64,000 nucleotides of DNA, from the NCBI RefSeq assembly GCF_013409995.1, contig NZ_JACCBX010000012.1, positions 62,001-126,000 on the forward strand. The letters are read 5' to 3'. Below, piece by piece: positions 1 to 64,000 of the stretch. Positions within the stretch are counted from its first letter, which is position 1, and every line of letters starts with the position of its first letter. The notes below the pieces were generated by a model that was not told the DNA's origin, did no database searches, and saw only the letters and a list, made by a program, of their open reading frames with translations. A program made the translations under genes and the position numbers. Origin of the DNA: Neobacillus driksii. Its GTDB lineage: Bacteria; Bacillota; Bacilli; Bacillales; Cytobacillaceae.

Positions 1-64
1 GAATTCACACTTAAGCCTTATGAAACTAGGGTATATTTATTGAAATAAGGTTTTAACAATATGA

Positions 65-97
65 AAAACGTAAGGAGTCAAGTCCTTACGTTTTTTT
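65..97. terminator. Bidirectional terminator downstream of the MATE gene
   Basis: The arms CGTAAGGA (69-76) and TCCTTACG (83-90) form an 8-bp stem with a short loop. A T run follows on the plus strand and an A run precedes it, so it can work in either direction. It lies just past the stop of the minus-strand exporter gene. Confidence 0.8.
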
Positions 98-105
98 GTA
101 CGCAT

Positions 106-1461
106 TTATTGTTCTAATGCTGTTTTAGAAAACCTCTCCCAAGGCTTTGAAAGCCAGCGCTTTAAAGCAAAGCAGCCTCGGAGCCACTCATCTGCACCCT
201 GAGCAAGCCATATTCCTAAAAGCCCCAATCCATAATGAACACCTAATATATAACTTAAGGATACCGCTACACCCCACATTGAAATAATACCGATAATAAC
301 GGGAAACCGAACATCCCCCGCGGATTTTAAAGAGTTCATTAAGACGATATTCATCGCTCTTCCAGGTTCAACAAAGACAATGGCCCATAAAACAGGCAGT
401 CCAACCATAATGATTTCTGGATCTTTTGTAAATAAATCCAATATGGTAGCCCCACCGATGGCAATGACTAGTGATGTCAGTGTTGAAGCAAGCATGGCGA
501 TCTTTAAAGTACGAATTCCGCGTTTCAAGGCACGATCATATTGTTTACCTCCAATATATCGTGCTACTAAAATCTGAGTTCCTTGAGCAATCGCCACTGT
601 GAATAAAAAGCATAGCATGCTAATGTTTAATATATACACTCGGCCTGCTAAGGAGGCGGTTCCCATCCCAACAACAAAGCTCGTTATGACCACCTGAGAT
701 AATTGGTAGGAGAGATTTTCTCCAGCTGACGGAATTCCGATCTCCAGCAATCCCCGTATATCTTTTTTTCGTGCGTTGAAAATGTCCTTGAACACTATTT
801 TCAAAGAAAGTCTGCTATATAATAAATATAATAGGGCGCAAACAGCATAGGCTCGTGCCGCAAAAATCGCCCAAGAGACACCAGTCACACCTGTGATGGG
901 CAGCCCAAATATTCCGGTAGTTGAAATGATATTTCCAACAATACTTATTAAATTCATATAAACGGTTACCATCATTGATTCCTTTGTGTATCCATGACTG
1001 CGGAGAATCGCACTTAAAGCCAGTGATAACGATTCGAAAAAAAGTGAAAGAGCACATATACGGACAAAAGTAAGTCCATAGTCGAAAACCGCTCCCTGAA
1101 CATCATATAATCGGAGCAGCGGTTCTCCTAAGAAAAACACAAAAATGGCAATCGTTATTCCAAACCAGAAATTCAGTCCGAATACGGAATACGATAACTG
1201 CCTGGCACGCTGCAGCTTTCCTGCACCAAGGTTTTGACTAATTAATACCGTTGCACCAATAGATGTGACATTAAAAGCCAAAATGAAGATATTAAGCAGC
1301 TGGTTGGCTATGCCGACACCGGCAACGGCTTGATCGGAGTAATGACTTAGCATTAATGTAGCCACAATCCCCATGCCTAAATGAAGGACCAACTCAATAA
1401 AGAGCGGCCAGCTAATACTGAATAGAGTCTGTTCTTGATATTTGTTGTTCTGTTCCTCCAC
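106..1461 (-). CDS. MATE family efflux transporter
   Basis: The 451-residue protein is almost wholly hydrophobic, with about 12 membrane segments arranged as two similar halves, the usual size and plan of the MATE/MOP superfamily. Such proteins export cationic drugs or metabolites across the cytoplasmic membrane using a sodium or proton gradient; the substrate here cannot be read. The N-terminal TLFSISWPLFIELVLHLGMG and the internal GIPSAGENL are MATE-like. The start is GTG, six bases after AGGAG. It is monocistronic, divergent from the GGDEF-EAL gene and followed by a terminator at 65-97. No adjacent regulator is seen. Confidence 0.9.
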   Translation of the reverse strand: MEEQNNKYQEQTLFSISWPLFIELVLHLGMGIVATLMLSHYSDQAVAGVGIANQLLNIFILAFNVTSIGATVLISQNLGAGKLQRARQLSYSVFGLNFWFGITIAIFVFFLGEPLLRLYDVQGAVFDYGLTFVRICALSLFFESLSLALSAILRSHGYTKESMMVTVYMNLISIVGNIISTTGIFGLPITGVTGVSWAIFAARAYAVCALLYLLYSRLSLKIVFKDIFNARKKDIRGLLEIGIPSAGENLSYQLSQVVITSFVVGMGTASLAGRVYILNISMLCFLFTVAIAQGTQILVARYIGGKQYDRALKRGIRTLKIAMLASTLTSLVIAIGGATILDLFTKDPEIIMVGLPVLWAIVFVEPGRAMNIVLMNSLKSAGDVRFPVIIGIISMWGVAVSLSYILGVHYGLGLLGIWLAQGADEWLRGCFALKRWLSKPWERFSKTALEQ

Positions 1462-1620
1462 GATATTCTCCTAATTCCTAAATTGTATTTAAAAAAGTAT
1501 GTTTTATTTTACTCTTATATGGATGAATTAGAAATAGGGAAATGGAAAAATAATAAGATTGTGATAAAGCCTTGGATTTGCTATTTTAAAACTATAACAA
1601 TATTAAAATGGGAGACAACC

Positions 1621-3855
1621 ATGCTAATTAAAGGAAATCTATATAGGTTTTTGTTAATCCTCATTTTTTGTTTATTGGTCACTTTAGAGGCTGCTGATCT
1701 TTTATTACCTAATTTTTTTCATTCTATAAAAATAACAGGCTACGTAACTATCGGCATATATATGGCAGCAATCTTCACCCTCTTTCTTCTTACAAAAGAA
1801 TTTGATCAAAAGGCAAAGGAACTTCAAAAAAATCAGCAAAAAATGAAAAATATCTTCGATTCACTAGATGTGGCAATTTGGTCACATGATTTAAAAAATG
1901 ACACTCTCTTAATTACTCCTGGGATTGAAAAACTATATGGCTACAAGTTGGAAAATTTCTATGAGAATTCCTACCTCTGGAAGGAGGTTATTTATCCAGA
2001 AGATTTGCATGTTTTAGAAGAAAGGGAAAAGAAAATTGCCAACGGCGAAAATGTGACCAGTCAATATCGAATTATCCGCCCCGATGGTGAAGTTCGGTGG
2101 ATTCAGGATAGCGGGATACCGACCTTTGATTCTAAAGGAGAGTTTGTTGATTTTAGTAGCGTGTTATTCGACATTACAGACCGTAAAGAAAGTGAAGGTC
2201 TTTATCAAAGTTTAGTAGAAATGTCACCTGATATTATTGCTGTCGTTTATAATGGAAAAATTGAGTATATAAATGAAGCGGGATGTAAAGTAATCGGAGC
2301 AGAATGTCAGGAGCAAGTGGTTGGTCAATCAGCTAAGAATTTTGTCCCTGCCCAAATTACGGATTTAATTAAAAATAAGGTATCCTCCACTGGTAAGGTG
2401 GAAAACGAAAGATATAATTTTGAGTTCCAAGTAAGGCGAATTGATGGTGAATATATTGATGTAGAGATGGCGGCAAGGTCAATCCTTTACGAAGGCCGAT
2501 TTGCCATTCAGGTAGTGGGAAGAGATATCACCCAAAGAAAGAAATCAGAGCAAACCATAAAATTTATGGCCTATTATGATACATTGACGGGTTTGCCAAA
2601 CCGCAATCAGTTTAGAAACCATTTAAATGATGTCCTACAACATCAACAGAATAAAATGCACGCAGTTATATTCTTAGATTTAGATCGCTTCAAAATCATT
2701 AATGACACGAAAGGTCATACAGTTGGCGATCGTATTCTACAAAAAGTAGCAGGCAGATTAGAAAAAGCGGTTCAAAATGAAGGACTTGTCTCTCGCCAGG
2801 GCGGGGATGAATTTATTATTGTCCTAGAAGATGTTGATAAAGAAAATGCTTCTCAAGTCGCTAAACGAATACTCAATGAATTCTCACATCCATTTGACGT
2901 TAATAATGAAGAGTTTTATGTCACGCCAAGTATCGGAATCAGTATTTATCCAACAGATGGAAAAAATGAAGAAACACTGATTAAAAATGCAGATACAGCT
3001 ATGTATCAAGCCAAAGATCGTGGGAAAAATACCTATCAATTTTACTCAAATAATCTCGACGGAATCTCTACTTGGAAAATGAAGTTGGAGAATTGGTTAA
3101 GAAGAGCAATGGAGCAAAATCAAATGACGCTCCACTATCAACCCCAGTTTCACTTAGTTACAGGTAAAATTGTCGGAGTAGAGGCATTAATCCGTTGGAA
3201 CCATCCTGAATATGGTGATATTGCACCGTCTGAATTTATTCCCTTAGCTGAAGAAACAGGACTGATTGTTCCGCTGGGCAAATGGATATTACGAGTGGCA
3301 TGTGAACAGAGAAAAACTTGGAAGGATGCAGGGTTCAATGATTTTCCCATTGCTGTAAATGTTTCGGTTAGGCAATTTCAGGATGAACATTTCATTCAAT
3401 TCATTTCTGACATGCTCGAGGATGTCGATCTAGAGGCAAATTATTTAGAACTGGAAATCACTGAGAGTCTTATGCAAAACCTTGAGAACTCCACCATCAT
3501 TCTGAATCAATTAAAGAGTCTTGGTGTCCTGTTGTCGGTAGATGATTTTGGGACAGGATACTCCTCGTTAAGTTATTTGAAACATCTTCCCATTGATAAA
3601 ATTAAGATTGATAAAACCTTTGTCGATGATATTACCAATCATTCGAATCAAGGGATGATGGTGAAAACGATTATTGATATGGGTGTAAATTTAAAATTCA
3701 CTGTCATTGCGGAAGGAATCGAAACGGAAGAACAGGTTACGTTTTTAACACGGAATGCTTGTCAAATCGGACAAGGCTATTACTATAGTAAACCATTATC
3801 TGCTGAGAAACTGGAAAAATTCCTATTCGAAAATAAGGGTCAAACTCAGTTCTGA
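1621..3855 (+). CDS. Membrane-bound PAS-PAS-GGDEF-EAL cyclic-di-GMP enzyme
   Basis: The 744-residue protein starts with two membrane helices (about 8-26 and 38-58), a short coiled region, then two PAS domains (about 79-195 and 198-318), GGDEF (about 322-480) and EAL (about 495-735). The GGDEF motif is intact at residue 394 and EAL at 521, followed by the DFGTGYSSL and KIDKTF motifs of active phosphodiesterases. No RxxD inhibitory site precedes GGDEF. It should make and/or degrade cyclic-di-GMP in response to a signal sensed by the PAS domains. An upstream in-frame ATG at 1435 would overlap the divergent exporter gene; GGGAG before 1621 favours the shorter form. Which activity dominates cannot be told. 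Confidence 0.9.
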   Translation: MLIKGNLYRFLLILIFCLLVTLEAADLLLPNFFHSIKITGYVTIGIYMAAIFTLFLLTKEFDQKAKELQKNQQKMKNIFDSLDVAIWSHDLKNDTLLITPGIEKLYGYKLENFYENSYLWKEVIYPEDLHVLEEREKKIANGENVTSQYRIIRPDGEVRWIQDSGIPTFDSKGEFVDFSSVLFDITDRKESEGLYQSLVEMSPDIIAVVYNGKIEYINEAGCKVIGAECQEQVVGQSAKNFVPAQITDLIKNKVSSTGKVENERYNFEFQVRRIDGEYIDVEMAARSILYEGRFAIQVVGRDITQRKKSEQTIKFMAYYDTLTGLPNRNQFRNHLNDVLQHQQNKMHAVIFLDLDRFKIINDTKGHTVGDRILQKVAGRLEKAVQNEGLVSRQGGDEFIIVLEDVDKENASQVAKRILNEFSHPFDVNNEEFYVTPSIGISIYPTDGKNEETLIKNADTAMYQAKDRGKNTYQFYSNNLDGISTWKMKLENWLRRAMEQNQMTLHYQPQFHLVTGKIVGVEALIRWNHPEYGDIAPSEFIPLAEETGLIVPLGKWILRVACEQRKTWKDAGFNDFPIAVNVSVRQFQDEHFIQFISDMLEDVDLEANYLELEITESLMQNLENSTIILNQLKSLGVLLSVDDFGTGYSSLSYLKHLPIDKIKIDKTFVDDITNHSNQGMMVKTIIDMGVNLKFTVIAEGIETEEQVTFLTRNACQIGQGYYYSKPLSAEKLEKFLFENKGQTQF

Positions 3856-3886
3856 TATGAAGGAAGAGTAATACGTTTTAAAGAAG

Positions 3887-3912
3887 AGACCTTCATCTGA
3901 AGGTCTTTTATT
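3887..3912. terminator. Terminator of the GGDEF-EAL gene
   Basis: AGACCTTC (3887-3894) pairs with GAAGGTCT (3899-3906) around a four-base loop and is followed by TTTATTTT. It stands between two convergent genes and also fits the minus-strand gene at 3908, whose stop codon overlaps the T tract. Confidence 0.8.
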
Positions 3913-4297
3913 TTCCCCATTTTAACTGTACGGTTAAGGTACAGCAGCTCATGTAGCTGCTCGGGTCTGGTTGTGTTGTGAGTTCAAAGGTGACGCCGGT
4001 GGGTGTATATTTTGTCCTCACAGGCACTTTTAGACCAATCGTTTTAATTAGCCTATCTACTTCTGTTTGGTTCCCCTGTTGAGCAGCTGTCATTAACTTA
4101 ACATCAAAATCCCCACTGCCTAACCGGTCCAATAGAATACTGCCCTGGTCCATTAATAACCGATAGGCTTTAATGGACTTCGTGAAAACATTGACATCCA
4201 CCTGTGGATATTGCCTGTTTATTGGGTAGTAGTATTGATAACCAGGGTAGGGGGGCTCCTGTGGGTGCAGCGGGTAAGGATAATGGTAATAATCCAT
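3908..4297 (-). CDS. YuzC/YxeE-like small spore-associated protein
   Basis: The protein has about 129 residues. The first 30 are very rich in tyrosine and proline (repeated YPY/PYPG words). A helical middle follows (VFTKSIKAYRLLMDQGSILL) and a C-terminal beta part ends in a CCTLTVQLKW-type stretch. This plan resembles the B. subtilis YuzC/YxeE family of spore coat-linked proteins, recalled from memory and not searched. The start is one of two adjacent ATGs (4300 or 4297) after GGAAGGTGG; the second has better spacing. It is monocistronic. Function beyond a likely spore role is unknown. Confidence 0.55.
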   Translation of the reverse strand: MDYYHYPYPLHPQEPPYPGYQYYYPINRQYPQVDVNVFTKSIKAYRLLMDQGSILLDRLGSGDFDVKLMTAAQQGNQTEVDRLIKTIGLKVPVRTKYTPTGVTFELTTQPDPSSYMSCCTLTVQLKWGK

Positions 4298-4373
4298 CAT
4301 AATCCACCTTCCATATTGAGTGCACAAGGCATTATACGATATGAGATTTGGACTATTTTGGTTACAAGGGAAA

Positions 4374-4403
4374 AAGCGCCTGGATTTACGAAATCCAAGC
4401 GCT
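4374..4403 (-). terminator. Terminator of the DUF4097 gene
   Basis: AGCGC-TGGATTT and AAATCCA-AGCGCT form a long stem with a 3-base loop. On the minus strand it is followed by TTTTTCCC, immediately after the stop of the DUF4097 gene. Confidence 0.85.
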
Positions 4404-4413
4404 CTTTACCTTC

Positions 4414-5262
4414 TTAGAATATTTTAACATCACCGCTAGAAACGGAGACATTTATTTCATGTTTCCCGGAACCGTGTGTTCCTTTAAGGTTATTGTTATC
4501 AGTCCCCTTAGTAGTTAGAGGGAAGTCACTCGAGATATTTCCACTGCTTACTTTGTCTTTCAAGTTGAAATCAGCGTCGTCAGGTAAATCAAGGTTCACA
4601 TCGCCAGAACTAAGGTCGATATCAATCGAATCATTAAGTTTATCCATTTGCACCGAGAACTTTCCAGAAGAGACATCCGCTTCAAGCGCTCCAGTAAAGT
4701 GGTTTATATCCAGGTTTCCTGAGCTAAGGTCAAAAGTACCTGTTTTCGTAATTAAAGTATCGATTTCTACATTCCCTGAAGATCCATCATGGGTAAATTC
4801 ATTCACTTCTAAATGATCAATCTTAACATTTCCAGAACCAATATCTAAAGAAAGGTGACTTAATTTCATTGATTGCCCAGAGAAATTCAATGACCCTGAT
4901 CCAATTTGAATATTCATATCACGATTAAAATCTTCAGGTACATAGATCTTTAGCTGTCTTTTCTCAGAAAATGAGAACCAATTAAACATTTTCCTTTTTG
5001 TTTCAACTACTATACTATTTCCTGTTTCTTTAACGATTAGCGAGCCTTTGCCAGTTAACACCGCTTCTACATCATTTCGGTCTTCAGGAATAATCGTAGT
5101 GCGAACACTTCCCACATTTATCTCAATGGTGTCAATTGTCTTTGATAACGTAGCCCTGCCATTTTTACTTCCTCCAAAAACAAAACCATCAAACTGGAAT
5201 GTATGATTTAAAACAATATATAACCCTGTGATAATCAATAGGAAAATCACTATTCTCTTCAT
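4414..5262 (-). CDS. DUF4097 family (LiaG-like) membrane-anchored beta-repeat protein
   Basis: The 282-residue protein has one N-terminal membrane anchor (residues 3-19). A long beta-repeat region with recurring SSGNV/SSGDV/SGSL words follows, typical of DUF4097 adhesin-like repeats. LiaG of B. subtilis has this size and plan and sits in the cell-envelope-stress operon liaIHGFSR; none of those partners is here, so the gene is a solitary relative. The protein is probably exposed on the outer face of the membrane. The start ATG follows a GGGAGGG-type site. Function is unknown. Confidence 0.75.
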   Translation of the reverse strand: MKRIVIFLLIITGLYIVLNHTFQFDGFVFGGSKNGRATLSKTIDTIEINVGSVRTTIIPEDRNDVEAVLTGKGSLIVKETGNSIVVETKRKMFNWFSFSEKRQLKIYVPEDFNRDMNIQIGSGSLNFSGQSMKLSHLSLDIGSGNVKIDHLEVNEFTHDGSSGNVEIDTLITKTGTFDLSSGNLDINHFTGALEADVSSGKFSVQMDKLNDSIDIDLSSGDVNLDLPDDADFNLKDKVSSGNISSDFPLTTKGTDNNNLKGTHGSGKHEINVSVSSGDVKIF

Positions 5263-5372
5263 CTTGTATCCCTCCCCTTCTATAGCTTAATCATAAGGGA
5301 TTTCTCAAAAACTACCAATGAACCTGAGATTTATTTATTTCTAAGACTTGAGAAGTATTTAGGTACAAAAAA

Positions 5373-5392
5373 AGCAGTGATTAATCACTGCT
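5373..5392 (-). terminator. Terminator-like palindrome with no matching gene
   Basis: AGCAGTGATTAATCACTGCT is a perfect palindrome preceded by seven A on the plus strand, so on the minus strand it looks like a terminator hairpin plus T run. No minus-strand gene ends upstream of it, because the rhodanese gene on the plus strand begins just beyond. It may block antisense reading, or mark a lost gene. Confidence 0.5.
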
Positions 5393-5447
5393 TAACGGAG
5401 TTATGAAATATAAAAAATGTGATATCCTTGATATGGAGGTGTTGGCA

Positions 5448-5771
5448 TTGAAAAGAATTAGTCCAAAGGAACTTCTTGAAAGAATACGAGGAGAAGAAAA
5501 AGTACTTCTTCTAGATGTTCGGGCAGAAGAAAAGTATAATGTTTACCATATTGAAGATTCACAGGTTTTGAGTCTTAACATCCCAAAAACGGTAATTTTC
5601 AATCTTGAAGAAGGGAATGAGTTAGCTCAAATATCGAAGGAACAACGATTGGTTGTTACCTGCACGACTGGAAATTCCGCTACGAGATGTGCCGCTATTC
5701 TTGACGGTCTCGGCTATCAAGTCGAAGTCTTAGAAGGTGGTCTTACGGCTTGGAAGGAATATAGAAAATAA
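5448..5771 (+). CDS. Rhodanese-like domain protein
   Basis: The protein is a single rhodanese domain of about 107 residues. LLLDVRAEEKY near the N-terminus and the loop TCTTGNSATRC with the candidate active-site cysteine match the family, which carries sulfur as a persulfide. The best start is TTG at 5448, seven bases after GGAGGTG; the upstream in-frame ATG at 5433 overlaps that ribosome site. The gene is 17 bases before the carrier gene at 5789 and likely cotranscribed with it. Single-domain rhodaneses beside transporters often serve sulfur or sulfite handling, but no substrate can be named. Confidence 0.85.
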   Translation: MKRISPKELLERIRGEEKVLLLDVRAEEKYNVYHIEDSQVLSLNIPKTVIFNLEEGNELAQISKEQRLVVTCTTGNSATRCAAILDGLGYQVEVLEGGLTAWKEYRK

Positions 5772-5788
5772 GCTTGGGGAGAAGCAAC

Positions 5789-6760
5789 ATGCTGCAGAAG
5801 ATAAATAAACAACTAGAAAAAATCATGCCTTTAATTACACCCACAAGTGTAGTATTGGGAGTTTTACTTTCTACCTATTTTACAGACTTCTCATATTTAA
5901 TCCCTTGGATATTTGCGTTTATGACATTTGCAGGAAGTTTGAACTCGAATTTCAAATCTTTATCAGATGTTGTAAAGCATCCGCTTCCAATACTTGCAGC
6001 GATGGTGTTACTGCATATCCTCATGCCAGTATGGGCCTGGGGTGTCGGTCATATAACGTTTCAAGAGGATATTTTTACGATTACAGGCATTGTGTTAGGA
6101 ATGGCGATTCCTACTGGAATAACCAGTTTTATTTGGGTTTCGATTTATAGAGGGAATATCCCGTTGACCTTATCCATTATACTTATCGATACCATTCTTT
6201 CCCCAATCATTGTTCCGTATTGTCTGTCTTTCTTAATAGGTGAGAAAATTGAAATGGATTTTATGAGTATTATGCAGGGGTTAGTTGGAATGATTGTGCT
6301 GCCTTCGCTTCTTGGAATGTGGTTAAATCAGAGTTCAAAAGGGAACTTTACGAAAAAGTTAAGTAATACATTGGCGCCTTTTTCAAAAATCTGCCTTGGC
6401 ATCGTTGTTATGCTAAATGGCGCAGTCATTGCTCCTTATTTAAAAAATATAAATCTAAAACTAATAAGTATCATAGTAGTGGTCTTTTTTATTGCATTAA
6501 CGGGATATCTATTTTCATTTTTAATCGGTAAATTAATCAAAGGTGATCGAGACACGGTCGTTTCTTTAGCTTTTTCTGGTGGAATGAGAAATATAAGTGC
6601 TGGCGCTGTTATTGCTGTTACCTATTTTTCTCCGGCTGTTGCGGTGCCCGTAGTTGTAGGGATGCTATTCCAGCAAATCCTCGCTTCCTTAACTGGCAGT
6701 TTTTTAGCCCGTTATTATGATAAGAAAACGATTTACTTAGAACATAGTCATAGGATGTAA
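5789..6760 (+). CDS. Bile acid:sodium symporter (BASS) family carrier
   Basis: The 323-residue protein has about ten hydrophobic segments. It carries the BASS-type motifs GIVLGMAIPTGITSF and SGGMRNISAGAVIAVTYF, as in YocS-like proteins. The family moves organic acids, and related families move arsenite, with sodium or protons across the membrane. ATG at 5789 is chosen because GGGGAG lies just upstream. The rhodanese gene precedes it in the same unit, which hints at a sulfur-containing or organic anion substrate; this is inference only. Confidence 0.8.
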   Translation: MLQKINKQLEKIMPLITPTSVVLGVLLSTYFTDFSYLIPWIFAFMTFAGSLNSNFKSLSDVVKHPLPILAAMVLLHILMPVWAWGVGHITFQEDIFTITGIVLGMAIPTGITSFIWVSIYRGNIPLTLSIILIDTILSPIIVPYCLSFLIGEKIEMDFMSIMQGLVGMIVLPSLLGMWLNQSSKGNFTKKLSNTLAPFSKICLGIVVMLNGAVIAPYLKNINLKLISIIVVVFFIALTGYLFSFLIGKLIKGDRDTVVSLAFSGGMRNISAGAVIAVTYFSPAVAVPVVVGMLFQQILASLTGSFLARYYDKKTIYLEHSHRM

Positions 6761-6764
6761 CATT

Positions 6765-6794
6765 TGACACTTCCTTAGTGAGAAGTGTCATTTT
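6765..6794 (+). terminator. Terminator of the rhodanese-symporter unit
   Basis: TGACACTTC (6765-6773) pairs with GAAGTGTCA (6782-6790) and TTTT follows. It lies five bases past the symporter stop codon. Confidence 0.85.
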
Positions 6795-6840
6795 GTATTT
6801 AAAATGGAGGTAACGGGAAAAGTAAATGAGAAAATTTTTG

Positions 6841-6900
6841 TTGACATGAAACCAAATGGTTTTATATAATTCAGGAAGTGAAACCAAATGGTTTTATATT
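6841..6900 (+). promoter_or_regulatory. SigA promoter with two palindromic operators for the SRPBCC-ArsR operon
   Basis: TTGACA (6841-6846) and TATAAT (6864-6869) are perfect SigA hexamers with 17-bp spacing. The word AAACCA-AA-TGGTTT lies inside the spacer (6849-6862), and an identical copy lies 32 bp downstream (6881-6894) in the early transcript region. Each copy is a dyad, and together they are three helical turns apart. The second gene of the operon is an ArsR-type repressor, so these are very likely its operators. Confidence 0.85.
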
Positions 6901-6924
6901 AAAGTGTGAAAGTGGGAGAAATCA

Positions 6925-7344
6925 TTGGAAAATACATTACAAGATATTAAGCAAACAGTTGTCATTAACGCACCAATAGAAAAGGTATGGGAGCAGGTCT
7001 CATCTGCAGAGTCTATTTCTACATGGTTTATGCCAAATGATTTCAAACCGGAAGTGGGTGCAGAGTTTCATCTACAATCCCCATTCGGTCCATCTCCATG
7101 TAAAGTGACGGAATTTAATCCTCCTCATTCTCTATCGTTCATTTGGGATACAGAGGGCTGGTTTTTATCGTTTAATTTAAAGGATTTGGGGGATAAAACG
7201 GAGTTCACCCTCATTCATGGCGGATGGCCACAATCTGACGCAATTATTGGCAAAGCCAACCAAAAAGCTTCTGATATTAGAAATCATATGGCTCAGGGAT
7301 GGGCTGGTATCGTTCAGAAGCTACGTACCCTTTTGGAGAGCTAA
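6925..7344 (+). CDS. SRPBCC (AHSA1-type) domain protein
   Basis: The 139-residue protein is a full START/Bet v1-like domain: an N-terminal IKQTVVINAPIEKVWEQVS strand-helix, the FMPNDFKPEVGAEF turn and a long C-terminal helix (MAQGWAGIVQKLRTLLE). The family forms a hydrophobic ligand cavity in the cytoplasm; the ligand is unknown. TTG at 6925 follows GGGAGAA. The stop is immediately followed by the GTG of the ArsR gene, so the pair is translationally coupled. SRPBCC proteins paired with ArsR repressors are common, and the repressor may sense the same small molecule. Confidence 0.85.
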   Translation: MENTLQDIKQTVVINAPIEKVWEQVSSAESISTWFMPNDFKPEVGAEFHLQSPFGPSPCKVTEFNPPHSLSFIWDTEGWFLSFNLKDLGDKTEFTLIHGGWPQSDAIIGKANQKASDIRNHMAQGWAGIVQKLRTLLES

Positions 7345-7713
7345 GTGTCATCCTCTGCACAAAAGCATGATGTATTTCAAGCGATTGCTGACCCCACTCG
7401 AAGAGAAGTATTAAGATTACTAGCGGAAAAAGAGCGCCCCATCTCAGAAATAACAGCCCATTTTCCAATGAGCAGGACAGCCATTGCTAAACACCTTCAA
7501 GTTCTTTCAGAAGCTGAACTAGTTCATGGAATAAAGGTAGGAAGAGAGAAGATTTATCGGCTTCAACCTGAGCCGTTGACAGAACTCAAGCAATGGCTTT
7601 CGTTCTACGAAAAGTTCTGGGAGAATAAGCTTTCAATCCTTAAACATATTGTTGAAAGCTCTGAAGATCAAAGGTTGCAGGTAATAAAATCAGAACAAAC
7701 CGACAAAAATTAA
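7345..7713 (+). CDS. ArsR family winged-helix repressor
   Basis: The 122-residue protein carries a classical ArsR fold: DVFQAIADPTRREVLRLLAE, then the recognition region MSRTAIAKHLQVLSEAELV and the wing KVGREKIYRLQ. The cysteine motifs of metal-sensing ArsR members are absent, so it belongs to the group that pairs with SRPBCC proteins. The start GTG directly abuts the preceding stop. It probably binds the two identical palindromes in its own promoter at 6841-6900 and represses the operon until an unknown ligand appears. A terminator follows at 7698. Confidence 0.88.
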   Translation: MSSSAQKHDVFQAIADPTRREVLRLLAEKERPISEITAHFPMSRTAIAKHLQVLSEAELVHGIKVGREKIYRLQPEPLTELKQWLSFYEKFWENKLSILKHIVESSEDQRLQVIKSEQTDKN

Positions 7714-7727
7714 TGTCGGTTTTTTTA
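7698..7727 (+). terminator. Terminator of the SRPBCC-ArsR operon
   Basis: AACCGACA (7698-7705) pairs with TGTCGGTT (7714-7721) and a T run follows. It ends just before repeat array A. Confidence 0.88.
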
Positions 7728-7733
7728 TTTATA

Positions 7734-8360
7734 GTGACCGAAGAGCGTTTGGGTCAATGCAGAAGGTCCGGAGTGACCGAAGAGCATGTAGAAAAGGCGT
7801 TTGGGTCAATGCAGAAGGTCCGGAGTGACCGAAGAGCATGTAGAAAAGGCATTTGGGTCAATGCAGAAGGTCTGGAGTGACCGAAGAGCATGTAGAAAAA
7901 GCATTTGGGTCAATGCAGAAGGCCTTGAGTGACCGAAGAGCATGCAGAAAAGGCATTTGGGTCAATGCAGGAGGTCTGGAGTGACCGAAGAGTATTTAGA
8001 AAAGGCACTTGGGTCAATGCAGAAGGCCTGGAGTGACCGAAGAGCATGTAGAAAAGGCATTTGGGTCAATGCAGAAGGCCTGGAGTGACCGAAGAAAGTG
8101 TAGAAAAAGCATTTGGGTCAATGCAGAAGGCCTGGAGTGACCGAAGAACATGTAGAAAAAGCAATTGGGTCAATGCAGGAGGTCTGGAGTGACCGAGGAG
8201 TATTTAGAAAAGGCACTTGGGTCAATGCAGAAGGCCTGGAGTGACCGAAGAAAGTGTAGAAAAAGCATTTGGGTCAATGCAGGAAGTCTGGAGTGACCGA
8301 AGATCATGCAGAAAAGGCATTTGGGTCAATGCAGGAGGTCTAGAGTGACCGAAGAGCATT
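7734..8360 (+). repeat. Tandem array A: about 12 units of 52 bp
   Basis: The word GTGACCGA recurs at 7734, 7773, 7825 and then every 52 bases to 8345. This gives one short first unit (39 bp, lacking about 13 bases), eleven 52-bp units and a partial last one. Each unit has TGACC, then GGGTCA about 30 bases later, so short inverted words alternate along the array. Copies differ by a few substitutions. There is no long ORF, no unique spacer and no cas gene. The array starts right after the ArsR terminator and ends about 98 bp before the LysE gene. Confidence 0.95.
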
Positions 8361-8457
8361 CAACTCTAGGACATTCTTTCTTCATCATTTTTTAAAAAGC
8401 CAATTTCAAGAAAATCGTGATATGATATTTGTAAACACGTGTATAGGAGAGAGAGAG

Positions 8458-9072
8458 ATGTGGGCTTTTATTTTGGTTGTACTGGTGCTGTTTCTAATCC
8501 CAGGCCCAGCGGTGTTATTGACCTTGACTCAAACCGTAAAAGGCGGATTAAGAGCTGGCATCATTACCGGTGTTGGCATTGCGGTAGGGGATTTAATTCA
8601 TACGATTGCAGCCGTTCTTGGTCTGTCAGCCATCCTTATGACATCAGCATTAGCTTTTGAAGTAGTTAAATATCTAGGCGCAGCTTATTTAATCTTTTTA
8701 GGAATAAAGGCATTGTTCGAAAAAACAAAAAAGCACGAACAGCCAAAAGTCAAAAAAGAGAAATCTGCTGTATCCTTTCGACAAGCCTTACTTATTGAAT
8801 TGCTGAACCCAAAAACAGCGTTATTTTTCCTTGCGTTTCTTCCGCAATTCGTAAAAACAGATGGTCCCCCGGTAGTCTATCAACTATTAAATTTAGGGCT
8901 AGTCTTTGTGTTAATGAGTATTTTGTACACCTCAACCTTAGCCTTTCTAGCAAGTTCATTAGGTAATAAGCTGTTTACAAAAAACAGCAAGATTTCTCGC
9001 TGGCAGGGAAAAGTCGTAGGAACTATTTACATTGGATTAGGTTTACAATTGGTCTTCCAAAGTCAAAAATAA
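8458..9072 (+). CDS. LysE/RhtB family amino-acid exporter
   Basis: The 204-residue protein has about six membrane segments and the family signature near the N-terminus (LFLIPGPAVLLTLTQTVKGG), plus ELLNPKTALFFLAFLPQF in the middle. These proteins export amino acids or related metabolites from the cytoplasm. ATG at 8458 is chosen because AGGAGAGAGAG lies just before it; the in-frame ATG at 8422 has no ribosome site. It is monocistronic, with repeat array A upstream and a terminator at 9078. The substrate cannot be read from sequence. Confidence 0.88.
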   Translation: MWAFILVVLVLFLIPGPAVLLTLTQTVKGGLRAGIITGVGIAVGDLIHTIAAVLGLSAILMTSALAFEVVKYLGAAYLIFLGIKALFEKTKKHEQPKVKKEKSAVSFRQALLIELLNPKTALFFLAFLPQFVKTDGPPVVYQLLNLGLVFVLMSILYTSTLAFLASSLGNKLFTKNSKISRWQGKVVGTIYIGLGLQLVFQSQK

Positions 9073-9077
9073 TAGTA

Positions 9078-9108
9078 AGCGGCACATTAAAAAGTGTGCC
9101 GCTATTTT
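9078..9108 (+). terminator. Terminator of the LysE-family gene
   Basis: AGCGGCACA(TT) pairs with (AG)TGTGCCGCT and is followed by ATTTTATT, six bases after the stop codon. Confidence 0.8.
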
Positions 9109-9109
9109 A

Positions 9110-9179
9110 TTGACAGGGTATATGGATATATGATATTTAAATATTGTCGGAGTTAGCACTCTGATGTCGAGAGTGCTAA
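9110..9179 (+). promoter_or_regulatory. htpG promoter with perfect CIRCE operator (HrcA)
   Basis: TTAGCACTC (9153-9161), nine bases, GAGTGCTAA (9171-9179) matches the CIRCE consensus without a mismatch. TTGACA at 9110-9115 is a likely -35, with an AT-rich -10 near 9134-9139. HrcA binding here would repress htpG outside heat shock. Confidence 0.93.
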
Positions 9180-9223
9180 TGATTCGAAAACTAGTTAATC
9201 AAAATATGTAAGGAGAGGTTTCG

Positions 9224-11104
9224 ATGTCCAAAAAGCAGTTTAAAGCTGAGTCTAAACGGCTGTTAGAAATGATGATTAACTCTATTTATACGCACCGCGA
9301 GGTATTTTTAAGAGAGTTAATCTCAAATGCGAGTGATGCGATTGATAAAATCTACTACAAAGCATTAACAGATGATACCTTAAGCTTCGACAAAGACAGT
9401 TACTTTATTAAAGTAATCCCTGACAAGGAAAATAGAACCTTGAAAATTATTGATACCGGGATTGGGATGACGAAGGAAGAGCTTGAAACCAACCTTGGTA
9501 CGATTGCGAAAAGTGGATCTTTAGCCTTTAAAAAAGAAACAGAATTAAAAGATGGCTATGACATTATCGGTCAGTTTGGTGTCGGCTTCTATGCGGCATT
9601 CATGGTTGCGGATGTTGTGACAGTTATTAGTAAAGCAGTAGGCAGTGATGAAGCTTACAAGTGGGAATCTACCGGAGCAGAAGGCTATACGATTGAGACA
9701 GTCGAGAAGGATTCTGTTGGAACTGAAATTATCCTTAAAGTTAAAGAAAATACGGAAGATGAAAACTATGATGAGTTTTTAGAGGAGTACCGCCTAAAAT
9801 CCATTATTAAAAAATACTCCGACTTTATCCGCTATCCAATCAAAATGGATGTTAAAGGAAAGAGGCCGGTAGAGGGCAGCGATAATGAGTTTGAGGATTA
9901 TGTAGAAGAACAAGTCATAAATAGCATGGTTCCAATCTGGAAGAAAAATAAAAGCGAACTAACTGACGATGACTATGCGAACTTCTATGCAGAAAAACGT
10001 TACGGGTTTGATAAACCGATTAAACATATCCATGTAAGTGTTGACGGGACAATCCGCTATAATGCCATTTTATATATTCCAGAAAAAACTCCTTTTGATT
10101 TCTACTCAAAAGAATTTGAAAAAGGCTTGGAGCTTTATTCAAATGGTGTTTTAATAATGGAAAAGTGTGCAGACTTGCTACCTGACCACTTTAGCTTCGT
10201 AAAAGGAATGGTTGACTCTGAGGACCTATCTCTTAATATCTCAAGAGAGATGCTGCAGCATGATCGTCAACTGAAGCTTATTTCTAAAAATATTAACAAA
10301 AAAATTAAGAGTGAACTTCAAAGCTTATTAAAAAATGAACGAGAAAAATATGAAGAATTCTATAAATCGTTTGGCCGTCAGTTAAAATACGGTGTTTATA
10401 GTGAATTCGGGGCGAATAAAGAAGTATTACAGGACCTGATTATGTTCTACTCTTCTAAAGAGAAGAAGCTTGTTACATTGGATGAATATGTATCAAGAAT
10501 GCCGGAAGAACAGAAATATATCTATTATGCTTCTGGTGAATCAATTGAAAGAATTGATAAACTGCCTCAAGCAGAGTTTGTTTCTGAAAAAGGCTTTGAA
10601 ATTCTTTATTTCACTGAGGATATCGATGAATTTGCAATCAAAATGTTAATGACCTACAAGGAAAAAGAATTCAAATCCATCTCTAGCGGTGACTTAGGAA
10701 TTGAAGGCGAAGAAAACAAGAGCGATTCCGAAACAGAGGAGAAGGAATACAAAGAAATCTTTGACTATATGAAAACTATTTTAGAGGGTAAAGTCAAGGA
10801 TGTCCGAGTTTCAAAACGCTTAAAGTCTCACCCTGTCTGCCTGGCAACCGAAGGCGACATCTCGATTGAAATGGAAAAAATCCTTGCTGCCATGCCTGAT
10901 AATCAAAATATTAAAGCTGAAAAGGTGCTTGAGATTAATAAAAATCATGAAGTATTCCAATCATTAAAAGAAGCATTTGAAAATGATAAAGAGAAGCTAG
11001 ATTTGTATACAAAGTTACTTTACAATCAAGCACTTCTGATTGAAGGATTACCAATCCAAGATCCAGTTGAATTTACGAATGATATTTGTAAGATTATGGT
11101 ATAA
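9224..11104 (+). CDS. htpG: Molecular chaperone HtpG (Hsp90)
   Basis: The 626-residue protein is full length for bacterial Hsp90. It has the GHKL ATPase motifs [16 protein letters not shown] and [11 protein letters not shown] in the first 130 residues, the middle-domain catalytic SREMLQ and a complete C-terminal dimerization domain. It remodels client proteins in the cytoplasm in an ATP-driven clamp cycle. AAGGAGAGG precedes the ATG. It is monocistronic with a terminator at 11165. The upstream CIRCE element puts it under HrcA; in B. subtilis htpG is not an HrcA target, so the control differs. Confidence 0.97.
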
Positions 11105-11164
11105 CCAACTTTGAATTAATACCTCATTATCATTTACTGCTTTTAAGGAAAAACATTAAAAAGT

Positions 11165-11201
11165 TGCCGTGCTCACATAGTAGTGAGTGCGGCATTTTTT
11201 A
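11165..11201 (+). terminator. htpG terminator
   Basis: TGCCGTGCTCAC pairs with GTGAGTGCGGCA (one internal irregularity) around a six-base loop, and a TTTTTT run follows. Confidence 0.85.
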
Positions 11202-11290
11202 TTTATTTGGCTTTATTATGAATAAGGAATTTGCTCAAGAAAAGAATTTCCATTAATCAGCTTTGTTAAAAATGATGTAAAGGAGTAAAA

Positions 11291-11310
11291 GGGGGATCAT
11301 CCCCCTTTTT
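11291..11310. terminator. Short GC-rich hairpin between htpG and the LysR gene
   Basis: GGGGG and CCCCC flank ATCAT and TTTTT follows on the plus strand; AAAA precedes it, so on the minus strand it also resembles a terminator and probably serves the LysR gene. Confidence 0.7.
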
Positions 11311-11355
11311 ATCGTTAAAGAAAGATTATGATTGTATTTAGAATTGACGCCGGAT

Positions 11356-12255
11356 TTATAGTTGCTCTCTCTTAAAAGAAAATTCTTCCTTTGATATTAG
11401 CTCGATAAAGCTATAGATTGTCTGGTTTTGATTCTTCCGCGTCAGTATATAGGTGTGTGCAGACGGGAGAGAGAAGTATGGAAAAGGAATTATATCGATA
11501 TATCCCTTCTCGACCTGGTCTTTCACTGTTGAAAGAGGAAGAAAGGATATGCCCATCCCCTCCTTAATCCATTCAACGGATACGTGTACCTTGCTTACCT
11601 TCATGGTTCTCACATTAGACACGTGTTGCCGAAGTTGAAATAACAGATCATCCCAGTATAGTGGATGGTTATAGGTGAACAGTAAATTTTCATGAAAGAT
11701 ATCGTTCGTACTTAACACCCTTTCATTTAGTACACCAACGCCGTGTGGACCAACGAGAACAATTGGGTCGTTATATAGCTCAATGCATTCAATTTGTTCC
11801 TGTACGACTGGAATTCGGCCAATCCCTATGTCACACTCCTGATTAATCACGCTAGATATTACTGAACTCGAATCCGTCACCTCAATAGAGAACTCTGTTT
11901 CTGGACTCATTTTGCGAAATTCTCTAATCCAGCTGGGAAGATATGTTGTTGCAACGACCGTAGCTACAGAGATTTTGATGGTTTCCTGGTAACCCTGAAG
12001 ACGCCTTGCGACATATTCTATGCTCTCGTTGTAGTTCTCCAAAATAGTTTTGGCGTACTGTAAGAATCCCAGTCCTGTTGGATTTAACTGAACAGACCTG
12101 CCGACGCGGTCGAACAGCTGAGTTTCGAGCTTGTCCTCGATATTTTGAATATGAAGCGTGACAGTTGACTGGGCAACATGAAGTCTGTCCGCAGTTCTCC
12201 TGAAATTTCCCTCTTCTGCAGCAGTTATAAATGTCTTTAACCAGCTAAGTTCCAT
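11356..12255 (-). CDS. LysR family transcriptional regulator
   Basis: The 299-residue protein begins with the LysR winged helix-turn-helix (FRRTADRLHVAQSTVTLHIQ at about residues 18-37). A periplasmic-binding-like effector domain follows (TTYLPSWIREFRKMSPETEF and on). It is transcribed divergently from the fumarase/tartrate dehydratase genes with a 199-bp shared control region, the usual place for a LysR activator of that operon. The inducer is likely a C4 dicarboxylate such as tartrate, malate or fumarate, by context only. The start ATG follows AGGAGAG. Confidence 0.9.
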   Translation of the reverse strand: MELSWLKTFITAAEEGNFRRTADRLHVAQSTVTLHIQNIEDKLETQLFDRVGRSVQLNPTGLGFLQYAKTILENYNESIEYVARRLQGYQETIKISVATVVATTYLPSWIREFRKMSPETEFSIEVTDSSSVISSVINQECDIGIGRIPVVQEQIECIELYNDPIVLVGPHGVGVLNERVLSTNDIFHENLLFTYNHPLYWDDLLFQLRQHVSNVRTMKVSKVHVSVEWIKEGMGISFLPLSTVKDQVEKGYIDIIPFPYFSLPSAHTYILTRKNQNQTIYSFIELISKEEFSFKREQL

Positions 12256-12322
12256 AATGACTCTCCTCCTTACAATTATTATAATACCAGTTTTGATTGA
12301 CTTTATCGATTAAATCATTCAT

Positions 12323-12347
12323 AAACATTCATTATACATGAATGTTT
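12323..12347. promoter_or_regulatory. Palindromic LysR-type operator in the divergent control region
   Basis: AAACATTCAT (12323-12332) and ATGAATGTTT (12338-12347) are perfect 10-bp arms with a five-base spacer. It lies between the divergent LysR and fumarase genes, where a LysR-type activator site is expected. A T run follows, so an AT-only terminator is the alternative; the divergent setting argues for an operator. Confidence 0.7.
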
Positions 12348-12454
12348 TTTTAACCTATACTTGAGTCAAGGAACAAACAGAGAAGGGGTTTAGGGTTGCC
12401 TTTTCTCGCCACATAGTTTATGCGCAAACAAAAAAATTAAAGGATGGATGAGGA

Positions 12455-13297
12455 ATGAGAAAGATTTCTGTAGAACAGATTCGCGATGCTGTCTCTGTAC
12501 TTTGTTGGGAGGCTTGTTATTACTTACCGGATGACATTGTAAATGGATTCCATAAGGCTTTGGAAACAGAACAGTCTCCGTTGGGGAAGTCGATTCTTGA
12601 ACAGCTAATTGAAAACGCTAACTTAGCTGCCAAAGAAGATAGACCATATTGCCATGATACAGGGCTTACCGTTGTCTATGCAGAAGTTGGCCAGGAAGTA
12701 CACATTGAGGGAGGAGATTTTGAAGCAGCGATTCATGAGGGCATTCGAAAAGGCTACAAGGAGGGATACCTTCGTAATTCAGTCGTAGGGGATCCATTAC
12801 TCAGAATCAATACAAACGATAATACCCCGGGTGTGATACACACCAGAATCGTTCCAGGAGACAAGATCAAATTAACGGTTCTGCCTAAGGGTGGCGGAAG
12901 TGAAAATATGAGTGCGATGAAATTCTTGCTCCCTGGAGAAGGAGTGGCGGGGGTGAAAAAATTTGTATTGGACACGATCGAAGCGGCTGGAGGAAGAGCA
13001 TGTCCTCCTATCGTAGTGGGAGTAGGCGTTGGCGGGACCTTTGATAAAGTAACGGAGATTGCTAAAGAGGCCGTTCTGCGTGAAATAGGCGTGCATCATC
13101 ACGAACCGCATATTGCCCAACTAGAGAAAGAATTACTCGAAGAGATTAACAAGCTGGGAATTGGTCCACAGGGATTGGGAGGTACGAATACGGCATTATG
13201 GGTAGCTGCTGAAACTTATGGATGCCATATTACAGCTCTTCCAGTAGCCGTGAATATCCAGTGCCATGCTGCACGTAAAAAATCTTATGTACTCTAA
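12455..13297 (+). CDS. Class I fumarate hydratase / L-tartrate dehydratase, alpha subunit
   Basis: The 280-residue protein is the N-terminal half of the iron-sulfur hydro-lyases (FumA-N/TtdA), with YCHDTGLTVVYAEVG, GGGSENMSAMKFL and GVGVGGTFDKV. The alpha subunit supplies the cysteines of the 4Fe-4S cluster that binds the hydroxy-acid substrate. With the beta subunit it converts fumarate to malate or tartrate to oxaloacetate; sequence alone does not decide which. AAAGGATGGATGAGG precedes the ATG. The beta subunit follows 24 bases on and a dicarboxylate carrier after that, so this is a C4-dicarboxylate use operon under the divergent LysR. Confidence 0.88.
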   Translation: MRKISVEQIRDAVSVLCWEACYYLPDDIVNGFHKALETEQSPLGKSILEQLIENANLAAKEDRPYCHDTGLTVVYAEVGQEVHIEGGDFEAAIHEGIRKGYKEGYLRNSVVGDPLLRINTNDNTPGVIHTRIVPGDKIKLTVLPKGGGSENMSAMKFLLPGEGVAGVKKFVLDTIEAAGGRACPPIVVGVGVGGTFDKVTEIAKEAVLREIGVHHHEPHIAQLEKELLEEINKLGIGPQGLGGTNTALWVAAETYGCHITALPVAVNIQCHAARKKSYVL

Positions 13298-13321
13298 ATT
13301 TGAAAAGGTAGGTGCTAATAA

Positions 13322-13897
13322 ATGGCTAAAGTCTACTTACAAACCCCGCTTACTATTGAGGATGTTATAAATTTACACGCAGGTGATGAAGTCTTCCTAA
13401 ATGGAATTATATATGTAGCTAGAGACGCTGCTCATAAGCGGTTTCTCGAGCTGTTGGACAAAAATCAACCACTTCCTGTGAATCTGAAAAACCATATAAT
13501 TTTTTATGCTGGACCTACTCCCCCTAAACCTGGTCAAGTGATTGGATCCATTGCTCCTACAACAGCCTCCCGCATGGACCCATATGCACCGGCCATGTTT
13601 GAATACGGGGTTAAGGGCGTGATTGGAAAAGGACCACGGGGTCAATCGGTGAAAGATGCATGCAAAGACCATCAAGCCATTTGCTTTTCTGCCGTTGGTG
13701 GGCTATCCGCGCTTTTAAGTGATAAAATCCAATCCGCAGAAGTAGTAGCATATGAAGATCTCGGGCCAGAGGCAATTCGTCAACTCATTGTCAAGGATTT
13801 CCCAGTAATGGTAGTCTATGATGCACACGGTAACGATCTTTATGAGCAGGAAATAGCGAAGTATCGATCAACAGAAAAAGTAATAGGACACATTTAA
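13322..13897 (+). CDS. Class I fumarate hydratase / L-tartrate dehydratase, beta subunit
   Basis: The 191-residue protein is the C-terminal half of the same enzyme family (FumA-C/TtdB). It contains YAGPTPPKPGQVIGSIAPTT and SRMDPYAP, which shape the substrate carboxylate pocket, and VIGKGPRGQSVKDACK. It works only with the alpha subunit encoded just upstream. In many bacteria the two are one fused fumarase; here they are separate, as in archaeal fumarases and TtdAB. ATG follows AAGGTAGG. It is followed 27 bases later by the carrier gene. Confidence 0.88.
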   Translation: MAKVYLQTPLTIEDVINLHAGDEVFLNGIIYVARDAAHKRFLELLDKNQPLPVNLKNHIIFYAGPTPPKPGQVIGSIAPTTASRMDPYAPAMFEYGVKGVIGKGPRGQSVKDACKDHQAICFSAVGGLSALLSDKIQSAEVVAYEDLGPEAIRQLIVKDFPVMVVYDAHGNDLYEQEIAKYRSTEKVIGHI

Positions 13898-13924
13898 AAG
13901 ATAAAAAATAGGAGGATTATCGTA

Positions 13925-15190
13925 ATGAAAAAACTGGGACTCCCTATCCAAATTTTACTTGGTCTGATCTTTGGTGTCATCGTTGGGTTGGTATTTTACA
14001 AACATCCTGGCGTCGAGACCTATTTAAAACCAGTAGGCGACATTTTTTTACGGTTAATTAAAATGGTTGTGGTTCCCATCGTTTTTTCGAGTATAGTGGT
14101 TGGCATTGCCGGAATGGGCAGTGCCAAGAAGCTCGGTAAATTAGGGTTTAGAACCATTCTATATTTTGAAGTGGCTACCACGATCGCGATTGTAATCGGT
14201 CTGTTTTTTGCAAACGTTTTCCAACCCGGCGCAGGAGTTGATATGAAAACACTTGCTCAAGGGGACATATCAAAATACGTTGCAACTGAACAGGAGATGG
14301 AGAAGGGGAGTCATTTAGATTTTATTGTTAATATAGTTCCGTCTAATATCGTTGACTCGATGGCACAAGGGCACCTATTACCTGTTATTTTCTTCGCTAC
14401 TCTGTTAGGTCTAGCAATCGCGGCGATGGGAGAATCGGGGAAGCCCCTGCTGAATTTCTTTAAAAGCTTTTCTAGTGCTATGTTCCATATGGTTTCCTAT
14501 GTTCTTAAAGTGGCACCATTCGGGGTTTTTGGGCTAATTGGTGTAACCATTTCCAAGTTTGGAGTAGCCTCACTAATTCCATTAGGGAAATTAATCGTTA
14601 CAGCTTATGGTGCGTACCTGCTCTTCGCTATCGTCTGCTTTGGATTAGTAGCCAAATTATTTAAAATCAATTTTATCCAGTTTATCAAATTTTTTAAGGA
14701 TGAATTCCTTCTTGTTTTTTCTACGTCAAGTGCCGAATCCGCTCTACCCCAAGTGATGAAGAAGCTGGAGAGCTATGGATGCCCGAAATCGATCGTTTCA
14801 TTTGTAGTCCCGGTTGGATATTCCTTTAATACGGATGGATCTTGTATATATCTGGCTCTTTCTTCCCTTTTTATTGCCCAGCTTTACGGAATTGACATGC
14901 CACTAAGTGCACAAATCACGTTGCTGTTAATTCTTGCGATTACTTCCAAAGGTATCTCTGGAGTAGCCGGCGGAGCATTAGTAGTGCTTCTCTCTTCTTT
15001 AGCAGCTGCAGGACTTCCGCTTGAAGGTTTAGCTTTTATCGCAGGAATTGACTTTATCTTAAATATGGGCCGAGCTTGTATTAATGTAATTGGAAACGCT
15101 TTAGCATCCGTAGTTATTACGAAATGGGAAGGTCAATTTGATCATGAAAAGAATAAGGCATGCGTTGTTTCTGATAAGATTGCTGTTTAG
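13925..15190 (+). CDS. Dicarboxylate/amino acid:cation symporter (DAACS family)
   Basis: The 421-residue protein has the GltP/DctA fold: about eight membrane helices, the serine-rich hairpin STSSAESALP and the substrate loop FNTDGSCIYLAL (NMDG-type motif). It imports C4 dicarboxylates or acidic amino acids with protons or sodium. Its place behind the two-subunit hydro-lyase suggests it brings in fumarate, malate or tartrate for that enzyme. AGGAGGATTATCGTA precedes the ATG. A terminator follows at 15201, closing the operon. Confidence 0.9.
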   Translation: MKKLGLPIQILLGLIFGVIVGLVFYKHPGVETYLKPVGDIFLRLIKMVVVPIVFSSIVVGIAGMGSAKKLGKLGFRTILYFEVATTIAIVIGLFFANVFQPGAGVDMKTLAQGDISKYVATEQEMEKGSHLDFIVNIVPSNIVDSMAQGHLLPVIFFATLLGLAIAAMGESGKPLLNFFKSFSSAMFHMVSYVLKVAPFGVFGLIGVTISKFGVASLIPLGKLIVTAYGAYLLFAIVCFGLVAKLFKINFIQFIKFFKDEFLLVFSTSSAESALPQVMKKLESYGCPKSIVSFVVPVGYSFNTDGSCIYLALSSLFIAQLYGIDMPLSAQITLLLILAITSKGISGVAGGALVVLLSSLAAAGLPLEGLAFIAGIDFILNMGRACINVIGNALASVVITKWEGQFDHEKNKACVVSDKIAV

Positions 15191-15200
15191 GAAAGCTAGT

Positions 15201-15234
15201 AGGGCCGCTGCATGAATTCACGGCCCTTATTTTG
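15201..15234 (+). terminator. Terminator of the hydro-lyase/symporter operon
   Basis: AGGGCCG (15201-15207) pairs with CGGCCCT (15221-15227) and is followed by TATTTTG. Confidence 0.8.
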
Positions 15235-15264
15235 TGAATATTTGTAATTTGGAGTTGATTTCTA

Positions 15265-16062
15265 ATGCAGGTACTACAAAAAACGATGACAATCGTTCGT
15301 TATCAGAATGAAAATGGAAAAGTGTATTACGGAATTGTTGAGGATGATGAAATTTTACAGTTGTCGAGTAATTTTACTGAAATTGTAAACAATGAACTAA
15401 AATTTGATGGTGATAGGGTTAAATATAATGATGTGAAAATTTTGGAGCCTGTAGCACCATCAAAAGTGATTAATTTTGGCTGGACGTATGCTGCACACGC
15501 AAGAGAGACGGGTGGAACAGCCAACCTCAATGAACCTTTTTTATTTTTAAAACCTACAACCAGCTTAATTCCAGATCGAGGAAAAATCGTTCTTCCACCA
15601 AGTAATTTAACTCAACAGGTCGAGTTGGAGGGGGAAGTTGCACTTGTAATTGGGAAACGAGGAAAAAATATAAAAGAAGAAGAAGCGTTGGATTATGTAT
15701 TTGGCTGTACTATATTTAACGATGTAACAGCAAGAGATCTTACAAAAAAGGACCCTCAGTTCACACGCGGCAAAGGTTTTGACACTTTTGGTCCATTGGG
15801 GCCATGGATTGTAGCAGGCATAGATTCAACCAATTTACGAATCGTTACAACATTAAATGGTAAAGTGGTTCAGGATGGTAATACGAATCAAATGTCACTT
15901 TCTATTCCTTACCTTATCAGTTGGGTTTCCCAGATTATGACATTGGAGCCTGGTGATGTTTTGGCTACTGGTTCTCCTTCTGGCAGTTGTCCAATGAGAT
16001 CTGGTGACATCGTTACTGTGGAAGTAGAAAATATCGGTAAGCTGTGTAATTATGTAATATAG
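15265..16062 (+). CDS. Fumarylacetoacetate hydrolase family protein
   Basis: The 265-residue protein carries the FAH-type fold with the metal-binding sequence VELEGEVALVIGKRGKNI, the FNDVTARDLTKKDPQF region and GKGFDTFGPLGPW. The family hydrolyses or decarboxylates beta-diketo acids (5-oxopent-3-ene-tricarboxylate, acylpyruvates or oxaloacetate). The usual C-terminal TGTPxGVG is TGSPSGSCP here, a small deviation. The first ATG has GGAG ten bases before it; ATG at 15286 is an alternative. It follows the dicarboxylate operon after a terminator, so it may be a separate unit; an oxaloacetate decarboxylase-like role would fit the context. Confidence 0.82.
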   Translation: MQVLQKTMTIVRYQNENGKVYYGIVEDDEILQLSSNFTEIVNNELKFDGDRVKYNDVKILEPVAPSKVINFGWTYAAHARETGGTANLNEPFLFLKPTTSLIPDRGKIVLPPSNLTQQVELEGEVALVIGKRGKNIKEEEALDYVFGCTIFNDVTARDLTKKDPQFTRGKGFDTFGPLGPWIVAGIDSTNLRIVTTLNGKVVQDGNTNQMSLSIPYLISWVSQIMTLEPGDVLATGSPSGSCPMRSGDIVTVEVENIGKLCNYVI

Positions 16063-16213
16063 CAGTTATAGGAAAAGACATATGTTAGGAGTTCGCACGT
16101 GACCAAGTTGGTGAACCCTTCAAATTTCATATTTTCAAGGAATAAGAGAAACCTGGTGTTGGTGTGGAAACTCCTATATTCATTTGTTATTTAATATGAA
16201 AGTTGGAATCTAT

Positions 16214-16603
16214 ATGATTAAAAAAATAGAACATACAGCCATCATTGTTTCCGATATGGATCATACTATCCAGTACTACTCAGATATGTTTGGATTTAAG
16301 GTTCGCCTTCGAGGATCTTCTAAAACAAGAGAAATGGCATTTTTATATCTTGAAGAACAGCCAAGTATGGAAATTGAACTGATTCGAGATATTGATCCTT
16401 TAGATGAGTATAACAAAAGTGGGATCGTTAACCACCTGGCTTTTGCGGTAGAGGATATTAATCAAGCGATTAGCTATTATGAAAAAAAAGGAATTAAATT
16501 TTTATCGGACCAACCAAAATCAACACTTGAAGGCGGTCTAATGATTTTATTTTATGGACCTAATGGTGAATTACTACAATTAATCAGACGAGCAAGAAAT
16601 TAA
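16214..16603 (+). CDS. VOC family (glyoxalase-fold) protein
   Basis: The protein of about 129 residues has two beta-alpha-beta-beta-beta halves: IKKIEHTAIIVSDMDHTIQY at the start and GIVNHLAFAVEDINQAISYY in the middle. The metal ligands His and Glu (IEHTAI, MEIEL, NHLAF, GELLQL) are all present. The family includes glyoxalase I, dioxygenases and epimerases; the reaction here is open. The ATG at 16214 starts the domain properly, with a weak ribosome site; an in-frame ATG 30 bases upstream has none better. Gene remnants lie on both sides. Confidence 0.75.
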   Translation: MIKKIEHTAIIVSDMDHTIQYYSDMFGFKVRLRGSSKTREMAFLYLEEQPSMEIELIRDIDPLDEYNKSGIVNHLAFAVEDINQAISYYEKKGIKFLSDQPKSTLEGGLMILFYGPNGELLQLIRRARN

Positions 16604-16680
16604 AATTATTTAAAAGAAGAAACGAAAGGGTTCCTATTGTCTATATAAGGAGAAAAACAACCAACCTTTGAAAAACATAG

Positions 16681-16782
16681 GTTCTGGAGTTTACGGATGA
16701 AATCATTACACGTCTTAAAGCAGTGGAAAAAAAGGGCATTAATGCTGAGGTTAAAGATTTAACAGAAATAACGAGTGATTAA
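16681..16782 (+). pseudogene. Short C-terminal gene remnant
   Basis: After an in-frame stop, an open stretch of 33 codons reads as a well-behaved protein tail (charged helix ITRLKAVEKKGINAEVK then DLTEITSD). It has no start codon or ribosome site of its own. It looks like the end of a deleted gene. I do not recognise the family. Confidence 0.4.
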
Positions 16783-16804
16783 GCAAGCGGTTTGCAATCA
16801 AAGA

Positions 16805-16834
16805 AAAGGCCATCCAGTGATCTGGGTGGCCTTT
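16805..16834. terminator. Bidirectional terminator downstream of adhE
   Basis: AAAGGCCATCCAG and CTGGGTGGCCTTT form a long stem with a four-base loop and one G-T pair. It serves the minus-strand adhE and shields the plus-strand genes. Confidence 0.85.
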
Positions 16835-16857
16835 CAACTTGCTTTATATAACTCTTT

Positions 16858-19461
16858 TTAAACTCCCTTATACGCTTTACGATAAATGTCAGCTAATTCT
16901 GTTACTAATGGAAGCTTAGGGTTAGCAGTAGTGCATTGATCTTCAAATGCTTTATCTGCGAGGTAGTCAACCCTGCTTTCGAAAGTGTCAGCGTCAATAT
17001 TATTTGCTTCAATACTCATCGGAATCTCAAGCTCTTTTGCAAGGCGAATGATCGCTTGAACAAGGCTTTCTACTCCTTCTTCTGTAGTGCTCGCAGGCAG
17101 TCCAAGGGTTCTTGCAATTTCTGCATAACGCTTATCTGCCACAAAGTGCGCATATTTCGGGAATGCTGTGAATTTATTCGGTTTAGCTGCATTATAGCGA
17201 ATAACATGTGGCATTAAGATTGTATTTGCACGTCCGTGTGCAATATGGAATTCTGAACCAAGCTTATGGGCAAGGCTATGATTGATACCAAGGAATGCAT
17301 TTGCAAAAGCCATCCCAGCAATAGTTGAAGCATTATGCACCTTTTCACGTGCTAATTCATCACTGCCATTTCGATAAGCTCTAGGCAGATATTCGAATAC
17401 AAGCTGGATTGCCTTCATCGCAAGGCCGTCTGTATAATCATTTGCCATACAAGACACGTAAGCCTCAATTGCATGAGTCAATACATCCATTCCAGTATCA
17501 GCAGTAATATGTTTAGGTACAGTCATAACAAACTGTGGATCAATAATCGCTACATCTGGTGTTAATTCATAATCGGCAAGCGGGTATTTAATATTTGCTT
17601 CCTTATCGGTTATGACGGAGAAGGAAGTTACCTCAGAACCTGTTCCAGAAGTGGTTGGGATCGCTACAAATTGTGCCTTTTCACCTAACTTAGGATATTT
17701 CACAATTCGTTTACGGATATCGAGAAATTTCTGTTTTAAACCAAAGAATTCAGATTCTGGATTTTCATAGAACAGCCACATACCTTTAGCCGCATCCATC
17801 GCTGAACCGCCGCCAAGGGCAATAATTACATCCGGCTGGAATTTAGCCATCATTTCGGTACCCTTCATGACAGTTTCAATGGATGGATCTGGCTCTACTT
17901 CTGAGAAAATTTCACAGTGAACATAATCCGGTCTTTTCCTTAAATAGTATAGTACTTTATCTACATAGCCTAGTTTCACCATTCCAGGGTCGGTTACAAT
18001 AAATGCTTTAGAAATCTTCGGCATTTTCGCTAAATACTGTGTTGCATTTTTCTCGAAATAGATTTTGGACGGAACTTTAAACCATTGCATATTAACATTC
18101 CTTTGGGCTACTTTTTTAATATTGATTAAGTGAATTGCACCAACGTTAGTGGATACAGAATTTCCTCCATATGAACCACAGCCAAGTGTTAGGGAAGGCA
18201 TATAAGCATTGTAAATATCACCGATGGCGCCCTGTGAAGATGGGGCATTGACAATGATTCTTCCTGCTTTCATTCGGTAGCCATACTGCTTAATGACATT
18301 TTGGTCTTGAGAATGGATGACGGCAGAATGTCCTAGACCGCCGAATTCTAACATTTCTTCTGCCCTTTTTAGGCCGTCTTCAAGACTATTAACCTTGTAA
18401 CAGGCTAGGACTGGGCTTAATTTTTCTCTTGATAGCGGGTATGCTGGTCCGACGCCGTCTAATTCAGCTACAAGTATTTTAGTGTTTTCTGGAACGGTTA
18501 CGCCTGCCAATGCAGCAATTTTACTAGCAGCCATTCCAACAATATTTGGATTAACTGCACATGAAATTTCATTAATAACTAATTTTTCAACTTTAGCTTT
18601 TTCTTCTTCGTTTAAAAAATAACAATTATTTGCAATCATCTCATTTTTAACGGCTGCATAAATCTCCTGATCAATAATGACAGCCTGCTCAGAAGCACAA
18701 ATCATTCCGTTGTCAAACGTCTTTGATAAGATTAAGTCATTCACTGCTTGATGAATGTTGGCTGATTTCTCCATATAGCATGGAACGTTTCCAGGTCCAA
18801 CGCCGAGAGCAGGTTTACCAGAGCTATAAGCGGATTTGACCATTCCCGCGCCGCCAGTTGCAAGAATCATAGATATTTTAGAGTGATTCATCAGTGCTTG
18901 TGTAGCCTCAATAGATGGTGTTTCAATCCATTGAATGCAATTCTCAGGAGCTCCTGCCTTTATCGCTGCATCTCTAAGGATTCTAGCTGCTTCACTGCTA
19001 CATTTCTGTGCAGATGGGTGGAAAGCAAACACAATTGGATTTCTCGTTTTTATGGAAATAAGTGCTTTAAACATCGTTGTAGAGGTTGGATTCGTTACAG
19101 GAGTAACACCAGCAATAACGCCAACCGGTTCTGCAATTTCAATGATTCCTTCATGTTCGTTTTCGTTTACAATGCCGACGGTTTTATCATACTTGATATT
19201 ATGATAGACATATTCAGTTGCAAACATATTCTTAATGATTTTATCTTCATAAACGCCTCGTTTCGTTTCCTCAACAGCAAGTTTTGCAAGCTGCATATGC
19301 TGATCAAGACCAGCTAAGGCCATTTGCTTCACAATTGTATCAATCATTTCTTGATCGAAGCTGCGGAATTCCTCTAAAGCCTTTCGACCGTTTTCTACCA
19401 GGGTATCAATCATGGATGTTACACTTTGCAATTCCTTGCCTGTTTTTTCTGCCACTGCCAT
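16858..19461 (-). CDS. adhE: Bifunctional acetaldehyde-CoA/alcohol dehydrogenase AdhE
   Basis: The 867-residue protein joins an N-terminal CoA-acylating aldehyde dehydrogenase (about 1-440, catalytic cysteine in GMICASEQAV) to an iron-dependent alcohol dehydrogenase (about 450-867, with GGGSAMDAAKGMW, the histidine-rich HSLAHKLGSEFHIAHG and PTTSGTGSE). It reduces acetyl-CoA to ethanol through acetaldehyde, reoxidising two NADH during fermentation, and forms long spirosomes in other bacteria. AGGAGG precedes the ATG. A perfect Rex box just upstream ties expression to the NADH/NAD ratio. The length is normal. Confidence 0.96.
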   Translation of the reverse strand: MAVAEKTGKELQSVTSMIDTLVENGRKALEEFRSFDQEMIDTIVKQMALAGLDQHMQLAKLAVEETKRGVYEDKIIKNMFATEYVYHNIKYDKTVGIVNENEHEGIIEIAEPVGVIAGVTPVTNPTSTTMFKALISIKTRNPIVFAFHPSAQKCSSEAARILRDAAIKAGAPENCIQWIETPSIEATQALMNHSKISMILATGGAGMVKSAYSSGKPALGVGPGNVPCYMEKSANIHQAVNDLILSKTFDNGMICASEQAVIIDQEIYAAVKNEMIANNCYFLNEEEKAKVEKLVINEISCAVNPNIVGMAASKIAALAGVTVPENTKILVAELDGVGPAYPLSREKLSPVLACYKVNSLEDGLKRAEEMLEFGGLGHSAVIHSQDQNVIKQYGYRMKAGRIIVNAPSSQGAIGDIYNAYMPSLTLGCGSYGGNSVSTNVGAIHLINIKKVAQRNVNMQWFKVPSKIYFEKNATQYLAKMPKISKAFIVTDPGMVKLGYVDKVLYYLRKRPDYVHCEIFSEVEPDPSIETVMKGTEMMAKFQPDVIIALGGGSAMDAAKGMWLFYENPESEFFGLKQKFLDIRKRIVKYPKLGEKAQFVAIPTTSGTGSEVTSFSVITDKEANIKYPLADYELTPDVAIIDPQFVMTVPKHITADTGMDVLTHAIEAYVSCMANDYTDGLAMKAIQLVFEYLPRAYRNGSDELAREKVHNASTIAGMAFANAFLGINHSLAHKLGSEFHIAHGRANTILMPHVIRYNAAKPNKFTAFPKYAHFVADKRYAEIARTLGLPASTTEEGVESLVQAIIRLAKELEIPMSIEANNIDADTFESRVDYLADKAFEDQCTTANPKLPLVTELADIYRKAYKGV

Positions 19462-19487
19462 TTTAATTCCTCCAGTTACTTAAGACT

Positions 19488-19505
19488 TTGTGAAATATTT
19501 CACAA
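19488..19505. promoter_or_regulatory. Rex operator of adhE
   Basis: TTGTGAAATATTTCACAA is an 18-bp perfect palindrome and an exact match to the Rex (redox repressor) consensus TTGTGAA-N4-TTCACAA. On the minus strand TTGGTT-N16-TATAAA lies directly upstream, so the box would cover the transcription start of adhE. Confidence 0.92.
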
Positions 19506-19553
19506 GTTTATATAAAAAAATAATAACAAACCAATTAATAGGGAATTACCTTG

Positions 19554-19781
19554 TTACTCACAAACTGGATTTCGTGGTATCTTTTCAAAAGAGATATCAT
19601 TAAGTACTTTAGAGTATTTTTTTACGATGATGACAAAATTCACTGTCCAAATATAACATGGAATATTTTCATTATCTTTAAACATCATTGCCTCAAATTC
19701 ATCACCAACAGTTTCTTCAAACGCTTCTTGTGTATAGGTTTCAGAATCTGTTGAGAAGGATTTCCATTCACATAGCATCAT
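19554..19781 (-). CDS. Small acidic conserved-looking protein of unknown function
   Basis: The 75-residue ORF has a strong ribosome site (AAGGAG, about nine bases before the ATG), and it lies upstream of adhE on the same strand. The protein is acidic in the first half (TQEAFEETVGDEFEAMMF), and the second half is more hydrophobic with CYIWTVNFVIIV. It has no signal peptide or membrane helix that I trust. I do not recognise a family. Rex-type boxes lie on both its sides (19488 and 19841), so it may be cotranscribed with adhE or share its redox control. Confidence 0.6.
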   Translation of the reverse strand: MMLCEWKSFSTDSETYTQEAFEETVGDEFEAMMFKDNENIPCYIWTVNFVIIVKKYSKVLNDISFEKIPRNPVCE

Positions 19782-19840
19782 GTCTTATCACTCCTTGTGC
19801 TCTTTATGAATTTATCATAACACTGATTTTCGATAAAAGT

Positions 19841-19858
19841 TTGTGAAATATTGAACAA
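19841..19858. promoter_or_regulatory. Second, imperfect Rex-like box
   Basis: TTGTGAAATATTGAACAA keeps the left half TTGTGAA exactly and five of seven bases of the right half. It sits 60 bp upstream of the start of the 75-residue gene, where a promoter operator is expected. Confidence 0.6.
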
Positions 19859-19927
19859 ACTTTGAACTATTAACTATAATATCAAAAATGGTTCCTTTTA
19901 CCTAAGTAGGGGAGAAGGCAAAAAAAA

Positions 19928-19951
19928 ACAGCCCTTAATCGTTGGGCTGTT
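19928..19951 (-). terminator. Terminator of the SET-domain gene
   Basis: The stem ACAGCCC/GGGCTGT is followed on the minus strand by a run of T. It overlaps the stop codon of the SET gene. Confidence 0.75.
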
Positions 19952-20339
19952 AGTTATCTTGTTTTTCTTTATCAAACCAAAGCAGTTCTTGATCCTCTTC
20001 ATCACCATTATAGTTGATAAAAATCTCTTCGCCTGCTTTTATGTCTTTGTAAGCATAAAAGTCAAAGGAATGGTGTGGAAAATTAATCTCATAAGTGGCA
20101 TTCGGCTGATAGGAATGATTAAATAGCATACCATAACCTAAGAGAATACATGTGTGGTTGATTCCATATTCAAATGCATAGTCGGCAAGCAATGTTTTTT
20201 CGATATGTTCATGCTCTGCATTTGGATAGGCGATAACGGGTGCTTCATGGATAAGTTCACCCTTTTTAATATCACGTGTAGCAAATACTCCTCTATTGAA
20301 CTCTCCGTCACTGATTTTTGAAGATTTTACTTCTATCAT
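19950..20339 (-). CDS. SET domain-containing protein
   Basis: The small protein of about 129 residues is a minimal SET methyltransferase domain: FNRGVFATRDIKKGELI near the start, GYGMLFNHSYQPNATYEI (the NHSxxPN motif that binds S-adenosylmethionine) and GEEIFINYNG with the conserved tyrosine. It may methylate a lysine of a cytoplasmic protein; bacterial targets are mostly unknown. ATG at 20339 has AGGTG six bases upstream; an in-frame GTG nine bases earlier is less likely. It is monocistronic. Confidence 0.85.
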   Translation of the reverse strand: MIEVKSSKISDGEFNRGVFATRDIKKGELIHEAPVIAYPNAEHEHIEKTLLADYAFEYGINHTCILLGYGMLFNHSYQPNATYEINFPHHSFDFYAYKDIKAGEEIFINYNGDEEDQELLWFDKEKQDN

Positions 20340-20457
20340 GTTCGTCACCTACATTACTTTCTATGAAGTCAATATCCTTATAGTTTGACAGGTAATGGCA
20401 TTGAAAGCAACCATTTTTCGGTTTCTCGAATGATAGTGTGTCTAAAAAGCACGAAAA

Positions 20458-22188
20458 TTAATCAGGACTGATGCTAATATGCTCGAATGTTGATACCTTA
20501 AATAAACCTTTATCCGTAAGTTTTATCTCGGGGATAACAGGAAGAGCTAAAAAGGAAAGGGTTAAAAAGGGATTGAAATAATCGTTTGCTCCCAGCTTCC
20601 CAAGAGCATGGTGCAGTTCCTTAAGAGTCGAATAGACCTCCTGGAAAGGAAGGTTAGATATTAAGCCTGCAATAGGCAACTCTAATGATGCGAGGATTTG
20701 ACCCTCTTTAACGACAACCAACCCGCCTTGCATTTCTTTTATGGTATTTGCAGCCATAACCATATCACTATCATTGGTTCCAACAATAATTAGATTGTGT
20801 GAATCATGGGCAATCGTGGTGGCAATAGCTCCATATTTTAAACCTAGGCCTTTGACAATCCCTAAACCAATTTGCCTGGTCATATGATGGCGTTCAATTA
20901 CGGCAAGCTTTAACCTGTCGCTACTCGTCGAGGATTGGAAGAATCCTTGACCGCAAATATCGACTTCTTCCACTAAATGTCGTGTGACTAAGCTGTTAGG
21001 GATAATTTCGATGATATTTGCTTTAATTGAGGATAAGTGAATGTTTAAATTGGATTCCATGATTTCATCAAAGTGAACAGACTGTCCTAAACAATCCTGT
21101 AGGTTGTTACTACAATCCGTAACCAATTTGCCATCTTGTACGACAGCCACACCGTCCTTATAGACATGAGAAATACTGATCGTTTCAAGGTCATCGATTA
21201 AGGAAAAATCCGCTTTGTATCCTGCGGCAATAGCCCCCTTATCTTCAAGCCCAAAACATTCTGCGGCATTGATGGTAGCCATTTGTATAGCAGTAATAGG
21301 GGAGAGTCCTTCAGCAATTGCTAGTCTTACATTGTGATCAATACTGCCCTCAAGCACAAGGTCATCTAAATGCTTATCGTCGGTAACAAATAAGCACCTC
21401 CGCGAATTATACCCATTTACAACTGGAATTAAATTCTGTAAATCTTTTGCGACAGTTCCTTCACGAATCATTAAATACATTCCGCTCCGAAGGCGTTCTT
21501 TCGCTTCTTCCGCAGTTGTACTTTCATGATCGGTCTTTATTCCTGCAGCCATATACACATTCAAGTCACTTCCAGATAATCCCGCCGCATGACCATCAAC
21601 CTTTTTTCCGAACTGTTTCGCGTCAGATATTTTGTTGAGCATATCATCTTCTGCATTTAGGACAGCAGGGAAATTCATGACCTCTGCTAATCCTAGGACT
21701 CGAGGGTGGTGGTAAAAGGGTTTTAGTTCCTCGGCTTTTAAAATGGCACCTGAGTTTTCAAAGCTTGTCGCCGGAACACAGGAAGGGAGCATTATATAAA
21801 TATCAAAAGGAAGATCTTCGGAAGAATCTAGCATATATTGAATCCCAGCCGTACCTAGGACATTCGCAATTTCATGGGGGTCAGCGATAACGGTCGTTAC
21901 ACCGTGTGGAAGAACGACCTTAGCGAACTCACTTGGCGTTACCAAAGATGATTCGATATGAACATGCCCATCGATAAATGCAGGAATGACATAACGTCCT
22001 TTTGCGTCTACAATACTTTTCCCTTCATACTTTCCGACACCTGCGAAATAACCATCCACAATGGCGATATCACCTTCGATTATTTCTCCATTAAAAACAT
22101 CAATGATCCTGCCATTTTTAACGACGGTATCAGCAGGTTCTTTACCTGAAGCCACAGAGATTCTTCGGGTTAATTGTTTTCTCTCCAT
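20458..22188 (-). CDS. ade: Adenine deaminase
   Basis: The 576-residue protein is full length for the AdeC family of amidohydrolases. The metal motif PAFIDGHVHIESSLVTP and the following HGVTTVIADPHEIANV match, as does the later FVTDDKHLDDLV region. It deaminates adenine to hypoxanthine with release of ammonia. The ATG follows a weak AGGGTGT site. The guanine deaminase gene lies 24 bases upstream on the same strand, so the two purine deaminases form one unit, divergent from the urate pathway. Confidence 0.95.
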   Translation of the reverse strand: MERKQLTRRISVASGKEPADTVVKNGRIIDVFNGEIIEGDIAIVDGYFAGVGKYEGKSIVDAKGRYVIPAFIDGHVHIESSLVTPSEFAKVVLPHGVTTVIADPHEIANVLGTAGIQYMLDSSEDLPFDIYIMLPSCVPATSFENSGAILKAEELKPFYHHPRVLGLAEVMNFPAVLNAEDDMLNKISDAKQFGKKVDGHAAGLSGSDLNVYMAAGIKTDHESTTAEEAKERLRSGMYLMIREGTVAKDLQNLIPVVNGYNSRRCLFVTDDKHLDDLVLEGSIDHNVRLAIAEGLSPITAIQMATINAAECFGLEDKGAIAAGYKADFSLIDDLETISISHVYKDGVAVVQDGKLVTDCSNNLQDCLGQSVHFDEIMESNLNIHLSSIKANIIEIIPNSLVTRHLVEEVDICGQGFFQSSTSSDRLKLAVIERHHMTRQIGLGIVKGLGLKYGAIATTIAHDSHNLIIVGTNDSDMVMAANTIKEMQGGLVVVKEGQILASLELPIAGLISNLPFQEVYSTLKELHHALGKLGANDYFNPFLTLSFLALPVIPEIKLTDKGLFKVSTFEHISISPD

Positions 22189-22212
22189 TGCTCGACACCC
22201 TCTAACTATGAA

Positions 22213-22683
22213 TTAGTATTCTACTTTATTCTTTGAGTTTTCCCATGTTCGAAAAGGAATATCACCATCGTCCGGAAAAAGTTTCATCATGGGTATTTTT
22301 CGATTTTCCATTGGAAGTTCGAGTTGTTCATAAATGAACTGATCATCAAACCCTATCCTGGCCGCCTCCTGTTTCGTGCAGGCATAGTAAACAGCTTTCG
22401 GTCTAGCCCAGTAAATCGCACCAATGCACATGGGACAAGGTTCACAGCTCGTATAGATTTCGCAGTCCGTCAGTTGAAAATCCTTTAAATAGCTGCAGGC
22501 CGCGCGAATGGCCTGGACCTCTGCATGCGCGGTTGGATCGTTGGTGGAAGTCACTTCATTACGGCCAACTCCGATTATTTTTCCCTCCTTTACCACGATT
22601 GCCCCGAATGGTCCACCATGATTGGTTAGGACATTGTTGAGCGCTTCCTCAATTGCTTTTTTCATAAAATGAATATCTGACAT
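22213..22683 (-). CDS. guaD: Guanine deaminase
   Basis: The 156-residue protein has the cytidine-deaminase fold. The zinc site is HAEVQAIRAAC (catalytic His-Ala-Glu) plus SCEPCPMCIGAIYWA. The length and the C-terminal tail (FPDDGDIPFRTW) match Bacillus GuaD, a dimer with swapped tails. It converts guanine to xanthine and ammonia. GGAGAGG precedes the ATG. It leads into the adenine deaminase gene and is divergent from uraD across a 406-bp region. Confidence 0.93.
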   Translation of the reverse strand: MSDIHFMKKAIEEALNNVLTNHGGPFGAIVVKEGKIIGVGRNEVTSTNDPTAHAEVQAIRAACSYLKDFQLTDCEIYTSCEPCPMCIGAIYWARPKAVYYACTKQEAARIGFDDQFIYEQLELPMENRKIPMMKLFPDDGDIPFRTWENSKNKVEY

Positions 22684-23089
22684 GGAACCTCTCCATTCTT
22701 TGATATATTTTGATTCATTTGCAAGCTATGGATTAGCATTAAGGTCCAAGAATCTATTTAACTTGAAGTTCATTATTCTATAACACACATAGAATTTCTT
22801 CCTTGTTGTCAGGTTTGTTAACACACTTTTTGCGGATGAGACTATTAAAAAAACTTGTTAGATTATATGACGCGTTTGTAGATACTATTTCGGCATTTCG
22901 ATATTATAGTGAAAAATTAGCAGGACGAGTTTGCTGTGTCACCGATAGCTGACAAAAGCCTGAGCCATTTATGAAGTTTCATAAATAGAGAGAGAACAGG
23001 TGATGTATTTTTAGGAGGTTTGGAATATATATAGTTTTAACTGTAGCCCAGCTGAATGGTCACCAGCTGGGAGGAAGAGAGGTGAGGCT
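22684..23089. promoter_or_regulatory. 406-bp divergent control region guaD / uraD with hairpins
   Basis: No gene is seen. On the plus strand the last 170 bases are rich in possible RNA structure: TGTCA...TGACA near 22936-22955, the perfect hairpin ATTTATGA-AGTT-TCATAAAT (22967-22986) enclosed by CCTG/CAGG, and CCCAGCTG (23047-23054) with CAGCTGGG (23064-23071) just before the uraD ribosome site. It does not match a riboswitch class I know. Promoters for both directions must lie here, but no clear hexamer pair was found. Confidence 0.5.
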
Positions 23090-23578
23090 ATGGAGGAAGT
23101 AAATCAAATGAGCAAGGAGGAGTTTGTACAAAAAGTAGGCTGGGTGTTTGAACATTCCCCGTGGGTGGCTTCAGCAGCATGGGGAAATATGCCGTTTGAA
23201 TCCCATGAGAACCTTTTACAAACGATGATTGATATTGTTCAAAATGCCGAGGAGTCTATGCAGCTAGCGTTACTTCGTTCACACCCCGATTTAGGAACAA
23301 GATTGCAAATGTCTGAGGTTTCTCAAAAGGAGCAAGCTGGGGCAGGGCTTGATAAGCTTTCAAAGGAAGAGTTTGAGGAGTTTGTATCTCTAAATATGAT
23401 GTATGTAAATAAATTTCAATTTCCGTTTATTATGGCGGTAAAGGGGCAAAGCAAGGAAACGATTCTAGCAGCAATGAAGCAAAGGGTTCATAATTCTTAC
23501 GAGGAAGAATATCGCATTGCCTTAGGTGAAGTGTATAAAATTGCGGGGTTTCGATTGAATGATATTTTCATAGGATGA
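23090..23578 (+). CDS. uraD: 2-oxo-4-hydroxy-4-carboxy-5-ureidoimidazoline decarboxylase
   Basis: The 162-residue protein is an all-helical OHCU decarboxylase: FVQKVGWVFEHSPWVASAAW, the catalytic region LLRSHPDLG and the C-terminal RVHNSYEEEYRIALGEVYKIA. It catalyses the last step from urate to S-allantoin. In B. subtilis this domain is the N-terminal half of PucL; here it is a free-standing gene, separated from the uricase gene by 725 bp holding repeat array B. The start at 23090 follows GAGGTGAGG; ATG at 23108 is possible. Confidence 0.92.
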   Translation: MEEVNQMSKEEFVQKVGWVFEHSPWVASAAWGNMPFESHENLLQTMIDIVQNAEESMQLALLRSHPDLGTRLQMSEVSQKEQAGAGLDKLSKEEFEEFVSLNMMYVNKFQFPFIMAVKGQSKETILAAMKQRVHNSYEEEYRIALGEVYKIAGFRLNDIFIG

Positions 23579-23617
23579 TTTGATCATGGTGATCTGTTTT
23601 TGCATAGTTTGATGTTT

Positions 23618-24210
23618 AATCAAGGGTCTTTAGGACAAATTTCAATGCCAAGTCAGAGGGATAGTCCTTAATCAAGGGTCTTTAGGACAAATCTCACGGG
23701 CCAGCCAGAGGATTAGTCCTTAATCCAGGGTCTTGAGGACAAATCTCAAGGCAAAGTCAGAAGGATTAGTCCTTAATCAAAGGTCTTGAGGATCAATCTC
23801 AAGGCCAAGTCAGAGGGATTAGTCCTTAATCAAGGGTGTTGAGGACAAATCTCAAGGCAAAGTCAGAAGGATTAGTCCTTAATCCAGGGTCTTGAGGACA
23901 AATCTCAAGGCCAGTCAGAAGGATTAGTCCTTAATCAAGGGTCTTGAGGACAAAACTCACGGGCCAGCCAGAGGATTAGTCCTTAATCCAGGGGGTTGAG
24001 GACAAATCTCAAGTCCAAGTCAGAAGGATTAGTCCTTAATCAAGGGTGTTGAGGACAAATCTCAAGTCCAAGTCAGAAGGATTAGTCCTTAATCAAGGGT
24101 GTTGAGGACAAATCGCACGGCCAGTCAGAAGGATTAGTCCTTAATCAAGGGTCTAGAGGACAAATCTCTCAACCCTTCAGAAAGGTTTGTCCTTAATATA
24201 GGTTCTTGTT
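23618..24210 (+). repeat. Tandem array B: about 11 units of 52-53 bp between uraD and pucL
   Basis: The word AGTCCTTAATC begins at 23663, 23715, 23768, 23821, 23874, 23926, 23978, 24031, 24084 and 24136, with a diverged copy near 24188. Each unit holds ATTAGTCCT and then AGGACAAAT about 25 bases later, nearly reverse complements. The core GTCCTTAATC...TCTTGAGGACAAAT is almost that of array C. The array lies inside the urate degradation gene series on the sense strand and ends about 95 bp before pucL. Confidence 0.95.
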
Positions 24211-24303
24211 GATAAGCAACAAAGTTACGAGAAGTGCAAAAAAAGTGGTAACCATAACCTGATTTTAAGCCTTTTAAAATGAAAAAAGGAGGCTAAACAC
24301 AAT

Positions 24304-25254
24304 ATGAAAAGAACGATGAGCTACGGGAAAGCGGATGTGTGGGTTTATCGGACCTACGCTAAGCCGTTAACAGTGATTCGAAACATCCCCGAATCCACCT
24401 TCTCCGGTAGAAATAACATTCTATTTGGCATGAATGTAAAAGTCGCCGTTGAAGGTGAAGCATTTTTCCCCTCATTTAAAGATGGTGACAACACTTTAGT
24501 AGTCGCAACGGATTCAATGAAAAATTTCATCCTTAAGCATGCAGGAGATTATCAGGGAGCCACCCAGGAAGGGTTTCTTGAGTTTGTCGCACAGAGGTTT
24601 CTTGAGACATATTCACATATGACAGGTATTCAAATTTCAGGTGAACAGATCTCCTTTGAAGAGCTCCCTGTCCCGACAAATGGCAGCTTTGAACCAAGCC
24701 CGCTGGTGTTTCGCTATTCACTAAACGAACAAGCAGGTGCCTCGATAGAAGTGACACGTGAAAAAGATGAAATTATCACCACCAATCACCTAAGCAGTTT
24801 AAAGGGTCTTAAGCTTATTAAGGTAAAGGGCAGTTCGTTTTACGGCTATGTGAAGGATGAATATACGACATTGCCGGAATCCCATGATCGCCCGCTGTTT
24901 ATCTTTTTAAATATTGATTGGCGATATAACGACCTTGAGGATGCTAGGGGAAATACACCTGTTGGCTATGTGGCAGCAGAACAGATAAGGGATATTGCGT
25001 ACACTGTCTTTCATGAAGAAAACTCTCCATCCATCCAAAATTTAATTTACCGAATCGGTACTAGAATCCTAGAACGTTTTCCACAGTTAGTAGAAGTACG
25101 TTTCGAATCAAATAACCGTACATGGGAAACGATTTTAGATGAAATTCCTGCCTCACAAGAAGGGAAAGTATTTACAGAACCTCGTCCTCCTTATGGCTTC
25201 CAATGTTTTTCAATGACGCGTGATGACCTTGAATCTGAAGGGGTCTCAAAGTAA
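24304..25254 (+). CDS. pucL: Uricase (urate oxidase)
   Basis: The 316-residue protein is a complete uricase of two T-fold domains. The catalytic lysine lies in SYGKADVWVYRTY, the threonine in VVATDSMKNF and the C-terminal half has YVAAEQIRDI and PYGFQCFSMTRD. It oxidises urate to 5-hydroxyisourate in a cofactor-free reaction. It corresponds to the C-terminal part of B. subtilis PucL. AAGGAGG precedes the ATG. The stop overlaps the pucM start by one base, so the two are coupled. Confidence 0.95.
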   Translation: MKRTMSYGKADVWVYRTYAKPLTVIRNIPESTFSGRNNILFGMNVKVAVEGEAFFPSFKDGDNTLVVATDSMKNFILKHAGDYQGATQEGFLEFVAQRFLETYSHMTGIQISGEQISFEELPVPTNGSFEPSPLVFRYSLNEQAGASIEVTREKDEIITTNHLSSLKGLKLIKVKGSSFYGYVKDEYTTLPESHDRPLFIFLNIDWRYNDLEDARGNTPVGYVAAEQIRDIAYTVFHEENSPSIQNLIYRIGTRILERFPQLVEVRFESNNRTWETILDEIPASQEGKVFTEPRPPYGFQCFSMTRDDLESEGVSK

Positions 25255-25613
25255 TGACAGGAAAGCTGACAACTCATGTCCTCGACACTAGCATAGGAAA
25301 GCCGGCTAGCGGTGTATTAGTGGAGTTAGTACGTGTTGGTCCAAATAAAGAGAAAGAAGCCATCCGCTTTTCCTATACAAATGAGGATGGCAGATTAAAT
25401 CACCCCCTTTTGGAGGGGGACAATATGAAAAGGGGAATCTATGAACTTCTTTTTTATATAGGAGACTATTACCGAAATCGTGGAGTTTCCGCTGACGATC
25501 CCTCGTTCCTGGATTGTGTTCCCGTTCGATTTGGTATTTCTGAACCGGCTTCCCATTATCATGTGCCGCTTTTGATATCACCAGGAGGGTACAGTACCTA
25601 TAGGGGGAGTTAG
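25254..25613 (+). CDS. pucM: 5-hydroxyisourate hydrolase
   Basis: The 119-residue protein is a transthyretin-like HIU hydrolase. It has the N-terminal LTTHVLDTSIGKPASG with the catalytic histidine, a central FSYTNEDGRLNHPLL and the invariant C-terminal YRGS. It opens the ring of 5-hydroxyisourate to OHCU, which UraD then decarboxylates. It overlaps pucL by one base and precedes allB by ten bases. The length is normal for the bacterial enzyme. Confidence 0.95.
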   Translation: MTGKLTTHVLDTSIGKPASGVLVELVRVGPNKEKEAIRFSYTNEDGRLNHPLLEGDNMKRGIYELLFYIGDYYRNRGVSADDPSFLDCVPVRFGISEPASHYHVPLLISPGGYSTYRGS

Positions 25614-25622
25614 GAGGGGAAA

Positions 25623-26996
25623 ATGAAAACTGAAGTTTGGGTGAAAAATGGATATGTCTTTACAGAAGCTGGTTTTCGGTACGCTTGTATAAAACTTAAA
25701 GAAGGCAAGATTGAGGCTCTCTACGAAAGCGAACCTGAACCCTTGAAAGAAAACAATGTCAATTCCATAGATGCCAGTGGCTGCCTAGTTGTTCCTGGAT
25801 TTATCGACGCTCATGTTCATTTTAATGATCCCGGTCGGACGGATTGGGAAGGAATTGAAACTGGGAGCCGTGCCGCAGCAATTGGAGGAACGACAACGAT
25901 TTTTGATATGCCGCTAAATTGTTCCCCATCTGTGACAACCGTAAAAAATCTACACAACAAAAGAGAGTATTTAACCTCCAAATCTTATATAGATTACGCA
26001 TTGTGGGGCGGAATGACAGGGAATTCCGTTAGTCAACAGGAAGAGTTATCCCAGATGAGTGAGGGGATTATCGGTTGGAAGGCATTTATGTCTGAGAGCG
26101 GTATCGATGATTTTCCCTTTGTTTCACCACACCAATTGAAGCTTGCCATGAAAATAGCAGCACAACAAAATATAATCCTTGCTTTGCACGCAGAATGGGA
26201 GCCAGAGATTCATAACCTTACCACTTTTTATAAAAAACAATCAGGTATCAACGAGCGTAAAGCCTTTCTCGCCAGCAGGCCGATATCAGCGGAAGAACAG
26301 GCGGTTCGTTATGCGTTAGAGGCAGCTGCAAATTATGGTACATGTGTCCACTTCGTTCATATCAGTTCAGCGAGAGTAGTTAAACTCATTCAACAAGCAA
26401 AGAAAAGCGGAATAAACGTCACAGTAGAGACCTGCCCACATTATTTACTATTTGATGAAGAAGATTTCCTTAGAGCTGGTGCCATTCTTAAGTGTGCCCC
26501 GCCGCTTCGGTCGAGGGAAGAGGTTGAAGGGCTGTGGGAATGTATTTCTAACGGCTGGATTGATACCATTGGTTCCGATCATTCGCCCTGTCTCTATTCC
26601 ATGAAAAACACTGATTCCATTTGGGAAGCATGGGGTGGCATCCAAGGAGTACAATTTACCTGGCTTGCCTTACTCGATGAGGCCATGAGAAGGAAAGTTC
26701 CACTTAAAAACATACTTCCTCTAGGCACTGCGAATGTTGCTGATGTCTTTGGTATATCAGGAAGGAAAGGAAGAATTCAACCCGGATTGGATGCAGATTT
26801 GGCCTTGATTTCATTAGATGAGACAACGATAGCGGATCGGCAATCGATTGCCTTTCGAAATCAATATTCCCCCTATGAAAATAGAAAATTTTTGTTAAGA
26901 GTAAAGAAAACCATTTTACGAGGAAAAGTCATTTATGACGATCAAATAGGGGTAACCACAGAAAAGGATGGTCAGTATATACAGCCAAGGAAGTGA
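25623..26996 (+). CDS. allB: Allantoinase
   Basis: The 457-residue cyclic amidohydrolase has the metal motif FIDAHVHFNDPGRTDWEG, the lysine for the bridging carbamate in GWKAFMSESG and the histidines in ALHAEW, VHFVHIS and GSDHSP. It hydrolyses allantoin to allantoate. B. subtilis calls it PucH. AGGAGGGGAAA precedes the ATG. It follows pucM by ten bases, and allC starts five bases past its stop. Confidence 0.94.
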   Translation: MKTEVWVKNGYVFTEAGFRYACIKLKEGKIEALYESEPEPLKENNVNSIDASGCLVVPGFIDAHVHFNDPGRTDWEGIETGSRAAAIGGTTTIFDMPLNCSPSVTTVKNLHNKREYLTSKSYIDYALWGGMTGNSVSQQEELSQMSEGIIGWKAFMSESGIDDFPFVSPHQLKLAMKIAAQQNIILALHAEWEPEIHNLTTFYKKQSGINERKAFLASRPISAEEQAVRYALEAAANYGTCVHFVHISSARVVKLIQQAKKSGINVTVETCPHYLLFDEEDFLRAGAILKCAPPLRSREEVEGLWECISNGWIDTIGSDHSPCLYSMKNTDSIWEAWGGIQGVQFTWLALLDEAMRRKVPLKNILPLGTANVADVFGISGRKGRIQPGLDADLALISLDETTIADRQSIAFRNQYSPYENRKFLLRVKKTILRGKVIYDDQIGVTTEKDGQYIQPRK

Positions 26997-27000
26997 GTTT

Positions 27001-28227
27001 ATGGGTCAATTCCCGGTTAATCTAGAAGAGGCAATTGAGTGGTTAGCTTCATTTGGGGGAGAACCAGATGGAGGTGTATCTCGAACACTTTATTCCCAAC
27101 CTTGGAAGGATGCCCAGCAAGCTTTAAAGGGATGGATGGAGGATGCTGGGCTCGACACTACTTATGATTCTATTGGAAACTTATTTGGGAGAGTGCCTTC
27201 ATCGAATCCAAATGCTCAAACTATTTTAATTGGCTCGCATGTCGACACCGTCAAGTCAGGCGGTAAATATGATGGCGCCTATGGAATCATTGCAGGAATA
27301 TTGGCTTTAGATTTTTTAAAAAAGACGTATGGGACACCTGCTATAAACCTTGAGGTGGTTTCTTTTTGCGAAGAAGAAGGCAGCCGGTTTCCACTTGCCC
27401 TGTGGGGGTCAGGTATGATGACGGGAATTTATTCATTTAATGATATTAGTGATATCAAGGATTCAGAGGGAATAAGCTTCGAGACAGCTATGATGGCAGC
27501 AGGATTTGGGCTTTCCGAATACAGGGTCCGGAATGATATCCAAAATTTTATTGAACTACATATCGAACAAGGACCCACCCTTGAAAAAGTAGAAAAATCA
27601 ATTGGCATTGTCAAAGCCATTGTCGGTCAAAAGAGATTTCGCATTACGGTGAATGGCGAATCGAACCATGTTGGAACCACATCGATGATATGGAGAAGAG
27701 ATGCTTTGCATGGGGCGGTAAACATGATTCATGACTTATACGAAAGTGTGAAGAATTACGATGAAGATCTTGTAACAAGTGTGGGGCAGCTTTTTGTTGA
27801 GCCTAATGTACCTAATGTAATTCCTAATCAAGTTCGGTTTACAGTAGACGCTCGGCATCCGAACGAATCAATTTTAAGTTCTTTTTGTCAGCAATTCACC
27901 GAAATGTTTAAAACCCATGCTAAAAAAAGCGATTTGGATATAAAGGTTGAGATGTGGCATGAAGTTCAGCCAGCCCAGATGGATCGTACACTGAATGAAA
28001 TTGTACAAAGCATTTGCACAAGGAGCACTTTTCCTTTCCATTGGATGAATAGCGGTGCTGGGCATGACGCGCAGCTGTTTGCACGTATTTGTCCTACAAC
28101 AATCATATTCGTTCCCAGCCAGGGCGGGATTAGCCATTCCCCGATCGAGTTTACTTCATCAAAGGATTTGGAAACAGGCCTGGAGGTACTCATACATTTA
28201 TTACATCAATTAGCCTACAACCACTGA
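27001..28227 (+). CDS. allC: Allantoate amidohydrolase
   Basis: The M20-family enzyme of about 408 residues has zinc ligands in LIGSHVDTVKSGGKYDGAYG and CEEEGSRFP, a lid domain with NHVGTTSM and the final histidine in GGISHSPIEF. It hydrolyses allantoate to ureidoglycine or ureidoglycolate, ammonia and CO2 (PucF in B. subtilis). ATG at 27001 is chosen because GGAAGTGAG precedes it; the longer in-frame form would overlap allB by 29 bases. It is followed by a second M20 gene. Confidence 0.92.
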   Translation: MGQFPVNLEEAIEWLASFGGEPDGGVSRTLYSQPWKDAQQALKGWMEDAGLDTTYDSIGNLFGRVPSSNPNAQTILIGSHVDTVKSGGKYDGAYGIIAGILALDFLKKTYGTPAINLEVVSFCEEEGSRFPLALWGSGMMTGIYSFNDISDIKDSEGISFETAMMAAGFGLSEYRVRNDIQNFIELHIEQGPTLEKVEKSIGIVKAIVGQKRFRITVNGESNHVGTTSMIWRRDALHGAVNMIHDLYESVKNYDEDLVTSVGQLFVEPNVPNVIPNQVRFTVDARHPNESILSSFCQQFTEMFKTHAKKSDLDIKVEMWHEVQPAQMDRTLNEIVQSICTRSTFPFHWMNSGAGHDAQLFARICPTTIIFVPSQGGISHSPIEFTSSKDLETGLEVLIHLLHQLAYNH

Positions 28228-28239
28228 GGAGTGATTAAC

Positions 28240-29502
28240 ATGAATAAGGATAAAACAAAGATTGTGCAGTGGATACAGGATCATGAGGAAGAACTGGTTT
28301 CTTTTTTGAAAACATTAGTGCAAACGGCTTCGGATAATCCCGCTGGTGATTGTTTACCGATAGCCGGAGTTTTAAAGAAACAACTTACAGAGCTTGGGTT
28401 TGAAAATGTGTCGCTCCTCGAAGTAGACGAAGATAGTGTAAAAACAAATGGGATGATTAGTATGGCTAACGTCCTCGCACCTACAGTGTTTGGAGAAGGG
28501 ACAAATGTTGTATTAAACGCTCACGGAGATGTGGTCCCTCCTGGTTTAGGTTGGAGTGTCGACCCATATGGAGGAGAAATAGTCGATGGAAAAATGTATG
28601 GGCGGGGAGTGGCAGTATCAAAGTCTGATATTGCTGCTTATACCTATGCGGTGCTTGCATTAAAACAGGTTAGTGCCCAGCTTTTTGGAAGGGTGGACCT
28701 TGCCTTCACGTTTGATGAAGAAACAGGAGGAGAAATAGGTCCCAAGCGGCTAATTGATCAAGGCTATATCAAGCCCGATCAAGCGATTGTGGCAGGGTTT
28801 ACCTATTCAGCTGTAAATGCTCATAATGGGTGCTTGCATTTTGAAATCAAAACAACAGGAAAGTCAGCGCATGCGGCTCTTCCGCATACAGGAATTGACG
28901 CGATCGAGGCGACGACTAAAATCTTACAGGTTTTATATGATTATCGTAAAACACTGGCTAATAAGAAATCATCAATCCCAGGAATTGATTTTCCAACCTT
29001 GAATGTAGGACTCATTTCAGGCGGCATTAATACCAACGTGGTGCCAGATGAGTGCACGATAAGAGTGGATCGCCGATTAATCCCTGAAGAGGACTTTGTA
29101 GAAGCAGAATCTGAGTTTAGAGAACTCGTACATCAAGCCGTATCTGATATTCCTGGTATAAAAGCTGAAATTAGAAAGATCCTCCATGCGAAAAGCTTCG
29201 GACCAGTTCCTGAGAATACACCATTGGTTCAAGCATTGGCTGCAAACTGGCAAATGATATTGAAAGAGGAGAGTGAATTACCTGTTCACGGAGTGCCACT
29301 TTATACAGATGCCCGCCACTTCTTTGCTGCAGGAATTCCTACGATAATGTTTGGGGTCGGGCCAAAAGTGTTAGAAGAGGCGAATGGACACCGGGCAGAT
29401 GAGAATATTCGACTTTCTGATTTACAGGCTGCCACCAAGATTATCGCTTGTACCCTTTATGATTTATTAGCAGGAGGAAACCATGAAATTAACACAGCGT
29501 GA
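28240..29502 (+). CDS. M20 family metallohydrolase (ArgE/DapE type) in the purine operon
   Basis: The protein of about 420 residues has the M20 zinc motif [20 protein letters not shown], the catalytic [14 protein letters not shown] and the lid sequence [17 protein letters not shown]. The ArgE/DapE group removes acyl or carbamoyl groups from amino acids. Sitting between allC and the urease remnant, it may act on a late purine-ring product such as ureidoglycolate or a carbamoyl compound; this is inference from position. ATG at 28240 has GAGGAG nine bases before. Its end overlaps the ureA remnant start by 20 bases. Confidence 0.82.
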
Positions 29503-29783
29503 GCAGGAAAAATTAATGATCGTCGTCGCTGACGACTTAGCGAAGCGTAGAAAAGACCGCGGATTGAAATTAAATTATCCTGAAGCGATTGCCCTCATTA
29601 CCTATGAAATTATGGAGGGGCTAGAGATGGTAAAACCGTGGCGCAGTTGATGAGCGAATGGACAACGATACTATCCACCGAGGACGTGATGGAAGGAATA
29701 CCGGAAATGATTCGGGATATACAGGTAGAAGCCACATTCCCGGATGGAACTTGCTCATAACTGTTCACGAACCGATCCGGTAG
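29483..29783 (+). pseudogene. ureA: Urease gamma subunit gene, twice frameshifted
   Basis: AGGAGG and an ATG lead into a clear UreA reading ([16 protein letters not shown]-like helix, [20 protein letters not shown]). One G is missing near 29617-29621 and a second base near 29751-29753. Reading across both gaps restores the full 100-residue subunit through [22 protein letters not shown] to LITVHEPIR. As written, the protein would stop after about 50 residues. Either decay or sequencing error could explain it, but ureC downstream is truly truncated, which favours decay. Confidence 0.88.
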
Positions 29784-29815
29784 ATGCTAGTTTAATAGAA
29801 AAGGCGGAGAATAGA

Positions 29816-30145
29816 ATGATTCCTGAAGAATATGTACTAAAACAAGATCCAATTGCCTGTAATCAGGGAAGACCCGCTTCTAAGGTGAGGGTATTAAATA
29901 TAGGGGACCGTCCTGTACAAGTAGGGTCCCATTTTCATTTCTTTGAAGTGAATGGATCTCTGCAATTTGAACGCAAGGAAGCATATGGAAAACATTTAAA
30001 TATTCCAGCGGGCACTGCTGTCCGATTTGAACCGGGCGCTGCAAAAGAGGTAGAACTGGTCCCTTTTGCAGGAAAGCGGGAGGTTTATGGCCTAAATAAT
30101 AAAACAGATGGCCCGTTAGACCAAGGAAAGGGGAACCCTGCATGA
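29816..30145 (+). CDS. ureB: Urease beta subunit (remnant operon)
   Basis: The reading frame of 109 residues is intact and full length for Ure[28 protein letters not shown] and [18 protein letters not shown]. UreB is a structural subunit of urease and has no activity alone. GGCGGAGAATAG precedes the ATG at 29816. It overlaps the ureC fragment by four bases, the normal arrangement. With ureA broken, ureC truncated and no ureEFGD in the window, the gene is probably non-functional in practice. Confidence 0.88.
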
Positions 30146-30360
30146 GTTTTCGAATGTCAAGAAGGCAATACGCCGACATGTTTGGTCCCACTGCAGGTGA
30201 TGCCATTCGACTAGCAGATACCGATTTATTTATTGAAATTGAAAAGGATTTTATGGTTTATGTTTACGAAAATATTAAGGGGTTGGGCAGTAAAATTGTT
30301 TGGATGTGTAAAGAGCCAACGTTTGGAGTTGGCCCTTTTGCTTTAAAATGTATGTGCTAA
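30142..30360 (+). pseudogene. ureC: Truncated urease alpha subunit gene
   Basis: The first 37 or so residues ([32 protein letters not shown]) are clear UreC. After that the homology stops and the frame runs for about 35 unrelated residues, while a real UreC has about 570. The nickel-binding core and the accessory genes are gone. A terminator hairpin lies within the unrelated tail at 30315. A deletion has joined the ureC start to the old operon end, and the frame overlaps the convergent azoreductase gene by 18 bases. Confidence 0.9.
30315..30340 (+). terminator. Terminator at the end of the urease remnant
   Basis: GCCAAC (30315-30320) pairs with GTTGGC (30328-30333) and CCTTTTGCTTT follows. 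It is probably the old operon terminator brought next to ureC by deletion. Confidence 0.65.
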
Positions 30361-30978
30361 ATCTTTAGCACGCGCGATGGCGTTTTCTTTGATTTCTTGT
30401 GCTTTGTCAGGCATTGCGTTATGCCCCTCAACAAATAAACCTTCAAAAGATGGGACTCCATAGAATTGCATCATAATATCTAGGTAGCGGTGACCCATTT
30501 CCATTGCTGCTGCTGGTCCCTCGGAATAGACACCTCCGCGTGCCTGAATATGCAAAGCCTTTTTGTCGGTTAACAATCCAATTGGACCTTTTTCCGTGTA
30601 TCTAAATGTTTTTCCTGCAACAGATACCGCATCTAAATAAGCTTTCATAACAGGCGGGAAGGAGAAATTCCATAGCGGTGTGACAAAGACATATTTATCA
30701 GCAGAAATAAATTGCTCACAAATCTCAGAAAGTCTGCCAACCTTTGTTTTTTCTTCCGTTGACAGCTGTTCAAATTCCGTACCAGAACGAAGTTTCCCCC
30801 ACCCGCTAAAGACATCAACATCAATTTGAGGAACATCTACTTTGTAAAGATCTACATTAATAATTTCATGATCAGCATTTACTTCTTTGTAAGTATCAAT
30901 AAATGCTTTTCCTACTGCCATACTATAAGACTGAGTATCATCATGAGGATGAGCTGTTATATACAATACTTTTGTCAT
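30343..30978 (-). CDS. azoR: FMN-dependent NADH-azoreductase
   Basis: The 211-residue flavodoxin-fold protein begins [20 protein letters not shown]. It has [20 protein letters not shown] and the [18 protein letters not shown] flavin region of AzoR/AcpD quinone reductases. It reduces azo compounds and quinones with NADH. ATG at 30978 fits the usual N-terminus; the in-frame ATG 48 bases upstream adds an unrelated leader. The site AAAGGA lies about 11 bases upstream. It is monocistronic and convergent with the ureC fragment. Confidence 0.9.
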
Positions 30979-31072
30979 TTTCGTATCAATCCTTTCTGTA
31001 TCTAGCATACATTCTAGTTTGTGCAATGAATGTTTATATATGCAGATACAAAAACAGATCTAGACCAATAAT

Positions 31073-31104
31073 AAAAGGAATTTGCGATTTGCAAACTCCT
31101 TTTA
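31073..31104 (-). terminator. Terminator of the 49-residue gene
   Basis: AAAAGGA and TCCTTTT close a stem that also pairs TTTGC with GCAAA. The minus strand continues as TTTTATTATT, directly after the small gene. Confidence 0.7.
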
Positions 31105-31108
31105 TTTT

Positions 31109-31258
31109 TTAGTTATTATTTTCGCTAAAGTAAGGGTTTCCACTAATATTTGCACGCATTTCATCCGTTAATGTAAACGGCTCATTTACTGCAGAATTAG
31201 AAGCGGAACTTTCATTGTTTTGAATACTTCCATCATAATGAATTGGGTTATTTGTCAT
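31109..31258 (-). CDS. Small Asn/Ser-rich hydrophilic protein (49 residues)
   Basis: A 49-codon frame begins with ATG after GGAGGTGAATTTACCC and ends just before a terminator, so it is a complete gene. The product is hydrophilic and rich in Asn and Ser (MTNNPIHYDG, NESSASNSAVNEP), then LTDEMRANISGNPYF. It resembles other small Bacillus spore-period proteins in composition, but I cannot name a family. No neighbours are on the same strand. It is too short for many gene callers. Confidence 0.6.
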   Translation of the reverse strand: MTNNPIHYDGSIQNNESSASNSAVNEPFTLTDEMRANISGNPYFSENNN

Positions 31259-31465
31259 GGGTAAATTCACCTCCATTAATATAGTCTATACATAAATACT
31301 ACTATTTATTTATGGTTATTAATAGGTAATTTTTAATATTCCGAATGTTATTTTTACTAGTAATTTTTTACTATATAAATGCTAGTATCGGGATCTATTG
31401 TTTTTCCTTATTTAACCTTTCTCTGTGATTTATGATAAAATTTTTAAAAAAGGAGTCGGCTGAAT

Positions 31466-32401
31466 ATGAAATTAATCGACCTGCATTGTGACGCATTGCT
31501 TAAACTTTCAGAAGGAAAAGGCTCGCTGCGTTTTGCAGATGCGAAAGAATTACAGACGAATAAAAAAAGATTACATAAAGGGCAGGTCAAGGTTCAATGC
31601 TTTGCTATTTTCATTGAGCCGGATATTCCATCAGACCAGAAATTTCAAGTGGCACTTACACAAGTTGATTATTTTTATAAAGAAGTATTAGGGAAAAATC
31701 CTGACATGGTCCATATTAAAGAGTGGTCTGATTTTGAAAAAATCAATATTGGTCAAATTGGCGCCATGCTGACACTTGAGGGGGTTGACGCCATCGGCAA
31801 CGATTTAACCAGGCTTCATATCCTTTATCAGTTGGGTGTTCGTTCGGTTGGTTTGACATGGAATCATGCAAATTTAGCAGCAGATGGTGCTGGAGAACCG
31901 CGTGGTGGCGGCCTTACGCTTTTTGGAAAAGAAATTGTTCAGTTCAATAATGATCATCAGATTTTGACTGACTTATCTCATCTTAGTGATAAGGGGATTT
32001 GGGAGGTTATCGAATTAGCAAAGTATCCAATTGCGAGTCACTCCAATTCGCGAACTCTTTGCAATCACCTTCGTAATTTAACGGATGAACAGGCAAAAGC
32101 GATGTTTAAAAGAAACGCAATGATCCATGTTGTTTATTATCCTCCATTTGTAAAAGAAACAGGAGAAGTAACGATTTCTGATTTAATAAGGCATATCGAC
32201 CATTTCTGCTCATTAGGTGGTGTGAGTCATATTGGATTAGGGTCGGATTTTGATGGGATTAGGGCATTTATAACTGATTTAGAGGACGCCTCAAAAACGC
32301 AAAATCTTATTAATCAATTATTGAAGCATTTTAAAGAAGATGAAGTGCGAGGATTTGCTTACCAAAACTTCCTTAACCATCGACCAGGAGTGTTAGGATG
32401 A
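31466..32401 (+). CDS. Membrane-dipeptidase family (M19) peptidase
   Basis: The 311-residue TIM-barrel protein has the M19 metal motif LIDLHCDALLKL, the bridging glutamate in MLTLEGVDAI, the histidines in LTDLSHLS and IASHSNS, and the aspartate in IGLGSDFDGI. The family cleaves dipeptides, including some with D-residues. No signal peptide is present, so it acts in the cytoplasm. AAAGGAGTCGG precedes the ATG. It overlaps the P1-family peptidase gene by four bases (ATGA), so the two are coupled and may serve peptide recycling. Confidence 0.9.
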   Translation: MKLIDLHCDALLKLSEGKGSLRFADAKELQTNKKRLHKGQVKVQCFAIFIEPDIPSDQKFQVALTQVDYFYKEVLGKNPDMVHIKEWSDFEKINIGQIGAMLTLEGVDAIGNDLTRLHILYQLGVRSVGLTWNHANLAADGAGEPRGGGLTLFGKEIVQFNNDHQILTDLSHLSDKGIWEVIELAKYPIASHSNSRTLCNHLRNLTDEQAKAMFKRNAMIHVVYYPPFVKETGEVTISDLIRHIDHFCSLGGVSHIGLGSDFDGIRAFITDLEDASKTQNLINQLLKHFKEDEVRGFAYQNFLNHRPGVLG

Positions 32402-33426
32402 AGGTTAGACAGACAGGAATAAAGGTTGGTATACTGCCAACTGGACGGAAGAATTGCATAACAGATGTTGAGGGTGTAATGGTAGGTCATGTCACGCTTG
32501 ATTATCCTCTTGATGCAGACGGAAAAGAATTTGCCTGTACAGGTGTTACAGCGGTGCTGCCTCATCGTGGAAATGTTTTTAGACAAAAAGTGACAGCTGG
32601 AAGTTATGTCATAAATGGATTTGGAAAAACGACCGGGCTTGTTCAAGTGAATGAATTAGGACAGCTTGAATCTCCGATTATGTTAACCAATACATTTGCA
32701 GTACCAGCTGTTACCCAAGGTACGTTAGAATATATGCTGGCTGAGAATCCTGAAATAGGTGAAACAACGGGTACGATTAACATTGTAGTTGGAGAGTGTA
32801 ATGATAGTTATTTGAATTCAATACGGAATTTTTCTGTTAAACCTGAGCATGCTTTAGAAGCAATTAGGAATGCTACCGACCAGCAGGCAGAAGAAGGGGC
32901 GGTTGGAGCTGGAAAAGGGATGATCTGCTTTGGATACAAAGGCGGAATTGGTTCATCCTCTCGCACGGTTGGTGAGTATACAATCGGGTGCCTAGTCCTA
33001 ACCAACTTTGGTAAAAAGGAAGAGCACCAGAAGTTTCGCTATTCAAAAGTGGAGGGGCTTTCGGATCCTGCAGATGGCTCTATCATTATTGTCCTTGCAA
33101 CAAATGCCCCGTTAAGCGACAGGCAGCTGCTGCGTATTTCAAAGCGCTGCGGTATAGGATTAGGCAGAACAGGCAGTCATTTTAGCCACGGCAGCGGTGA
33201 TATCATCATTGCCTTTTCAACTTCACACAAATCAGAACACTTTACGGATGAACTAACAGAACAGAGGCTCCAATTACGTGAAGATCATCCCGTGATGAAT
33301 CAATTATTTACAGGAGCTGCAGAAGCAGCCGAGGAAGCCATCTTAAACTCACTGTCGCAAGCAGTCACAACAAAAGGAAGAGCGGGCAGAGTAGTTAATA
33401 AAATCACTTTTACGGACGAGGATTGA
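32398..33426 (+). CDS. P1 family peptidase (DmpA-type aminopeptidase)
   Basis: The 342-residue protein is of the DmpA/OAT Ntn-hydrolase fold. The self-cleavage region GYKGGIGSSSRTVGEY carries the expected nucleophilic serine, and VLATNAPLSDRQLLRISKR and GLGRTGSHFSHGSGDI follow. Members are L-aminopeptidases/D-amidases that mature by splitting into two chains at the serine. It is coupled to the M19 peptidase by an ATGA overlap. A small helix-turn-helix gene starts five bases past its stop. Confidence 0.9.
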   Translation: MKVRQTGIKVGILPTGRKNCITDVEGVMVGHVTLDYPLDADGKEFACTGVTAVLPHRGNVFRQKVTAGSYVINGFGKTTGLVQVNELGQLESPIMLTNTFAVPAVTQGTLEYMLAENPEIGETTGTINIVVGECNDSYLNSIRNFSVKPEHALEAIRNATDQQAEEGAVGAGKGMICFGYKGGIGSSSRTVGEYTIGCLVLTNFGKKEEHQKFRYSKVEGLSDPADGSIIIVLATNAPLSDRQLLRISKRCGIGLGRTGSHFSHGSGDIIIAFSTSHKSEHFTDELTEQRLQLREDHPVMNQLFTGAAEAAEEAILNSLSQAVTTKGRAGRVVNKITFTDED

Positions 33427-33431
33427 ACAAT

Positions 33432-33662
33432 ATGTATCTAACCATTAAAGAAACAGCAGAATATTTAGCAATGCCAGAATCAAAAATAGAAGAACTAATC
33501 AAACAAAAAAAAATCCGCGCCATCCATGACGGAGAAGGGTGGATCATCAACAAAGAACAATTCAACACCCACCTAAAACAAATCGAAAAATACAAACACC
33601 TAATAGAAGAAATCCTAAACGAACCCATCCCCGAAGACCTCGACATCAAAGACGAGGATTAA
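33432..33662 (+). CDS. Small MerR/excisionase-type helix-turn-helix protein
   Basis: The protein of about 76 residues starts with an excisionase-family winged helix (MYLTIKETAEYLAMPESKIE, then KKIRAIHDGEGWIINKEQF) and ends in an acidic tail. It probably binds DNA. GAGGA lies nine bases before the ATG at 33432, overlapping the end of the peptidase gene. The second half of its coding strand is strikingly poor in T and uses A- and C-ending codons, unlike its neighbours. A copy of the peptidase gene end (GACGAGGATT-AA-AATATG) recurs at its own end. Confidence 0.8.
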   Translation: MYLTIKETAEYLAMPESKIEELIKQKKIRAIHDGEGWIINKEQFNTHLKQIEKYKHLIEEILNEPIPEDLDIKDED

Positions 33663-33679
33663 ATAATATGGTACCTAAT

Positions 33680-33735
33680 ATGGTGCCTGTCACCGTCCGC
33701 AATGTTGGTGCCTGTCACCATCCGTGGACAGTGTC
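33680..33735 (+). repeat. Two copies of the dyad GGTGCCTGTCACC plus GTGGAC palindrome
   Basis: GGTGCCTGTCACC occurs at about 33682 and again about 25 bases on (33707), each with GGTG/CACC arms. GTGGAC-AGT-GTCCAC (33724-33738) follows at once. This resembles a dispersed hairpin repeat I remember from Bacillus chromosomes; I have not searched. Confidence 0.7.
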
Positions 33736-33786
33736 CACTTGGTATGGACGCTATCCTCAAAATCCAGACAAGGAGGGTTTTTTTTA

Positions 33787-34152
33787 TTGGGTGATTTTTA
33801 TTTAAAAAGGATTTATGAACCGTATGATGAGTCTGATGGTTTTCGGATTTTAGTGGACCGAGTCTGGCCGCGTGGGATTTCGAAGGAGGCAGCCAAGTTG
33901 ACGGCTTGGCAGAAGGATGTTGCTCCGAGTCCTGATCTTCGTAAGTGGTTTTGTCACAAGCCTGAGTTGTTTGAGGAGTTTCGCACTAAGTACATAGAGG
34001 AATTACGTACTGATGAACAGAAAAAGAGTATTATAAATGACCTCATTTCAATGAGGTCAAAAGGGAAGGTTACACTCCTTTATGGAGCAAAGGATTCTGT
34101 ATATAATCATGCGATTGTGCTGCAAGAAGAGTTAAACAGAATCACCTTATAA
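33787..34152 (+). CDS. DUF488 (YeaO-type) family protein
   Basis: The protein of about 121 residues has the family core LKRIYEPYDESDGFRILVDR, VWPRGISKEAAKL and WQKDVAPSPDLRKWF, then LLYGAKDSVYNHAIVLQE at the end. The function of the family is unknown. The start is TTG at 33787, ten bases after AAGGAGGG; the upstream in-frame ATG lies in a repeat and has no ribosome site. It stands alone, after the small dyad repeats and before a weak hairpin near 34174. Confidence 0.85.
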   Translation: MGDFYLKRIYEPYDESDGFRILVDRVWPRGISKEAAKLTAWQKDVAPSPDLRKWFCHKPELFEEFRTKYIEELRTDEQKKSIINDLISMRSKGKVTLLYGAKDSVYNHAIVLQEELNRITL

Positions 34153-34173
34153 TAACAAATTTAGAAGAGGAGC

Positions 34174-34200
34174 TCCTTCATAAAAGGGCTCCACTTTTTA
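34174..34200 (+). terminator. Terminator after the DUF488 gene
   Basis: GGAGCTCCTT pairs with AAGGGCTCC (one mismatch) and ACTTTTT follows. Confidence 0.6.
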
Positions 34201-34221
34201 TGCACGTATATCTTTCTTCTT

Positions 34222-34257
34222 AGAGGATTAATACCTAAAAGAGGATTATTACCTAAA
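34222..34257 (+). repeat. Tandem 18-bp direct repeat upstream of the cupin gene
   Basis: AGAGGATTAATACCTAAA (34222-34239) is followed at once by AGAGGATTATTACCTAAA (34240-34257), with one base changed. It lies 50 bp upstream of the cupin start, next to an AT-rich promoter-like region. Confidence 0.8.
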
Positions 34258-34307
34258 AGTCTTGAATATGTAAGATATATAAATAGTTTTTGGGGGTACA
34301 TAGTATT

Positions 34308-34685
34308 ATGAAATTTTTCACTTTTAATAAAGAAAGTGGTAAGAATATTTCAAAGTTTAATTCTGATTTTATTATGTCTAGAATCGTTCAAACAAATAGT
34401 GCTGCTTCTATAGGCTGTATGCATTTAGGAGAAAATGGCTTGATAGGTTATCACCAAGCTGTTGGACCTCAACTATTATTAATCATAAGTGGAGAAGGTT
34501 TGGTTAGTATTGATCGCGAAGAATATTTTAAGGTACAGCCCGGAGTCGCTGTATTTTGGGAAAAAGATGAGTGGCATGAAACGAAGACAGCAAATGGCCT
34601 TACTGCTATTGTCATTGAAAGTGGAGAACTTGATCCCTCATCCTTTATGCCAAACATCACTCCGAATTCAAAAGGAGAAAGATAA
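34308..34685 (+). CDS. Cupin domain protein
   Basis: The protein of about 125 residues is a single cupin barrel: IGYHQAVGPQLLLIISGEGL carries the first motif and VQPGVAVFWEKDEWHETKTANG the second, with His residues for a metal. Small one-domain cupins may bind a ligand or act as dioxygenases or isomerases; none can be singled out. ATG at 34308 lies after a GGGGG site. The DJ-1/PfpI pseudogene follows two bases after its stop, so the two were one unit. Confidence 0.75.
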   Translation: MKFFTFNKESGKNISKFNSDFIMSRIVQTNSAASIGCMHLGENGLIGYHQAVGPQLLLIISGEGLVSIDREEYFKVQPGVAVFWEKDEWHETKTANGLTAIVIESGELDPSSFMPNITPNSKGER

Positions 34686-34687
34686 AA

Positions 34688-35252
34688 ATGAAACAAGCAC
34701 TTTTATTAACTTATGATACTTTTGCTGATTTTGAAGTCATGATTTTGTTAACCTGTATAAATTCAAAGTATCAGATAAATTCTTTTACTGTTGAAAATGA
34801 GATTAGACCTATTCAGTCTTGTGCTGGATTTCAGGTCACTCCCCATTTATCAATAGATCATGTGAATAGAAGATTTTGATGTATTAATCATACCTGGTGG
34901 TAACCCCGCCCCTCTTCTAGATAACGAGGAACTAAAGAAAATAGTACAGCATTTCTATAGGGAAAAGAAACAAATTGCTGCAATTTGTGGAGGTCCTGCT
35001 ATTTTAGGTGCAGCAGGTATACTAGAAGAAGTAAAGTATACAGCTTCGTTAGATATTGACGATCCTTTATACAGTCATGTATTAGTTCCAAAAAATCAGT
35101 TAAATGAACATCTTGTTATTGACAAAAATGTCATTACATCCACGGGTTCTAACTATCTAAATTTTGCAGAGGCCGTTCTTAGAAATACAGGTGTTTTTAC
35201 AAATGATTTGAAAGACCCCCTTGCATATTTTCGGGTCCCTTCAATGAATTGA
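34688..35252 (+). pseudogene. DJ-1/PfpI family protein gene, frameshifted
   Basis: The first 55 or so codons (KQALLLTYDTFADFEVMILL) run into a stop at about 34877-34879. In the next frame the text continues as DJ-1/PfpI: EDFDVLIIPGGNPAPLLD, then IAAICGGPAILGAAG with the nucleophile cysteine, and ITSTGSNYLNFAEAVL. A gain of one base or loss of two near 34865-34870 explains it. Reading through restores about 188 residues. It could be true decay or a sequence error. Confidence 0.8.
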
Positions 35253-35316
35253 AAAAAAATGAATATCATATGGAGTTAATTCTTATTGATACTACATGAG
35301 TGAAGGTGCCACTGGG

Positions 35317-35352
35317 AAAACTCCTAAATAAGTCAATACAACTGGGAGTTTT
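35317..35352 (+). promoter_or_regulatory. Stem covering the ribosome site of the GDSL gene
   Basis: AAAACTCC (35317-35324) is the reverse complement of GGAGTTTT (35345-35352), which contains the Shine-Dalgarno sequence of the gene at 35356. If paired, the ribosome site would be hidden. Confidence 0.5.
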
Positions 35353-35355
35353 ATT

Positions 35356-36078
35356 ATGAAAAATTATATCATTTTATTCTGTATTATTTTGGCCCTGTTT
35401 GGTACTTATACCGGTATCCGTGGTTCTTCAGCCAGTACAAAAGTGATTAACCTCGTAGCCCTCGGCGATTCCATCACACATGGAGTAGGGGACCCTGCAA
35501 AAAAGGGATATATAGAAGGCGTTAAAGTAAAATTAGAAAAAAAATATAAGACTCCTGTCAAAGTGAGCAACTTTGCCATACCCAGGTACCCTTCCGAAAA
35601 AATTCTTGAACAACTTCAGGATAAAAAGGTCACCGTACAACTAAAGAAGGCAGATTATATCATTCTGTATATTGGAACAAATGATTTTAGAAAGAGTGCC
35701 AATTATCAATTTAACCCACTTGATGTAAAACAAATAAATAGGGGTAAGGTTACATACACCACGAACCTTTATAAAATCCTTGAAAACATAAAAAAGGATA
35801 ATTCTGTCGCCCCTATCTTTGTATTAGGGTTATATCAACCCTATGTGGAATACTCGAATCAGAAAGAAATTCTAAACACGATAAAACATTGGAACGAGGA
35901 AGTCGCTAAAGTGGCTGGTAATTTTGATCGAACCTATTTTGTTCCCACGCTTGATCTATTTCAAAACAAACCAAAAAGCCTCTATTTCAGTGATGCCTTA
36001 CATCCGAATCCAGCAGGATATCGATTAATCGCGGATCGATTATCTGAAAAAATATTGAAGGAACCTAGTTTTAAATAA
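35356..36078 (+). CDS. Secreted SGNH/GDSL-family lipase or esterase
   Basis: The 240-residue protein has an N-terminal signal-type helix (about residues 2-20), then the four SGNH blocks: ALGDSITHGVG (serine), later IGTNDF (block III) and SDALHPNPAGYRLI (Asp-x-x-His). The catalytic set is complete. It resembles the YpmR-like extracellular acylhydrolases of Bacillus, which cut ester bonds of lipids or acetylated sugars. It is the sole gene of its unit. The ribosome site lies within a possible hairpin. The substrate is unknown. Confidence 0.85.
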   Translation: MKNYIILFCIILALFGTYTGIRGSSASTKVINLVALGDSITHGVGDPAKKGYIEGVKVKLEKKYKTPVKVSNFAIPRYPSEKILEQLQDKKVTVQLKKADYIILYIGTNDFRKSANYQFNPLDVKQINRGKVTYTTNLYKILENIKKDNSVAPIFVLGLYQPYVEYSNQKEILNTIKHWNEEVAKVAGNFDRTYFVPTLDLFQNKPKSLYFSDALHPNPAGYRLIADRLSEKILKEPSFK

Positions 36079-36136
36079 ACAACGAATAAGAAACCATAGT
36101 GAATAGGATATACACAAAGGAGAAGAAGTATTAATT

Positions 36137-36604
36137 ATGATAACACTAAACGAAAAACCAGTTGTTAAGGCAGAAATGCTTATCCGCAAACCAGTTGAGG
36201 AAGTATATGAAGCTTTCATCAATCCTGAAATCACGACAAAGTTTTGGTTTACTAAAAGCAGCGGAAGATTGGAAGAGAGTAAAACCATCAGGTGGGATTG
36301 GGAAATGTATGGTGTTGGCGATGAATTATTTGTTAAAGAAATGGAGCAAAACAAGCTAATAAGGATTGAATGGACCGATGGCACCCAGGTGGAGTGGCTA
36401 TTCACTCCCCGAGCAGATAATCAAACTTTTGTTTCCATCACAAACTATGGCTTTTCTGGCAGTGGCGATGAAATGGTCGCCCGAGCCATTGATTCTATGG
36501 GAGGATACACAATGGTACTCTCTGGATTAAAGGCCTATTTAGAGCACAACATTCAATTAAATCTCGTAGCTGATAAGGCGCCAGACGCAAATGTAAACCT
36601 ATAA
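36137..36604 (+). CDS. SRPBCC (AHSA1-type) domain protein
   Basis: The 155-residue protein is a second Bet v1-like domain in the window: VVKAEMLIRKPVEEVYEAFI, then FWFTKSSGRLEESKTIRWDW and a long C-terminal helix. The ligand is unknown. The site AAGGAGAAG lies before the ATG at 36137, with slightly long spacing. No ArsR partner is next to it, unlike the SRPBCC gene at 6925. A terminator follows at 36613. Confidence 0.85.
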   Translation: MITLNEKPVVKAEMLIRKPVEEVYEAFINPEITTKFWFTKSSGRLEESKTIRWDWEMYGVGDELFVKEMEQNKLIRIEWTDGTQVEWLFTPRADNQTFVSITNYGFSGSGDEMVARAIDSMGGYTMVLSGLKAYLEHNIQLNLVADKAPDANVNL

Positions 36605-36612
36605 GAATAAAA

Positions 36613-36651
36613 AAGGCAGCTAAATTCACAAGGATTTAGTCTGCTATTTTT
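36613..36651 (+). terminator. Terminator of the SRPBCC gene
   Basis: GCAGCTAAAT pairs with ATTTAGTCTGC with one bulge, and TATTTTTC follows. Confidence 0.7.
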
Positions 36652-36685
36652 CATGTTAGGGAAGAGTTAAAAGGGAGTAAAGACA

Positions 36686-36739
36686 ATGGAAAAATATATC
36701 GAGCGCATAAAACAGGTTTACCCAAGCCTTTCCATTTGA
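36686..36739 (+). pseudogene. N-terminal remnant of a kinase-like gene
   Basis: AAGGGAG and an ATG lead into only 17 codons (MEKYIERIKQVYPSLSI) and a stop. This looks like the start of an aminoglycoside-phosphotransferase-type protein as I remember the family, with the rest deleted. The 45 bases that follow contain no more of it. Confidence 0.4.
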
Positions 36740-36788
36740 AAATGATATAAAAGCATATAGATAGAATACTAAAATGGAGGGAAGATAT

Positions 36789-37480
36789 ATGAGGCAAATC
36801 ATTGCACTTGGCGGCGGTTTCTCTATGGAACCAGAAAATACGTTATTGGATACTTACATTCTGAAGCAATCGCGTAAAGACAATCCCAAAATTTGTTTTA
36901 TCCCCCCTGCAAGTGGAGATTCAGAAGATTATATTCAAAGATTTTATCGTTTTTTCCAAAAACAAAATTGTAGACCATCTCATCTATCATTATTCCGACC
37001 GCCAAAAAGAGACTTAGAGAGCTTTATTTTGGAAAAAGATATTATATATGTTGGCGGTGGAAATACAAAGAATCTGTTGGCTTTATGGAAAGATTGGGGA
37101 TTAGCACCATTTTGAGAAAAGCTTGGGATCAAGGAATTCTTTTAGCGGGGATTAGTGCCGGTTCTATTTGTTGGTTCGAGGAAGGTGTAACCGACTCATT
37201 TGGCGAAGGGTTTGAGCCACTGAGCTGCTTAGGTTTCTTAAAAGGCAGTAATTGCCCACATTATGATGGCGAAGCAGATAGAAGACCGAAGTACCATACG
37301 TTAATTGGGGCAAATAAAATACAAGCAGGTATAGCTGCAGATGATGGAGTGGCTATTCATTACATTGAGCAAGAAATAAGTAAAATAGTTAGCTCAAGAC
37401 CAACTAGCAAAGCCTATCAAGTATCCTATGAACATAAAGTGATTGAAACTGAACTTCAAACAGAATTCTTAGGGTCTTAA
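36789..37480 (+). pseudogene. Peptidase E (S51 family) gene, frameshifted
   Basis: The first frame encodes MRQIIALGGGFSMEPENTLL, IPPASGDSEDY and YVGGGNTKNLL, then stops at about 37113-37115. The other frame continues with ISTILRKAWDQGILLAGISA (with the nucleophile serine in GISAGS), GFEPLSCLGFL and the histidine region. One base is missing near 37100-37103; adding it gives a full-length Bacillus peptidase E of about 230 residues. GGAGGG lies before the ATG at 36789. Decay or an assembly error are both possible. Confidence 0.85.
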
Positions 37481-37595
37481 GTATTGCACTTTTCTCTAAT
37501 AAAGAAATAAAGAGAAAATAGGTATAATTACCTATCTCTTTAAGCAGTATATAGATGTTACTAGCCAATTTACATAAAGGGAGGAATTAAAAACA

Positions 37596-37730
37596 ATGAC
37601 CAATAAGAATAACAACCGTAACCAACCGCATACTGGCGGAAGTAAAGCAGATACGGAATTCGGTGCAGAACAAGGCCTAAGTAAGAAAGCTAGGAACCAG
37701 GCTGCCAGAGATAATAATAAGAACTCATAA
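37596..37730 (+). CDS. Small hydrophilic SASP-like protein (44 residues)
   Basis: A 44-codon frame starts with ATG after GGGAGG and stops just before a strong terminator. The product is rich in Asn, Gln, Lys and Gly (MTNKNNNRNQPHTGGSKAD, then TEFGAEQGLSKKARNQAARD). The TEFG word and composition recall the gamma-type and other small acid-soluble spore proteins, but no family is certain. It is expected to be made in the forespore if that is right. Confidence 0.6.
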   Translation: MTNKNNNRNQPHTGGSKADTEFGAEQGLSKKARNQAARDNNKNS

Positions 37731-37742
37731 TTCACAGCAAAA

Positions 37743-37766
37743 AAAACGCCTCTTATGGCGTTTTTT
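37743..37766. terminator. Bidirectional terminator between the small gene and the hemolysin III gene
   Basis: AAAACGCC (37743-37750) pairs with GGCGTTTT (37757-37764) around TCTTAT, with A and T runs on both sides. Confidence 0.9.
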
Positions 37767-37770
37767 AATT

Positions 37771-38418
37771 TCATATAACAAAATAAAATACACATAAGAA
37801 GTGAGACATACTCCCAAGCATGATAAAGATGTGGAAAATCTCATGAAAGCCCATGTATTTAGATTGAAGGAATTTTGGCTTTGCTCCATAAATGACACCG
37901 CCAATGGTATAAAAAATTCCACCGAGTATTAATAAAAACAAACCCTTTGGATCCAAGCTCCCGGCTAATGGCGAGAATACAAACACAATCATCCAGCCCA
38001 TGACAAGATACAGTGCTGTTGAAATCCAGCGCGGACAATTAAACCAAACCATCTTAAACACGACTCCACTTAATGCAACTGCAGCAATAATTGAAAACAG
38101 GATATTACCCGTTGTACCATTTAAACTGATAAAACAAAATGGTGTGTAGGTACCTGCAATCAAAATAAAAATCATCGAGTGATCGAGGCGTCTTAAAAAA
38201 GCAATGACATGATCTTTAGCGATTACCATATGGTAGGTGGCTGAAGCTGAATATAGGAGAATCATGCTGACGCCAAAAATGATGACAGCGGTGATCGCTA
38301 TCGCTGAAGATGTCGTACTCGACACTTTAATTACCATCGCAAGAAGTCCTACGAAAGATAAAAGTGCACCTGATAAATGAGTGAGTCCATTAATTGGTTC
38401 CCGAATATAATTACTCAA
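37771..38418 (-). CDS. Hemolysin III (PAQR/YplQ-type) family membrane protein
   Basis: The protein of about 215 residues has seven membrane segments and the PAQR signatures: INGLTHLSGALLSFVGL at the start, SASATYHMV, LDHSMIFILIAGTYTPF and, at the end, FHEIFHIFIMLGSMSHF with the zinc-type histidines. The name is historical and a lytic role is doubtful. The start is TTG at 38418, after AGGAGG; the upstream in-frame ATGs lack such a site. It is monocistronic and divergent from the DUF1836 gene. Confidence 0.88.
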   Translation of the reverse strand: MSNYIREPINGLTHLSGALLSFVGLLAMVIKVSSTTSSAIAITAVIIFGVSMILLYSASATYHMVIAKDHVIAFLRRLDHSMIFILIAGTYTPFCFISLNGTTGNILFSIIAAVALSGVVFKMVWFNCPRWISTALYLVMGWMIVFVFSPLAGSLDPKGLFLLILGGIFYTIGGVIYGAKPKFLQSKYMGFHEIFHIFIMLGSMSHFLCVFYFVI

Positions 38419-38547
38419 GTTAAAACCCTCCTGATACTGCATGTAGTTTTGATAACTACTTATAATGATACTCATAAAACAACACCTAGTCAACTGATAA
38501 ATGTTACGATATAATGTTAATCAGATAACACGTAGAACGGAGTTTTT

Positions 38548-39141
38548 ATGATGGAAAAAATCACAGAAATACTTGAACAGCTTGGACTTGAAACAAACCT
38601 ATCGTTAGATGAAATACCGAATATTGATTTGTATATGGATCAAGTGATTCAGCTATTTGAAAACAAATTTGTCGACTCAAAGCGAAATGATGAGGAAAAG
38701 ATTCTTACAAAAACGATGATTAATAACTATGCAAAGGGGAAGCTCATTTTCCCGATTAAAAATAAGAAGTATTCCAAAGAGCATTTGATTTTAATGAGTT
38801 TAATATACCAACTTAAAGGCGCTCTATCCATTAATGATATCCAGGTAACACTGGATGGGTTGAATAAAAGAATTATTAAAGAGGATATAGAAATCGATTC
38901 TTTTTATAATAGTTATTTAGCTCTCTCCCAAAAAAATGTCGCTGATTTCAATAATGATATTAACGAACGGGTCAAGGATGTAAATGAAGAAGTAGCAAAA
39001 ATGGAGGATCGGAACTCTGCTTATCTCGAGCAGGTACTCATGATTTCCTCACTCGTACACATGAGTAACCTATATCGAAAAGTGGCTGAAAAGTTGGTGG
39101 ACGAAATCGTAGTGGATAAAGAAGGAAAGCGTCATAGATAA
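38548..39141 (+). CDS. DUF1836 domain-containing protein
   Basis: The 197-residue protein has the DUF1836 core, a MerR-like helix-turn-helix: ILTKTMINNYAKGKLIFPIK, then KKYSKEHLILMSLIYQLKG. It may bind DNA; the family is uncharacterised. Two ATGs adjoin (38548 and 38551) after CGGAG. It is the only gene in its unit, with a terminator that overlaps the stop codon. Confidence 0.82.
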   Translation: MMEKITEILEQLGLETNLSLDEIPNIDLYMDQVIQLFENKFVDSKRNDEEKILTKTMINNYAKGKLIFPIKNKKYSKEHLILMSLIYQLKGALSINDIQVTLDGLNKRIIKEDIEIDSFYNSYLALSQKNVADFNNDINERVKDVNEEVAKMEDRNSAYLEQVLMISSLVHMSNLYRKVAEKLVDEIVVDKEGKRHR

Positions 39142-39162
39142 CCATATCTTTGACGCTTTTTC
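39126..39162 (+). terminator. Terminator of the DUF1836 gene
   Basis: AAAGCGTCA (39126-39134) pairs with TGACGCTTT (39151-39159) and TTTCT follows; the stop codon lies in the loop. Confidence 0.8.
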
Positions 39163-39170
39163 TATGTGAT

Positions 39171-40715
39171 TCACACATTTATTCGAATATCCTCTACATC
39201 TTTACCAATATCAATCGCTTTTAAGGCGGAGTCACGAACCTCGACGTGATTTATCGAAATTGAATCAGCCCGATTTTCTCCTCCATAAACCTTGATAGCT
39301 GCACTAGCACTCTTAAAATCTTTGACTGAAATATTGTTTAGAACCACATTTCTTGCTCGGTACTGTATCGCAATAATAGGGATTCTTCTATAGTCATAAT
39401 CAGGGTCACCAATCAATGTAAACTGGTTGACCACAACATTTTTATAGCCGGATACGACTAAGCCGCGAGGTTTGGATTCTTTATATAAATCTGTAAAAAT
39501 CGGTTTAATGGCAGCAAGATTCACAGCAGTAATATTGTATGCCGACTGTGACTCCCTATCTGTGCTTTTATGGTGTCCGATATGGCGGAAGTTATAGGAA
39601 CGGTTGTCGTTTAAGGAGATATGCCCAACGATTTGCACATTAGAAGCTGCAGATGAGTTTTGATGTGCTTTTATTTCAATACCCCCAAAACACCTGGCTG
39701 AAGAATTATTAACTAAGAGTACATTCCTAGAACCATCATCAATTTCGAACCCATTTGAATTTGAAAATCCCTTTTGATGAGCCAGCCCGCTTGGGTCACA
39801 CATATGAGAGTTCGAAATAAAGATGTAATCACTATGATGGGTGGTAATTCCGTCATCTCCAAAACCATATCCATTTAAATTGTCGAGCCAAACATATTGG
39901 CTGCCGCCTTTGGCGCGATAACCGTCTCCTGCATAATTGTACAAGGTAGAGGAAATATCAAAGCAATGAAGTCCCGGATTAATTGCTTCAACATCTTTTA
40001 CCCAACCATAGCTGACGTTCGCATAAGTTAGACAGCTTGAGTGATTGCCCCACGTACACGTCTTTTTTACATCCCCAAGCCTTTCAACATTCCAATCTAG
40101 ACTCAGACCCTGCACATATAAATGATGATTTCCGTTCCAATGATTGGCGTTGGTAATTAGTCTCGTTCCTTTCGGGGCTCTTTCATGTAGTTTAATCGTT
40201 GTTTTTCCCTTTCCGGCTCCTACTAGGCATGTCCAGGAAGGAAGGCGAATGCCTTTTGTCATAAAAACCCCCTCAGGAATATTTACCCTAACCCTGCCAT
40301 TTCCAAGCGCTCTTTTAAAGGCAGTTGTGTTATCGCTTTTTCCATCCCCAATCCCGCCAAAATCGATAATATTTACTTCCCTGGTAATTCGACTTATTAA
40401 CTTTTTGTACTGATCATCCAGCTTCGGTTTCCACTTAGGGAACACATTCCCATCAGAATCGATGTATACAGGGGTAGGCTTTAAGAGGTTAAACGGCCGA
40501 GCGAATAATCGGAAAATGTGCTCCATCATCCTTTTGAAAAAAGAAACTTCTTTTGGTTCCTTGTTGAATTGTGGGGCAGGCTTATTCATATGGCATTGTT
40601 GAAAAAGCTGCTCAGTTTCTTTAATCACCGCTTCTATATCTATTTGCTTTTCTGAAATAACCGATAGAAGCTCTCCATTTTTCCTTGGATCATGGTCTTT
40701 ATCTAAAAAAATCAT
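39171..40715 (-). CDS. Right-handed beta-helix (pectate-lyase/GH28-like) protein
   Basis: The protein of about 514 residues has an N-terminal linker region of about 110 residues. A pectate-lyase-like parallel beta-helix follows: VNIIDFGGIGDGKSDNTTAF is the usual entry motif, then many N-rich rungs (YVQGLSLDWN, LDNLNGYGFGDDGITTHHSD). The GDDG and HH motifs suggest polysaccharide lyase or hydrolase chemistry. It has no signal peptide, unlike most secreted relatives. ATG at 40715 follows GGAGTG seven bases upstream. The substrate is unknown; phage tail-spike origin is not excluded, but no phage genes are nearby. Confidence 0.8.
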   Translation of the reverse strand: MIFLDKDHDPRKNGELLSVISEKQIDIEAVIKETEQLFQQCHMNKPAPQFNKEPKEVSFFKRMMEHIFRLFARPFNLLKPTPVYIDSDGNVFPKWKPKLDDQYKKLISRITREVNIIDFGGIGDGKSDNTTAFKRALGNGRVRVNIPEGVFMTKGIRLPSWTCLVGAGKGKTTIKLHERAPKGTRLITNANHWNGNHHLYVQGLSLDWNVERLGDVKKTCTWGNHSSCLTYANVSYGWVKDVEAINPGLHCFDISSTLYNYAGDGYRAKGGSQYVWLDNLNGYGFGDDGITTHHSDYIFISNSHMCDPSGLAHQKGFSNSNGFEIDDGSRNVLLVNNSSARCFGGIEIKAHQNSSAASNVQIVGHISLNDNRSYNFRHIGHHKSTDRESQSAYNITAVNLAAIKPIFTDLYKESKPRGLVVSGYKNVVVNQFTLIGDPDYDYRRIPIIAIQYRARNVVLNNISVKDFKSASAAIKVYGGENRADSISINHVEVRDSALKAIDIGKDVEDIRINV

Positions 40716-40878
40716 TGTTTTCACTCCAGGCATTACACTTTTTTAAACTATTATTACCTATATAGAAGAAAACCTCTAGCAAAAGGAAAAACTGAACTTT
40801 TTGTGAACAAAGAGGTCGCGGCAATGGGTTATCGAATACTTACTATGATAGTTATTTATTTGAAGGGAGGTACTAACG

Positions 40879-41774
40879 ATGATATACAAAAGGACAATCA
40901 GTTTACTTGTTATACTCATTACCATTCTTTCTATTTTTTCCACGTCATATGCGATCGTTTCGAATCAAGGACCAGGTGAATATGAATACCGATCTATATT
41001 TGGTGAGAAAGTATCCATTTATGGGAAGGGGCTATACAGTCATGACTCCGTGTCAATGGCTGCACAAGCCATCGCTCAAGACTATGTTACACTATTTCTA
41101 GGTGTTCCATTACTGCTGCTATCATTCTATATGTATCGAAAAGGTTTTCTTAAAGGAAGTCTCCTGCTAACGGGTACGTTAGGATATTTCCTATACACCT
41201 ATGCCTCTTACTCCTTTCTTTCCATGTACAATTCTATGTTCCTAACCTATGTGGCACTTATGTCAGCCAGTTTTTTTGCCTTATCCTCATGATGATGTCC
41301 TATGATGTTGAAAAATTACCCTTATTTTTCACGAAAAAAATGCCGGTAAAATTTCTAGGAGGCTTCTTACTTTTTGGTTCATTTGTGTTTGGAATGATGT
41401 GGACAGGAAAGCTGGGTCTCCCGCTCTTAAACAATACACCACCAGCAGATTTACAGCACTACACTACTTTTGTAATACAGGCACTAGACTTAGGATTTGT
41501 CGTGCCTACAGGTCTGCTTGCTGGGATCCTGTTAATCATGCGAAAACCATTTGGCTACTTGCTCACCCCTGTGATTATTATTAAAGAGATTACTTTACTA
41601 ACAGCATTGACAGCCAAGATTCTCCTCCAATTAAAGGCTGGAGTGGAGATAGGCTATCTGCTTGTTTGGAGTGTTATTCTCTTTAATCTTTTGGTTATAA
41701 TCTGCATGATTCTATTGATGAAAAATATTAAAGAGAACGAGGAAAAACCAAGTACTGGTATGAACTTGCATTAA
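40879..41774 (+). pseudogene. Polytopic membrane protein gene split by a frameshift
   Basis: A first frame (40879-41292, 137 residues) has a signal-type helix, then EYEYRSIFGEKVSIYGKGLY and three membrane segments ending FFALSS. A second (41289-41774, 161 residues) starts at the next ATG and adds about four more segments. The two overlap by four bases, and the run SASFFALS-MMMSYDVEK reads as one protein if a single C is restored near 41286-41288. I recall an unsplit relative of about 300 residues in other Bacillaceae. Function is unknown. Confidence 0.65.
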
Positions 41775-41782
41775 AAATCAAA

Positions 41783-41812
41783 AAGGAGCTGTTGACAAAC
41801 GGCTCCTTGTTT
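41783..41812 (+). terminator. Terminator of the split membrane gene
   Basis: AAGGAGC (41783-41789) pairs with GCTCCTT (41802-41808) around a 12-base loop and TGTTTA follows. Confidence 0.65.
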
Positions 41813-41930
41813 ACATATAAAAACCTGCAGCTAATAATCCAACTGGTAAGCTTCCAGCAATAAATAGCCTAGATATACTCACTTTACCATATAAGATAAC
41901 GGTTCCAATCTTATGATCCCAACTGGACAT
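41811..41930 (-). CDS. Possible 39-residue ORF, minus strand
   Basis: ATG at 41930 opens a 39-codon frame with a hydrophobic C-terminal half (LFIAGSLPVGLLAAGF). CCAGGA lies just upstream. The stretch sits between two plus-strand genes in a region otherwise empty. There is no family match I can recall, and coding is uncertain; it may be a fragment. Confidence 0.25.
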   Translation of the reverse strand: MSSWDHKIGTVILYGKVSISRLFIAGSLPVGLLAAGFYM

Positions 41931-42025
41931 TCCTGGATTATGGCCTTTTTTGTCAGTTTTGTGTATTTTGAATATTTAGCAGCCATTTGCAACAAAATAC
42001 TAACATACGTTCGGAGGTGGAGATT

Positions 42026-42340
42026 ATGGAAAATAAGAATTTTGAAAAAATCTACGATCAATACAAGCAGCAAAGTGAGCACGAAGCGCAGGCAGAGGCT
42101 AGTCAAAGCAATCCTGATGGAAAAGAAGAATTCGTGGCCGTGAAGAAAAATGATGATGGAGACATCATCGCATTCAAAACAAGCTCAGGCAGAGAGCTGG
42201 ATTACATCACAGCGTTAACGGAAGCCAAATCAGGTCAGATTGCCCACGTTGATGTCTTTCATAAATACGGCAGAGATATTATTCGAAGTGAACCAGATGG
42301 GATAAAAGAAAACAATCTTGATCGACTTCCCGAATTTTAG
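42026..42340 (+). CDS. DUF3892 domain-containing protein
   Basis: The protein of about 104 residues begins with a glutamine- and glutamate-rich helix (MENKNFEKIYDQYKQQSEHE), followed by the DUF3892 core EEFVAVKKNDDGDIIAFKTS, RELDYITALTEAKSG and HVDVFHKYGRDIIRSEPD. The domain is short, conserved in Bacillaceae and uncharacterised. ATG at 42026 follows CGGAGGTGG. A terminator-like stem (GGGAG...CTCTC) follows at about 42350. Confidence 0.8.
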   Translation: MENKNFEKIYDQYKQQSEHEAQAEASQSNPDGKEEFVAVKKNDDGDIIAFKTSSGRELDYITALTEAKSGQIAHVDVFHKYGRDIIRSEPDGIKENNLDRLPEF

Positions 42341-42349
42341 TTTAGCAAA

Positions 42350-42376
42350 GGGAGTGGCACAATGTTGCTGCTCTCT
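42350..42376 (+). terminator. Terminator after the DUF3892 gene
   Basis: AAAGGGAG pairs with CTCTCTTT around about 16 bases, followed by T-rich sequence. Confidence 0.55.
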
Positions 42377-42453
42377 TTCTCTTTTTTTAGAAAAAGGTTT
42401 TTTTACAAATAAATGGAATATACATAATTAGTTGTGTTTTTGGGGGGATGTAG

Positions 42454-42783
42454 ATGAAGTCCTTGAGACTAATAGGGACTACTGTATCAGTTGGAAGTTT
42501 TATTTTTTGCGCTTATATTTTACTATTTAACCCTTATATCCATACAAGTGTAGACCTAGATGTATTATATTCGTTTTCGATTATGTACTTACTGCCAATG
42601 CTATTGAAATATTACTCAAGTCATTCATTGAAACCGATACTGCTTATGATTGGCTCTATCTGGGCATTGCCAATCAGTTTATATTGTTTAGCCACCCCTG
42701 GAGTTTTTAAATATCTTGTTATTGGACCACTTTTATTAGCTATTATTAGTATTATAATGTTTAAGAATAAAAGAAATTCCTAG
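42454..42783 (+). CDS. Small membrane protein (109 residues)
   Basis: The protein has about four hydrophobic segments (LIGTTVSVGSFIFCAYILLF, LYSFSIMYLLPMLLKYY, PILLMIGSIWALPISLY, VIGPLLLAIISIIMF) and few charged residues, mainly lysine at the C-terminus. I do not recognise a family. GGGGGGATG precedes the ATG. It lies 16 bases before the Cys/Asp-tailed gene and may be cotranscribed with it and the DUF2085 gene. Confidence 0.65.
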   Translation: MKSLRLIGTTVSVGSFIFCAYILLFNPYIHTSVDLDVLYSFSIMYLLPMLLKYYSSHSLKPILLMIGSIWALPISLYCLATPGVFKYLVIGPLLLAIISIIMFKNKRNS

Positions 42784-42799
42784 AGAAAAAGGTGGAATT

Positions 42800-43078
42800 A
42801 TGTTTTTTCTTTTGCTGACAGGGATGATTATTTCATTTGTGGTCGGAACCACGTTATTAATCAATGGTGAAATGGTTTTTGGGATACTTGCCACAGTGCT
42901 GGGTATTTTATTACTGCTGTTTACACTGTTTTATTATGGAAGAAAGAAATACCGTAAAAAGAAGTATGACTGTACACCAGACTGTCCGACTTTTGATTGC
43001 GGACCGGACTGTGATGGTAAATCCGATTGTGATGGGGGACCTGATTGTGACTGTGATTGTGGACCAAATTGTAATTAA
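42800..43078 (+). CDS. Two-helix membrane protein with a Cys/Asp-rich tail
   Basis: The 92-residue protein has two membrane helices (about 2-21 and 24-45), a lysine/arginine patch (YGRKKYRKKK) and then a tail of about 35 residues with at least ten cysteines and many aspartates in DC, CGPDC and CDGG words. Such a tail should bind metal ions or form disulfides. By the positive-inside rule the tail lies in the cytoplasm. GGTGG precedes the ATG. Its last 20 bases overlap the DUF2085 gene. No family is recognised. Confidence 0.6.
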   Translation: MFFLLLTGMIISFVVGTTLLINGEMVFGILATVLGILLLLFTLFYYGRKKYRKKKYDCTPDCPTFDCGPDCDGKSDCDGGPDCDCDCGPNCN

Positions 43079-43409
43079 TCTGAAGCGGCTGATTGATATT
43101 GTACCTTGTCATCGGATGAAGTCAAGAAGTCTAACGATTAAAGGATATACACTGCCAATATGCGCAAGGTGCACGGGAATATTATTGGGGTATTTATTTT
43201 TCCCTTTTCTATTTGTCTATGATTTAGATTTCCCACTTTGGCTAGGTATCACATTAAATTTTCGAATGGTTTTGGATGGTTGGACCCAAAAAAGGAAATA
43301 TCGAATGAGTAATAACACATTGAGAGTATCAACTGGTATCGTGAGCGGCTTTGGTCAGAGCATTATTATCGTTAGTCTTAGTCAAATTATAATTTCGATT
43401 TTATTGTAA
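43059..43409 (+). CDS. DUF2085 domain-containing membrane protein
   Basis: The protein of about 116 residues has the DUF2085 signature LIDIVPCHRMKSRSLTIKGY, then LPICARCTGILLGYLFFPFL with the conserved CARCTG, and a C-terminal membrane helix. The cysteines and His suggest a bound metal. The start is not certain: GTG at 43059, inside the end of the upstream gene, gives the usual family length, while longer in-frame starts lie in the Cys/Asp tail region. Function is unknown. Confidence 0.7.
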   Translation: MDQIVINLKRLIDIVPCHRMKSRSLTIKGYTLPICARCTGILLGYLFFPFLFVYDLDFPLWLGITLNFRMVLDGWTQKRKYRMSNNTLRVSTGIVSGFGQSIIIVSLSQIIISILL

Positions 43410-43489
43410 AAAAGTAAACTACTATCCGTTTCATGCTCGTCCTAGAAAGCATAGTATAAATAAGGACGTTATGAAAGGAAGTATGTTTT

Positions 43490-43585
43490 ATGTTTGATTT
43501 CCTATTTGATTTCTTATCTCAGCTAATCACACTGATTTACCAGTTCCTTTTAAACATTTTAGAAGTATTTCAAAATCTTTTATAA
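43490..43585 (+). CDS. 31-residue hydrophobic peptide
   Basis: GAAAGGAAG is followed by an ATG and 31 codons (MFDFLFDFLSQLITLIYQFL, then LNILEVFQNLL) and a stop, and a terminator hairpin follows at once. The product is amphipathic to hydrophobic with only three acidic residues and no lysine or arginine. It resembles small membrane peptides such as toxin-like or regulatory peptides in size. No family can be assigned, and no antisense antitoxin is evident. Confidence 0.5.
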   Translation: MFDFLFDFLSQLITLIYQFLLNILEVFQNLL

Positions 43586-43613
43586 AGGTCGAGAATACCG
43601 GCCTTTTTTTTGT
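43586..43613 (+). terminator. Terminator after the hydrophobic peptide gene
   Basis: AAGGTCG and CGGCCTT pair (one G-T) with about seven bases between, then a run of T. Confidence 0.75.
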
Positions 43614-43653
43614 TAAAGTAAAATTATTGGAATGTAAAGGTTGTGTTGTTGTT

Positions 43654-44079
43654 GTGGAATGCTTAGGGTGTAATTTGGCAAATAAAAATCTGCCTGTACA
43701 TGTTGTTTTTGAAGATGAATATGTTTGTTGTTTCCTAGACCATGAGCCATTTAATGAAGGGCATATTATGATAGTGCCTAAACAACATGTTTATGACGCA
43801 GATGAACTTGACGAAAACACAGCAAATTCAATTATGAAAGCATCTATTCTTCTATCAAAAGCAATTAAAAAACTGTTTAATCCGGATGGGATCACCATAT
43901 GCCAAAATGGCGGGGTATTTAATGAATTAGCGCACTACCATATGCATGTTGTACCTAAATATAAAGATCAATCATTTGCTAATTTTTATTTAGAAGATGA
44001 GATTATCATAGAAGATGAAACGAAGTTAAAAGAAACAACTAGAAAACTAATTGATGCAATTGGTGAGTTAATCAAATAA
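43654..44079 (+). CDS. HIT family protein
   Basis: The protein of about 141 residues has the histidine triad AHYHMHVVPK at the usual distance, plus DHEPFNEGHIMIVPKQHV. The family hydrolyses or transfers nucleotides (dinucleotide hydrolase or phosphoramidase). GTG at 43654 gives the expected start MECLGC, with AAAGG upstream; a TTG nine codons earlier is less likely. It lies 12 bases before the histidine phosphatase fusion gene and is probably cotranscribed. Confidence 0.85.
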   Translation: MECLGCNLANKNLPVHVVFEDEYVCCFLDHEPFNEGHIMIVPKQHVYDADELDENTANSIMKASILLSKAIKKLFNPDGITICQNGGVFNELAHYHMHVVPKYKDQSFANFYLEDEIIIEDETKLKETTRKLIDAIGELIK

Positions 44080-44091
44080 AAGGAGATGCTT

Positions 44092-45462
44092 ATGATCACT
44101 CTATACATAACACGGCACGGTGAAACAGAATGGAATCGTGAAAAAAGAATGCAAGGCTGGCTGGATTCAAATCTAACGGAAAATGGAATTAAAAATGCTA
44201 TATCTTTAGGTGAAAGATTGAAAGAAATAGAGTTAACTGCCATTTTTTCAAGTACAAGCGGGAGGACGAAAGCGACTGCCAGCTTGATACGGGGAGAAAG
44301 AGATATTCCTGTGATTTATGATGAAAATTTGAGGGAAATTAAACTGGGTCGATGGGAAGGAAAAACTCATTCTTCCATTAAAGAAATGTATCAAACCGAG
44401 TATGAGTCCTTCTGGAACGCACCTCACCAATATGCAACTGTGGGAGGAGAAACGTTTGAAGAGACACGAGCAAGAGCCGTTCAGGTTTTAAATCGAATAA
44501 AAAGAGAATATAAATCTGGGAATATATTATTGGTTACTCATTCTGTCGTAATTAAGTGTTTATATACATTTTTTAAGAGTTCCCCTATTGAAACCTTATG
44601 GGATCCTCCTTATATACATGATACCAGTCTTACCATTGTAGAAATGAATGAAAATGGTTTTAAACTGGAGTTAGAAGGAGATATTGCTCATTTGGAAACA
44701 GCAATTTTATTTAGTAGAGAAGGGGGGAGCTTTAGAGAAATTGGAGTGAGGGAGATGAATAGAATCGATCCATATAGAGCAGCGGAACTGTTTACTTTGA
44801 ATCATTTTCCGAATTGTCACGCAGCCTTGTTAGCTGGGAGTGTAGTTAGAGGTGAGGGCACAGAAACATCAGACCTTGATATTGTGATAGTTGATAGTAA
44901 TCTACAATCTGCATATAGAGAGTCATTCATTGAATTTGGATGGAAAATAGAGGTTTTTGTACATAATTTATCTTCATATAAAGACTTTTTTAAAAGTGAT
45001 TGTGAACGGGCGAGACCTTCCTTGCCTAAAATGGTTTCAGAAGGAATAGTGTTAAAAGATAGTGGAATTATGGAGGCTATTAAACAAGAAGCAAAAGATT
45101 TATTGGTGAAGGGTCCGGAAGAATGGTCAGCTGAAACCATAAGAATTAAGCGTTATTTTATAACGGATGCGCTTGATGATTTTATAGGTTGTTCAGTGCG
45201 GGCTGAAGAAATATTCATCGCTAATACACTTGCTGAACTAGTTAGTGAATTTGTCTTGAGAACCAATCGACGATGGATTGGTTCTTCTAAATGGTTAATA
45301 CGTTCATTAAGAAACTATGATGAAAAATTTGCAGATCTTTTTGTCGACACCTTTGATATTTTTTATAAAACCGGAGATAAAAATAGGATTATCGTAATGG
45401 TTGATGATGTCCTCCAGCCATTTGGCGGGCGGTTATTTCAAGGGTTTTCATTAGGGAAATAG
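44092..45462 (+). CDS. Histidine phosphatase - nucleotidyltransferase fusion protein
   Basis: The protein of about 456 residues joins two families in one frame. The first 200 are a phosphoglycerate-mutase-type histidine phosphatase (YITRHGETEWNREKRMQGW, later LLVTHSVVIK). From about 215 a nucleotidyltransferase domain follows, with LAGSVVRGEGTETSDLDIVI (GS...SDLD metal-binding motif) and EVFVHNLSSYKDFF. ATG at 44092 has AGGAG six bases before it; the ATG at 44086 adjoins that site directly. The join lies near FSREGGSFREIGVREMNRI. It follows the HIT gene by 12 bases. Substrates are unknown. Confidence 0.8.
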   Translation: MITLYITRHGETEWNREKRMQGWLDSNLTENGIKNAISLGERLKEIELTAIFSSTSGRTKATASLIRGERDIPVIYDENLREIKLGRWEGKTHSSIKEMYQTEYESFWNAPHQYATVGGETFEETRARAVQVLNRIKREYKSGNILLVTHSVVIKCLYTFFKSSPIETLWDPPYIHDTSLTIVEMNENGFKLELEGDIAHLETAILFSREGGSFREIGVREMNRIDPYRAAELFTLNHFPNCHAALLAGSVVRGEGTETSDLDIVIVDSNLQSAYRESFIEFGWKIEVFVHNLSSYKDFFKSDCERARPSLPKMVSEGIVLKDSGIMEAIKQEAKDLLVKGPEEWSAETIRIKRYFITDALDDFIGCSVRAEEIFIANTLAELVSEFVLRTNRRWIGSSKWLIRSLRNYDEKFADLFVDTFDIFYKTGDKNRIIVMVDDVLQPFGGRLFQGFSLGK

Positions 45463-45552
45463 TATGCGATTCGGACAGGCATAGCAATAAAACATAGGGA
45501 GAGGTCTACAGTTCTATTTTTTTAAATAGTAACTGGGAGGCATGGGAGATAT

Positions 45553-46266
45553 ATGACAAAGAAAAAGACCATTTTTGGAGTAATTGTACTGCTTTTTATT
45601 ATTATTTGTTGGTTTTTATATCAAAAAATAACAGACGACACCTATAAAGGGATGTCAATTATCCCTGAAGAACACAAGGATATCCCTTTATTCAAAGGAT
45701 TAGAACCAACTGAACACCAATATATTATGAAGGGGAATCACTGGGAGGATATTTATCATTTTTACATGAAGGAACTTCCTGGGCGGGGTTGGCAAAAGGA
45801 GTATACAGAATCTGCACTTGACGATAATGAGGCTGATAATGATTGGAGTGGATTTATGTCACGCTGGAGAAAAGAAGATTTTGATGGTGAATTATGGATT
45901 TCTGCTCAGTACAATCAAAGTGAGGACCAAACAGAGGTCATGTTTGATAAAACGGAAATTTTACAAACAACTACTTGGATTGAGGATGTTCCAGATAGTA
46001 TTTGTATCTATCAGAGTCCAAGTGATCAAAACTGTACAGAAATTAAAGATAAATCCAAGGTAGAACAAATCATAAGGTTCATTAACGAAGCAATGGATAC
46101 GAATGAAGAAGTGGATTCTCGAAATGAAACATTGATAATAGATCTTAATGATAGTAAAGTAAACGTTTTTTATGAAGATGAAAAAGAAATTTTTCTAAAA
46201 TCTGAAAAAGGTACAAAATTGATGAAACCCGAGCATGAATTCTTAGAACTTCTCATCGAAAAATAA
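45553..46266 (+). CDS. Membrane-anchored protein of unknown function (237 residues)
   Basis: There is one N-terminal membrane helix (about residues 5-23), then an extracellular part rich in acidic residues and tryptophan. Repeated WxxIYHFYM and LWISAQYNQSEDQTEVMFDK stretches suggest a mixed alpha/beta domain. I do not recognise a family. GGGAGGCATGGGAG precedes the ATG. It is the only gene in its stretch and is followed by the acetyltransferase gene 80 bases on. Confidence 0.55.
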   Translation: MTKKKTIFGVIVLLFIIICWFLYQKITDDTYKGMSIIPEEHKDIPLFKGLEPTEHQYIMKGNHWEDIYHFYMKELPGRGWQKEYTESALDDNEADNDWSGFMSRWRKEDFDGELWISAQYNQSEDQTEVMFDKTEILQTTTWIEDVPDSICIYQSPSDQNCTEIKDKSKVEQIIRFINEAMDTNEEVDSRNETLIIDLNDSKVNVFYEDEKEIFLKSEKGTKLMKPEHEFLELLIEK

Positions 46267-46345
46267 TCGGATTACTATCGGTATTAAATATGGAAAAAAC
46301 ACACATACTTTCCTCATTAAGACACTTTACCAGAGGAGTAGTAGT

Positions 46346-46921
46346 ATGCATTGGTATGAGAAATTAAATCAATATTTTCCGATTGAAGAAATGAAGTCTA
46401 GGGAGCATATGGAAACTTTATTAAAAGAGCGTTCCGATATTTATCATAAAGCTGAAGGTCCGAATCATGTTTTGATGTATGCAGAGTTAGAGGATTTTGT
46501 ATTTATTGACTATCTTTTTGTTTCAAAAGATGCACGCGGCCAGGGACTTGGTCATAAGCTTCTCGAAAAAATGAAACAAAAAGGAAAGCCTATTATTCTT
46601 GAAGTTGAACCCGTTAACTATCAAGACAGTGATTCAGGAAAAAGGCTTCATTTTTACAAAAGAGAAGGTTTTGAACACGCTAATTCCATCGGCTATGAGA
46701 GAAGGTCGTTAGCGACAAATGAGGTTAATAAAATGGAAATTCTTTATTGGGCTCCAAATAAAGAGTCTGAGGAACTAATCTTTGAGGCCATGAGAAAGAC
46801 GTATGATAAAATTCATACCTATAAGGATCAGCACTTCTATGGAGAATCATACCAACCTGTTGAAGAGGTTTTGACCTTTAATGAAGATCCACAGAGTCAA
46901 AATATATTAGACAATTTATGA
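46346..46921 (+). CDS. GNAT family N-acetyltransferase
   Basis: The 191-residue protein has the GNAT core: DFVFIDYLFVSKDARGQGLG (the acetyl-CoA loop RGQGLGHKLL), then GKPIILEVEPVN and HFYKREGFEHA. The C-terminal 60 residues extend past the core. It transfers an acetyl group from acetyl-CoA to an unknown amine. GAGGAG precedes the ATG. A terminator follows at 46926. Confidence 0.8.
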   Translation: MHWYEKLNQYFPIEEMKSREHMETLLKERSDIYHKAEGPNHVLMYAELEDFVFIDYLFVSKDARGQGLGHKLLEKMKQKGKPIILEVEPVNYQDSDSGKRLHFYKREGFEHANSIGYERRSLATNEVNKMEILYWAPNKESEELIFEAMRKTYDKIHTYKDQHFYGESYQPVEEVLTFNEDPQSQNILDNL

Positions 46922-46925
46922 AAAA

Positions 46926-46960
46926 AATGCACTGCTCCATAACGAGTAGTGCATTTTTTT
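46926..46960. terminator. Bidirectional terminator between the acetyltransferase and DUF3891 genes
   Basis: AATGCACT (46926-46933) and AGTGCATT (46948-46955) flank a 14-base loop, with A and T runs on both sides. Confidence 0.75.
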
Positions 46961-47725
46961 CTATTTAAAAACTACCTTCCTAATCGAAACAGGCGTGTCC
47001 TTATATGCTTGGATAATGCCGTGCTTTTCAATTTGGTCTTTTATTACTGCTCGATAGGGCAGCTCAACTTCCATTTCCTTTTTCAGTGGTGAGAAGGATA
47101 GCGAAACCGTTTCTGGGTTTTCCCAATGAGCAACAATTGGCTTGTCCGTAACAAACGGAAATAACTGTGGAAACCCATTGCGAAAAAATGAGTGAATCCC
47201 TTTATTATCTCCAGGTTCATTTAGACTGATAAACAGGGATAAATAATCACAAAATTTTAATAAATCTAAGTGGTACATTAGGGTTTCTTGTTTATGCTTA
47301 TCCCCCGTTAATTGCAATTCCTTTGAAAGCTGTTCCTGTCTTTGCTTTTCTTCTTTCCAAAATTCCCTGACAGCAGACTCGCTTGAATCTTGAATGAACG
47401 ATGAGTAGTGCAAGCTGCATAAAAGTCCTGCATACTTGCTTAGTTTTTCTACTTCGTCTAATCCCTTTTTATAAAAAGTAATTTTGAGGGATAGTGGATA
47501 ATCAATAAAAGAGTACGGTTTCTCCGTTTTATCATTCCATACCGGGGACGAATCCATTTCAATCCAGCCTCGGTCATGTTCTTTAATTGCCAGCAGTACT
47601 TCTTGAGTACGGTTATCATCAAAAAAATAATCCTCTTTGCAATTCCGAGCGATAACGCCAGCAATTTGTGCGTGTTCATTCTGAGTTACCATAAGAAAGC
47701 TTTGTTCCCGTTCCAGTATAATCAT
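46961..47725 (-). CDS. DUF3891 family protein
   Basis: The protein of about 254 residues has the DUF3891 start MIILEREQSFLMVTQNEHAQ, followed by LAIKEHDRGWIEMDSSPVWN with histidines. An upstream in-frame extension of 46 residues shows no such family text, so ATG at 47725 is used. The domain is all-helical, with HD-like His/Asp motifs that may bind a metal; the function is unknown. YjbQ follows on the same strand 175 bases upstream of its start. Confidence 0.78.
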   Translation of the reverse strand: MIILEREQSFLMVTQNEHAQIAGVIARNCKEDYFFDDNRTQEVLLAIKEHDRGWIEMDSSPVWNDKTEKPYSFIDYPLSLKITFYKKGLDEVEKLSKYAGLLCSLHYSSFIQDSSESAVREFWKEEKQRQEQLSKELQLTGDKHKQETLMYHLDLLKFCDYLSLFISLNEPGDNKGIHSFFRNGFPQLFPFVTDKPIVAHWENPETVSLSFSPLKKEMEVELPYRAVIKDQIEKHGIIQAYKDTPVSIRKVVFK

Positions 47726-47899
47726 TCTCGTAAATCCCTTTCCTTTGTAAAAACTGAACTTGTTCGGATTCCACATGCTTCCTTTTATATTTCCTTTATC
47801 TAGTAGATCTAAACCAAAACTTCCTGCAATCTTGATAACATAAGAAGGAAAAGAACTACCCAATAAAGAATTAACTATTTCGGCTAAATAATTTTAAGG

Positions 47900-48295
47900 T
47901 TAGAGGATTTTTACATAAAACGTTCGTGTACGCGGTCCGTCAAACTCGCAAAAGTATATTCCCTGCCACGTACCTAACAGCAATTGTCCGTTTGCAATAA
48001 TAACATATTGTGAAGCTCCGACTGTACTTGCTTTCATATGGGCTGCAGTATTGCCTTCCATATGCCGATCTTGTGCATGGTGCCATGGATAAACCTCGTC
48101 AAAGCGCCGAATCATGTCTCGTTTCACATCTGGGTCAGCGTTCTCATTAATGGTAGTACCAGCTGTTGTATGTGGACAATAGACGATAGCAGATCCTTCC
48201 TGCAGGTTATTTTCTGTAATGAATTCCTGAACCTGATGGGTGATTTCTATCATTTGATCACGAGTGTTCGTTTTTAACGTAAATTTTTTTAGCAT
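47900..48295 (-). CDS. YjbQ (UPF0047) family protein
   Basis: The 131-residue protein has the conserved core [36 protein letters not shown] and the C-terminal [20 protein letters not shown]. The family has been linked to a secondary thiamine-phosphate synthase activity, which may be accidental. The ATG follows AAGGAAGGATCC. It is read toward the DUF3891 gene and is divergent from comB. Confidence 0.88.
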
Positions 48296-48348
48296 AGGAT
48301 CCTTCCTTTCAAATCATTTAAAAAATTATATAAAGGTGGTGGTTTGTA

Positions 48349-49107
48349 TTGTTCAGTCAATCTCCCTATGTGTGTCGAATGGAATGGGGCAGACGCGGCG
48401 CTAGAGAAGCGGCAGAACGCGGTGATATTATTATTATAGTCGATATCTTAAGTTTCTCATCCACTGTGGTATCTGCATTGCATTTCGGTGCGATGATTTA
48501 TCCTTATCCCCCGTATGGTAACGGGAAACAATACGCGAAAGAAGTGAATGCTGAATATATTTTGGGCAGAGCGGAGGCAGCAAAGGCGGGGAAACCGACA
48601 TTGTCCCCTGTTTCCTTTAATGAAGAACATTCAAAAAAGGGGTATGTACTTTCCTCACTAAATGGAGCTTTTTGCACTTGGATTGCCGCAAAGGCACAAG
48701 CACTTTTTATTGGATCTCTATTAAATGCGACTGCAGTGGCTTCCGCAGCTAATCAATTAAGATTAAAAACGAAAGCAAACATTACAGTAATCCCTTGTGG
48801 TGAGCAATGGAGTAATGGGAGAGAAGAGGAAGATACTCTTCGTCCTGCTATGGAGGATTATTTAGGTGCCGGCGCTATTTTATCTTATTTGGAAGGTGAG
48901 AAATCACCAGAAGCAGAAGTATGTATGGGTGCATTCCTGCAGGCGGAGCCAAAATTAGACGCACTGATTTGGGATAGAGGAAGCAGTCGAGAATTGCGTG
49001 AACGAGGATTTGCTGCAGATGTAGAACATTGCAGCAGGTTAAATGTTTATCAAAGTGTTCCGATTTTAAAAGATAATCATTTTGTTTTATATAATGGGGA
49101 GTTGTAG
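48349..49107 (+). CDS. 2-phosphosulfolactate phosphatase family protein (ComB)
   Basis: The 252-residue protein fits ComB: ERGDIIIIVDILSFSSTVVS near the start, SFNEEHSKKGYVLSSLNGAF and a C-terminal RGFAADVEHCSRLN. In methanogens ComB makes sulfolactate for coenzyme M; in Bacillus a related step gives sulfolactate in spores. The start is TTG at 48349 after AAAGGTGG. The next gene, an acetyltransferase, is three bases away, so they are probably coupled. Confidence 0.82.
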   Translation: MFSQSPYVCRMEWGRRGAREAAERGDIIIIVDILSFSSTVVSALHFGAMIYPYPPYGNGKQYAKEVNAEYILGRAEAAKAGKPTLSPVSFNEEHSKKGYVLSSLNGAFCTWIAAKAQALFIGSLLNATAVASAANQLRLKTKANITVIPCGEQWSNGREEEDTLRPAMEDYLGAGAILSYLEGEKSPEAEVCMGAFLQAEPKLDALIWDRGSSRELRERGFAADVEHCSRLNVYQSVPILKDNHFVLYNGEL

Positions 49108-49110
49108 CCA

Positions 49111-49509
49111 ATGGAGCACATTCGTATTCGACAGTACCAAGAAAATGATTTTAATAGAATTCAAGAGTTAAACCAGCAAGAGGGCTGGAGTAATTTAGTA
49201 GAAAAGAACGAAGATACAAAAGAGGCATGGAACCATTCAAATGTATCTTTGGTGGTGGAGGCAGACGGCGATGGAATAGTCGGATATATTAGAGGTTTTA
49301 CCGACACGCGTATCACTATATATATATGTGAATTGTTAATTGACAAAAAGTATCGTGGGTCAGGTATCGGGAAAAAGTTGCTTCAGTACGTTCATGCTAA
49401 ATATCCAAGTACGAGAATGGAACTTCTTGCTTCTAGTATCTCTCATACATTTTATGAAGGTCAGGGCTATCGTCCATTTTACGGATTCAGAAAGACCTTT
49501 GAAGAATAG
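49111..49509 (+). CDS. GNAT family N-acetyltransferase
   Basis: The 132-residue protein has the GNAT core: IRIRQYQENDFNRIQELNQQ, ICELLIDKKYRGSGIGKKLL (acetyl-CoA loop) and HTFYEGQGYRPF. The acceptor is unknown. It lies three bases after comB and 12 before the histidine phosphatase-GNAT gene, so three plus-strand genes form one unit. Confidence 0.82.
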   Translation: MEHIRIRQYQENDFNRIQELNQQEGWSNLVEKNEDTKEAWNHSNVSLVVEADGDGIVGYIRGFTDTRITIYICELLIDKKYRGSGIGKKLLQYVHAKYPSTRMELLASSISHTFYEGQGYRPFYGFRKTFEE

Positions 49510-49521
49510 GAGTGAAAGTGA

Positions 49522-50589
49522 ATGAAGAAAATTTATCTTATCCGGCATTGTGAGGCTGAGGGGCAGCCGGCGGAAGCATCACTAACAGATAATGGCATTA
49601 AACAATCTGCCCATTTATCGGAATTTTTTAGAGATATTCCTATAGACCGCATTATTTCTAGTCCATATAACCGTGCAGTTCAAACGGTGGAGCCCCTTGC
49701 ACAAAGAATCAATCTTGAAATTGAAAAAAATGATTTATTAACAGAACGTATCCTTAGTTCCCAAAACCTTTCTGACTGGCTAGAAAAATTAAGAGCTACC
49801 TTTGATGACCTAGATTTGAAATTCGAAGGTGGAGAGTCAAGTAGTGAAGCAACGGAACGAATCATAGCCGTAATAGAGGAAGTTCAGAACAGTGAAGAGC
49901 TAAATACTATTATCGTCACACATGGAAATTTACTGTCCTTACTGCTAAATCATTATAATCATCATTTCGGTTTTGAAGAATGGAAAGGTTTACGTAATCC
50001 GGATGTGTTTCTTCTAAAAATCGAGAACGGAACCATAACATACGAAAGATTGTTAATGGAATCAAGCCATCAACTATCCTTGGTTAAACCAACAGTGGAG
50101 TTGATGGATGAATACCTGTCATTCTATAAGGAATGGATAGATAGCAACGAAGATATGATACCTTGGGTTATTAAAAAAGATCCTTCAGATTTTGAGGCAA
50201 TGGTCCAATTTTTAAGAGATAATGAGGAAGGAAGTAATCTGCCAGCAGGGTGGGTGCCTGATTCAACATTTTGGTTAATAAACCAAGACAAAAGAATACT
50301 CGGTGTGGTCAATATAAGACATCAATTAACACAAGATCTTTCCAATCGTGGCGGCCATATTGGTTACGGCATCCGTCCTTCAGAGAGAAGGAAAGGATTT
50401 GCCACTAGATTGCTTTCATTGTCGCTTGAAAAAGCTGATGAGTTAGGAATTAAAAAAGCTCTGGTTGTATGTGATGAAGATAATACCGGTTCCTATAAAA
50501 CGATCATAAATAATGGAGGGATACCAGATTCCGACTTTATTGAAGAAGATGGAAATATCATAAAAAGATTCTGGATAGAAACATGTTGA
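49522..50589 (+). CDS. Histidine phosphatase - GNAT fusion protein
   Basis: The 355-residue protein joins a histidine phosphatase (residues 1-175; IYLIRHCEAEGQPAEASLTD, then ISSPYNRAVQTVEP and IIVTHGNLLSLL) to a GNAT acetyltransferase (about 185-355; VELMDEYLSFYKEWIDSN, then GHIGYGIRPSERRKGFATRL). The catalytic RHxxE and final histidine are present, as is the RRKGFATRLL acetyl-CoA loop. The two parts would be separate genes in most genomes. AGGAGTGAAAGTG precedes the ATG. It is 12 bases past the acetyltransferase gene. Confidence 0.82.
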   Translation: MKKIYLIRHCEAEGQPAEASLTDNGIKQSAHLSEFFRDIPIDRIISSPYNRAVQTVEPLAQRINLEIEKNDLLTERILSSQNLSDWLEKLRATFDDLDLKFEGGESSSEATERIIAVIEEVQNSEELNTIIVTHGNLLSLLLNHYNHHFGFEEWKGLRNPDVFLLKIENGTITYERLLMESSHQLSLVKPTVELMDEYLSFYKEWIDSNEDMIPWVIKKDPSDFEAMVQFLRDNEEGSNLPAGWVPDSTFWLINQDKRILGVVNIRHQLTQDLSNRGGHIGYGIRPSERRKGFATRLLSLSLEKADELGIKKALVVCDEDNTGSYKTIINNGGIPDSDFIEEDGNIIKRFWIETC

Positions 50590-50653
50590 GAGGGTAAAAC
50601 AGGGGCAATAGAAGGAAGCACAAGAAGAAAACGTTATAAGTGGGGGAAAACTG

Positions 50654-51208
50654 GTGGTAATTGAAAAGGAAATCAAAGTGGTTATCGGAGCAGGGGAGTA
50701 CAATAATAATCCAGGCTGGTTACAAACTCAAGAAGAGGAGCTAAATTTACTGGATGAAGCAACTTGGGAGAACCTGTTTGCTAATAACTCGATAACAGCA
50801 ATTCTAGCTGAACACGTTTGGGAGCACTTAACCCATGAAGAAGGAATAGCTGCTGCAAAGCTATGTTTTAAGTATCTTAAGCCTTCTGGTTATATTCGCT
50901 GTGCCGTTCCAGATGGATTTTTTCCCGATGAGGAATATCAAAATTTAGTAAAAATCGGCGGACCTGGTCCAAAAGACCATCCTGCCGCAAGTCATAAGAT
51001 TGTACATAACTATCGTACATTATCGAAAATGTTTGAAGATGCAGGATATAGGGTTACTTTACTGGAATATTGTGATGACGAAGGTAATTTTCACTTCAAC
51101 GATTGGAGTCCTGAAGATGGAGTTATTTTCCGTTCAAAAAAGTTTGACCCAAGGAATAACGACAAACTATTATTTCCTTCTCTCATCATTGACGCAATAA
51201 AACCTTAA
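50654..51208 (+). CDS. SAM-dependent methyltransferase-like protein
   Basis: The 184-residue protein has the late part of a class I methyltransferase: ILAEHVWEHLTHEEGIAAAK, YLKPSGYIRCAVPDGFFPDE and an acidic C-terminal YCDDEGNFHFNDW. The early IGAGEYNNNPGW motif takes the place of the usual SAM-binding glycine loop, and the N-terminus is short. GTG at 50654 follows GGGGGAAAACTG. The substrate is unknown. Confidence 0.7.
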   Translation: MVIEKEIKVVIGAGEYNNNPGWLQTQEEELNLLDEATWENLFANNSITAILAEHVWEHLTHEEGIAAAKLCFKYLKPSGYIRCAVPDGFFPDEEYQNLVKIGGPGPKDHPAASHKIVHNYRTLSKMFEDAGYRVTLLEYCDDEGNFHFNDWSPEDGVIFRSKKFDPRNNDKLLFPSLIIDAIKP

Positions 51209-51252
51209 AGTATTACTACCGGAGTTCATGAGTTAATAGCTGGGCACATGCA

Positions 51253-51280
51253 AGGGGCAGGAAATATCTGCCCCTGCTAT
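51253..51280. terminator. Hairpin between the methyltransferase and small minus-strand gene
   Basis: AGGGGCAG (51253-51260) and CTGCCCCT (51268-51275) form a GC-rich stem with a seven-base loop; TATTTTA follows. Confidence 0.65.
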
Positions 51281-51281
51281 T

Positions 51282-51419
51282 TTAGATATCTTTCTTACCT
51301 TGGTATTTCATCTTAAATTCAGCTTCACTCATATTTGGATTCTTTCTAGGTGTTGTTTTGCTTAGTGCCTTTTTCATTTCTACATTTGCGTCGTCGCTTG
51401 TATTATATTTCCCATCCAT
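51282..51419 (-). CDS. Small Lys/Met-rich protein (45 residues)
   Basis: AAGGAGGGTTACAT leads to an ATG and 45 codons (MDGKYNTSDDANVEMKKALS, KTTPRKNPNMSEAEFKMKYQ) before a stop. The ribosome site is perfect. The product is hydrophilic and short, in the style of spore or stress small proteins of Bacillus. I do not recognise a family. It lies between the hairpin at 51253 and repeat array C. Confidence 0.6.
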   Translation of the reverse strand: MDGKYNTSDDANVEMKKALSKTTPRKNPNMSEAEFKMKYQGKKDI

Positions 51420-51514
51420 ATGTAACCCTCCTTTTTGTCATTAGTATCAAACCTAAATCAATCATTCATTCATTCTTTATTTTTATAAAATACGGTACTA
51501 AAATAAGGAGGAAA

Positions 51515-52066
51515 GATTTGTCCTTAATCAGGAGTCTTGAGGACAAATCATAGCAGCGTCCAGAAAGATTTGTCCTTAATCAGGGGTCTTGAGGACAAAT
51601 CGCAGCAACGTCCAGGAAAGATTTGTCCTTAATCAGGTGTCTTGAGGACAAATCATAGCAGCGTCCAGAAAGATTTGTCCTTAATCAGGGTCTTGAGGAC
51701 AAATCGCAGCAATGGCCAGAAAAGATTTGTCCTTAATCAGGTGTCTTGAGGACAAATCGCAGCAGCGGCCAGAAAGATTTGTCCTTAATCAGGGGTCTTG
51801 AGGACAAATCGTAGCTGTGGCCAGAAAGATTTGTCCTTAATCAGGGGTCTTGAGGACAAATCGCAGCAACGTCCAGGAAAGATTTGTCCTTAATCAGGGA
51901 TCTTGAGGACAAATCATAGAAGCGTCCAGAAAGGATTTGTCTTTAATCAGGGGTCTTGAGGACAAATCGCAGCAGCGTCCAGAAAGGATTTGTCCTTAAT
52001 CAGGAGTCTTGAGGACAAATCATAGTAGCGGCCAGAAAGATTTGTCCTTAATCAGGGTCTTGAGAA
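51515..52066 (+). repeat. Tandem array C: 11 units of 52-53 bp with a hairpin in each
   Basis: GATTTGTCCT starts at 51515, 51567, 51620, 51672, 51724, 51776, 51828, 51881, 51934, 51987 and 52039. In each unit it is followed 15 bases later by its exact reverse complement AGGACAAATC (10-bp arms), then about 17 variable bases. Arms are almost invariant (one T change in the ninth copy), while loop and tail bases vary. The core matches array B with one change in about 29. It ends about 45 bp before ynfA. Confidence 0.96.
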
Positions 52067-52109
52067 GAGAGCCCTTATAAAGATAAAAAGCTTTAAGGAT
52101 GTGATCATA

Positions 52110-52436
52110 ATGTTTCAAGCAGCTCTATTATTTATCCTTGCAGGTATTGCAGAGATAGGAGGTGGATACCTTATCTGGCAATGGCTGCGAGAGGGGAGAC
52201 CCTCCTACTGGGGAGTAATTGGCGGAATAGCGCTGGCTTTGTACGGTGTAATAGCCACCTTTCAGGCATTCCCATCATTCGGAAGAGTTTATGCCGCTTA
52301 TGGGGGAGTATTCATTGTGCTTTCGCTTTTGTGGGGATGGGGGATCGACAAAAAGACTCCAGATTTATATGACTGGATTGGCGGGGGAATATGTTTAATA
52401 GGAGTTTTGGTAATGTTATTGGCACCGAGACAATAA
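52110..52436 (+). CDS. YnfA (UPF0060) family membrane protein
   Basis: The protein of about 108 residues has four membrane helices with the YnfA signature: [60 protein letters not shown] and [20 protein letters not shown]. The family is a relative of small multidrug-resistance exporters. ATG at 52110 follows AAGGATGTG; an in-frame GTG at 52101 lies within that site. Repeat array C lies directly upstream and a terminator directly downstream. Confidence 0.9.
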
Positions 52437-52439
52437 AAA

Positions 52440-52470
52440 ATGAGCTTGGAATATGTCCAAGCTCATTTTT
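52440..52470. terminator. Bidirectional terminator between ynfA and leuD
   Basis: ATGAGCTTGGA pairs with TCCAAGCTCAT around ATATG, followed by seven T on the plus strand and preceded by an A run. It ends the ilv-leu operon. Confidence 0.92.
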
Positions 52471-53055
52471 TTATTTACGTGCAAGCTCATATGTTGAAAT
52501 TTGCTCTTCATAGTTCAGGGTTACGCCGATTTCATCCCAGCCGTTAAGCAGCATTTCTTTTGGATATGGTGCAATATCAAAAGTAAACTCTAATCCTTGA
52601 TTATCGGTAACCACTTGATTTTCAAGGTTCACAGTAAGTGAGTACTCCTCGTTTTCGGCCTTACGCATAATGCTTTGAACCTGTTCTTCACTTGCTTGAA
52701 TGGTGAGGATACCATTTTTCACACAGTTATTTTTAAAAATATCTGCATAGCTTTGGGCAATAACCACTTTAAAGCCATAGTCCTGAATCGCCCATGGTGC
52801 ATGCTCACGAGAGGATCCACAGCCAAAGTTCTCACCAGCTACTAATATAGAGGCTCCCTGATATTTTGGATGATTCATTGAAAAATCCTTACGCAGATTC
52901 CCATCATCATCAAAGCGCCAGTGATAAAATAAAAATTGTCCAAAGCCGCTTCGCTCAATTCTTTTTAGAAATTGCTTCGGAATAATCTGGTCTGTATCAA
53001 CATTACTTCGATTTAACGGGCAAACGATTCCTGTATGAATGCGTAGTGGTTCCAT
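52471..53055 (-). CDS. leuD: 3-isopropylmalate dehydratase small subunit
   Basis: The 194-residue protein is the swivel domain of isopropylmalate isomerase: VDTDQIIPKQFLKRIERSGF, then GENFGCGSSREHAPWAIQDY and SYADIFKNNCVKNGILTIQ. It closes over the iron-sulfur active site of LeuC. It is the last gene of the operon; its ATG lies directly after the leuC stop. A terminator follows. Confidence 0.96.
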   Translation of the reverse strand: MEPLRIHTGIVCPLNRSNVDTDQIIPKQFLKRIERSGFGQFLFYHWRFDDDGNLRKDFSMNHPKYQGASILVAGENFGCGSSREHAPWAIQDYGFKVVIAQSYADIFKNNCVKNGILTIQASEEQVQSIMRKAENEEYSLTVNLENQVVTDNQGLEFTFDIAPYPKEMLLNGWDEIGVTLNYEEQISTYELARK

Positions 53056-54474
53056 TTATAGTACCTCCTGTGCTGTAAACTTTCGAACATCAACGAAATG
53101 TCCTGCAACTGCAGCAGCAGCAGCCATTTCCGGACTGACAAGATGGGTACGAGATCCATTTCCTTGACGGCCTTCAAAATTACGGTTAGAAGTGGAGGCA
53201 CAGCGACCGCCTGGAGGAACGATATCATCATTCATGGCAAGACACATACTGCAGCCAGCTTCGCGCCATTCAAAGCCTGACTCTTTAAAAATTTGATCAA
53301 TTCCTTCTTTTTCGGCAGCCAATTTCACACTAAAAGAACCTGGTACGACAATTGCTTTCACCTTAGGATTAACCTTGTGCCCTCGTACAACTTCAGCCGC
53401 TTTACGTAAATCACTCAACCGTGAATTGGTACAAGAACCAATAAAGACATGATCAATTTCGACACTTGAAATTGGCTGGCCAGCTTCAAGTCCCATATAT
53501 TGAAGGGCACGAGAAATTTCATCTTTTTTATTCGCTTTTTCTTCATGATCTGGATTTGGAACAGATGCTGTAATTGGGATACACATGCCGGGATTTGTTC
53601 CCCATGTAACCTGCGGTTCAACTTCAGAAGCCTCAATTTCAACCACCGCGTCATATTGTGCACCTTCATCAGTGGCAAGCGCACGCCAATTTGCAACGGC
53701 TTCCTCGAAAGCTTCACCCTTAGGAATATGTCTGCGGCCTTTCAGGTATTCAAAAGTTGTTTCATCTGGAGAAATCAAGCCTGCGCGTGCACCAGCCTCA
53801 ATCGACATATTACAAACGGTCATACGCTCTTCCATAGAAAGGGAGCGGATTGCCTCGCCTGTATATTCCATTACATAACCAGTTCCAAATTGGACTCCAA
53901 ATTTCCCGATGATTGCTAGGATTAAATCCTTTGCTGTTACGCCTGTTCCAAGCTTTCCATTAACCTTTACCTTCATTGTTTTTGGAGGTGCTTGCCACAG
54001 TGTTTGTGTTGCTAGGACATGCTCTACTTCACTTGTCCCAATTCCGAACGCTAGGGCACCAAATGCACCATGTGTAGAAGTATGGCTATCACCACAAACG
54101 ATTGTTTTTCCAGGTTGGGTAAGACCAAGCTCAGGTCCTATTACATGGACAATCCCATTGTCTGGGTGTTGACGGTCTGAAAGTTCAACGCCAAATTCTT
54201 GGCAGTTTTCTTTCAATGTATCGATTTGTTTCTTTGAAATTGGATCCTTGATTACGTTTCGATCTTTTGTTGAAACATTGTGATCCATTGTTGCATAAGT
54301 AAGGTCCGGACGGCGCACCTTTCGTCCATTCATTCGTAATCCTTCGAATGCTTGAGGAGAGGTTACTTCATGGACCAGGTGCAAATCAATATATAGTAAA
54401 TCAGGTTTTCCTGCTTCTTGATGTACAACATGCTGCTCCCAAACTTTTTGAATAATATTTTTTGGTTTTTGCAT
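53056..54474 (-). CDS. leuC: 3-isopropylmalate dehydratase large subunit
   Basis: The protein of about 472 residues is an aconitase-family enzyme. It has [52 protein letters not shown] (cluster cysteine) and [12 protein letters not shown] with two more cluster cysteines. With LeuD it interconverts 2- and 3-isopropylmalate through a 4Fe-4S cluster. ATG at 54474 is chosen because GAGGAAGGACATT lies before it; the longer in-frame form includes that site. It is adjacent to leuD. Confidence 0.96.
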
Positions 54475-54553
54475 AATGTCCTTCCTCACATTTATAGATT
54501 TGGTAGAGAGGGGGTAGTTCTTCCCCTGATAAAAAGTTCCTTGATAAGGAGAA

Positions 54554-54579
54554 GCAGCTGGACCTATGAGCCCAGCTGC
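54554..54579. repeat. Inverted repeat between leuB and leuC
   Basis: GCAGCTGG (54554-54561) is matched by CCAGCTGC (54572-54579) around ten bases. It stands in the 112-bp leuB-leuC gap within the operon, so it would be transcribed as a hairpin. There is no T run, so it is not an ordinary terminator. Confidence 0.7.
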
Positions 54580-54586
54580 GAGTACT

Positions 54587-55693
54587 TTAAACGTAACAGC
54601 TCATGATACATTTTGATGCGTTTTGGGACTTAATATAATCGACAATAAGACGTGTCATTTCCTCTGTGCCCACTTGTCTTCCTTCAGGAATGTGAAGGTC
54701 TGCTGTGTGGAATCCACTATCTAACACAGACTGTACCGCGTCTTCAATTAATGTTGCCTCATCATTCAGTTGAAAAGAGTAACGCAGCATTAATGCAGCT
54801 GATAAAATCATTGCAGATGGATTGGCAATCCCTTTGCCGGCGATATCTGGTGCTGAGCCATGAACTGGTTCGTATAAACCAACACCATCTTCGCTCAAGG
54901 ATGCGGATGCAAGCATACCAAGTGATCCTGTTAAAACCGAAGCTTCATCACTAAGAATGTCACCAAACATGTTCTCAGTCACAATGACATCAAACTTAGT
55001 GGGATTTGTAATCAATTTCATTGCAGCCGCGTCAACCAATACATGCTCAACCACTACGTCAGGATATTGTGCTTTTTTCTCTTCGACAATTTCGCGCCAC
55101 ATTTTACTGGATTCCAATACGTTTGCTTTATCAACAGAAGTAAGGTGTCCACTACGTCCTTGTGCTGCTTGAAATGCTTTGTCTACGATTCTTTCAATCT
55201 CTTTACGCGTATAAGCAAGTGTATCTACGACAGTTTGACCGTTATCGCGGCGTTCACTTGGTGTACCAAAGTAAATACCGCCTGTTAGTTCACGGACAAT
55301 TAATAAGTCACTGCCGGCAACAACCTCTTCTTTCAAAGGAGAAGCATGAAGCAAATTTTTAAACCCTTTAATCGGTCTTAAATTTGCATATAAATCTAGC
55401 GCCTTACGAATACCTAGTAATCCTCTTTCAGGGCGTAAATGGGAGGGGTTGTTATCCCATTTTGGGCCGCCAACAGCACCTAATAATACCGCATCTGCCT
55501 GTTTACAGGCATCGACTGTTGTGTCTGGCAGGGGAGTTCCATATAGGTCAATGGCTGCCCCTCCGATTTCATGGGTTTCGAAGGTAAAACTGTGGTTAAA
55601 TTCTTCAGCAACAGCATTCAATACATCTTGTGCAGAATTAATAACTTCCTTGCCAATCCCATCACCAGGTAGTAATACAATACGTTTTTTCAT
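54587..55693 (-). CDS. leuB: 3-isopropylmalate dehydrogenase
   Basis: The protein of about 368 residues has [25 protein letters not shown] with the catalytic tyrosine and lysine region, [20 protein letters not shown] and [18 protein letters not shown]. It oxidises and decarboxylates 3-isopropylmalate with NAD. ATG at 55693 gives the standard start [11 protein letters not shown]. The C-terminal tail (SKCIMSCYV) is a little unusual. A gap of 112 bp with an inverted repeat lies before leuC. Confidence 0.95.
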
Positions 55694-55740
55694 TCGAAGC
55701 AACCTCCTCATCATTTTTTTACATCGCCTCAGGAAAGGGT

Positions 55741-58847
<3,107 letters not shown>

Positions 58848-58851
<4 letters not shown>

Positions 58852-60575
58852 GATGGTTTCACCCCAATCATTTCATGTATTCCTTTTCCAGGAGCAATCA
58901 TCGGGAAGACTTTTTCCTGCTGGAGCACTCGGCAGTCCATTAAAACAGGACCGTCATAAGCAAACACTTCAGGAAGCTTGGTGATTAATTCTTCTTGGCT
59001 TTCAATCTTTAACCCTCGGATATGATAGGCTTCCGCAAGTTTTACAAAATCCGGTTGTGTCTGCAAAATTGATTCCGAAATTCGGTTGCCATGTAACAAT
59101 TCCTGCCATTGTCGAACCATACCTAGGGCACCGTTATTAACAATAATGATCTTTACAGGAAGATTCTGTTCATAGATTATAGATAACTCTTGCAGCGTCA
59201 TCTGGAATCCAGCGTCACCAACGATAGCTACGACTGTACTGCCTGGAGAAGCCATTTGCGCTCCAATTGCAGCAGGGAAGCCGAAGCCCATTGTTCCAAG
59301 TCCACCTGATGTAACCCAGCGGTGCGGCTTTTCAAAGTTGTAATACTGAGCTGCCCACATTTGGTGCTGACCAACGTCCGTTGTAACAACAGCGTCCCCA
59401 TTTGTTACTTTATGGATGGCTTCAATCAGCCATTGAGGAGACATTCCGTTTGGATCATGCTTATACCATAATGGGAACTCTTCTTTATACTTGTTTAATG
59501 TTTCTAACCATTCTTCATTTTCAGGTGATTCTGAGGTCTGATTCATTAATTCAATCAATGCTTCCTTTGAATCAGAAACAATTGGAATATTGGTTGGAAC
59601 ATTTTTGCCAATTTCAGCAGGGTCGATATCAATATGTGCTACTTTCGCATTTGGAGAGAAGTGCTTTAGATTACCTGTAAGACGGTCATCAAAGCGGGCG
59701 CCTATATTGATTAGTAAGTCTGATTCATACATTGCCATGTTCGCTGCATATGTTCCGTGCATACCACCCATCCCTAGAGAGAGAGGGTTGTTGGCTGGGA
59801 AAGTTCCAAGACCAAGAAGGGTGGTCACGACTGGAAGCTTGTGCTTCTCAGCAAAAGCTGTTAACTCAGCAGAAGCTTTACCATGTAGAATACCAGCACC
59901 TGCTAGAATAACCGGTTTTTTGGACTTCGAAATTGCATCTGCAAGTTTTTTGATCTGCAGCGGATTTGGTTTTGTTGTCGGTTGATATCCAGGAAGATTA
60001 ATCGTTCCTTCTTCAGGAGTCTCGAATAATTCTCCTGCAGAGATGTCTTTTGGAATATCGATTAATACCGGACCTGGACGGCCTGTTGAAGCAATGTGAA
60101 AGGCTTCTTTTACAATCCGTGGTAAGTCGGCAATGTCTTGCACCTGATAATTATGTTTCGTGATAGGTGTGGTAATCGCCATGACATCAGCTTCCTGAAA
60201 GGCGTCTGTTCCGATTACACCTCTTGCAACCTGACCAGTGAAAATAACTAGAGGTAAAGAATCCATCATTGCATCTGTAATTCCAGTCACCAGGTTGGTG
60301 GCACCAGGACCAGAAGTTGCTATTACAACACCAGGTTTTCCTGTTATGCGTGCATAACCTTCAGCAGCATGAATGCTTCCTTGCTCGTGACGGAAGAGGA
60401 CGTGCTTAATGGTGCCTCTCGCACGATAGATCGCGTCATAAATTGGCAGAACGGCACCACCCGGATACCCAAAAAGCGTATCAACACCTTCATTAATTAA
60501 TAAGTCAATGAGCAGGTCTGCACCGGTTTTAGGTGCCGTACTTGTTTGGAAATCCGGCTTTGCTTCTACTTTCAC
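58848..60575 (-). CDS. ilvB: Acetolactate synthase catalytic large subunit
   Basis: The 575-residue thiamine-diphosphate enzyme has [60 protein letters not shown] and the ThDP site [14 protein letters not shown] with [12 protein letters not shown]. It joins two pyruvates, or pyruvate with 2-ketobutyrate, to start valine/leucine and isoleucine synthesis. The start is GTG, ten bases after AAGGAGGG. The T-box leader lies directly upstream. Confidence 0.96.
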
Positions 60576-60639
60576 CTCGTAATCCCTCCTTGTGAATATT
60601 CGAATCTTTTAAAAACGAACCCGTGTAGATATTGTACCT

Positions 60640-60995
60640 GTATAATAAAAAAAGCCATCTTCCCTCCGAATAAACTGCAGTTACAAAGATAAAAGCAGAA
60701 TATATCGGGGAGAAAAGGCCTTCCATTTCTCGGTACCACCCGGTTTTACAGCATCCTCACGAATACTGCCTCTTGAAGCGGCTAAAAAGAATCATAACCG
60801 CTTCTTTTGGTAACAGGTGCTAAAAGAACACCTGATTGAGCCTAATAAGTTAGAACTGTTCAGCTCAATACTCAGGGATGATGTCGGAATAAGGTGTATT
60901 ACTGGGCTTCCAGCAACCCCAGCTCTCTGAAAATACATATTCTTATTCCTTTATTCCCGTCATCGATTTTTACTATGAACTTTTCAAATCAACTG
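60640..60995 (-). promoter_or_regulatory. T-box leader upstream of ilvB
   Basis: Read on the minus strand, this 350-bp stretch has the T-box marks. AGAGAG precedes a distal stem I helix CTGGG...CCCAG with a GTTGCTGGAAG loop (about 60907-60930). Flanking strands GGAATAAG/CTTATTCC complete stem I, and the antiterminator motif GGGTGGTACC lies at 60732-60741. A stem GAGAAA/TTTCTC follows. The triplet opposite the specifier loop reads ATC (60880-60882), which would be isoleucine; that reading is tentative. Uncharged tRNA would allow transcription into ilvB. Confidence 0.88.
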
Positions 60996-61001
60996 AAATG
61001 T

Positions 61002-61050
61002 CTTTAACCTCGGCTTTAAATAGGGAGCCTAAACCCTGAGTAGGTTAAAG
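61002..61050. repeat. Nested inverted repeat between ilvD and the T-box leader
   Basis: CTTTAACCT (61002-61010) and AGGTTAAAG (61042-61050) are perfect 9-bp arms. The 31-base interior has a second stem (AGGG...CCCT). It lies 24 bases past the ilvD stop and before the T-box. It may protect or process the ilvED transcript, or act as a weak terminator. Confidence 0.65.
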
Positions 61051-61073
61051 CGACAGCAGTAAATGTTTCTTAT

Positions 61074-62744
61074 CTATATTTTCATGATCCCGCCAGTATT
61101 GGCGGATGTTACTAACTTTGCATATTTGGCTAGGTAGCCGGTTTTGATTTTTGGCTCTGGCTTTTGCCATAAGCGTCTTCGTTCTGCTAAAACTTCGTCA
61201 TCGACAAGCAATTCAATGGACCTGGCAGGCAGATCAATTAGGATTTTGTCACCATTTTCAATTAGAGCAATTGGTCCGCCTTCAGCAGCTTCCGGTGAAA
61301 TGTGTCCAATTGAAATTCCTCGGCTTGCACCTGAGAAACGTCCATCTGTGATCAGTGCAACTTCTTTACCTAAACCACGACCCATAATCGCGGATGTAGG
61401 GGCAAGCATTTCTGGCATTCCTGGACCGCCCTTTGGACCTTCGTAGCGTATAACCACAACGTGTCCTGCTTGAACAGTACCATTGTTGATATTTTCTTGT
61501 GCTTCCTCCTGAGATTCGAATACAATTGCTTCACCAAGGAAGGTTTGAATCGATGGGTCAACCGCACCGACTTTGATTACACTGCCATCTGGAGCAATAT
61601 TTCCATATAGGATGGATAGTCCACCAACAGGGCTATATGGATTGTCTTTTGTCCGAATTACATTTTCATTGGTTATTGTTGCATCCTTCACATTTTCTTG
61701 AAGGGTTTTCCCAGTAATGGTTAAGCAGTCCTTATGCAATGCACCTTCAACTTTATAAAGCTCATTGATAATAGCACTAACTCCGCCAGCATGATGAATA
61801 TCTTCCATAGAATAATCAGATGCAGGCATAATTTTCGCCAAATATGGGACCTTTTCTGCAATTTTGTTAATATCTCGTAAATCATAGTCAATACCTGCTT
61901 CATGAGCGATGGCAAGGGTATGTAGGACGGTGTTCGTTGATCCTCCCATAGCCATATCCAAAGCAAATGCATTGTCAATTGCTTCTCTTGTAATGATGTC
62001 GCGTGGACGTATATCATTTTTTACCAATTCAACAAGATGTCTTGCTGCTTGGCGAATCAGTTCATGTCTTTCTTCTGATGTGGCAACAATCGTTCCATTA
62101 CCAGGAACCGTCATCCCTAAGACTTCCATTAGACAATTCATTGAGTTCGCAGTGAACATTCCTGAGCATGAGCCGCAGGTAGGACAGGCATTCTTTTCAA
62201 TTTCCAGTAACTGAGCTTGAGTCATTGAACCGCTGTGGTAAGCACCAACGCCCTCAAATACAGAAGTCAGAGAAAGATTTTTTCCAGTGGTTGGAGAAAC
62301 TCCTGCTTCCATTGGACCTCCTGATACAAAAACAGAAGGGACATTGGTTCTAGCGGCCGCCATTAACATTCCTGGTGTAATTTTGTCACAGTTCGGAATG
62401 TAAAAGACACCATCAAACCAATGAGCATTAATAACAGTTTCAGCACTATCAGCGATAATTTCACGGCTTGGAAGCGAGTAACGCATTCCGATATGGCCCA
62501 TTGCAATTCCATCATCGACACCGATTGTGTTAAATTCAAATGGTATTCCGCCAGCTTCTCGTATCGCTTCTTTTACAATTTCACCGAAATGATTAAGGTG
62601 TTTATGTCCAGGGATAATTTCAATAAATGAGTTACAGACACCGATAAATGGTTTATCTAAGTCCTTCACAGTTACCCCGGTTGCGTATAGTAAGCTGCGG
62701 TGGGGAGCACGGTCGATCCCCTTTTTAATCATATCGCTTCGCAT
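61074..62744 (-). CDS. ilvD: Dihydroxy-acid dehydratase
   Basis: The 556-residue iron-sulfur enzyme has [32 protein letters not shown]-like [32 protein letters not shown] with cluster cysteines and [20 protein letters not shown]. It dehydrates dihydroxyisovalerate and dihydroxymethylvalerate to keto acids. It lies ten bases after ilvE on the same strand. A 500-bp gap with an inverted repeat and T-box separates it from ilvB. Confidence 0.96.
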
Positions 62745-62754
62745 TTTTTATCTC

Positions 62755-63663
62755 CTAACTGACAATGGCATGGCTTGCAGATTCAGGATAACAAGCCACT
62801 CCGTCTGTTGTTACGATTTTTCTAAATTCTTCTAAAAGGTCATTTGTAACGTTTCCTGGTTTACCGCCGCTAATTTCGCGACCATCGACTGCGATAACAG
62901 CAATGACTTCAACAGCTGTACCGGTTAGGAAAACTTCATCAGCCACATACACATCGTGCCGAGTAAATGGAGACTCCTTAACCTCATAACCTTTAGCTCT
63001 AGCTACATCAATAATTGCGTTTCGGGTAATTCCTTCTAATGCCCCCAAGTAAACAGGAGGGGTATAAATAACTCCATTTTTTACAATGAAGATATTATCA
63101 GCGGAACCTTCCGTTACATATCCCTGATCGTTGAGCATTAAAGCCTCTTGCACACCAGCCTGATTGGCCTCTAATTTAACTAGAATATTATTTAAATAGT
63201 TAAGTGATTTAACTTGTGGACTTAGTACGTCTGGGCGATTACGTCTGCTCGGTACTGAAGCAATTTTAATTCCTTGCTCATAAAATTCTTTTGGATATAA
63301 GGCTAATTGCTCAGCGATAATAATAACGTTCGGCATTGGGCAGGAAGAAGGGTCCAGTCCGAGATTTCCTTTACCTCGTGAAACAACAACACGAATATAG
63401 GCGCTATCTAATTCATTTTTTCTGATCGTATCTACAATTAATTGTGTCATTTCTTCCTGTGTATAAGGAATTTTCAACATAATGGATTGTGCTGATTCGA
63501 ACAGTCTTTTTAGGTGGGCGTCGAGTCTAAAGACGTTTCCGCTATATACACGAATGCCTTCAAATACTCCATCTCCATATAAAAATCCATGGTCAAAAAC
63601 TGAAACTACAGCATCCTCTTTCTTGACGAACTCTCCGCCAAGGAATATCCATTGACTTCCCAA
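62755..63663 (-). CDS. ilvE: Branched-chain amino acid aminotransferase
   Basis: The protein of about 302 residues is a class IV PLP enzyme: SVFDHGFLYGDGVFEGIRVY, VVSRGKGNLGLDPSSCP, SLNYLNNILVKLEANQAGVQ with the PLP lysine and VTEGSADNIFIVKNGVIYTP. It makes valine, leucine and isoleucine from their keto acids. TTG at 63663 is chosen because AAGGAG lies eight bases before; an in-frame GTG lies inside that site. It is the first gene of the unit, followed by ilvD after ten bases. Confidence 0.94.
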   Translation of the reverse strand: MGSQWIFLGGEFVKKEDAVVSVFDHGFLYGDGVFEGIRVYSGNVFRLDAHLKRLFESAQSIMLKIPYTQEEMTQLIVDTIRKNELDSAYIRVVVSRGKGNLGLDPSSCPMPNVIIIAEQLALYPKEFYEQGIKIASVPSRRNRPDVLSPQVKSLNYLNNILVKLEANQAGVQEALMLNDQGYVTEGSADNIFIVKNGVIYTPPVYLGALEGITRNAIIDVARAKGYEVKESPFTRHDVYVADEVFLTGTAVEVIAVIAVDGREISGGKPGNVTNDLLEEFRKIVTTDGVACYPESASHAIVS

Positions 63664-63797
63664 CCTAACCACTCCTTTTAGTCATACAACGCTTTAAATG
63701 ATTAAATCCTGTTGTAAAAAAATTCCCATGCCTTATCTCCTATTTGTAAGGATGATCCGGAGGCATGTTCTGTTGTTAGAATATTTAATACAAATTA

Positions 63798-63837
63798 TAT
63801 TTTCAGTAATCTTACACCCAATCTAAATCTTGGTCAA
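63798..63837 (-). promoter_or_regulatory. ilvE promoter with a CodY-like box
   Basis: On the minus strand TTGACC (plus 63832-63837), 17 bases, then TAAGAT (63809-63814) form a good SigA promoter about 150 bases upstream of ilvE. A CodY-like sequence overlaps the -10 and start (plus 63798-63812: four mismatches to AATTTTCWGAAAATT). Confidence 0.65.
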
Positions 63838-63873
63838 CATAAAAATCTGACAATTCAAATAAATTGGAAATGT

Positions 63874-63887
63874 TGTGAGCGTTTTCA
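63874..63887 (-). promoter_or_regulatory. CcpA (cre)-like site upstream of ilvE
   Basis: On the minus strand TGAAAACGCTCACA matches the cre consensus TGWAARCGYTWNCW with one mismatch. It lies about 37 bases upstream of the -35, a position used for CcpA activation in the B. subtilis ilv-leu operon. The word GAGCGTTTTCAT recurs at about 63967. Confidence 0.65.
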
Positions 63888-64000
63888 TTATTGTTAGATT
63901 AAGGTTATTGAGAAATTAAAATAGTAAAAAAATTTTTTTTGAGGGCTAAAAAGAAGAGTGAAAAGGAGCGTTTTCATACGGGGATTCTACTATAGTTGAC

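Follow-up and report, generated by a model that had tools for sequence, protein, structure and literature searches.

The window, a 64,000-nucleotide stretch at 62001-126000 of contig C12 in a 6.5-Mb Neobacillus genome of 31 contigs, carries three tandem repeat arrays, designated A, B, and C. Array A precedes a gene for a LysE/LeuE-type exporter, array B lies between the OHCU decarboxylase gene uraD and the urate oxidase gene pucL, and array C precedes ynfA, which encodes YnfA; the names lysE, pucL, and ynfA given to these neighbors in the original prediction held. The PucL encoded in the window is 90 to 94% identical to PucL from Neobacillus niacini and its close kin. TRF confirmed that the three arrays are real, with the predicted periods of 52 or 53 bp:

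7697..7722, plus strand: terminator-like hairpin with a T-run, between an ArsR-type gene and array A
7748-8359, plus strand: array A, period 52 bp, 11.8 copies, TRF score 965
23616-24168, plus strand: array B, period 53 bp, 10.5 copies, TRF score 840, between uraD and pucL
51282..51419, minus strand: ORF of 45 aa
51511-52064, plus strand: array C, period 53 bp, 10.6 copies, TRF score 860, before ynfA

Longer-period TRF rows extend array B to 24197. The distance from array end to the next gene start was 63 bp for A, 107 to 136 bp for B (depending on which end is taken), and 37 bp for C, a wider spread than the 45 to 100 bp first given. No listed ORF of at least 90 aa overlaps A, B, or C. No known RNA family was recognized, the window having zero Rfam matches at the gathering score. 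Searches by blastn for a plasmid source of array B (the only array so searched) and a phage source of array C (likewise the only one) returned no match, and both origins were rejected. The search that identified the hairpin at 7697..7722 found 2 such structures against 0.9 expected in shuffles, the second being the same site on the opposite strand. The 45-aa ORF has a GGAGGG stretch before its ATG, points away from array C, and had no Pfam match.

The repeat unit of about 52 bp consists of an inverted repeat and, usually, a purine-rich linker, and units are joined head to tail at gene ends. The inverted pair of short words first noticed in each unit was present in all three arrays. In A, the arms GGTCA..TGACC lie within a longer imperfect stem and the linker is purine-rich; B and C have 52/53-bp units with arms GATTAGTCCTTAA..TTGAGGACAAATC and GATTTGTCCTTAA..TTGAGGACAAATC, respectively. 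The dyad symmetry of the units is real: in 64 of the 73 arrays taken into the stem tests (from a total of 75), A, B, and C included, no more than 2 of 40 dinucleotide shuffles matched the best inverted repeat, and in 54 none did. A clear inverted repeat was absent by this test in the other nine. Substitutions per base were 0.038 at consensus-paired stem positions versus 0.103 elsewhere. Non-stem positions were 0.675 purine on the richer strand, reaching at least 0.6 in 55 of 73 arrays (the side was chosen, so part of this excess is built in). Where both bases of a consensus Watson-Crick pair had changed, 21 pairs remained Watson-Crick, 1 became G-U, and 8 were unpaired; single changes in stem pairs gave G-U 126 times, A-C 89 times, and other combinations 156 times (G-U over A-C, P = 0.03). 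In a set of 24 B-type consensus hairpins, paired cells make up 91.7%, compared with 35 to 52% when the partner is slid, and the covariation score was reached by 26 of 500 shuffles and the paired percentage by 48 of 500. One pair in these hairpins occurs as C-G (12), U-G (9), or U-A (3), never as C-A. Selection on RNA pairing is thereby suggested, short of being demonstrated.

The words themselves vary. As originally described, B and C share a common core, differing at about 1 base in 30. The accompanying statement that A is unrelated is too clean. Its best alignment with C keeps the register and scores 37 (mean over shuffles, 26), a value that 11 of 400 shuffles matched; for A to B, 82 of 400 did so. 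By eye, A-like arrays in relatives have a 27 + 25 layout common to other families. There is also a gradation from B-type stems to GTCCTTCAT..ATGAAGGAC stems. Kinship of array A with C or with other families is suggestive only, on these alignments.

We surveyed repeat length in 72 stretches of 20 kb from the same genome (1.44 Mb in all; 60 evenly spaced and 12 chosen by hand, 5 of which adjoin the window), none selected for arrays. Counting non-coding arrays with at least 2.8 copies, the sample held 19: nine of 52 bp (one of which, L108, had been located before sampling), one of 51 bp (which falls in an ORF under a looser ORF limit), five of 21 bp, two of 20 bp, and one each of 12 and 11 bp. 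In four relatives, at 200 kb each, non-coding arrays numbered 11 at 52 to 53 bp, 1 at 51 bp, and 7 at 20 to 21 bp, with no other period; those falling in ORFs were three of 52 bp (genome G010) and one each of 21 and 42 bp (G021). G021 matched neither the A nor the B unit model under strict filters, yet its 200 kb contained seven non-coding 52-bp arrays, whose words are peculiar to it. Coding arrays in the 1.44-Mb sample numbered 14, with periods of 12 to 78. Over all fetched loci, many of them chosen by match to families A or B, non-coding arrays numbered 90 at 51 to 53 bp, 22 at 19 to 21, 0 at 25 to 45, and 1 at 61 to 130 (periods of 18 to 130 were covered; multiples of shorter periods were dropped, as were rows overlain by a better 52-bp row). 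Unit spacings, with coding arrays left in, were 41 bp in 4 cases, 48 in 20, 51 in 12, 52 in 194, 53 in 53, and 55 and 100 in 1 each in this genome, and 50 in 2, 51 in 15, 52 in 278, 53 in 31, and 54 and 58 in 1 each in the relatives; the period of 48 came from two arrays.

Unit length is constrained, while sequence is free. The original prediction had proposed a constraint on spacing rather than on sequence alone, and had named an equal spread of periods over the genome as the result that would count against it; instead, 17 of the 19 non-coding arrays in the 1.44 Mb lie at 51 to 52 bp (10) or 20 to 21 bp (7). Its count of about 11 units fits A, B, and C and is not typical, since copy number ranges from the detection limit of about 2 up to 24. 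At E ≤ 1, the B/C unit model found 163 units in the genome and the A unit model 71. A third word, TCATGAA..TTCATGA with one mismatch allowed, had 47 forward and 39 reverse matches, many being one palindrome read from both strands. Contigs C3, C6, C7, and C18 each begin or end in one array family, so the assembly was broken by arrays.

These properties place A, B, and C, almost certainly, as three of several dozen arrays in this genome that all belong to a published class of 52-nt repeats of constant length and variable sequence, whereas the original prediction knew of no named class with such properties. The available part of that report (Subirana and Messeguer 2021, PMC8161180) counts 4029 tandem repeats in 176 Bacillus genomes, 1886 of them of 51 to 53 nt and 781 of 20 to 21 nt, constant in size and variable in sequence, with several families per species that are partly conserved between strains and with short words and their reverse within one repeat. 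It suggests small RNAs or a protein that forms polymers on DNA, and names no function there. A, B, and C have the length (51 to 53 nt) and copy number (at least 4) of the class and, like it, are non-coding. Several families of one length occur in this genome, words and their reverse lie in one repeat in the 64 arrays noted above, and, besides the 52-nt length, those of 20 to 21 nt, and multiples of three, other lengths are rare (17 of 19 non-coding arrays lie at 51 to 52 or 20 to 21 bp; the others are the 11- and 12-bp arrays). The likeness extends to the companion class of 20 to 21 nt, to coding repeats in multiples of three, and to partial conservation between strains; no feature tested differs from the class as that part describes it. 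Such repeats are transcribed in B. coagulans, according to the portion of PMC8625621 available. The literature searched, which took in few subscription papers, held no further account of the 52-nt class. Beyond what the accessible part of PMC8161180 contains, our analysis adds placement at gene ends, strand bias, a case in which one family has taken the place of another at an orthologous site, and remnants on both sides of an array.

Arrays sit at gene ends. In this genome, 21 arrays with two neighbors lay in tandem gaps, 12 in convergent gaps, and 0 in divergent gaps (n = 33), against a baseline of 390 tandem, 79 convergent, and 111 divergent gaps longer than 60 bp in the even sample (n = 580); convergent gaps were enriched (P = 9e-4) and divergent gaps avoided (P = 1.4e-3). 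Before two possibly coding 51-bp arrays and two pieces of L078 were dropped, the counts were 21, 16, and 0 (n = 37). Genes were called as the longest ORF, of at least 60 aa around arrays and at least 90 aa for the baseline, and arrays at contig ends (three rows in this genome) were excluded. Array C was classed as tandem on the strength of a 68-aa ORF extending into it; if the 45-aa ORF at 51282..51419 is a gene, array C lies in a divergent gap. Counting C as divergent gave P = 0.014, and removing L073 from the convergent set gave P = 0.003. With relatives included, the counts were 48 tandem, 40 convergent, and 5 divergent (n = 93; some sites are common to several genomes, and many loci were fetched by model). 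All five arrays in divergent gaps, to which C may be added, are from relatives. At L065, L067, and L068, the sole neighbor turns its 5′ end toward the array. Placement relative to genes is thus not random, random placement being the outcome originally named as counting against the reading; the general feature is the 3′ end of a neighboring gene and not, as was then supposed, the start of the gene that follows. Plain purifying selection could account for promoter regions being avoided.

Family B prefers the strand of the flanking genes. With strand set by homology, 15 of 17 B-family arrays in tandem gaps run along the genes' strand (11 of 11 in this genome), whereas A-family arrays divide into 7 with and 3 against, which is not significant. 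The two opposite-strand B cases, L181 and L183, resemble one site. For other families in tandem gaps, whose strand was assigned by whichever side has more purines at its non-stem positions, 19 of 21 run with the genes; since sense intergenic DNA is 0.528 purine, the null for this assignment is about 0.62 (P = 0.004). Arrays that occupy a single orthologous site do not count as independent, and several of these strand cases come from uraD-pucL. Replication direction may contribute to orientation: about 21 of 27 array strands agreed with the leading strand by GC skew in a hand count, including the two A-family exceptions to the gene-strand rule in this genome (L083 and L085). Against this, six convergent B-type arrays were split, with L062, L071, and L073 following the skew and L074, L077, and L080 opposing it (L074 and L080 are weak model matches), and L069 is oriented with its genes and opposite to the skew.

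Of 53 gene ends facing an array, 21 had a terminator before the array and 7 had one beyond it, 4 of them having both. L071, L080, and L144 have a terminator on each side. This count includes four rows from the two doubtful 51-bp arrays and takes the pieces of L078 separately. At ordinary gene ends, 58 of 173 had a terminator within 100 nt. The detector missed the hairpin before array A, so these counts are low. Because terminators lie mostly between gene and array, many arrays need not belong to the finished mRNA. The counts before and beyond arrays also lend no support to arrays acting as terminators themselves.

At the uraD-pucL site, relatives carry 52-bp arrays of different families: A-like in L181, L185, and L214, GGTAACCATGAA-type in L182 and L183, and GGTCACT-type in L184 and L186, all with a common layout and linker type. 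By eye, L187 has one unit only; no array was found between uraD and pucL in the remaining relatives' loci, where the two genes are often 1 to 17 bp apart. The pucL tree groups the window, with its B words, with L182, L183, and L184 (support 98/97). Alignment with L182, L183, and L187 revealed two short remnants beside array B:

23584..23594, plus strand: remnant arm TCATGGTGATC of another 52-bp family, left of array B
24242..24255, plus strand: remnant arm AAAGTGGTAACCAT of the L182/L183/L187 family, right of array B

Since arms of the L182/L183/L187 family flank array B, words were replaced at this site while length was kept, and the simplest reading is that array B now sits within a unit of the family that preceded it. 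At the ynfA site, the relatives' loci L220, L223, L224, and L226 carry other families and L218 carries the B family; most of the 30 loci had no array there.

The arrays may work like a REP/BIME element, by analogy in placement, without being filed as one. REPs are intergenic palindromes, often clustered, placed between tandem or convergent genes, for which gyrase and RNA roles have both been proposed (available part of PMC3733652), and the arrays here share that placement. They differ in having one fixed length and free words, and in running head to tail where REP/BIME units alternate in orientation; the GTAG/CGTC tag (either strand, at most 8 nt outside the stem end) occurred in 4 of 73 consensus units and was absent from A, B, and C. 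CRISPR arrays are likewise regular, with dyad symmetry in the repeat; here, the whole unit repeats, at many loci and without unique spacers, the mean column identity being 94% in A and 83% in B and C together. As a partner, RAYT is an open candidate. The genome has a RAYT-like gene (NF047646, 65.6 bits, below the cut-off of 80), and 57 of 60 genomes of the genus match that model at E ≤ 0.001, with 22 of the 60 exceeding the cut-off; three genomes of the genus (G018, G020, and G033) have no PF01797 match. A gene this common in the genus is uninformative by its presence, and in the four RAYT-like loci examined, the 4 kb around the gene had no 52-bp array.

In B-DNA, 52 to 53 bp is about five helical turns and 20 to 21 bp about two. 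It is plausible that both lengths were chosen as whole turns. We tentatively favor a DNA element that resembles REP/BIME, is phased with the helix, and occupies the zones where transcription ends, a reading for which we would claim a possibility well below even. Selection would act on unit length (52 to 53 bp) and on the ability of the arms to pair, and not on the words. The array would act there as DNA, either forming a phased lattice for a candidate nucleoid or topology protein or, as a cruciform-prone stretch, handling the read-through polymerase and supercoils that arrive from the ends of the flanking genes, a role proposed for REP/BIME; new words would spread when an array is copied into another one or over it. 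Consistent with this are fixed length with changing words (down to the private words of G021), the significant arms, slower change in stems, placement at gene ends, B-family strand, replacement at one site, terminators mostly before arrays, and the similar placement of REPs, with gyrase proposed (PMC3733652, in part). Against it, a protein partner is neither known nor found, strand preference is unexpected for a simple DNA lattice, and spacing in this genome is inexact (52 bp in 194 cases, 53 in 53, 51 in 12). The A family's 7:3 strand ratio, the nine arrays with no clear inverted repeat, the divergent-gap cases, and a promoter avoidance explicable by purifying selection also weigh against it, and the excess of G-U over A-C leans toward RNA.

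That excess (126 versus 89 single changes), together with the C-G, U-G, and U-A alternation in B-type hairpins, speaks for arrays that act as RNA: they would be sense transcripts continuous with the flanking gene, in which each unit folds into a hairpin and the purine-rich single-stranded linkers bind an RNA-binding protein or tune mRNA ends. The 15 of 17 B-family strands and the transcription in B. coagulans (PMC8625621, in part) agree, and because uraD and pucL are so often nearly adjacent in array-free relatives, the array there is probably transcribed. We nevertheless consider this explanation, though a serious rival, rather unlikely: terminators precede the array three times as often as they follow it (21 versus 7 of 53), covariation is weak against shuffles (26 of 500), and it offers no plain reason for 52 and 20 to 21. 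A further serious rival, which we regard with some doubt, is that the repeats are selfish or neutral, that the machinery copying them dictates their length (for example a RAYT-type single-strand transposase, or slippage with a ruler), and that they survive at gene ends because they are least harmful there. Harmless passengers would also avoid promoter gaps and prefer convergent ones, families do occur at many loci, one array lies inside another family's unit, and a RAYT-like gene is present in this genome and in most of the genus. Strand bias and slower stem change suggest selection instead, though an enzyme that reads hairpins could yield both, and the RAYT-like gene, with 0 of 4 loci linked, is too widespread to inform. 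It is quite improbable that the common length is merely inherited from one 52-bp ancestor of all families and maintained by tandem homogenization. The in-register A-to-C alignment, the shared layout at uraD-pucL, and the grading of B-type stems fit such descent; however, A-to-C is marginal and A-to-B not significant, units of 51 and 53 bp do appear inside arrays and yet no other length has spread while words changed beyond recognition, and the 20- to 21-bp class would need a separate account.

On the DNA-element reading, the 52-bp repeats of Firmicutes, and with them those of 20 to 21 bp, might form a genetic element without a sequence: whole-turn spacing and a pairing unit would be selected at transcription ends, and families would interchange at fixed sites with function kept. 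We put this forward as a speculative proposal. Publications on the class date from 2020-2021 and assign it no function; placement at gene ends, strand bias, and family replacement at uraD-pucL make the question of why the length is 52 directly testable.

In the fetched pucL (urate oxidase) loci of several relatives, we observed a 21-bp array ~4-5 kb past the end of pucL. In one further relative (L201), the pucL locus carries a 52-bp array at 11300-11643, which may or may not occupy the gap that holds the 21-bp arrays. The 20-21-bp class, companion to the 52-bp one, was also found at other fetched loci.

Arrays of the 20-21-bp class, by fetched locus
L189:11534-11647, near pucL, relative
L191:11218-11340, near pucL, relative
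L192:11218-11277, near pucL, relative
L197:11507-11617, near pucL, relative
L215:10312-10423, near pucL, relative
L119:4992-5069
L128:7893-7989
L128:18586-18679
L145:12246-12344

Units of 41 bp are interspersed in the 52-bp array L144:5396-5996, a rare exception to the length rule. Other repeats were also observed: TCACCAATAAATA recurs as a 13-bp tandem repeat (10.5 copies; L068:387-525) close to the contig start and a B-type array, and a tandem repeat at L072:6440-7425 (period, 267 bp; 3.7 copies, 96% alike) may lie inside a gene, given a period divisible by three. Near array C, an unlisted 45-aa open reading frame (window 51282-51419, minus strand) is accompanied by a strong ribosome-binding-like stretch; it had no Pfam match.

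One gene was RAYT-like, on the basis of PF01797:
L311:1716-2336 (own genome, G000:C1:360757-361086), RAYT-like gene

Its top NCBIfam model was REP_Tyr_transpos (65.6 bits versus a cutoff of 80), and a Mg-chelatase/ComM-like gene follows immediately. This NCBIfam model, NF047646, was matched in 57 of 60 genus genomes (E ≤ 0.001).
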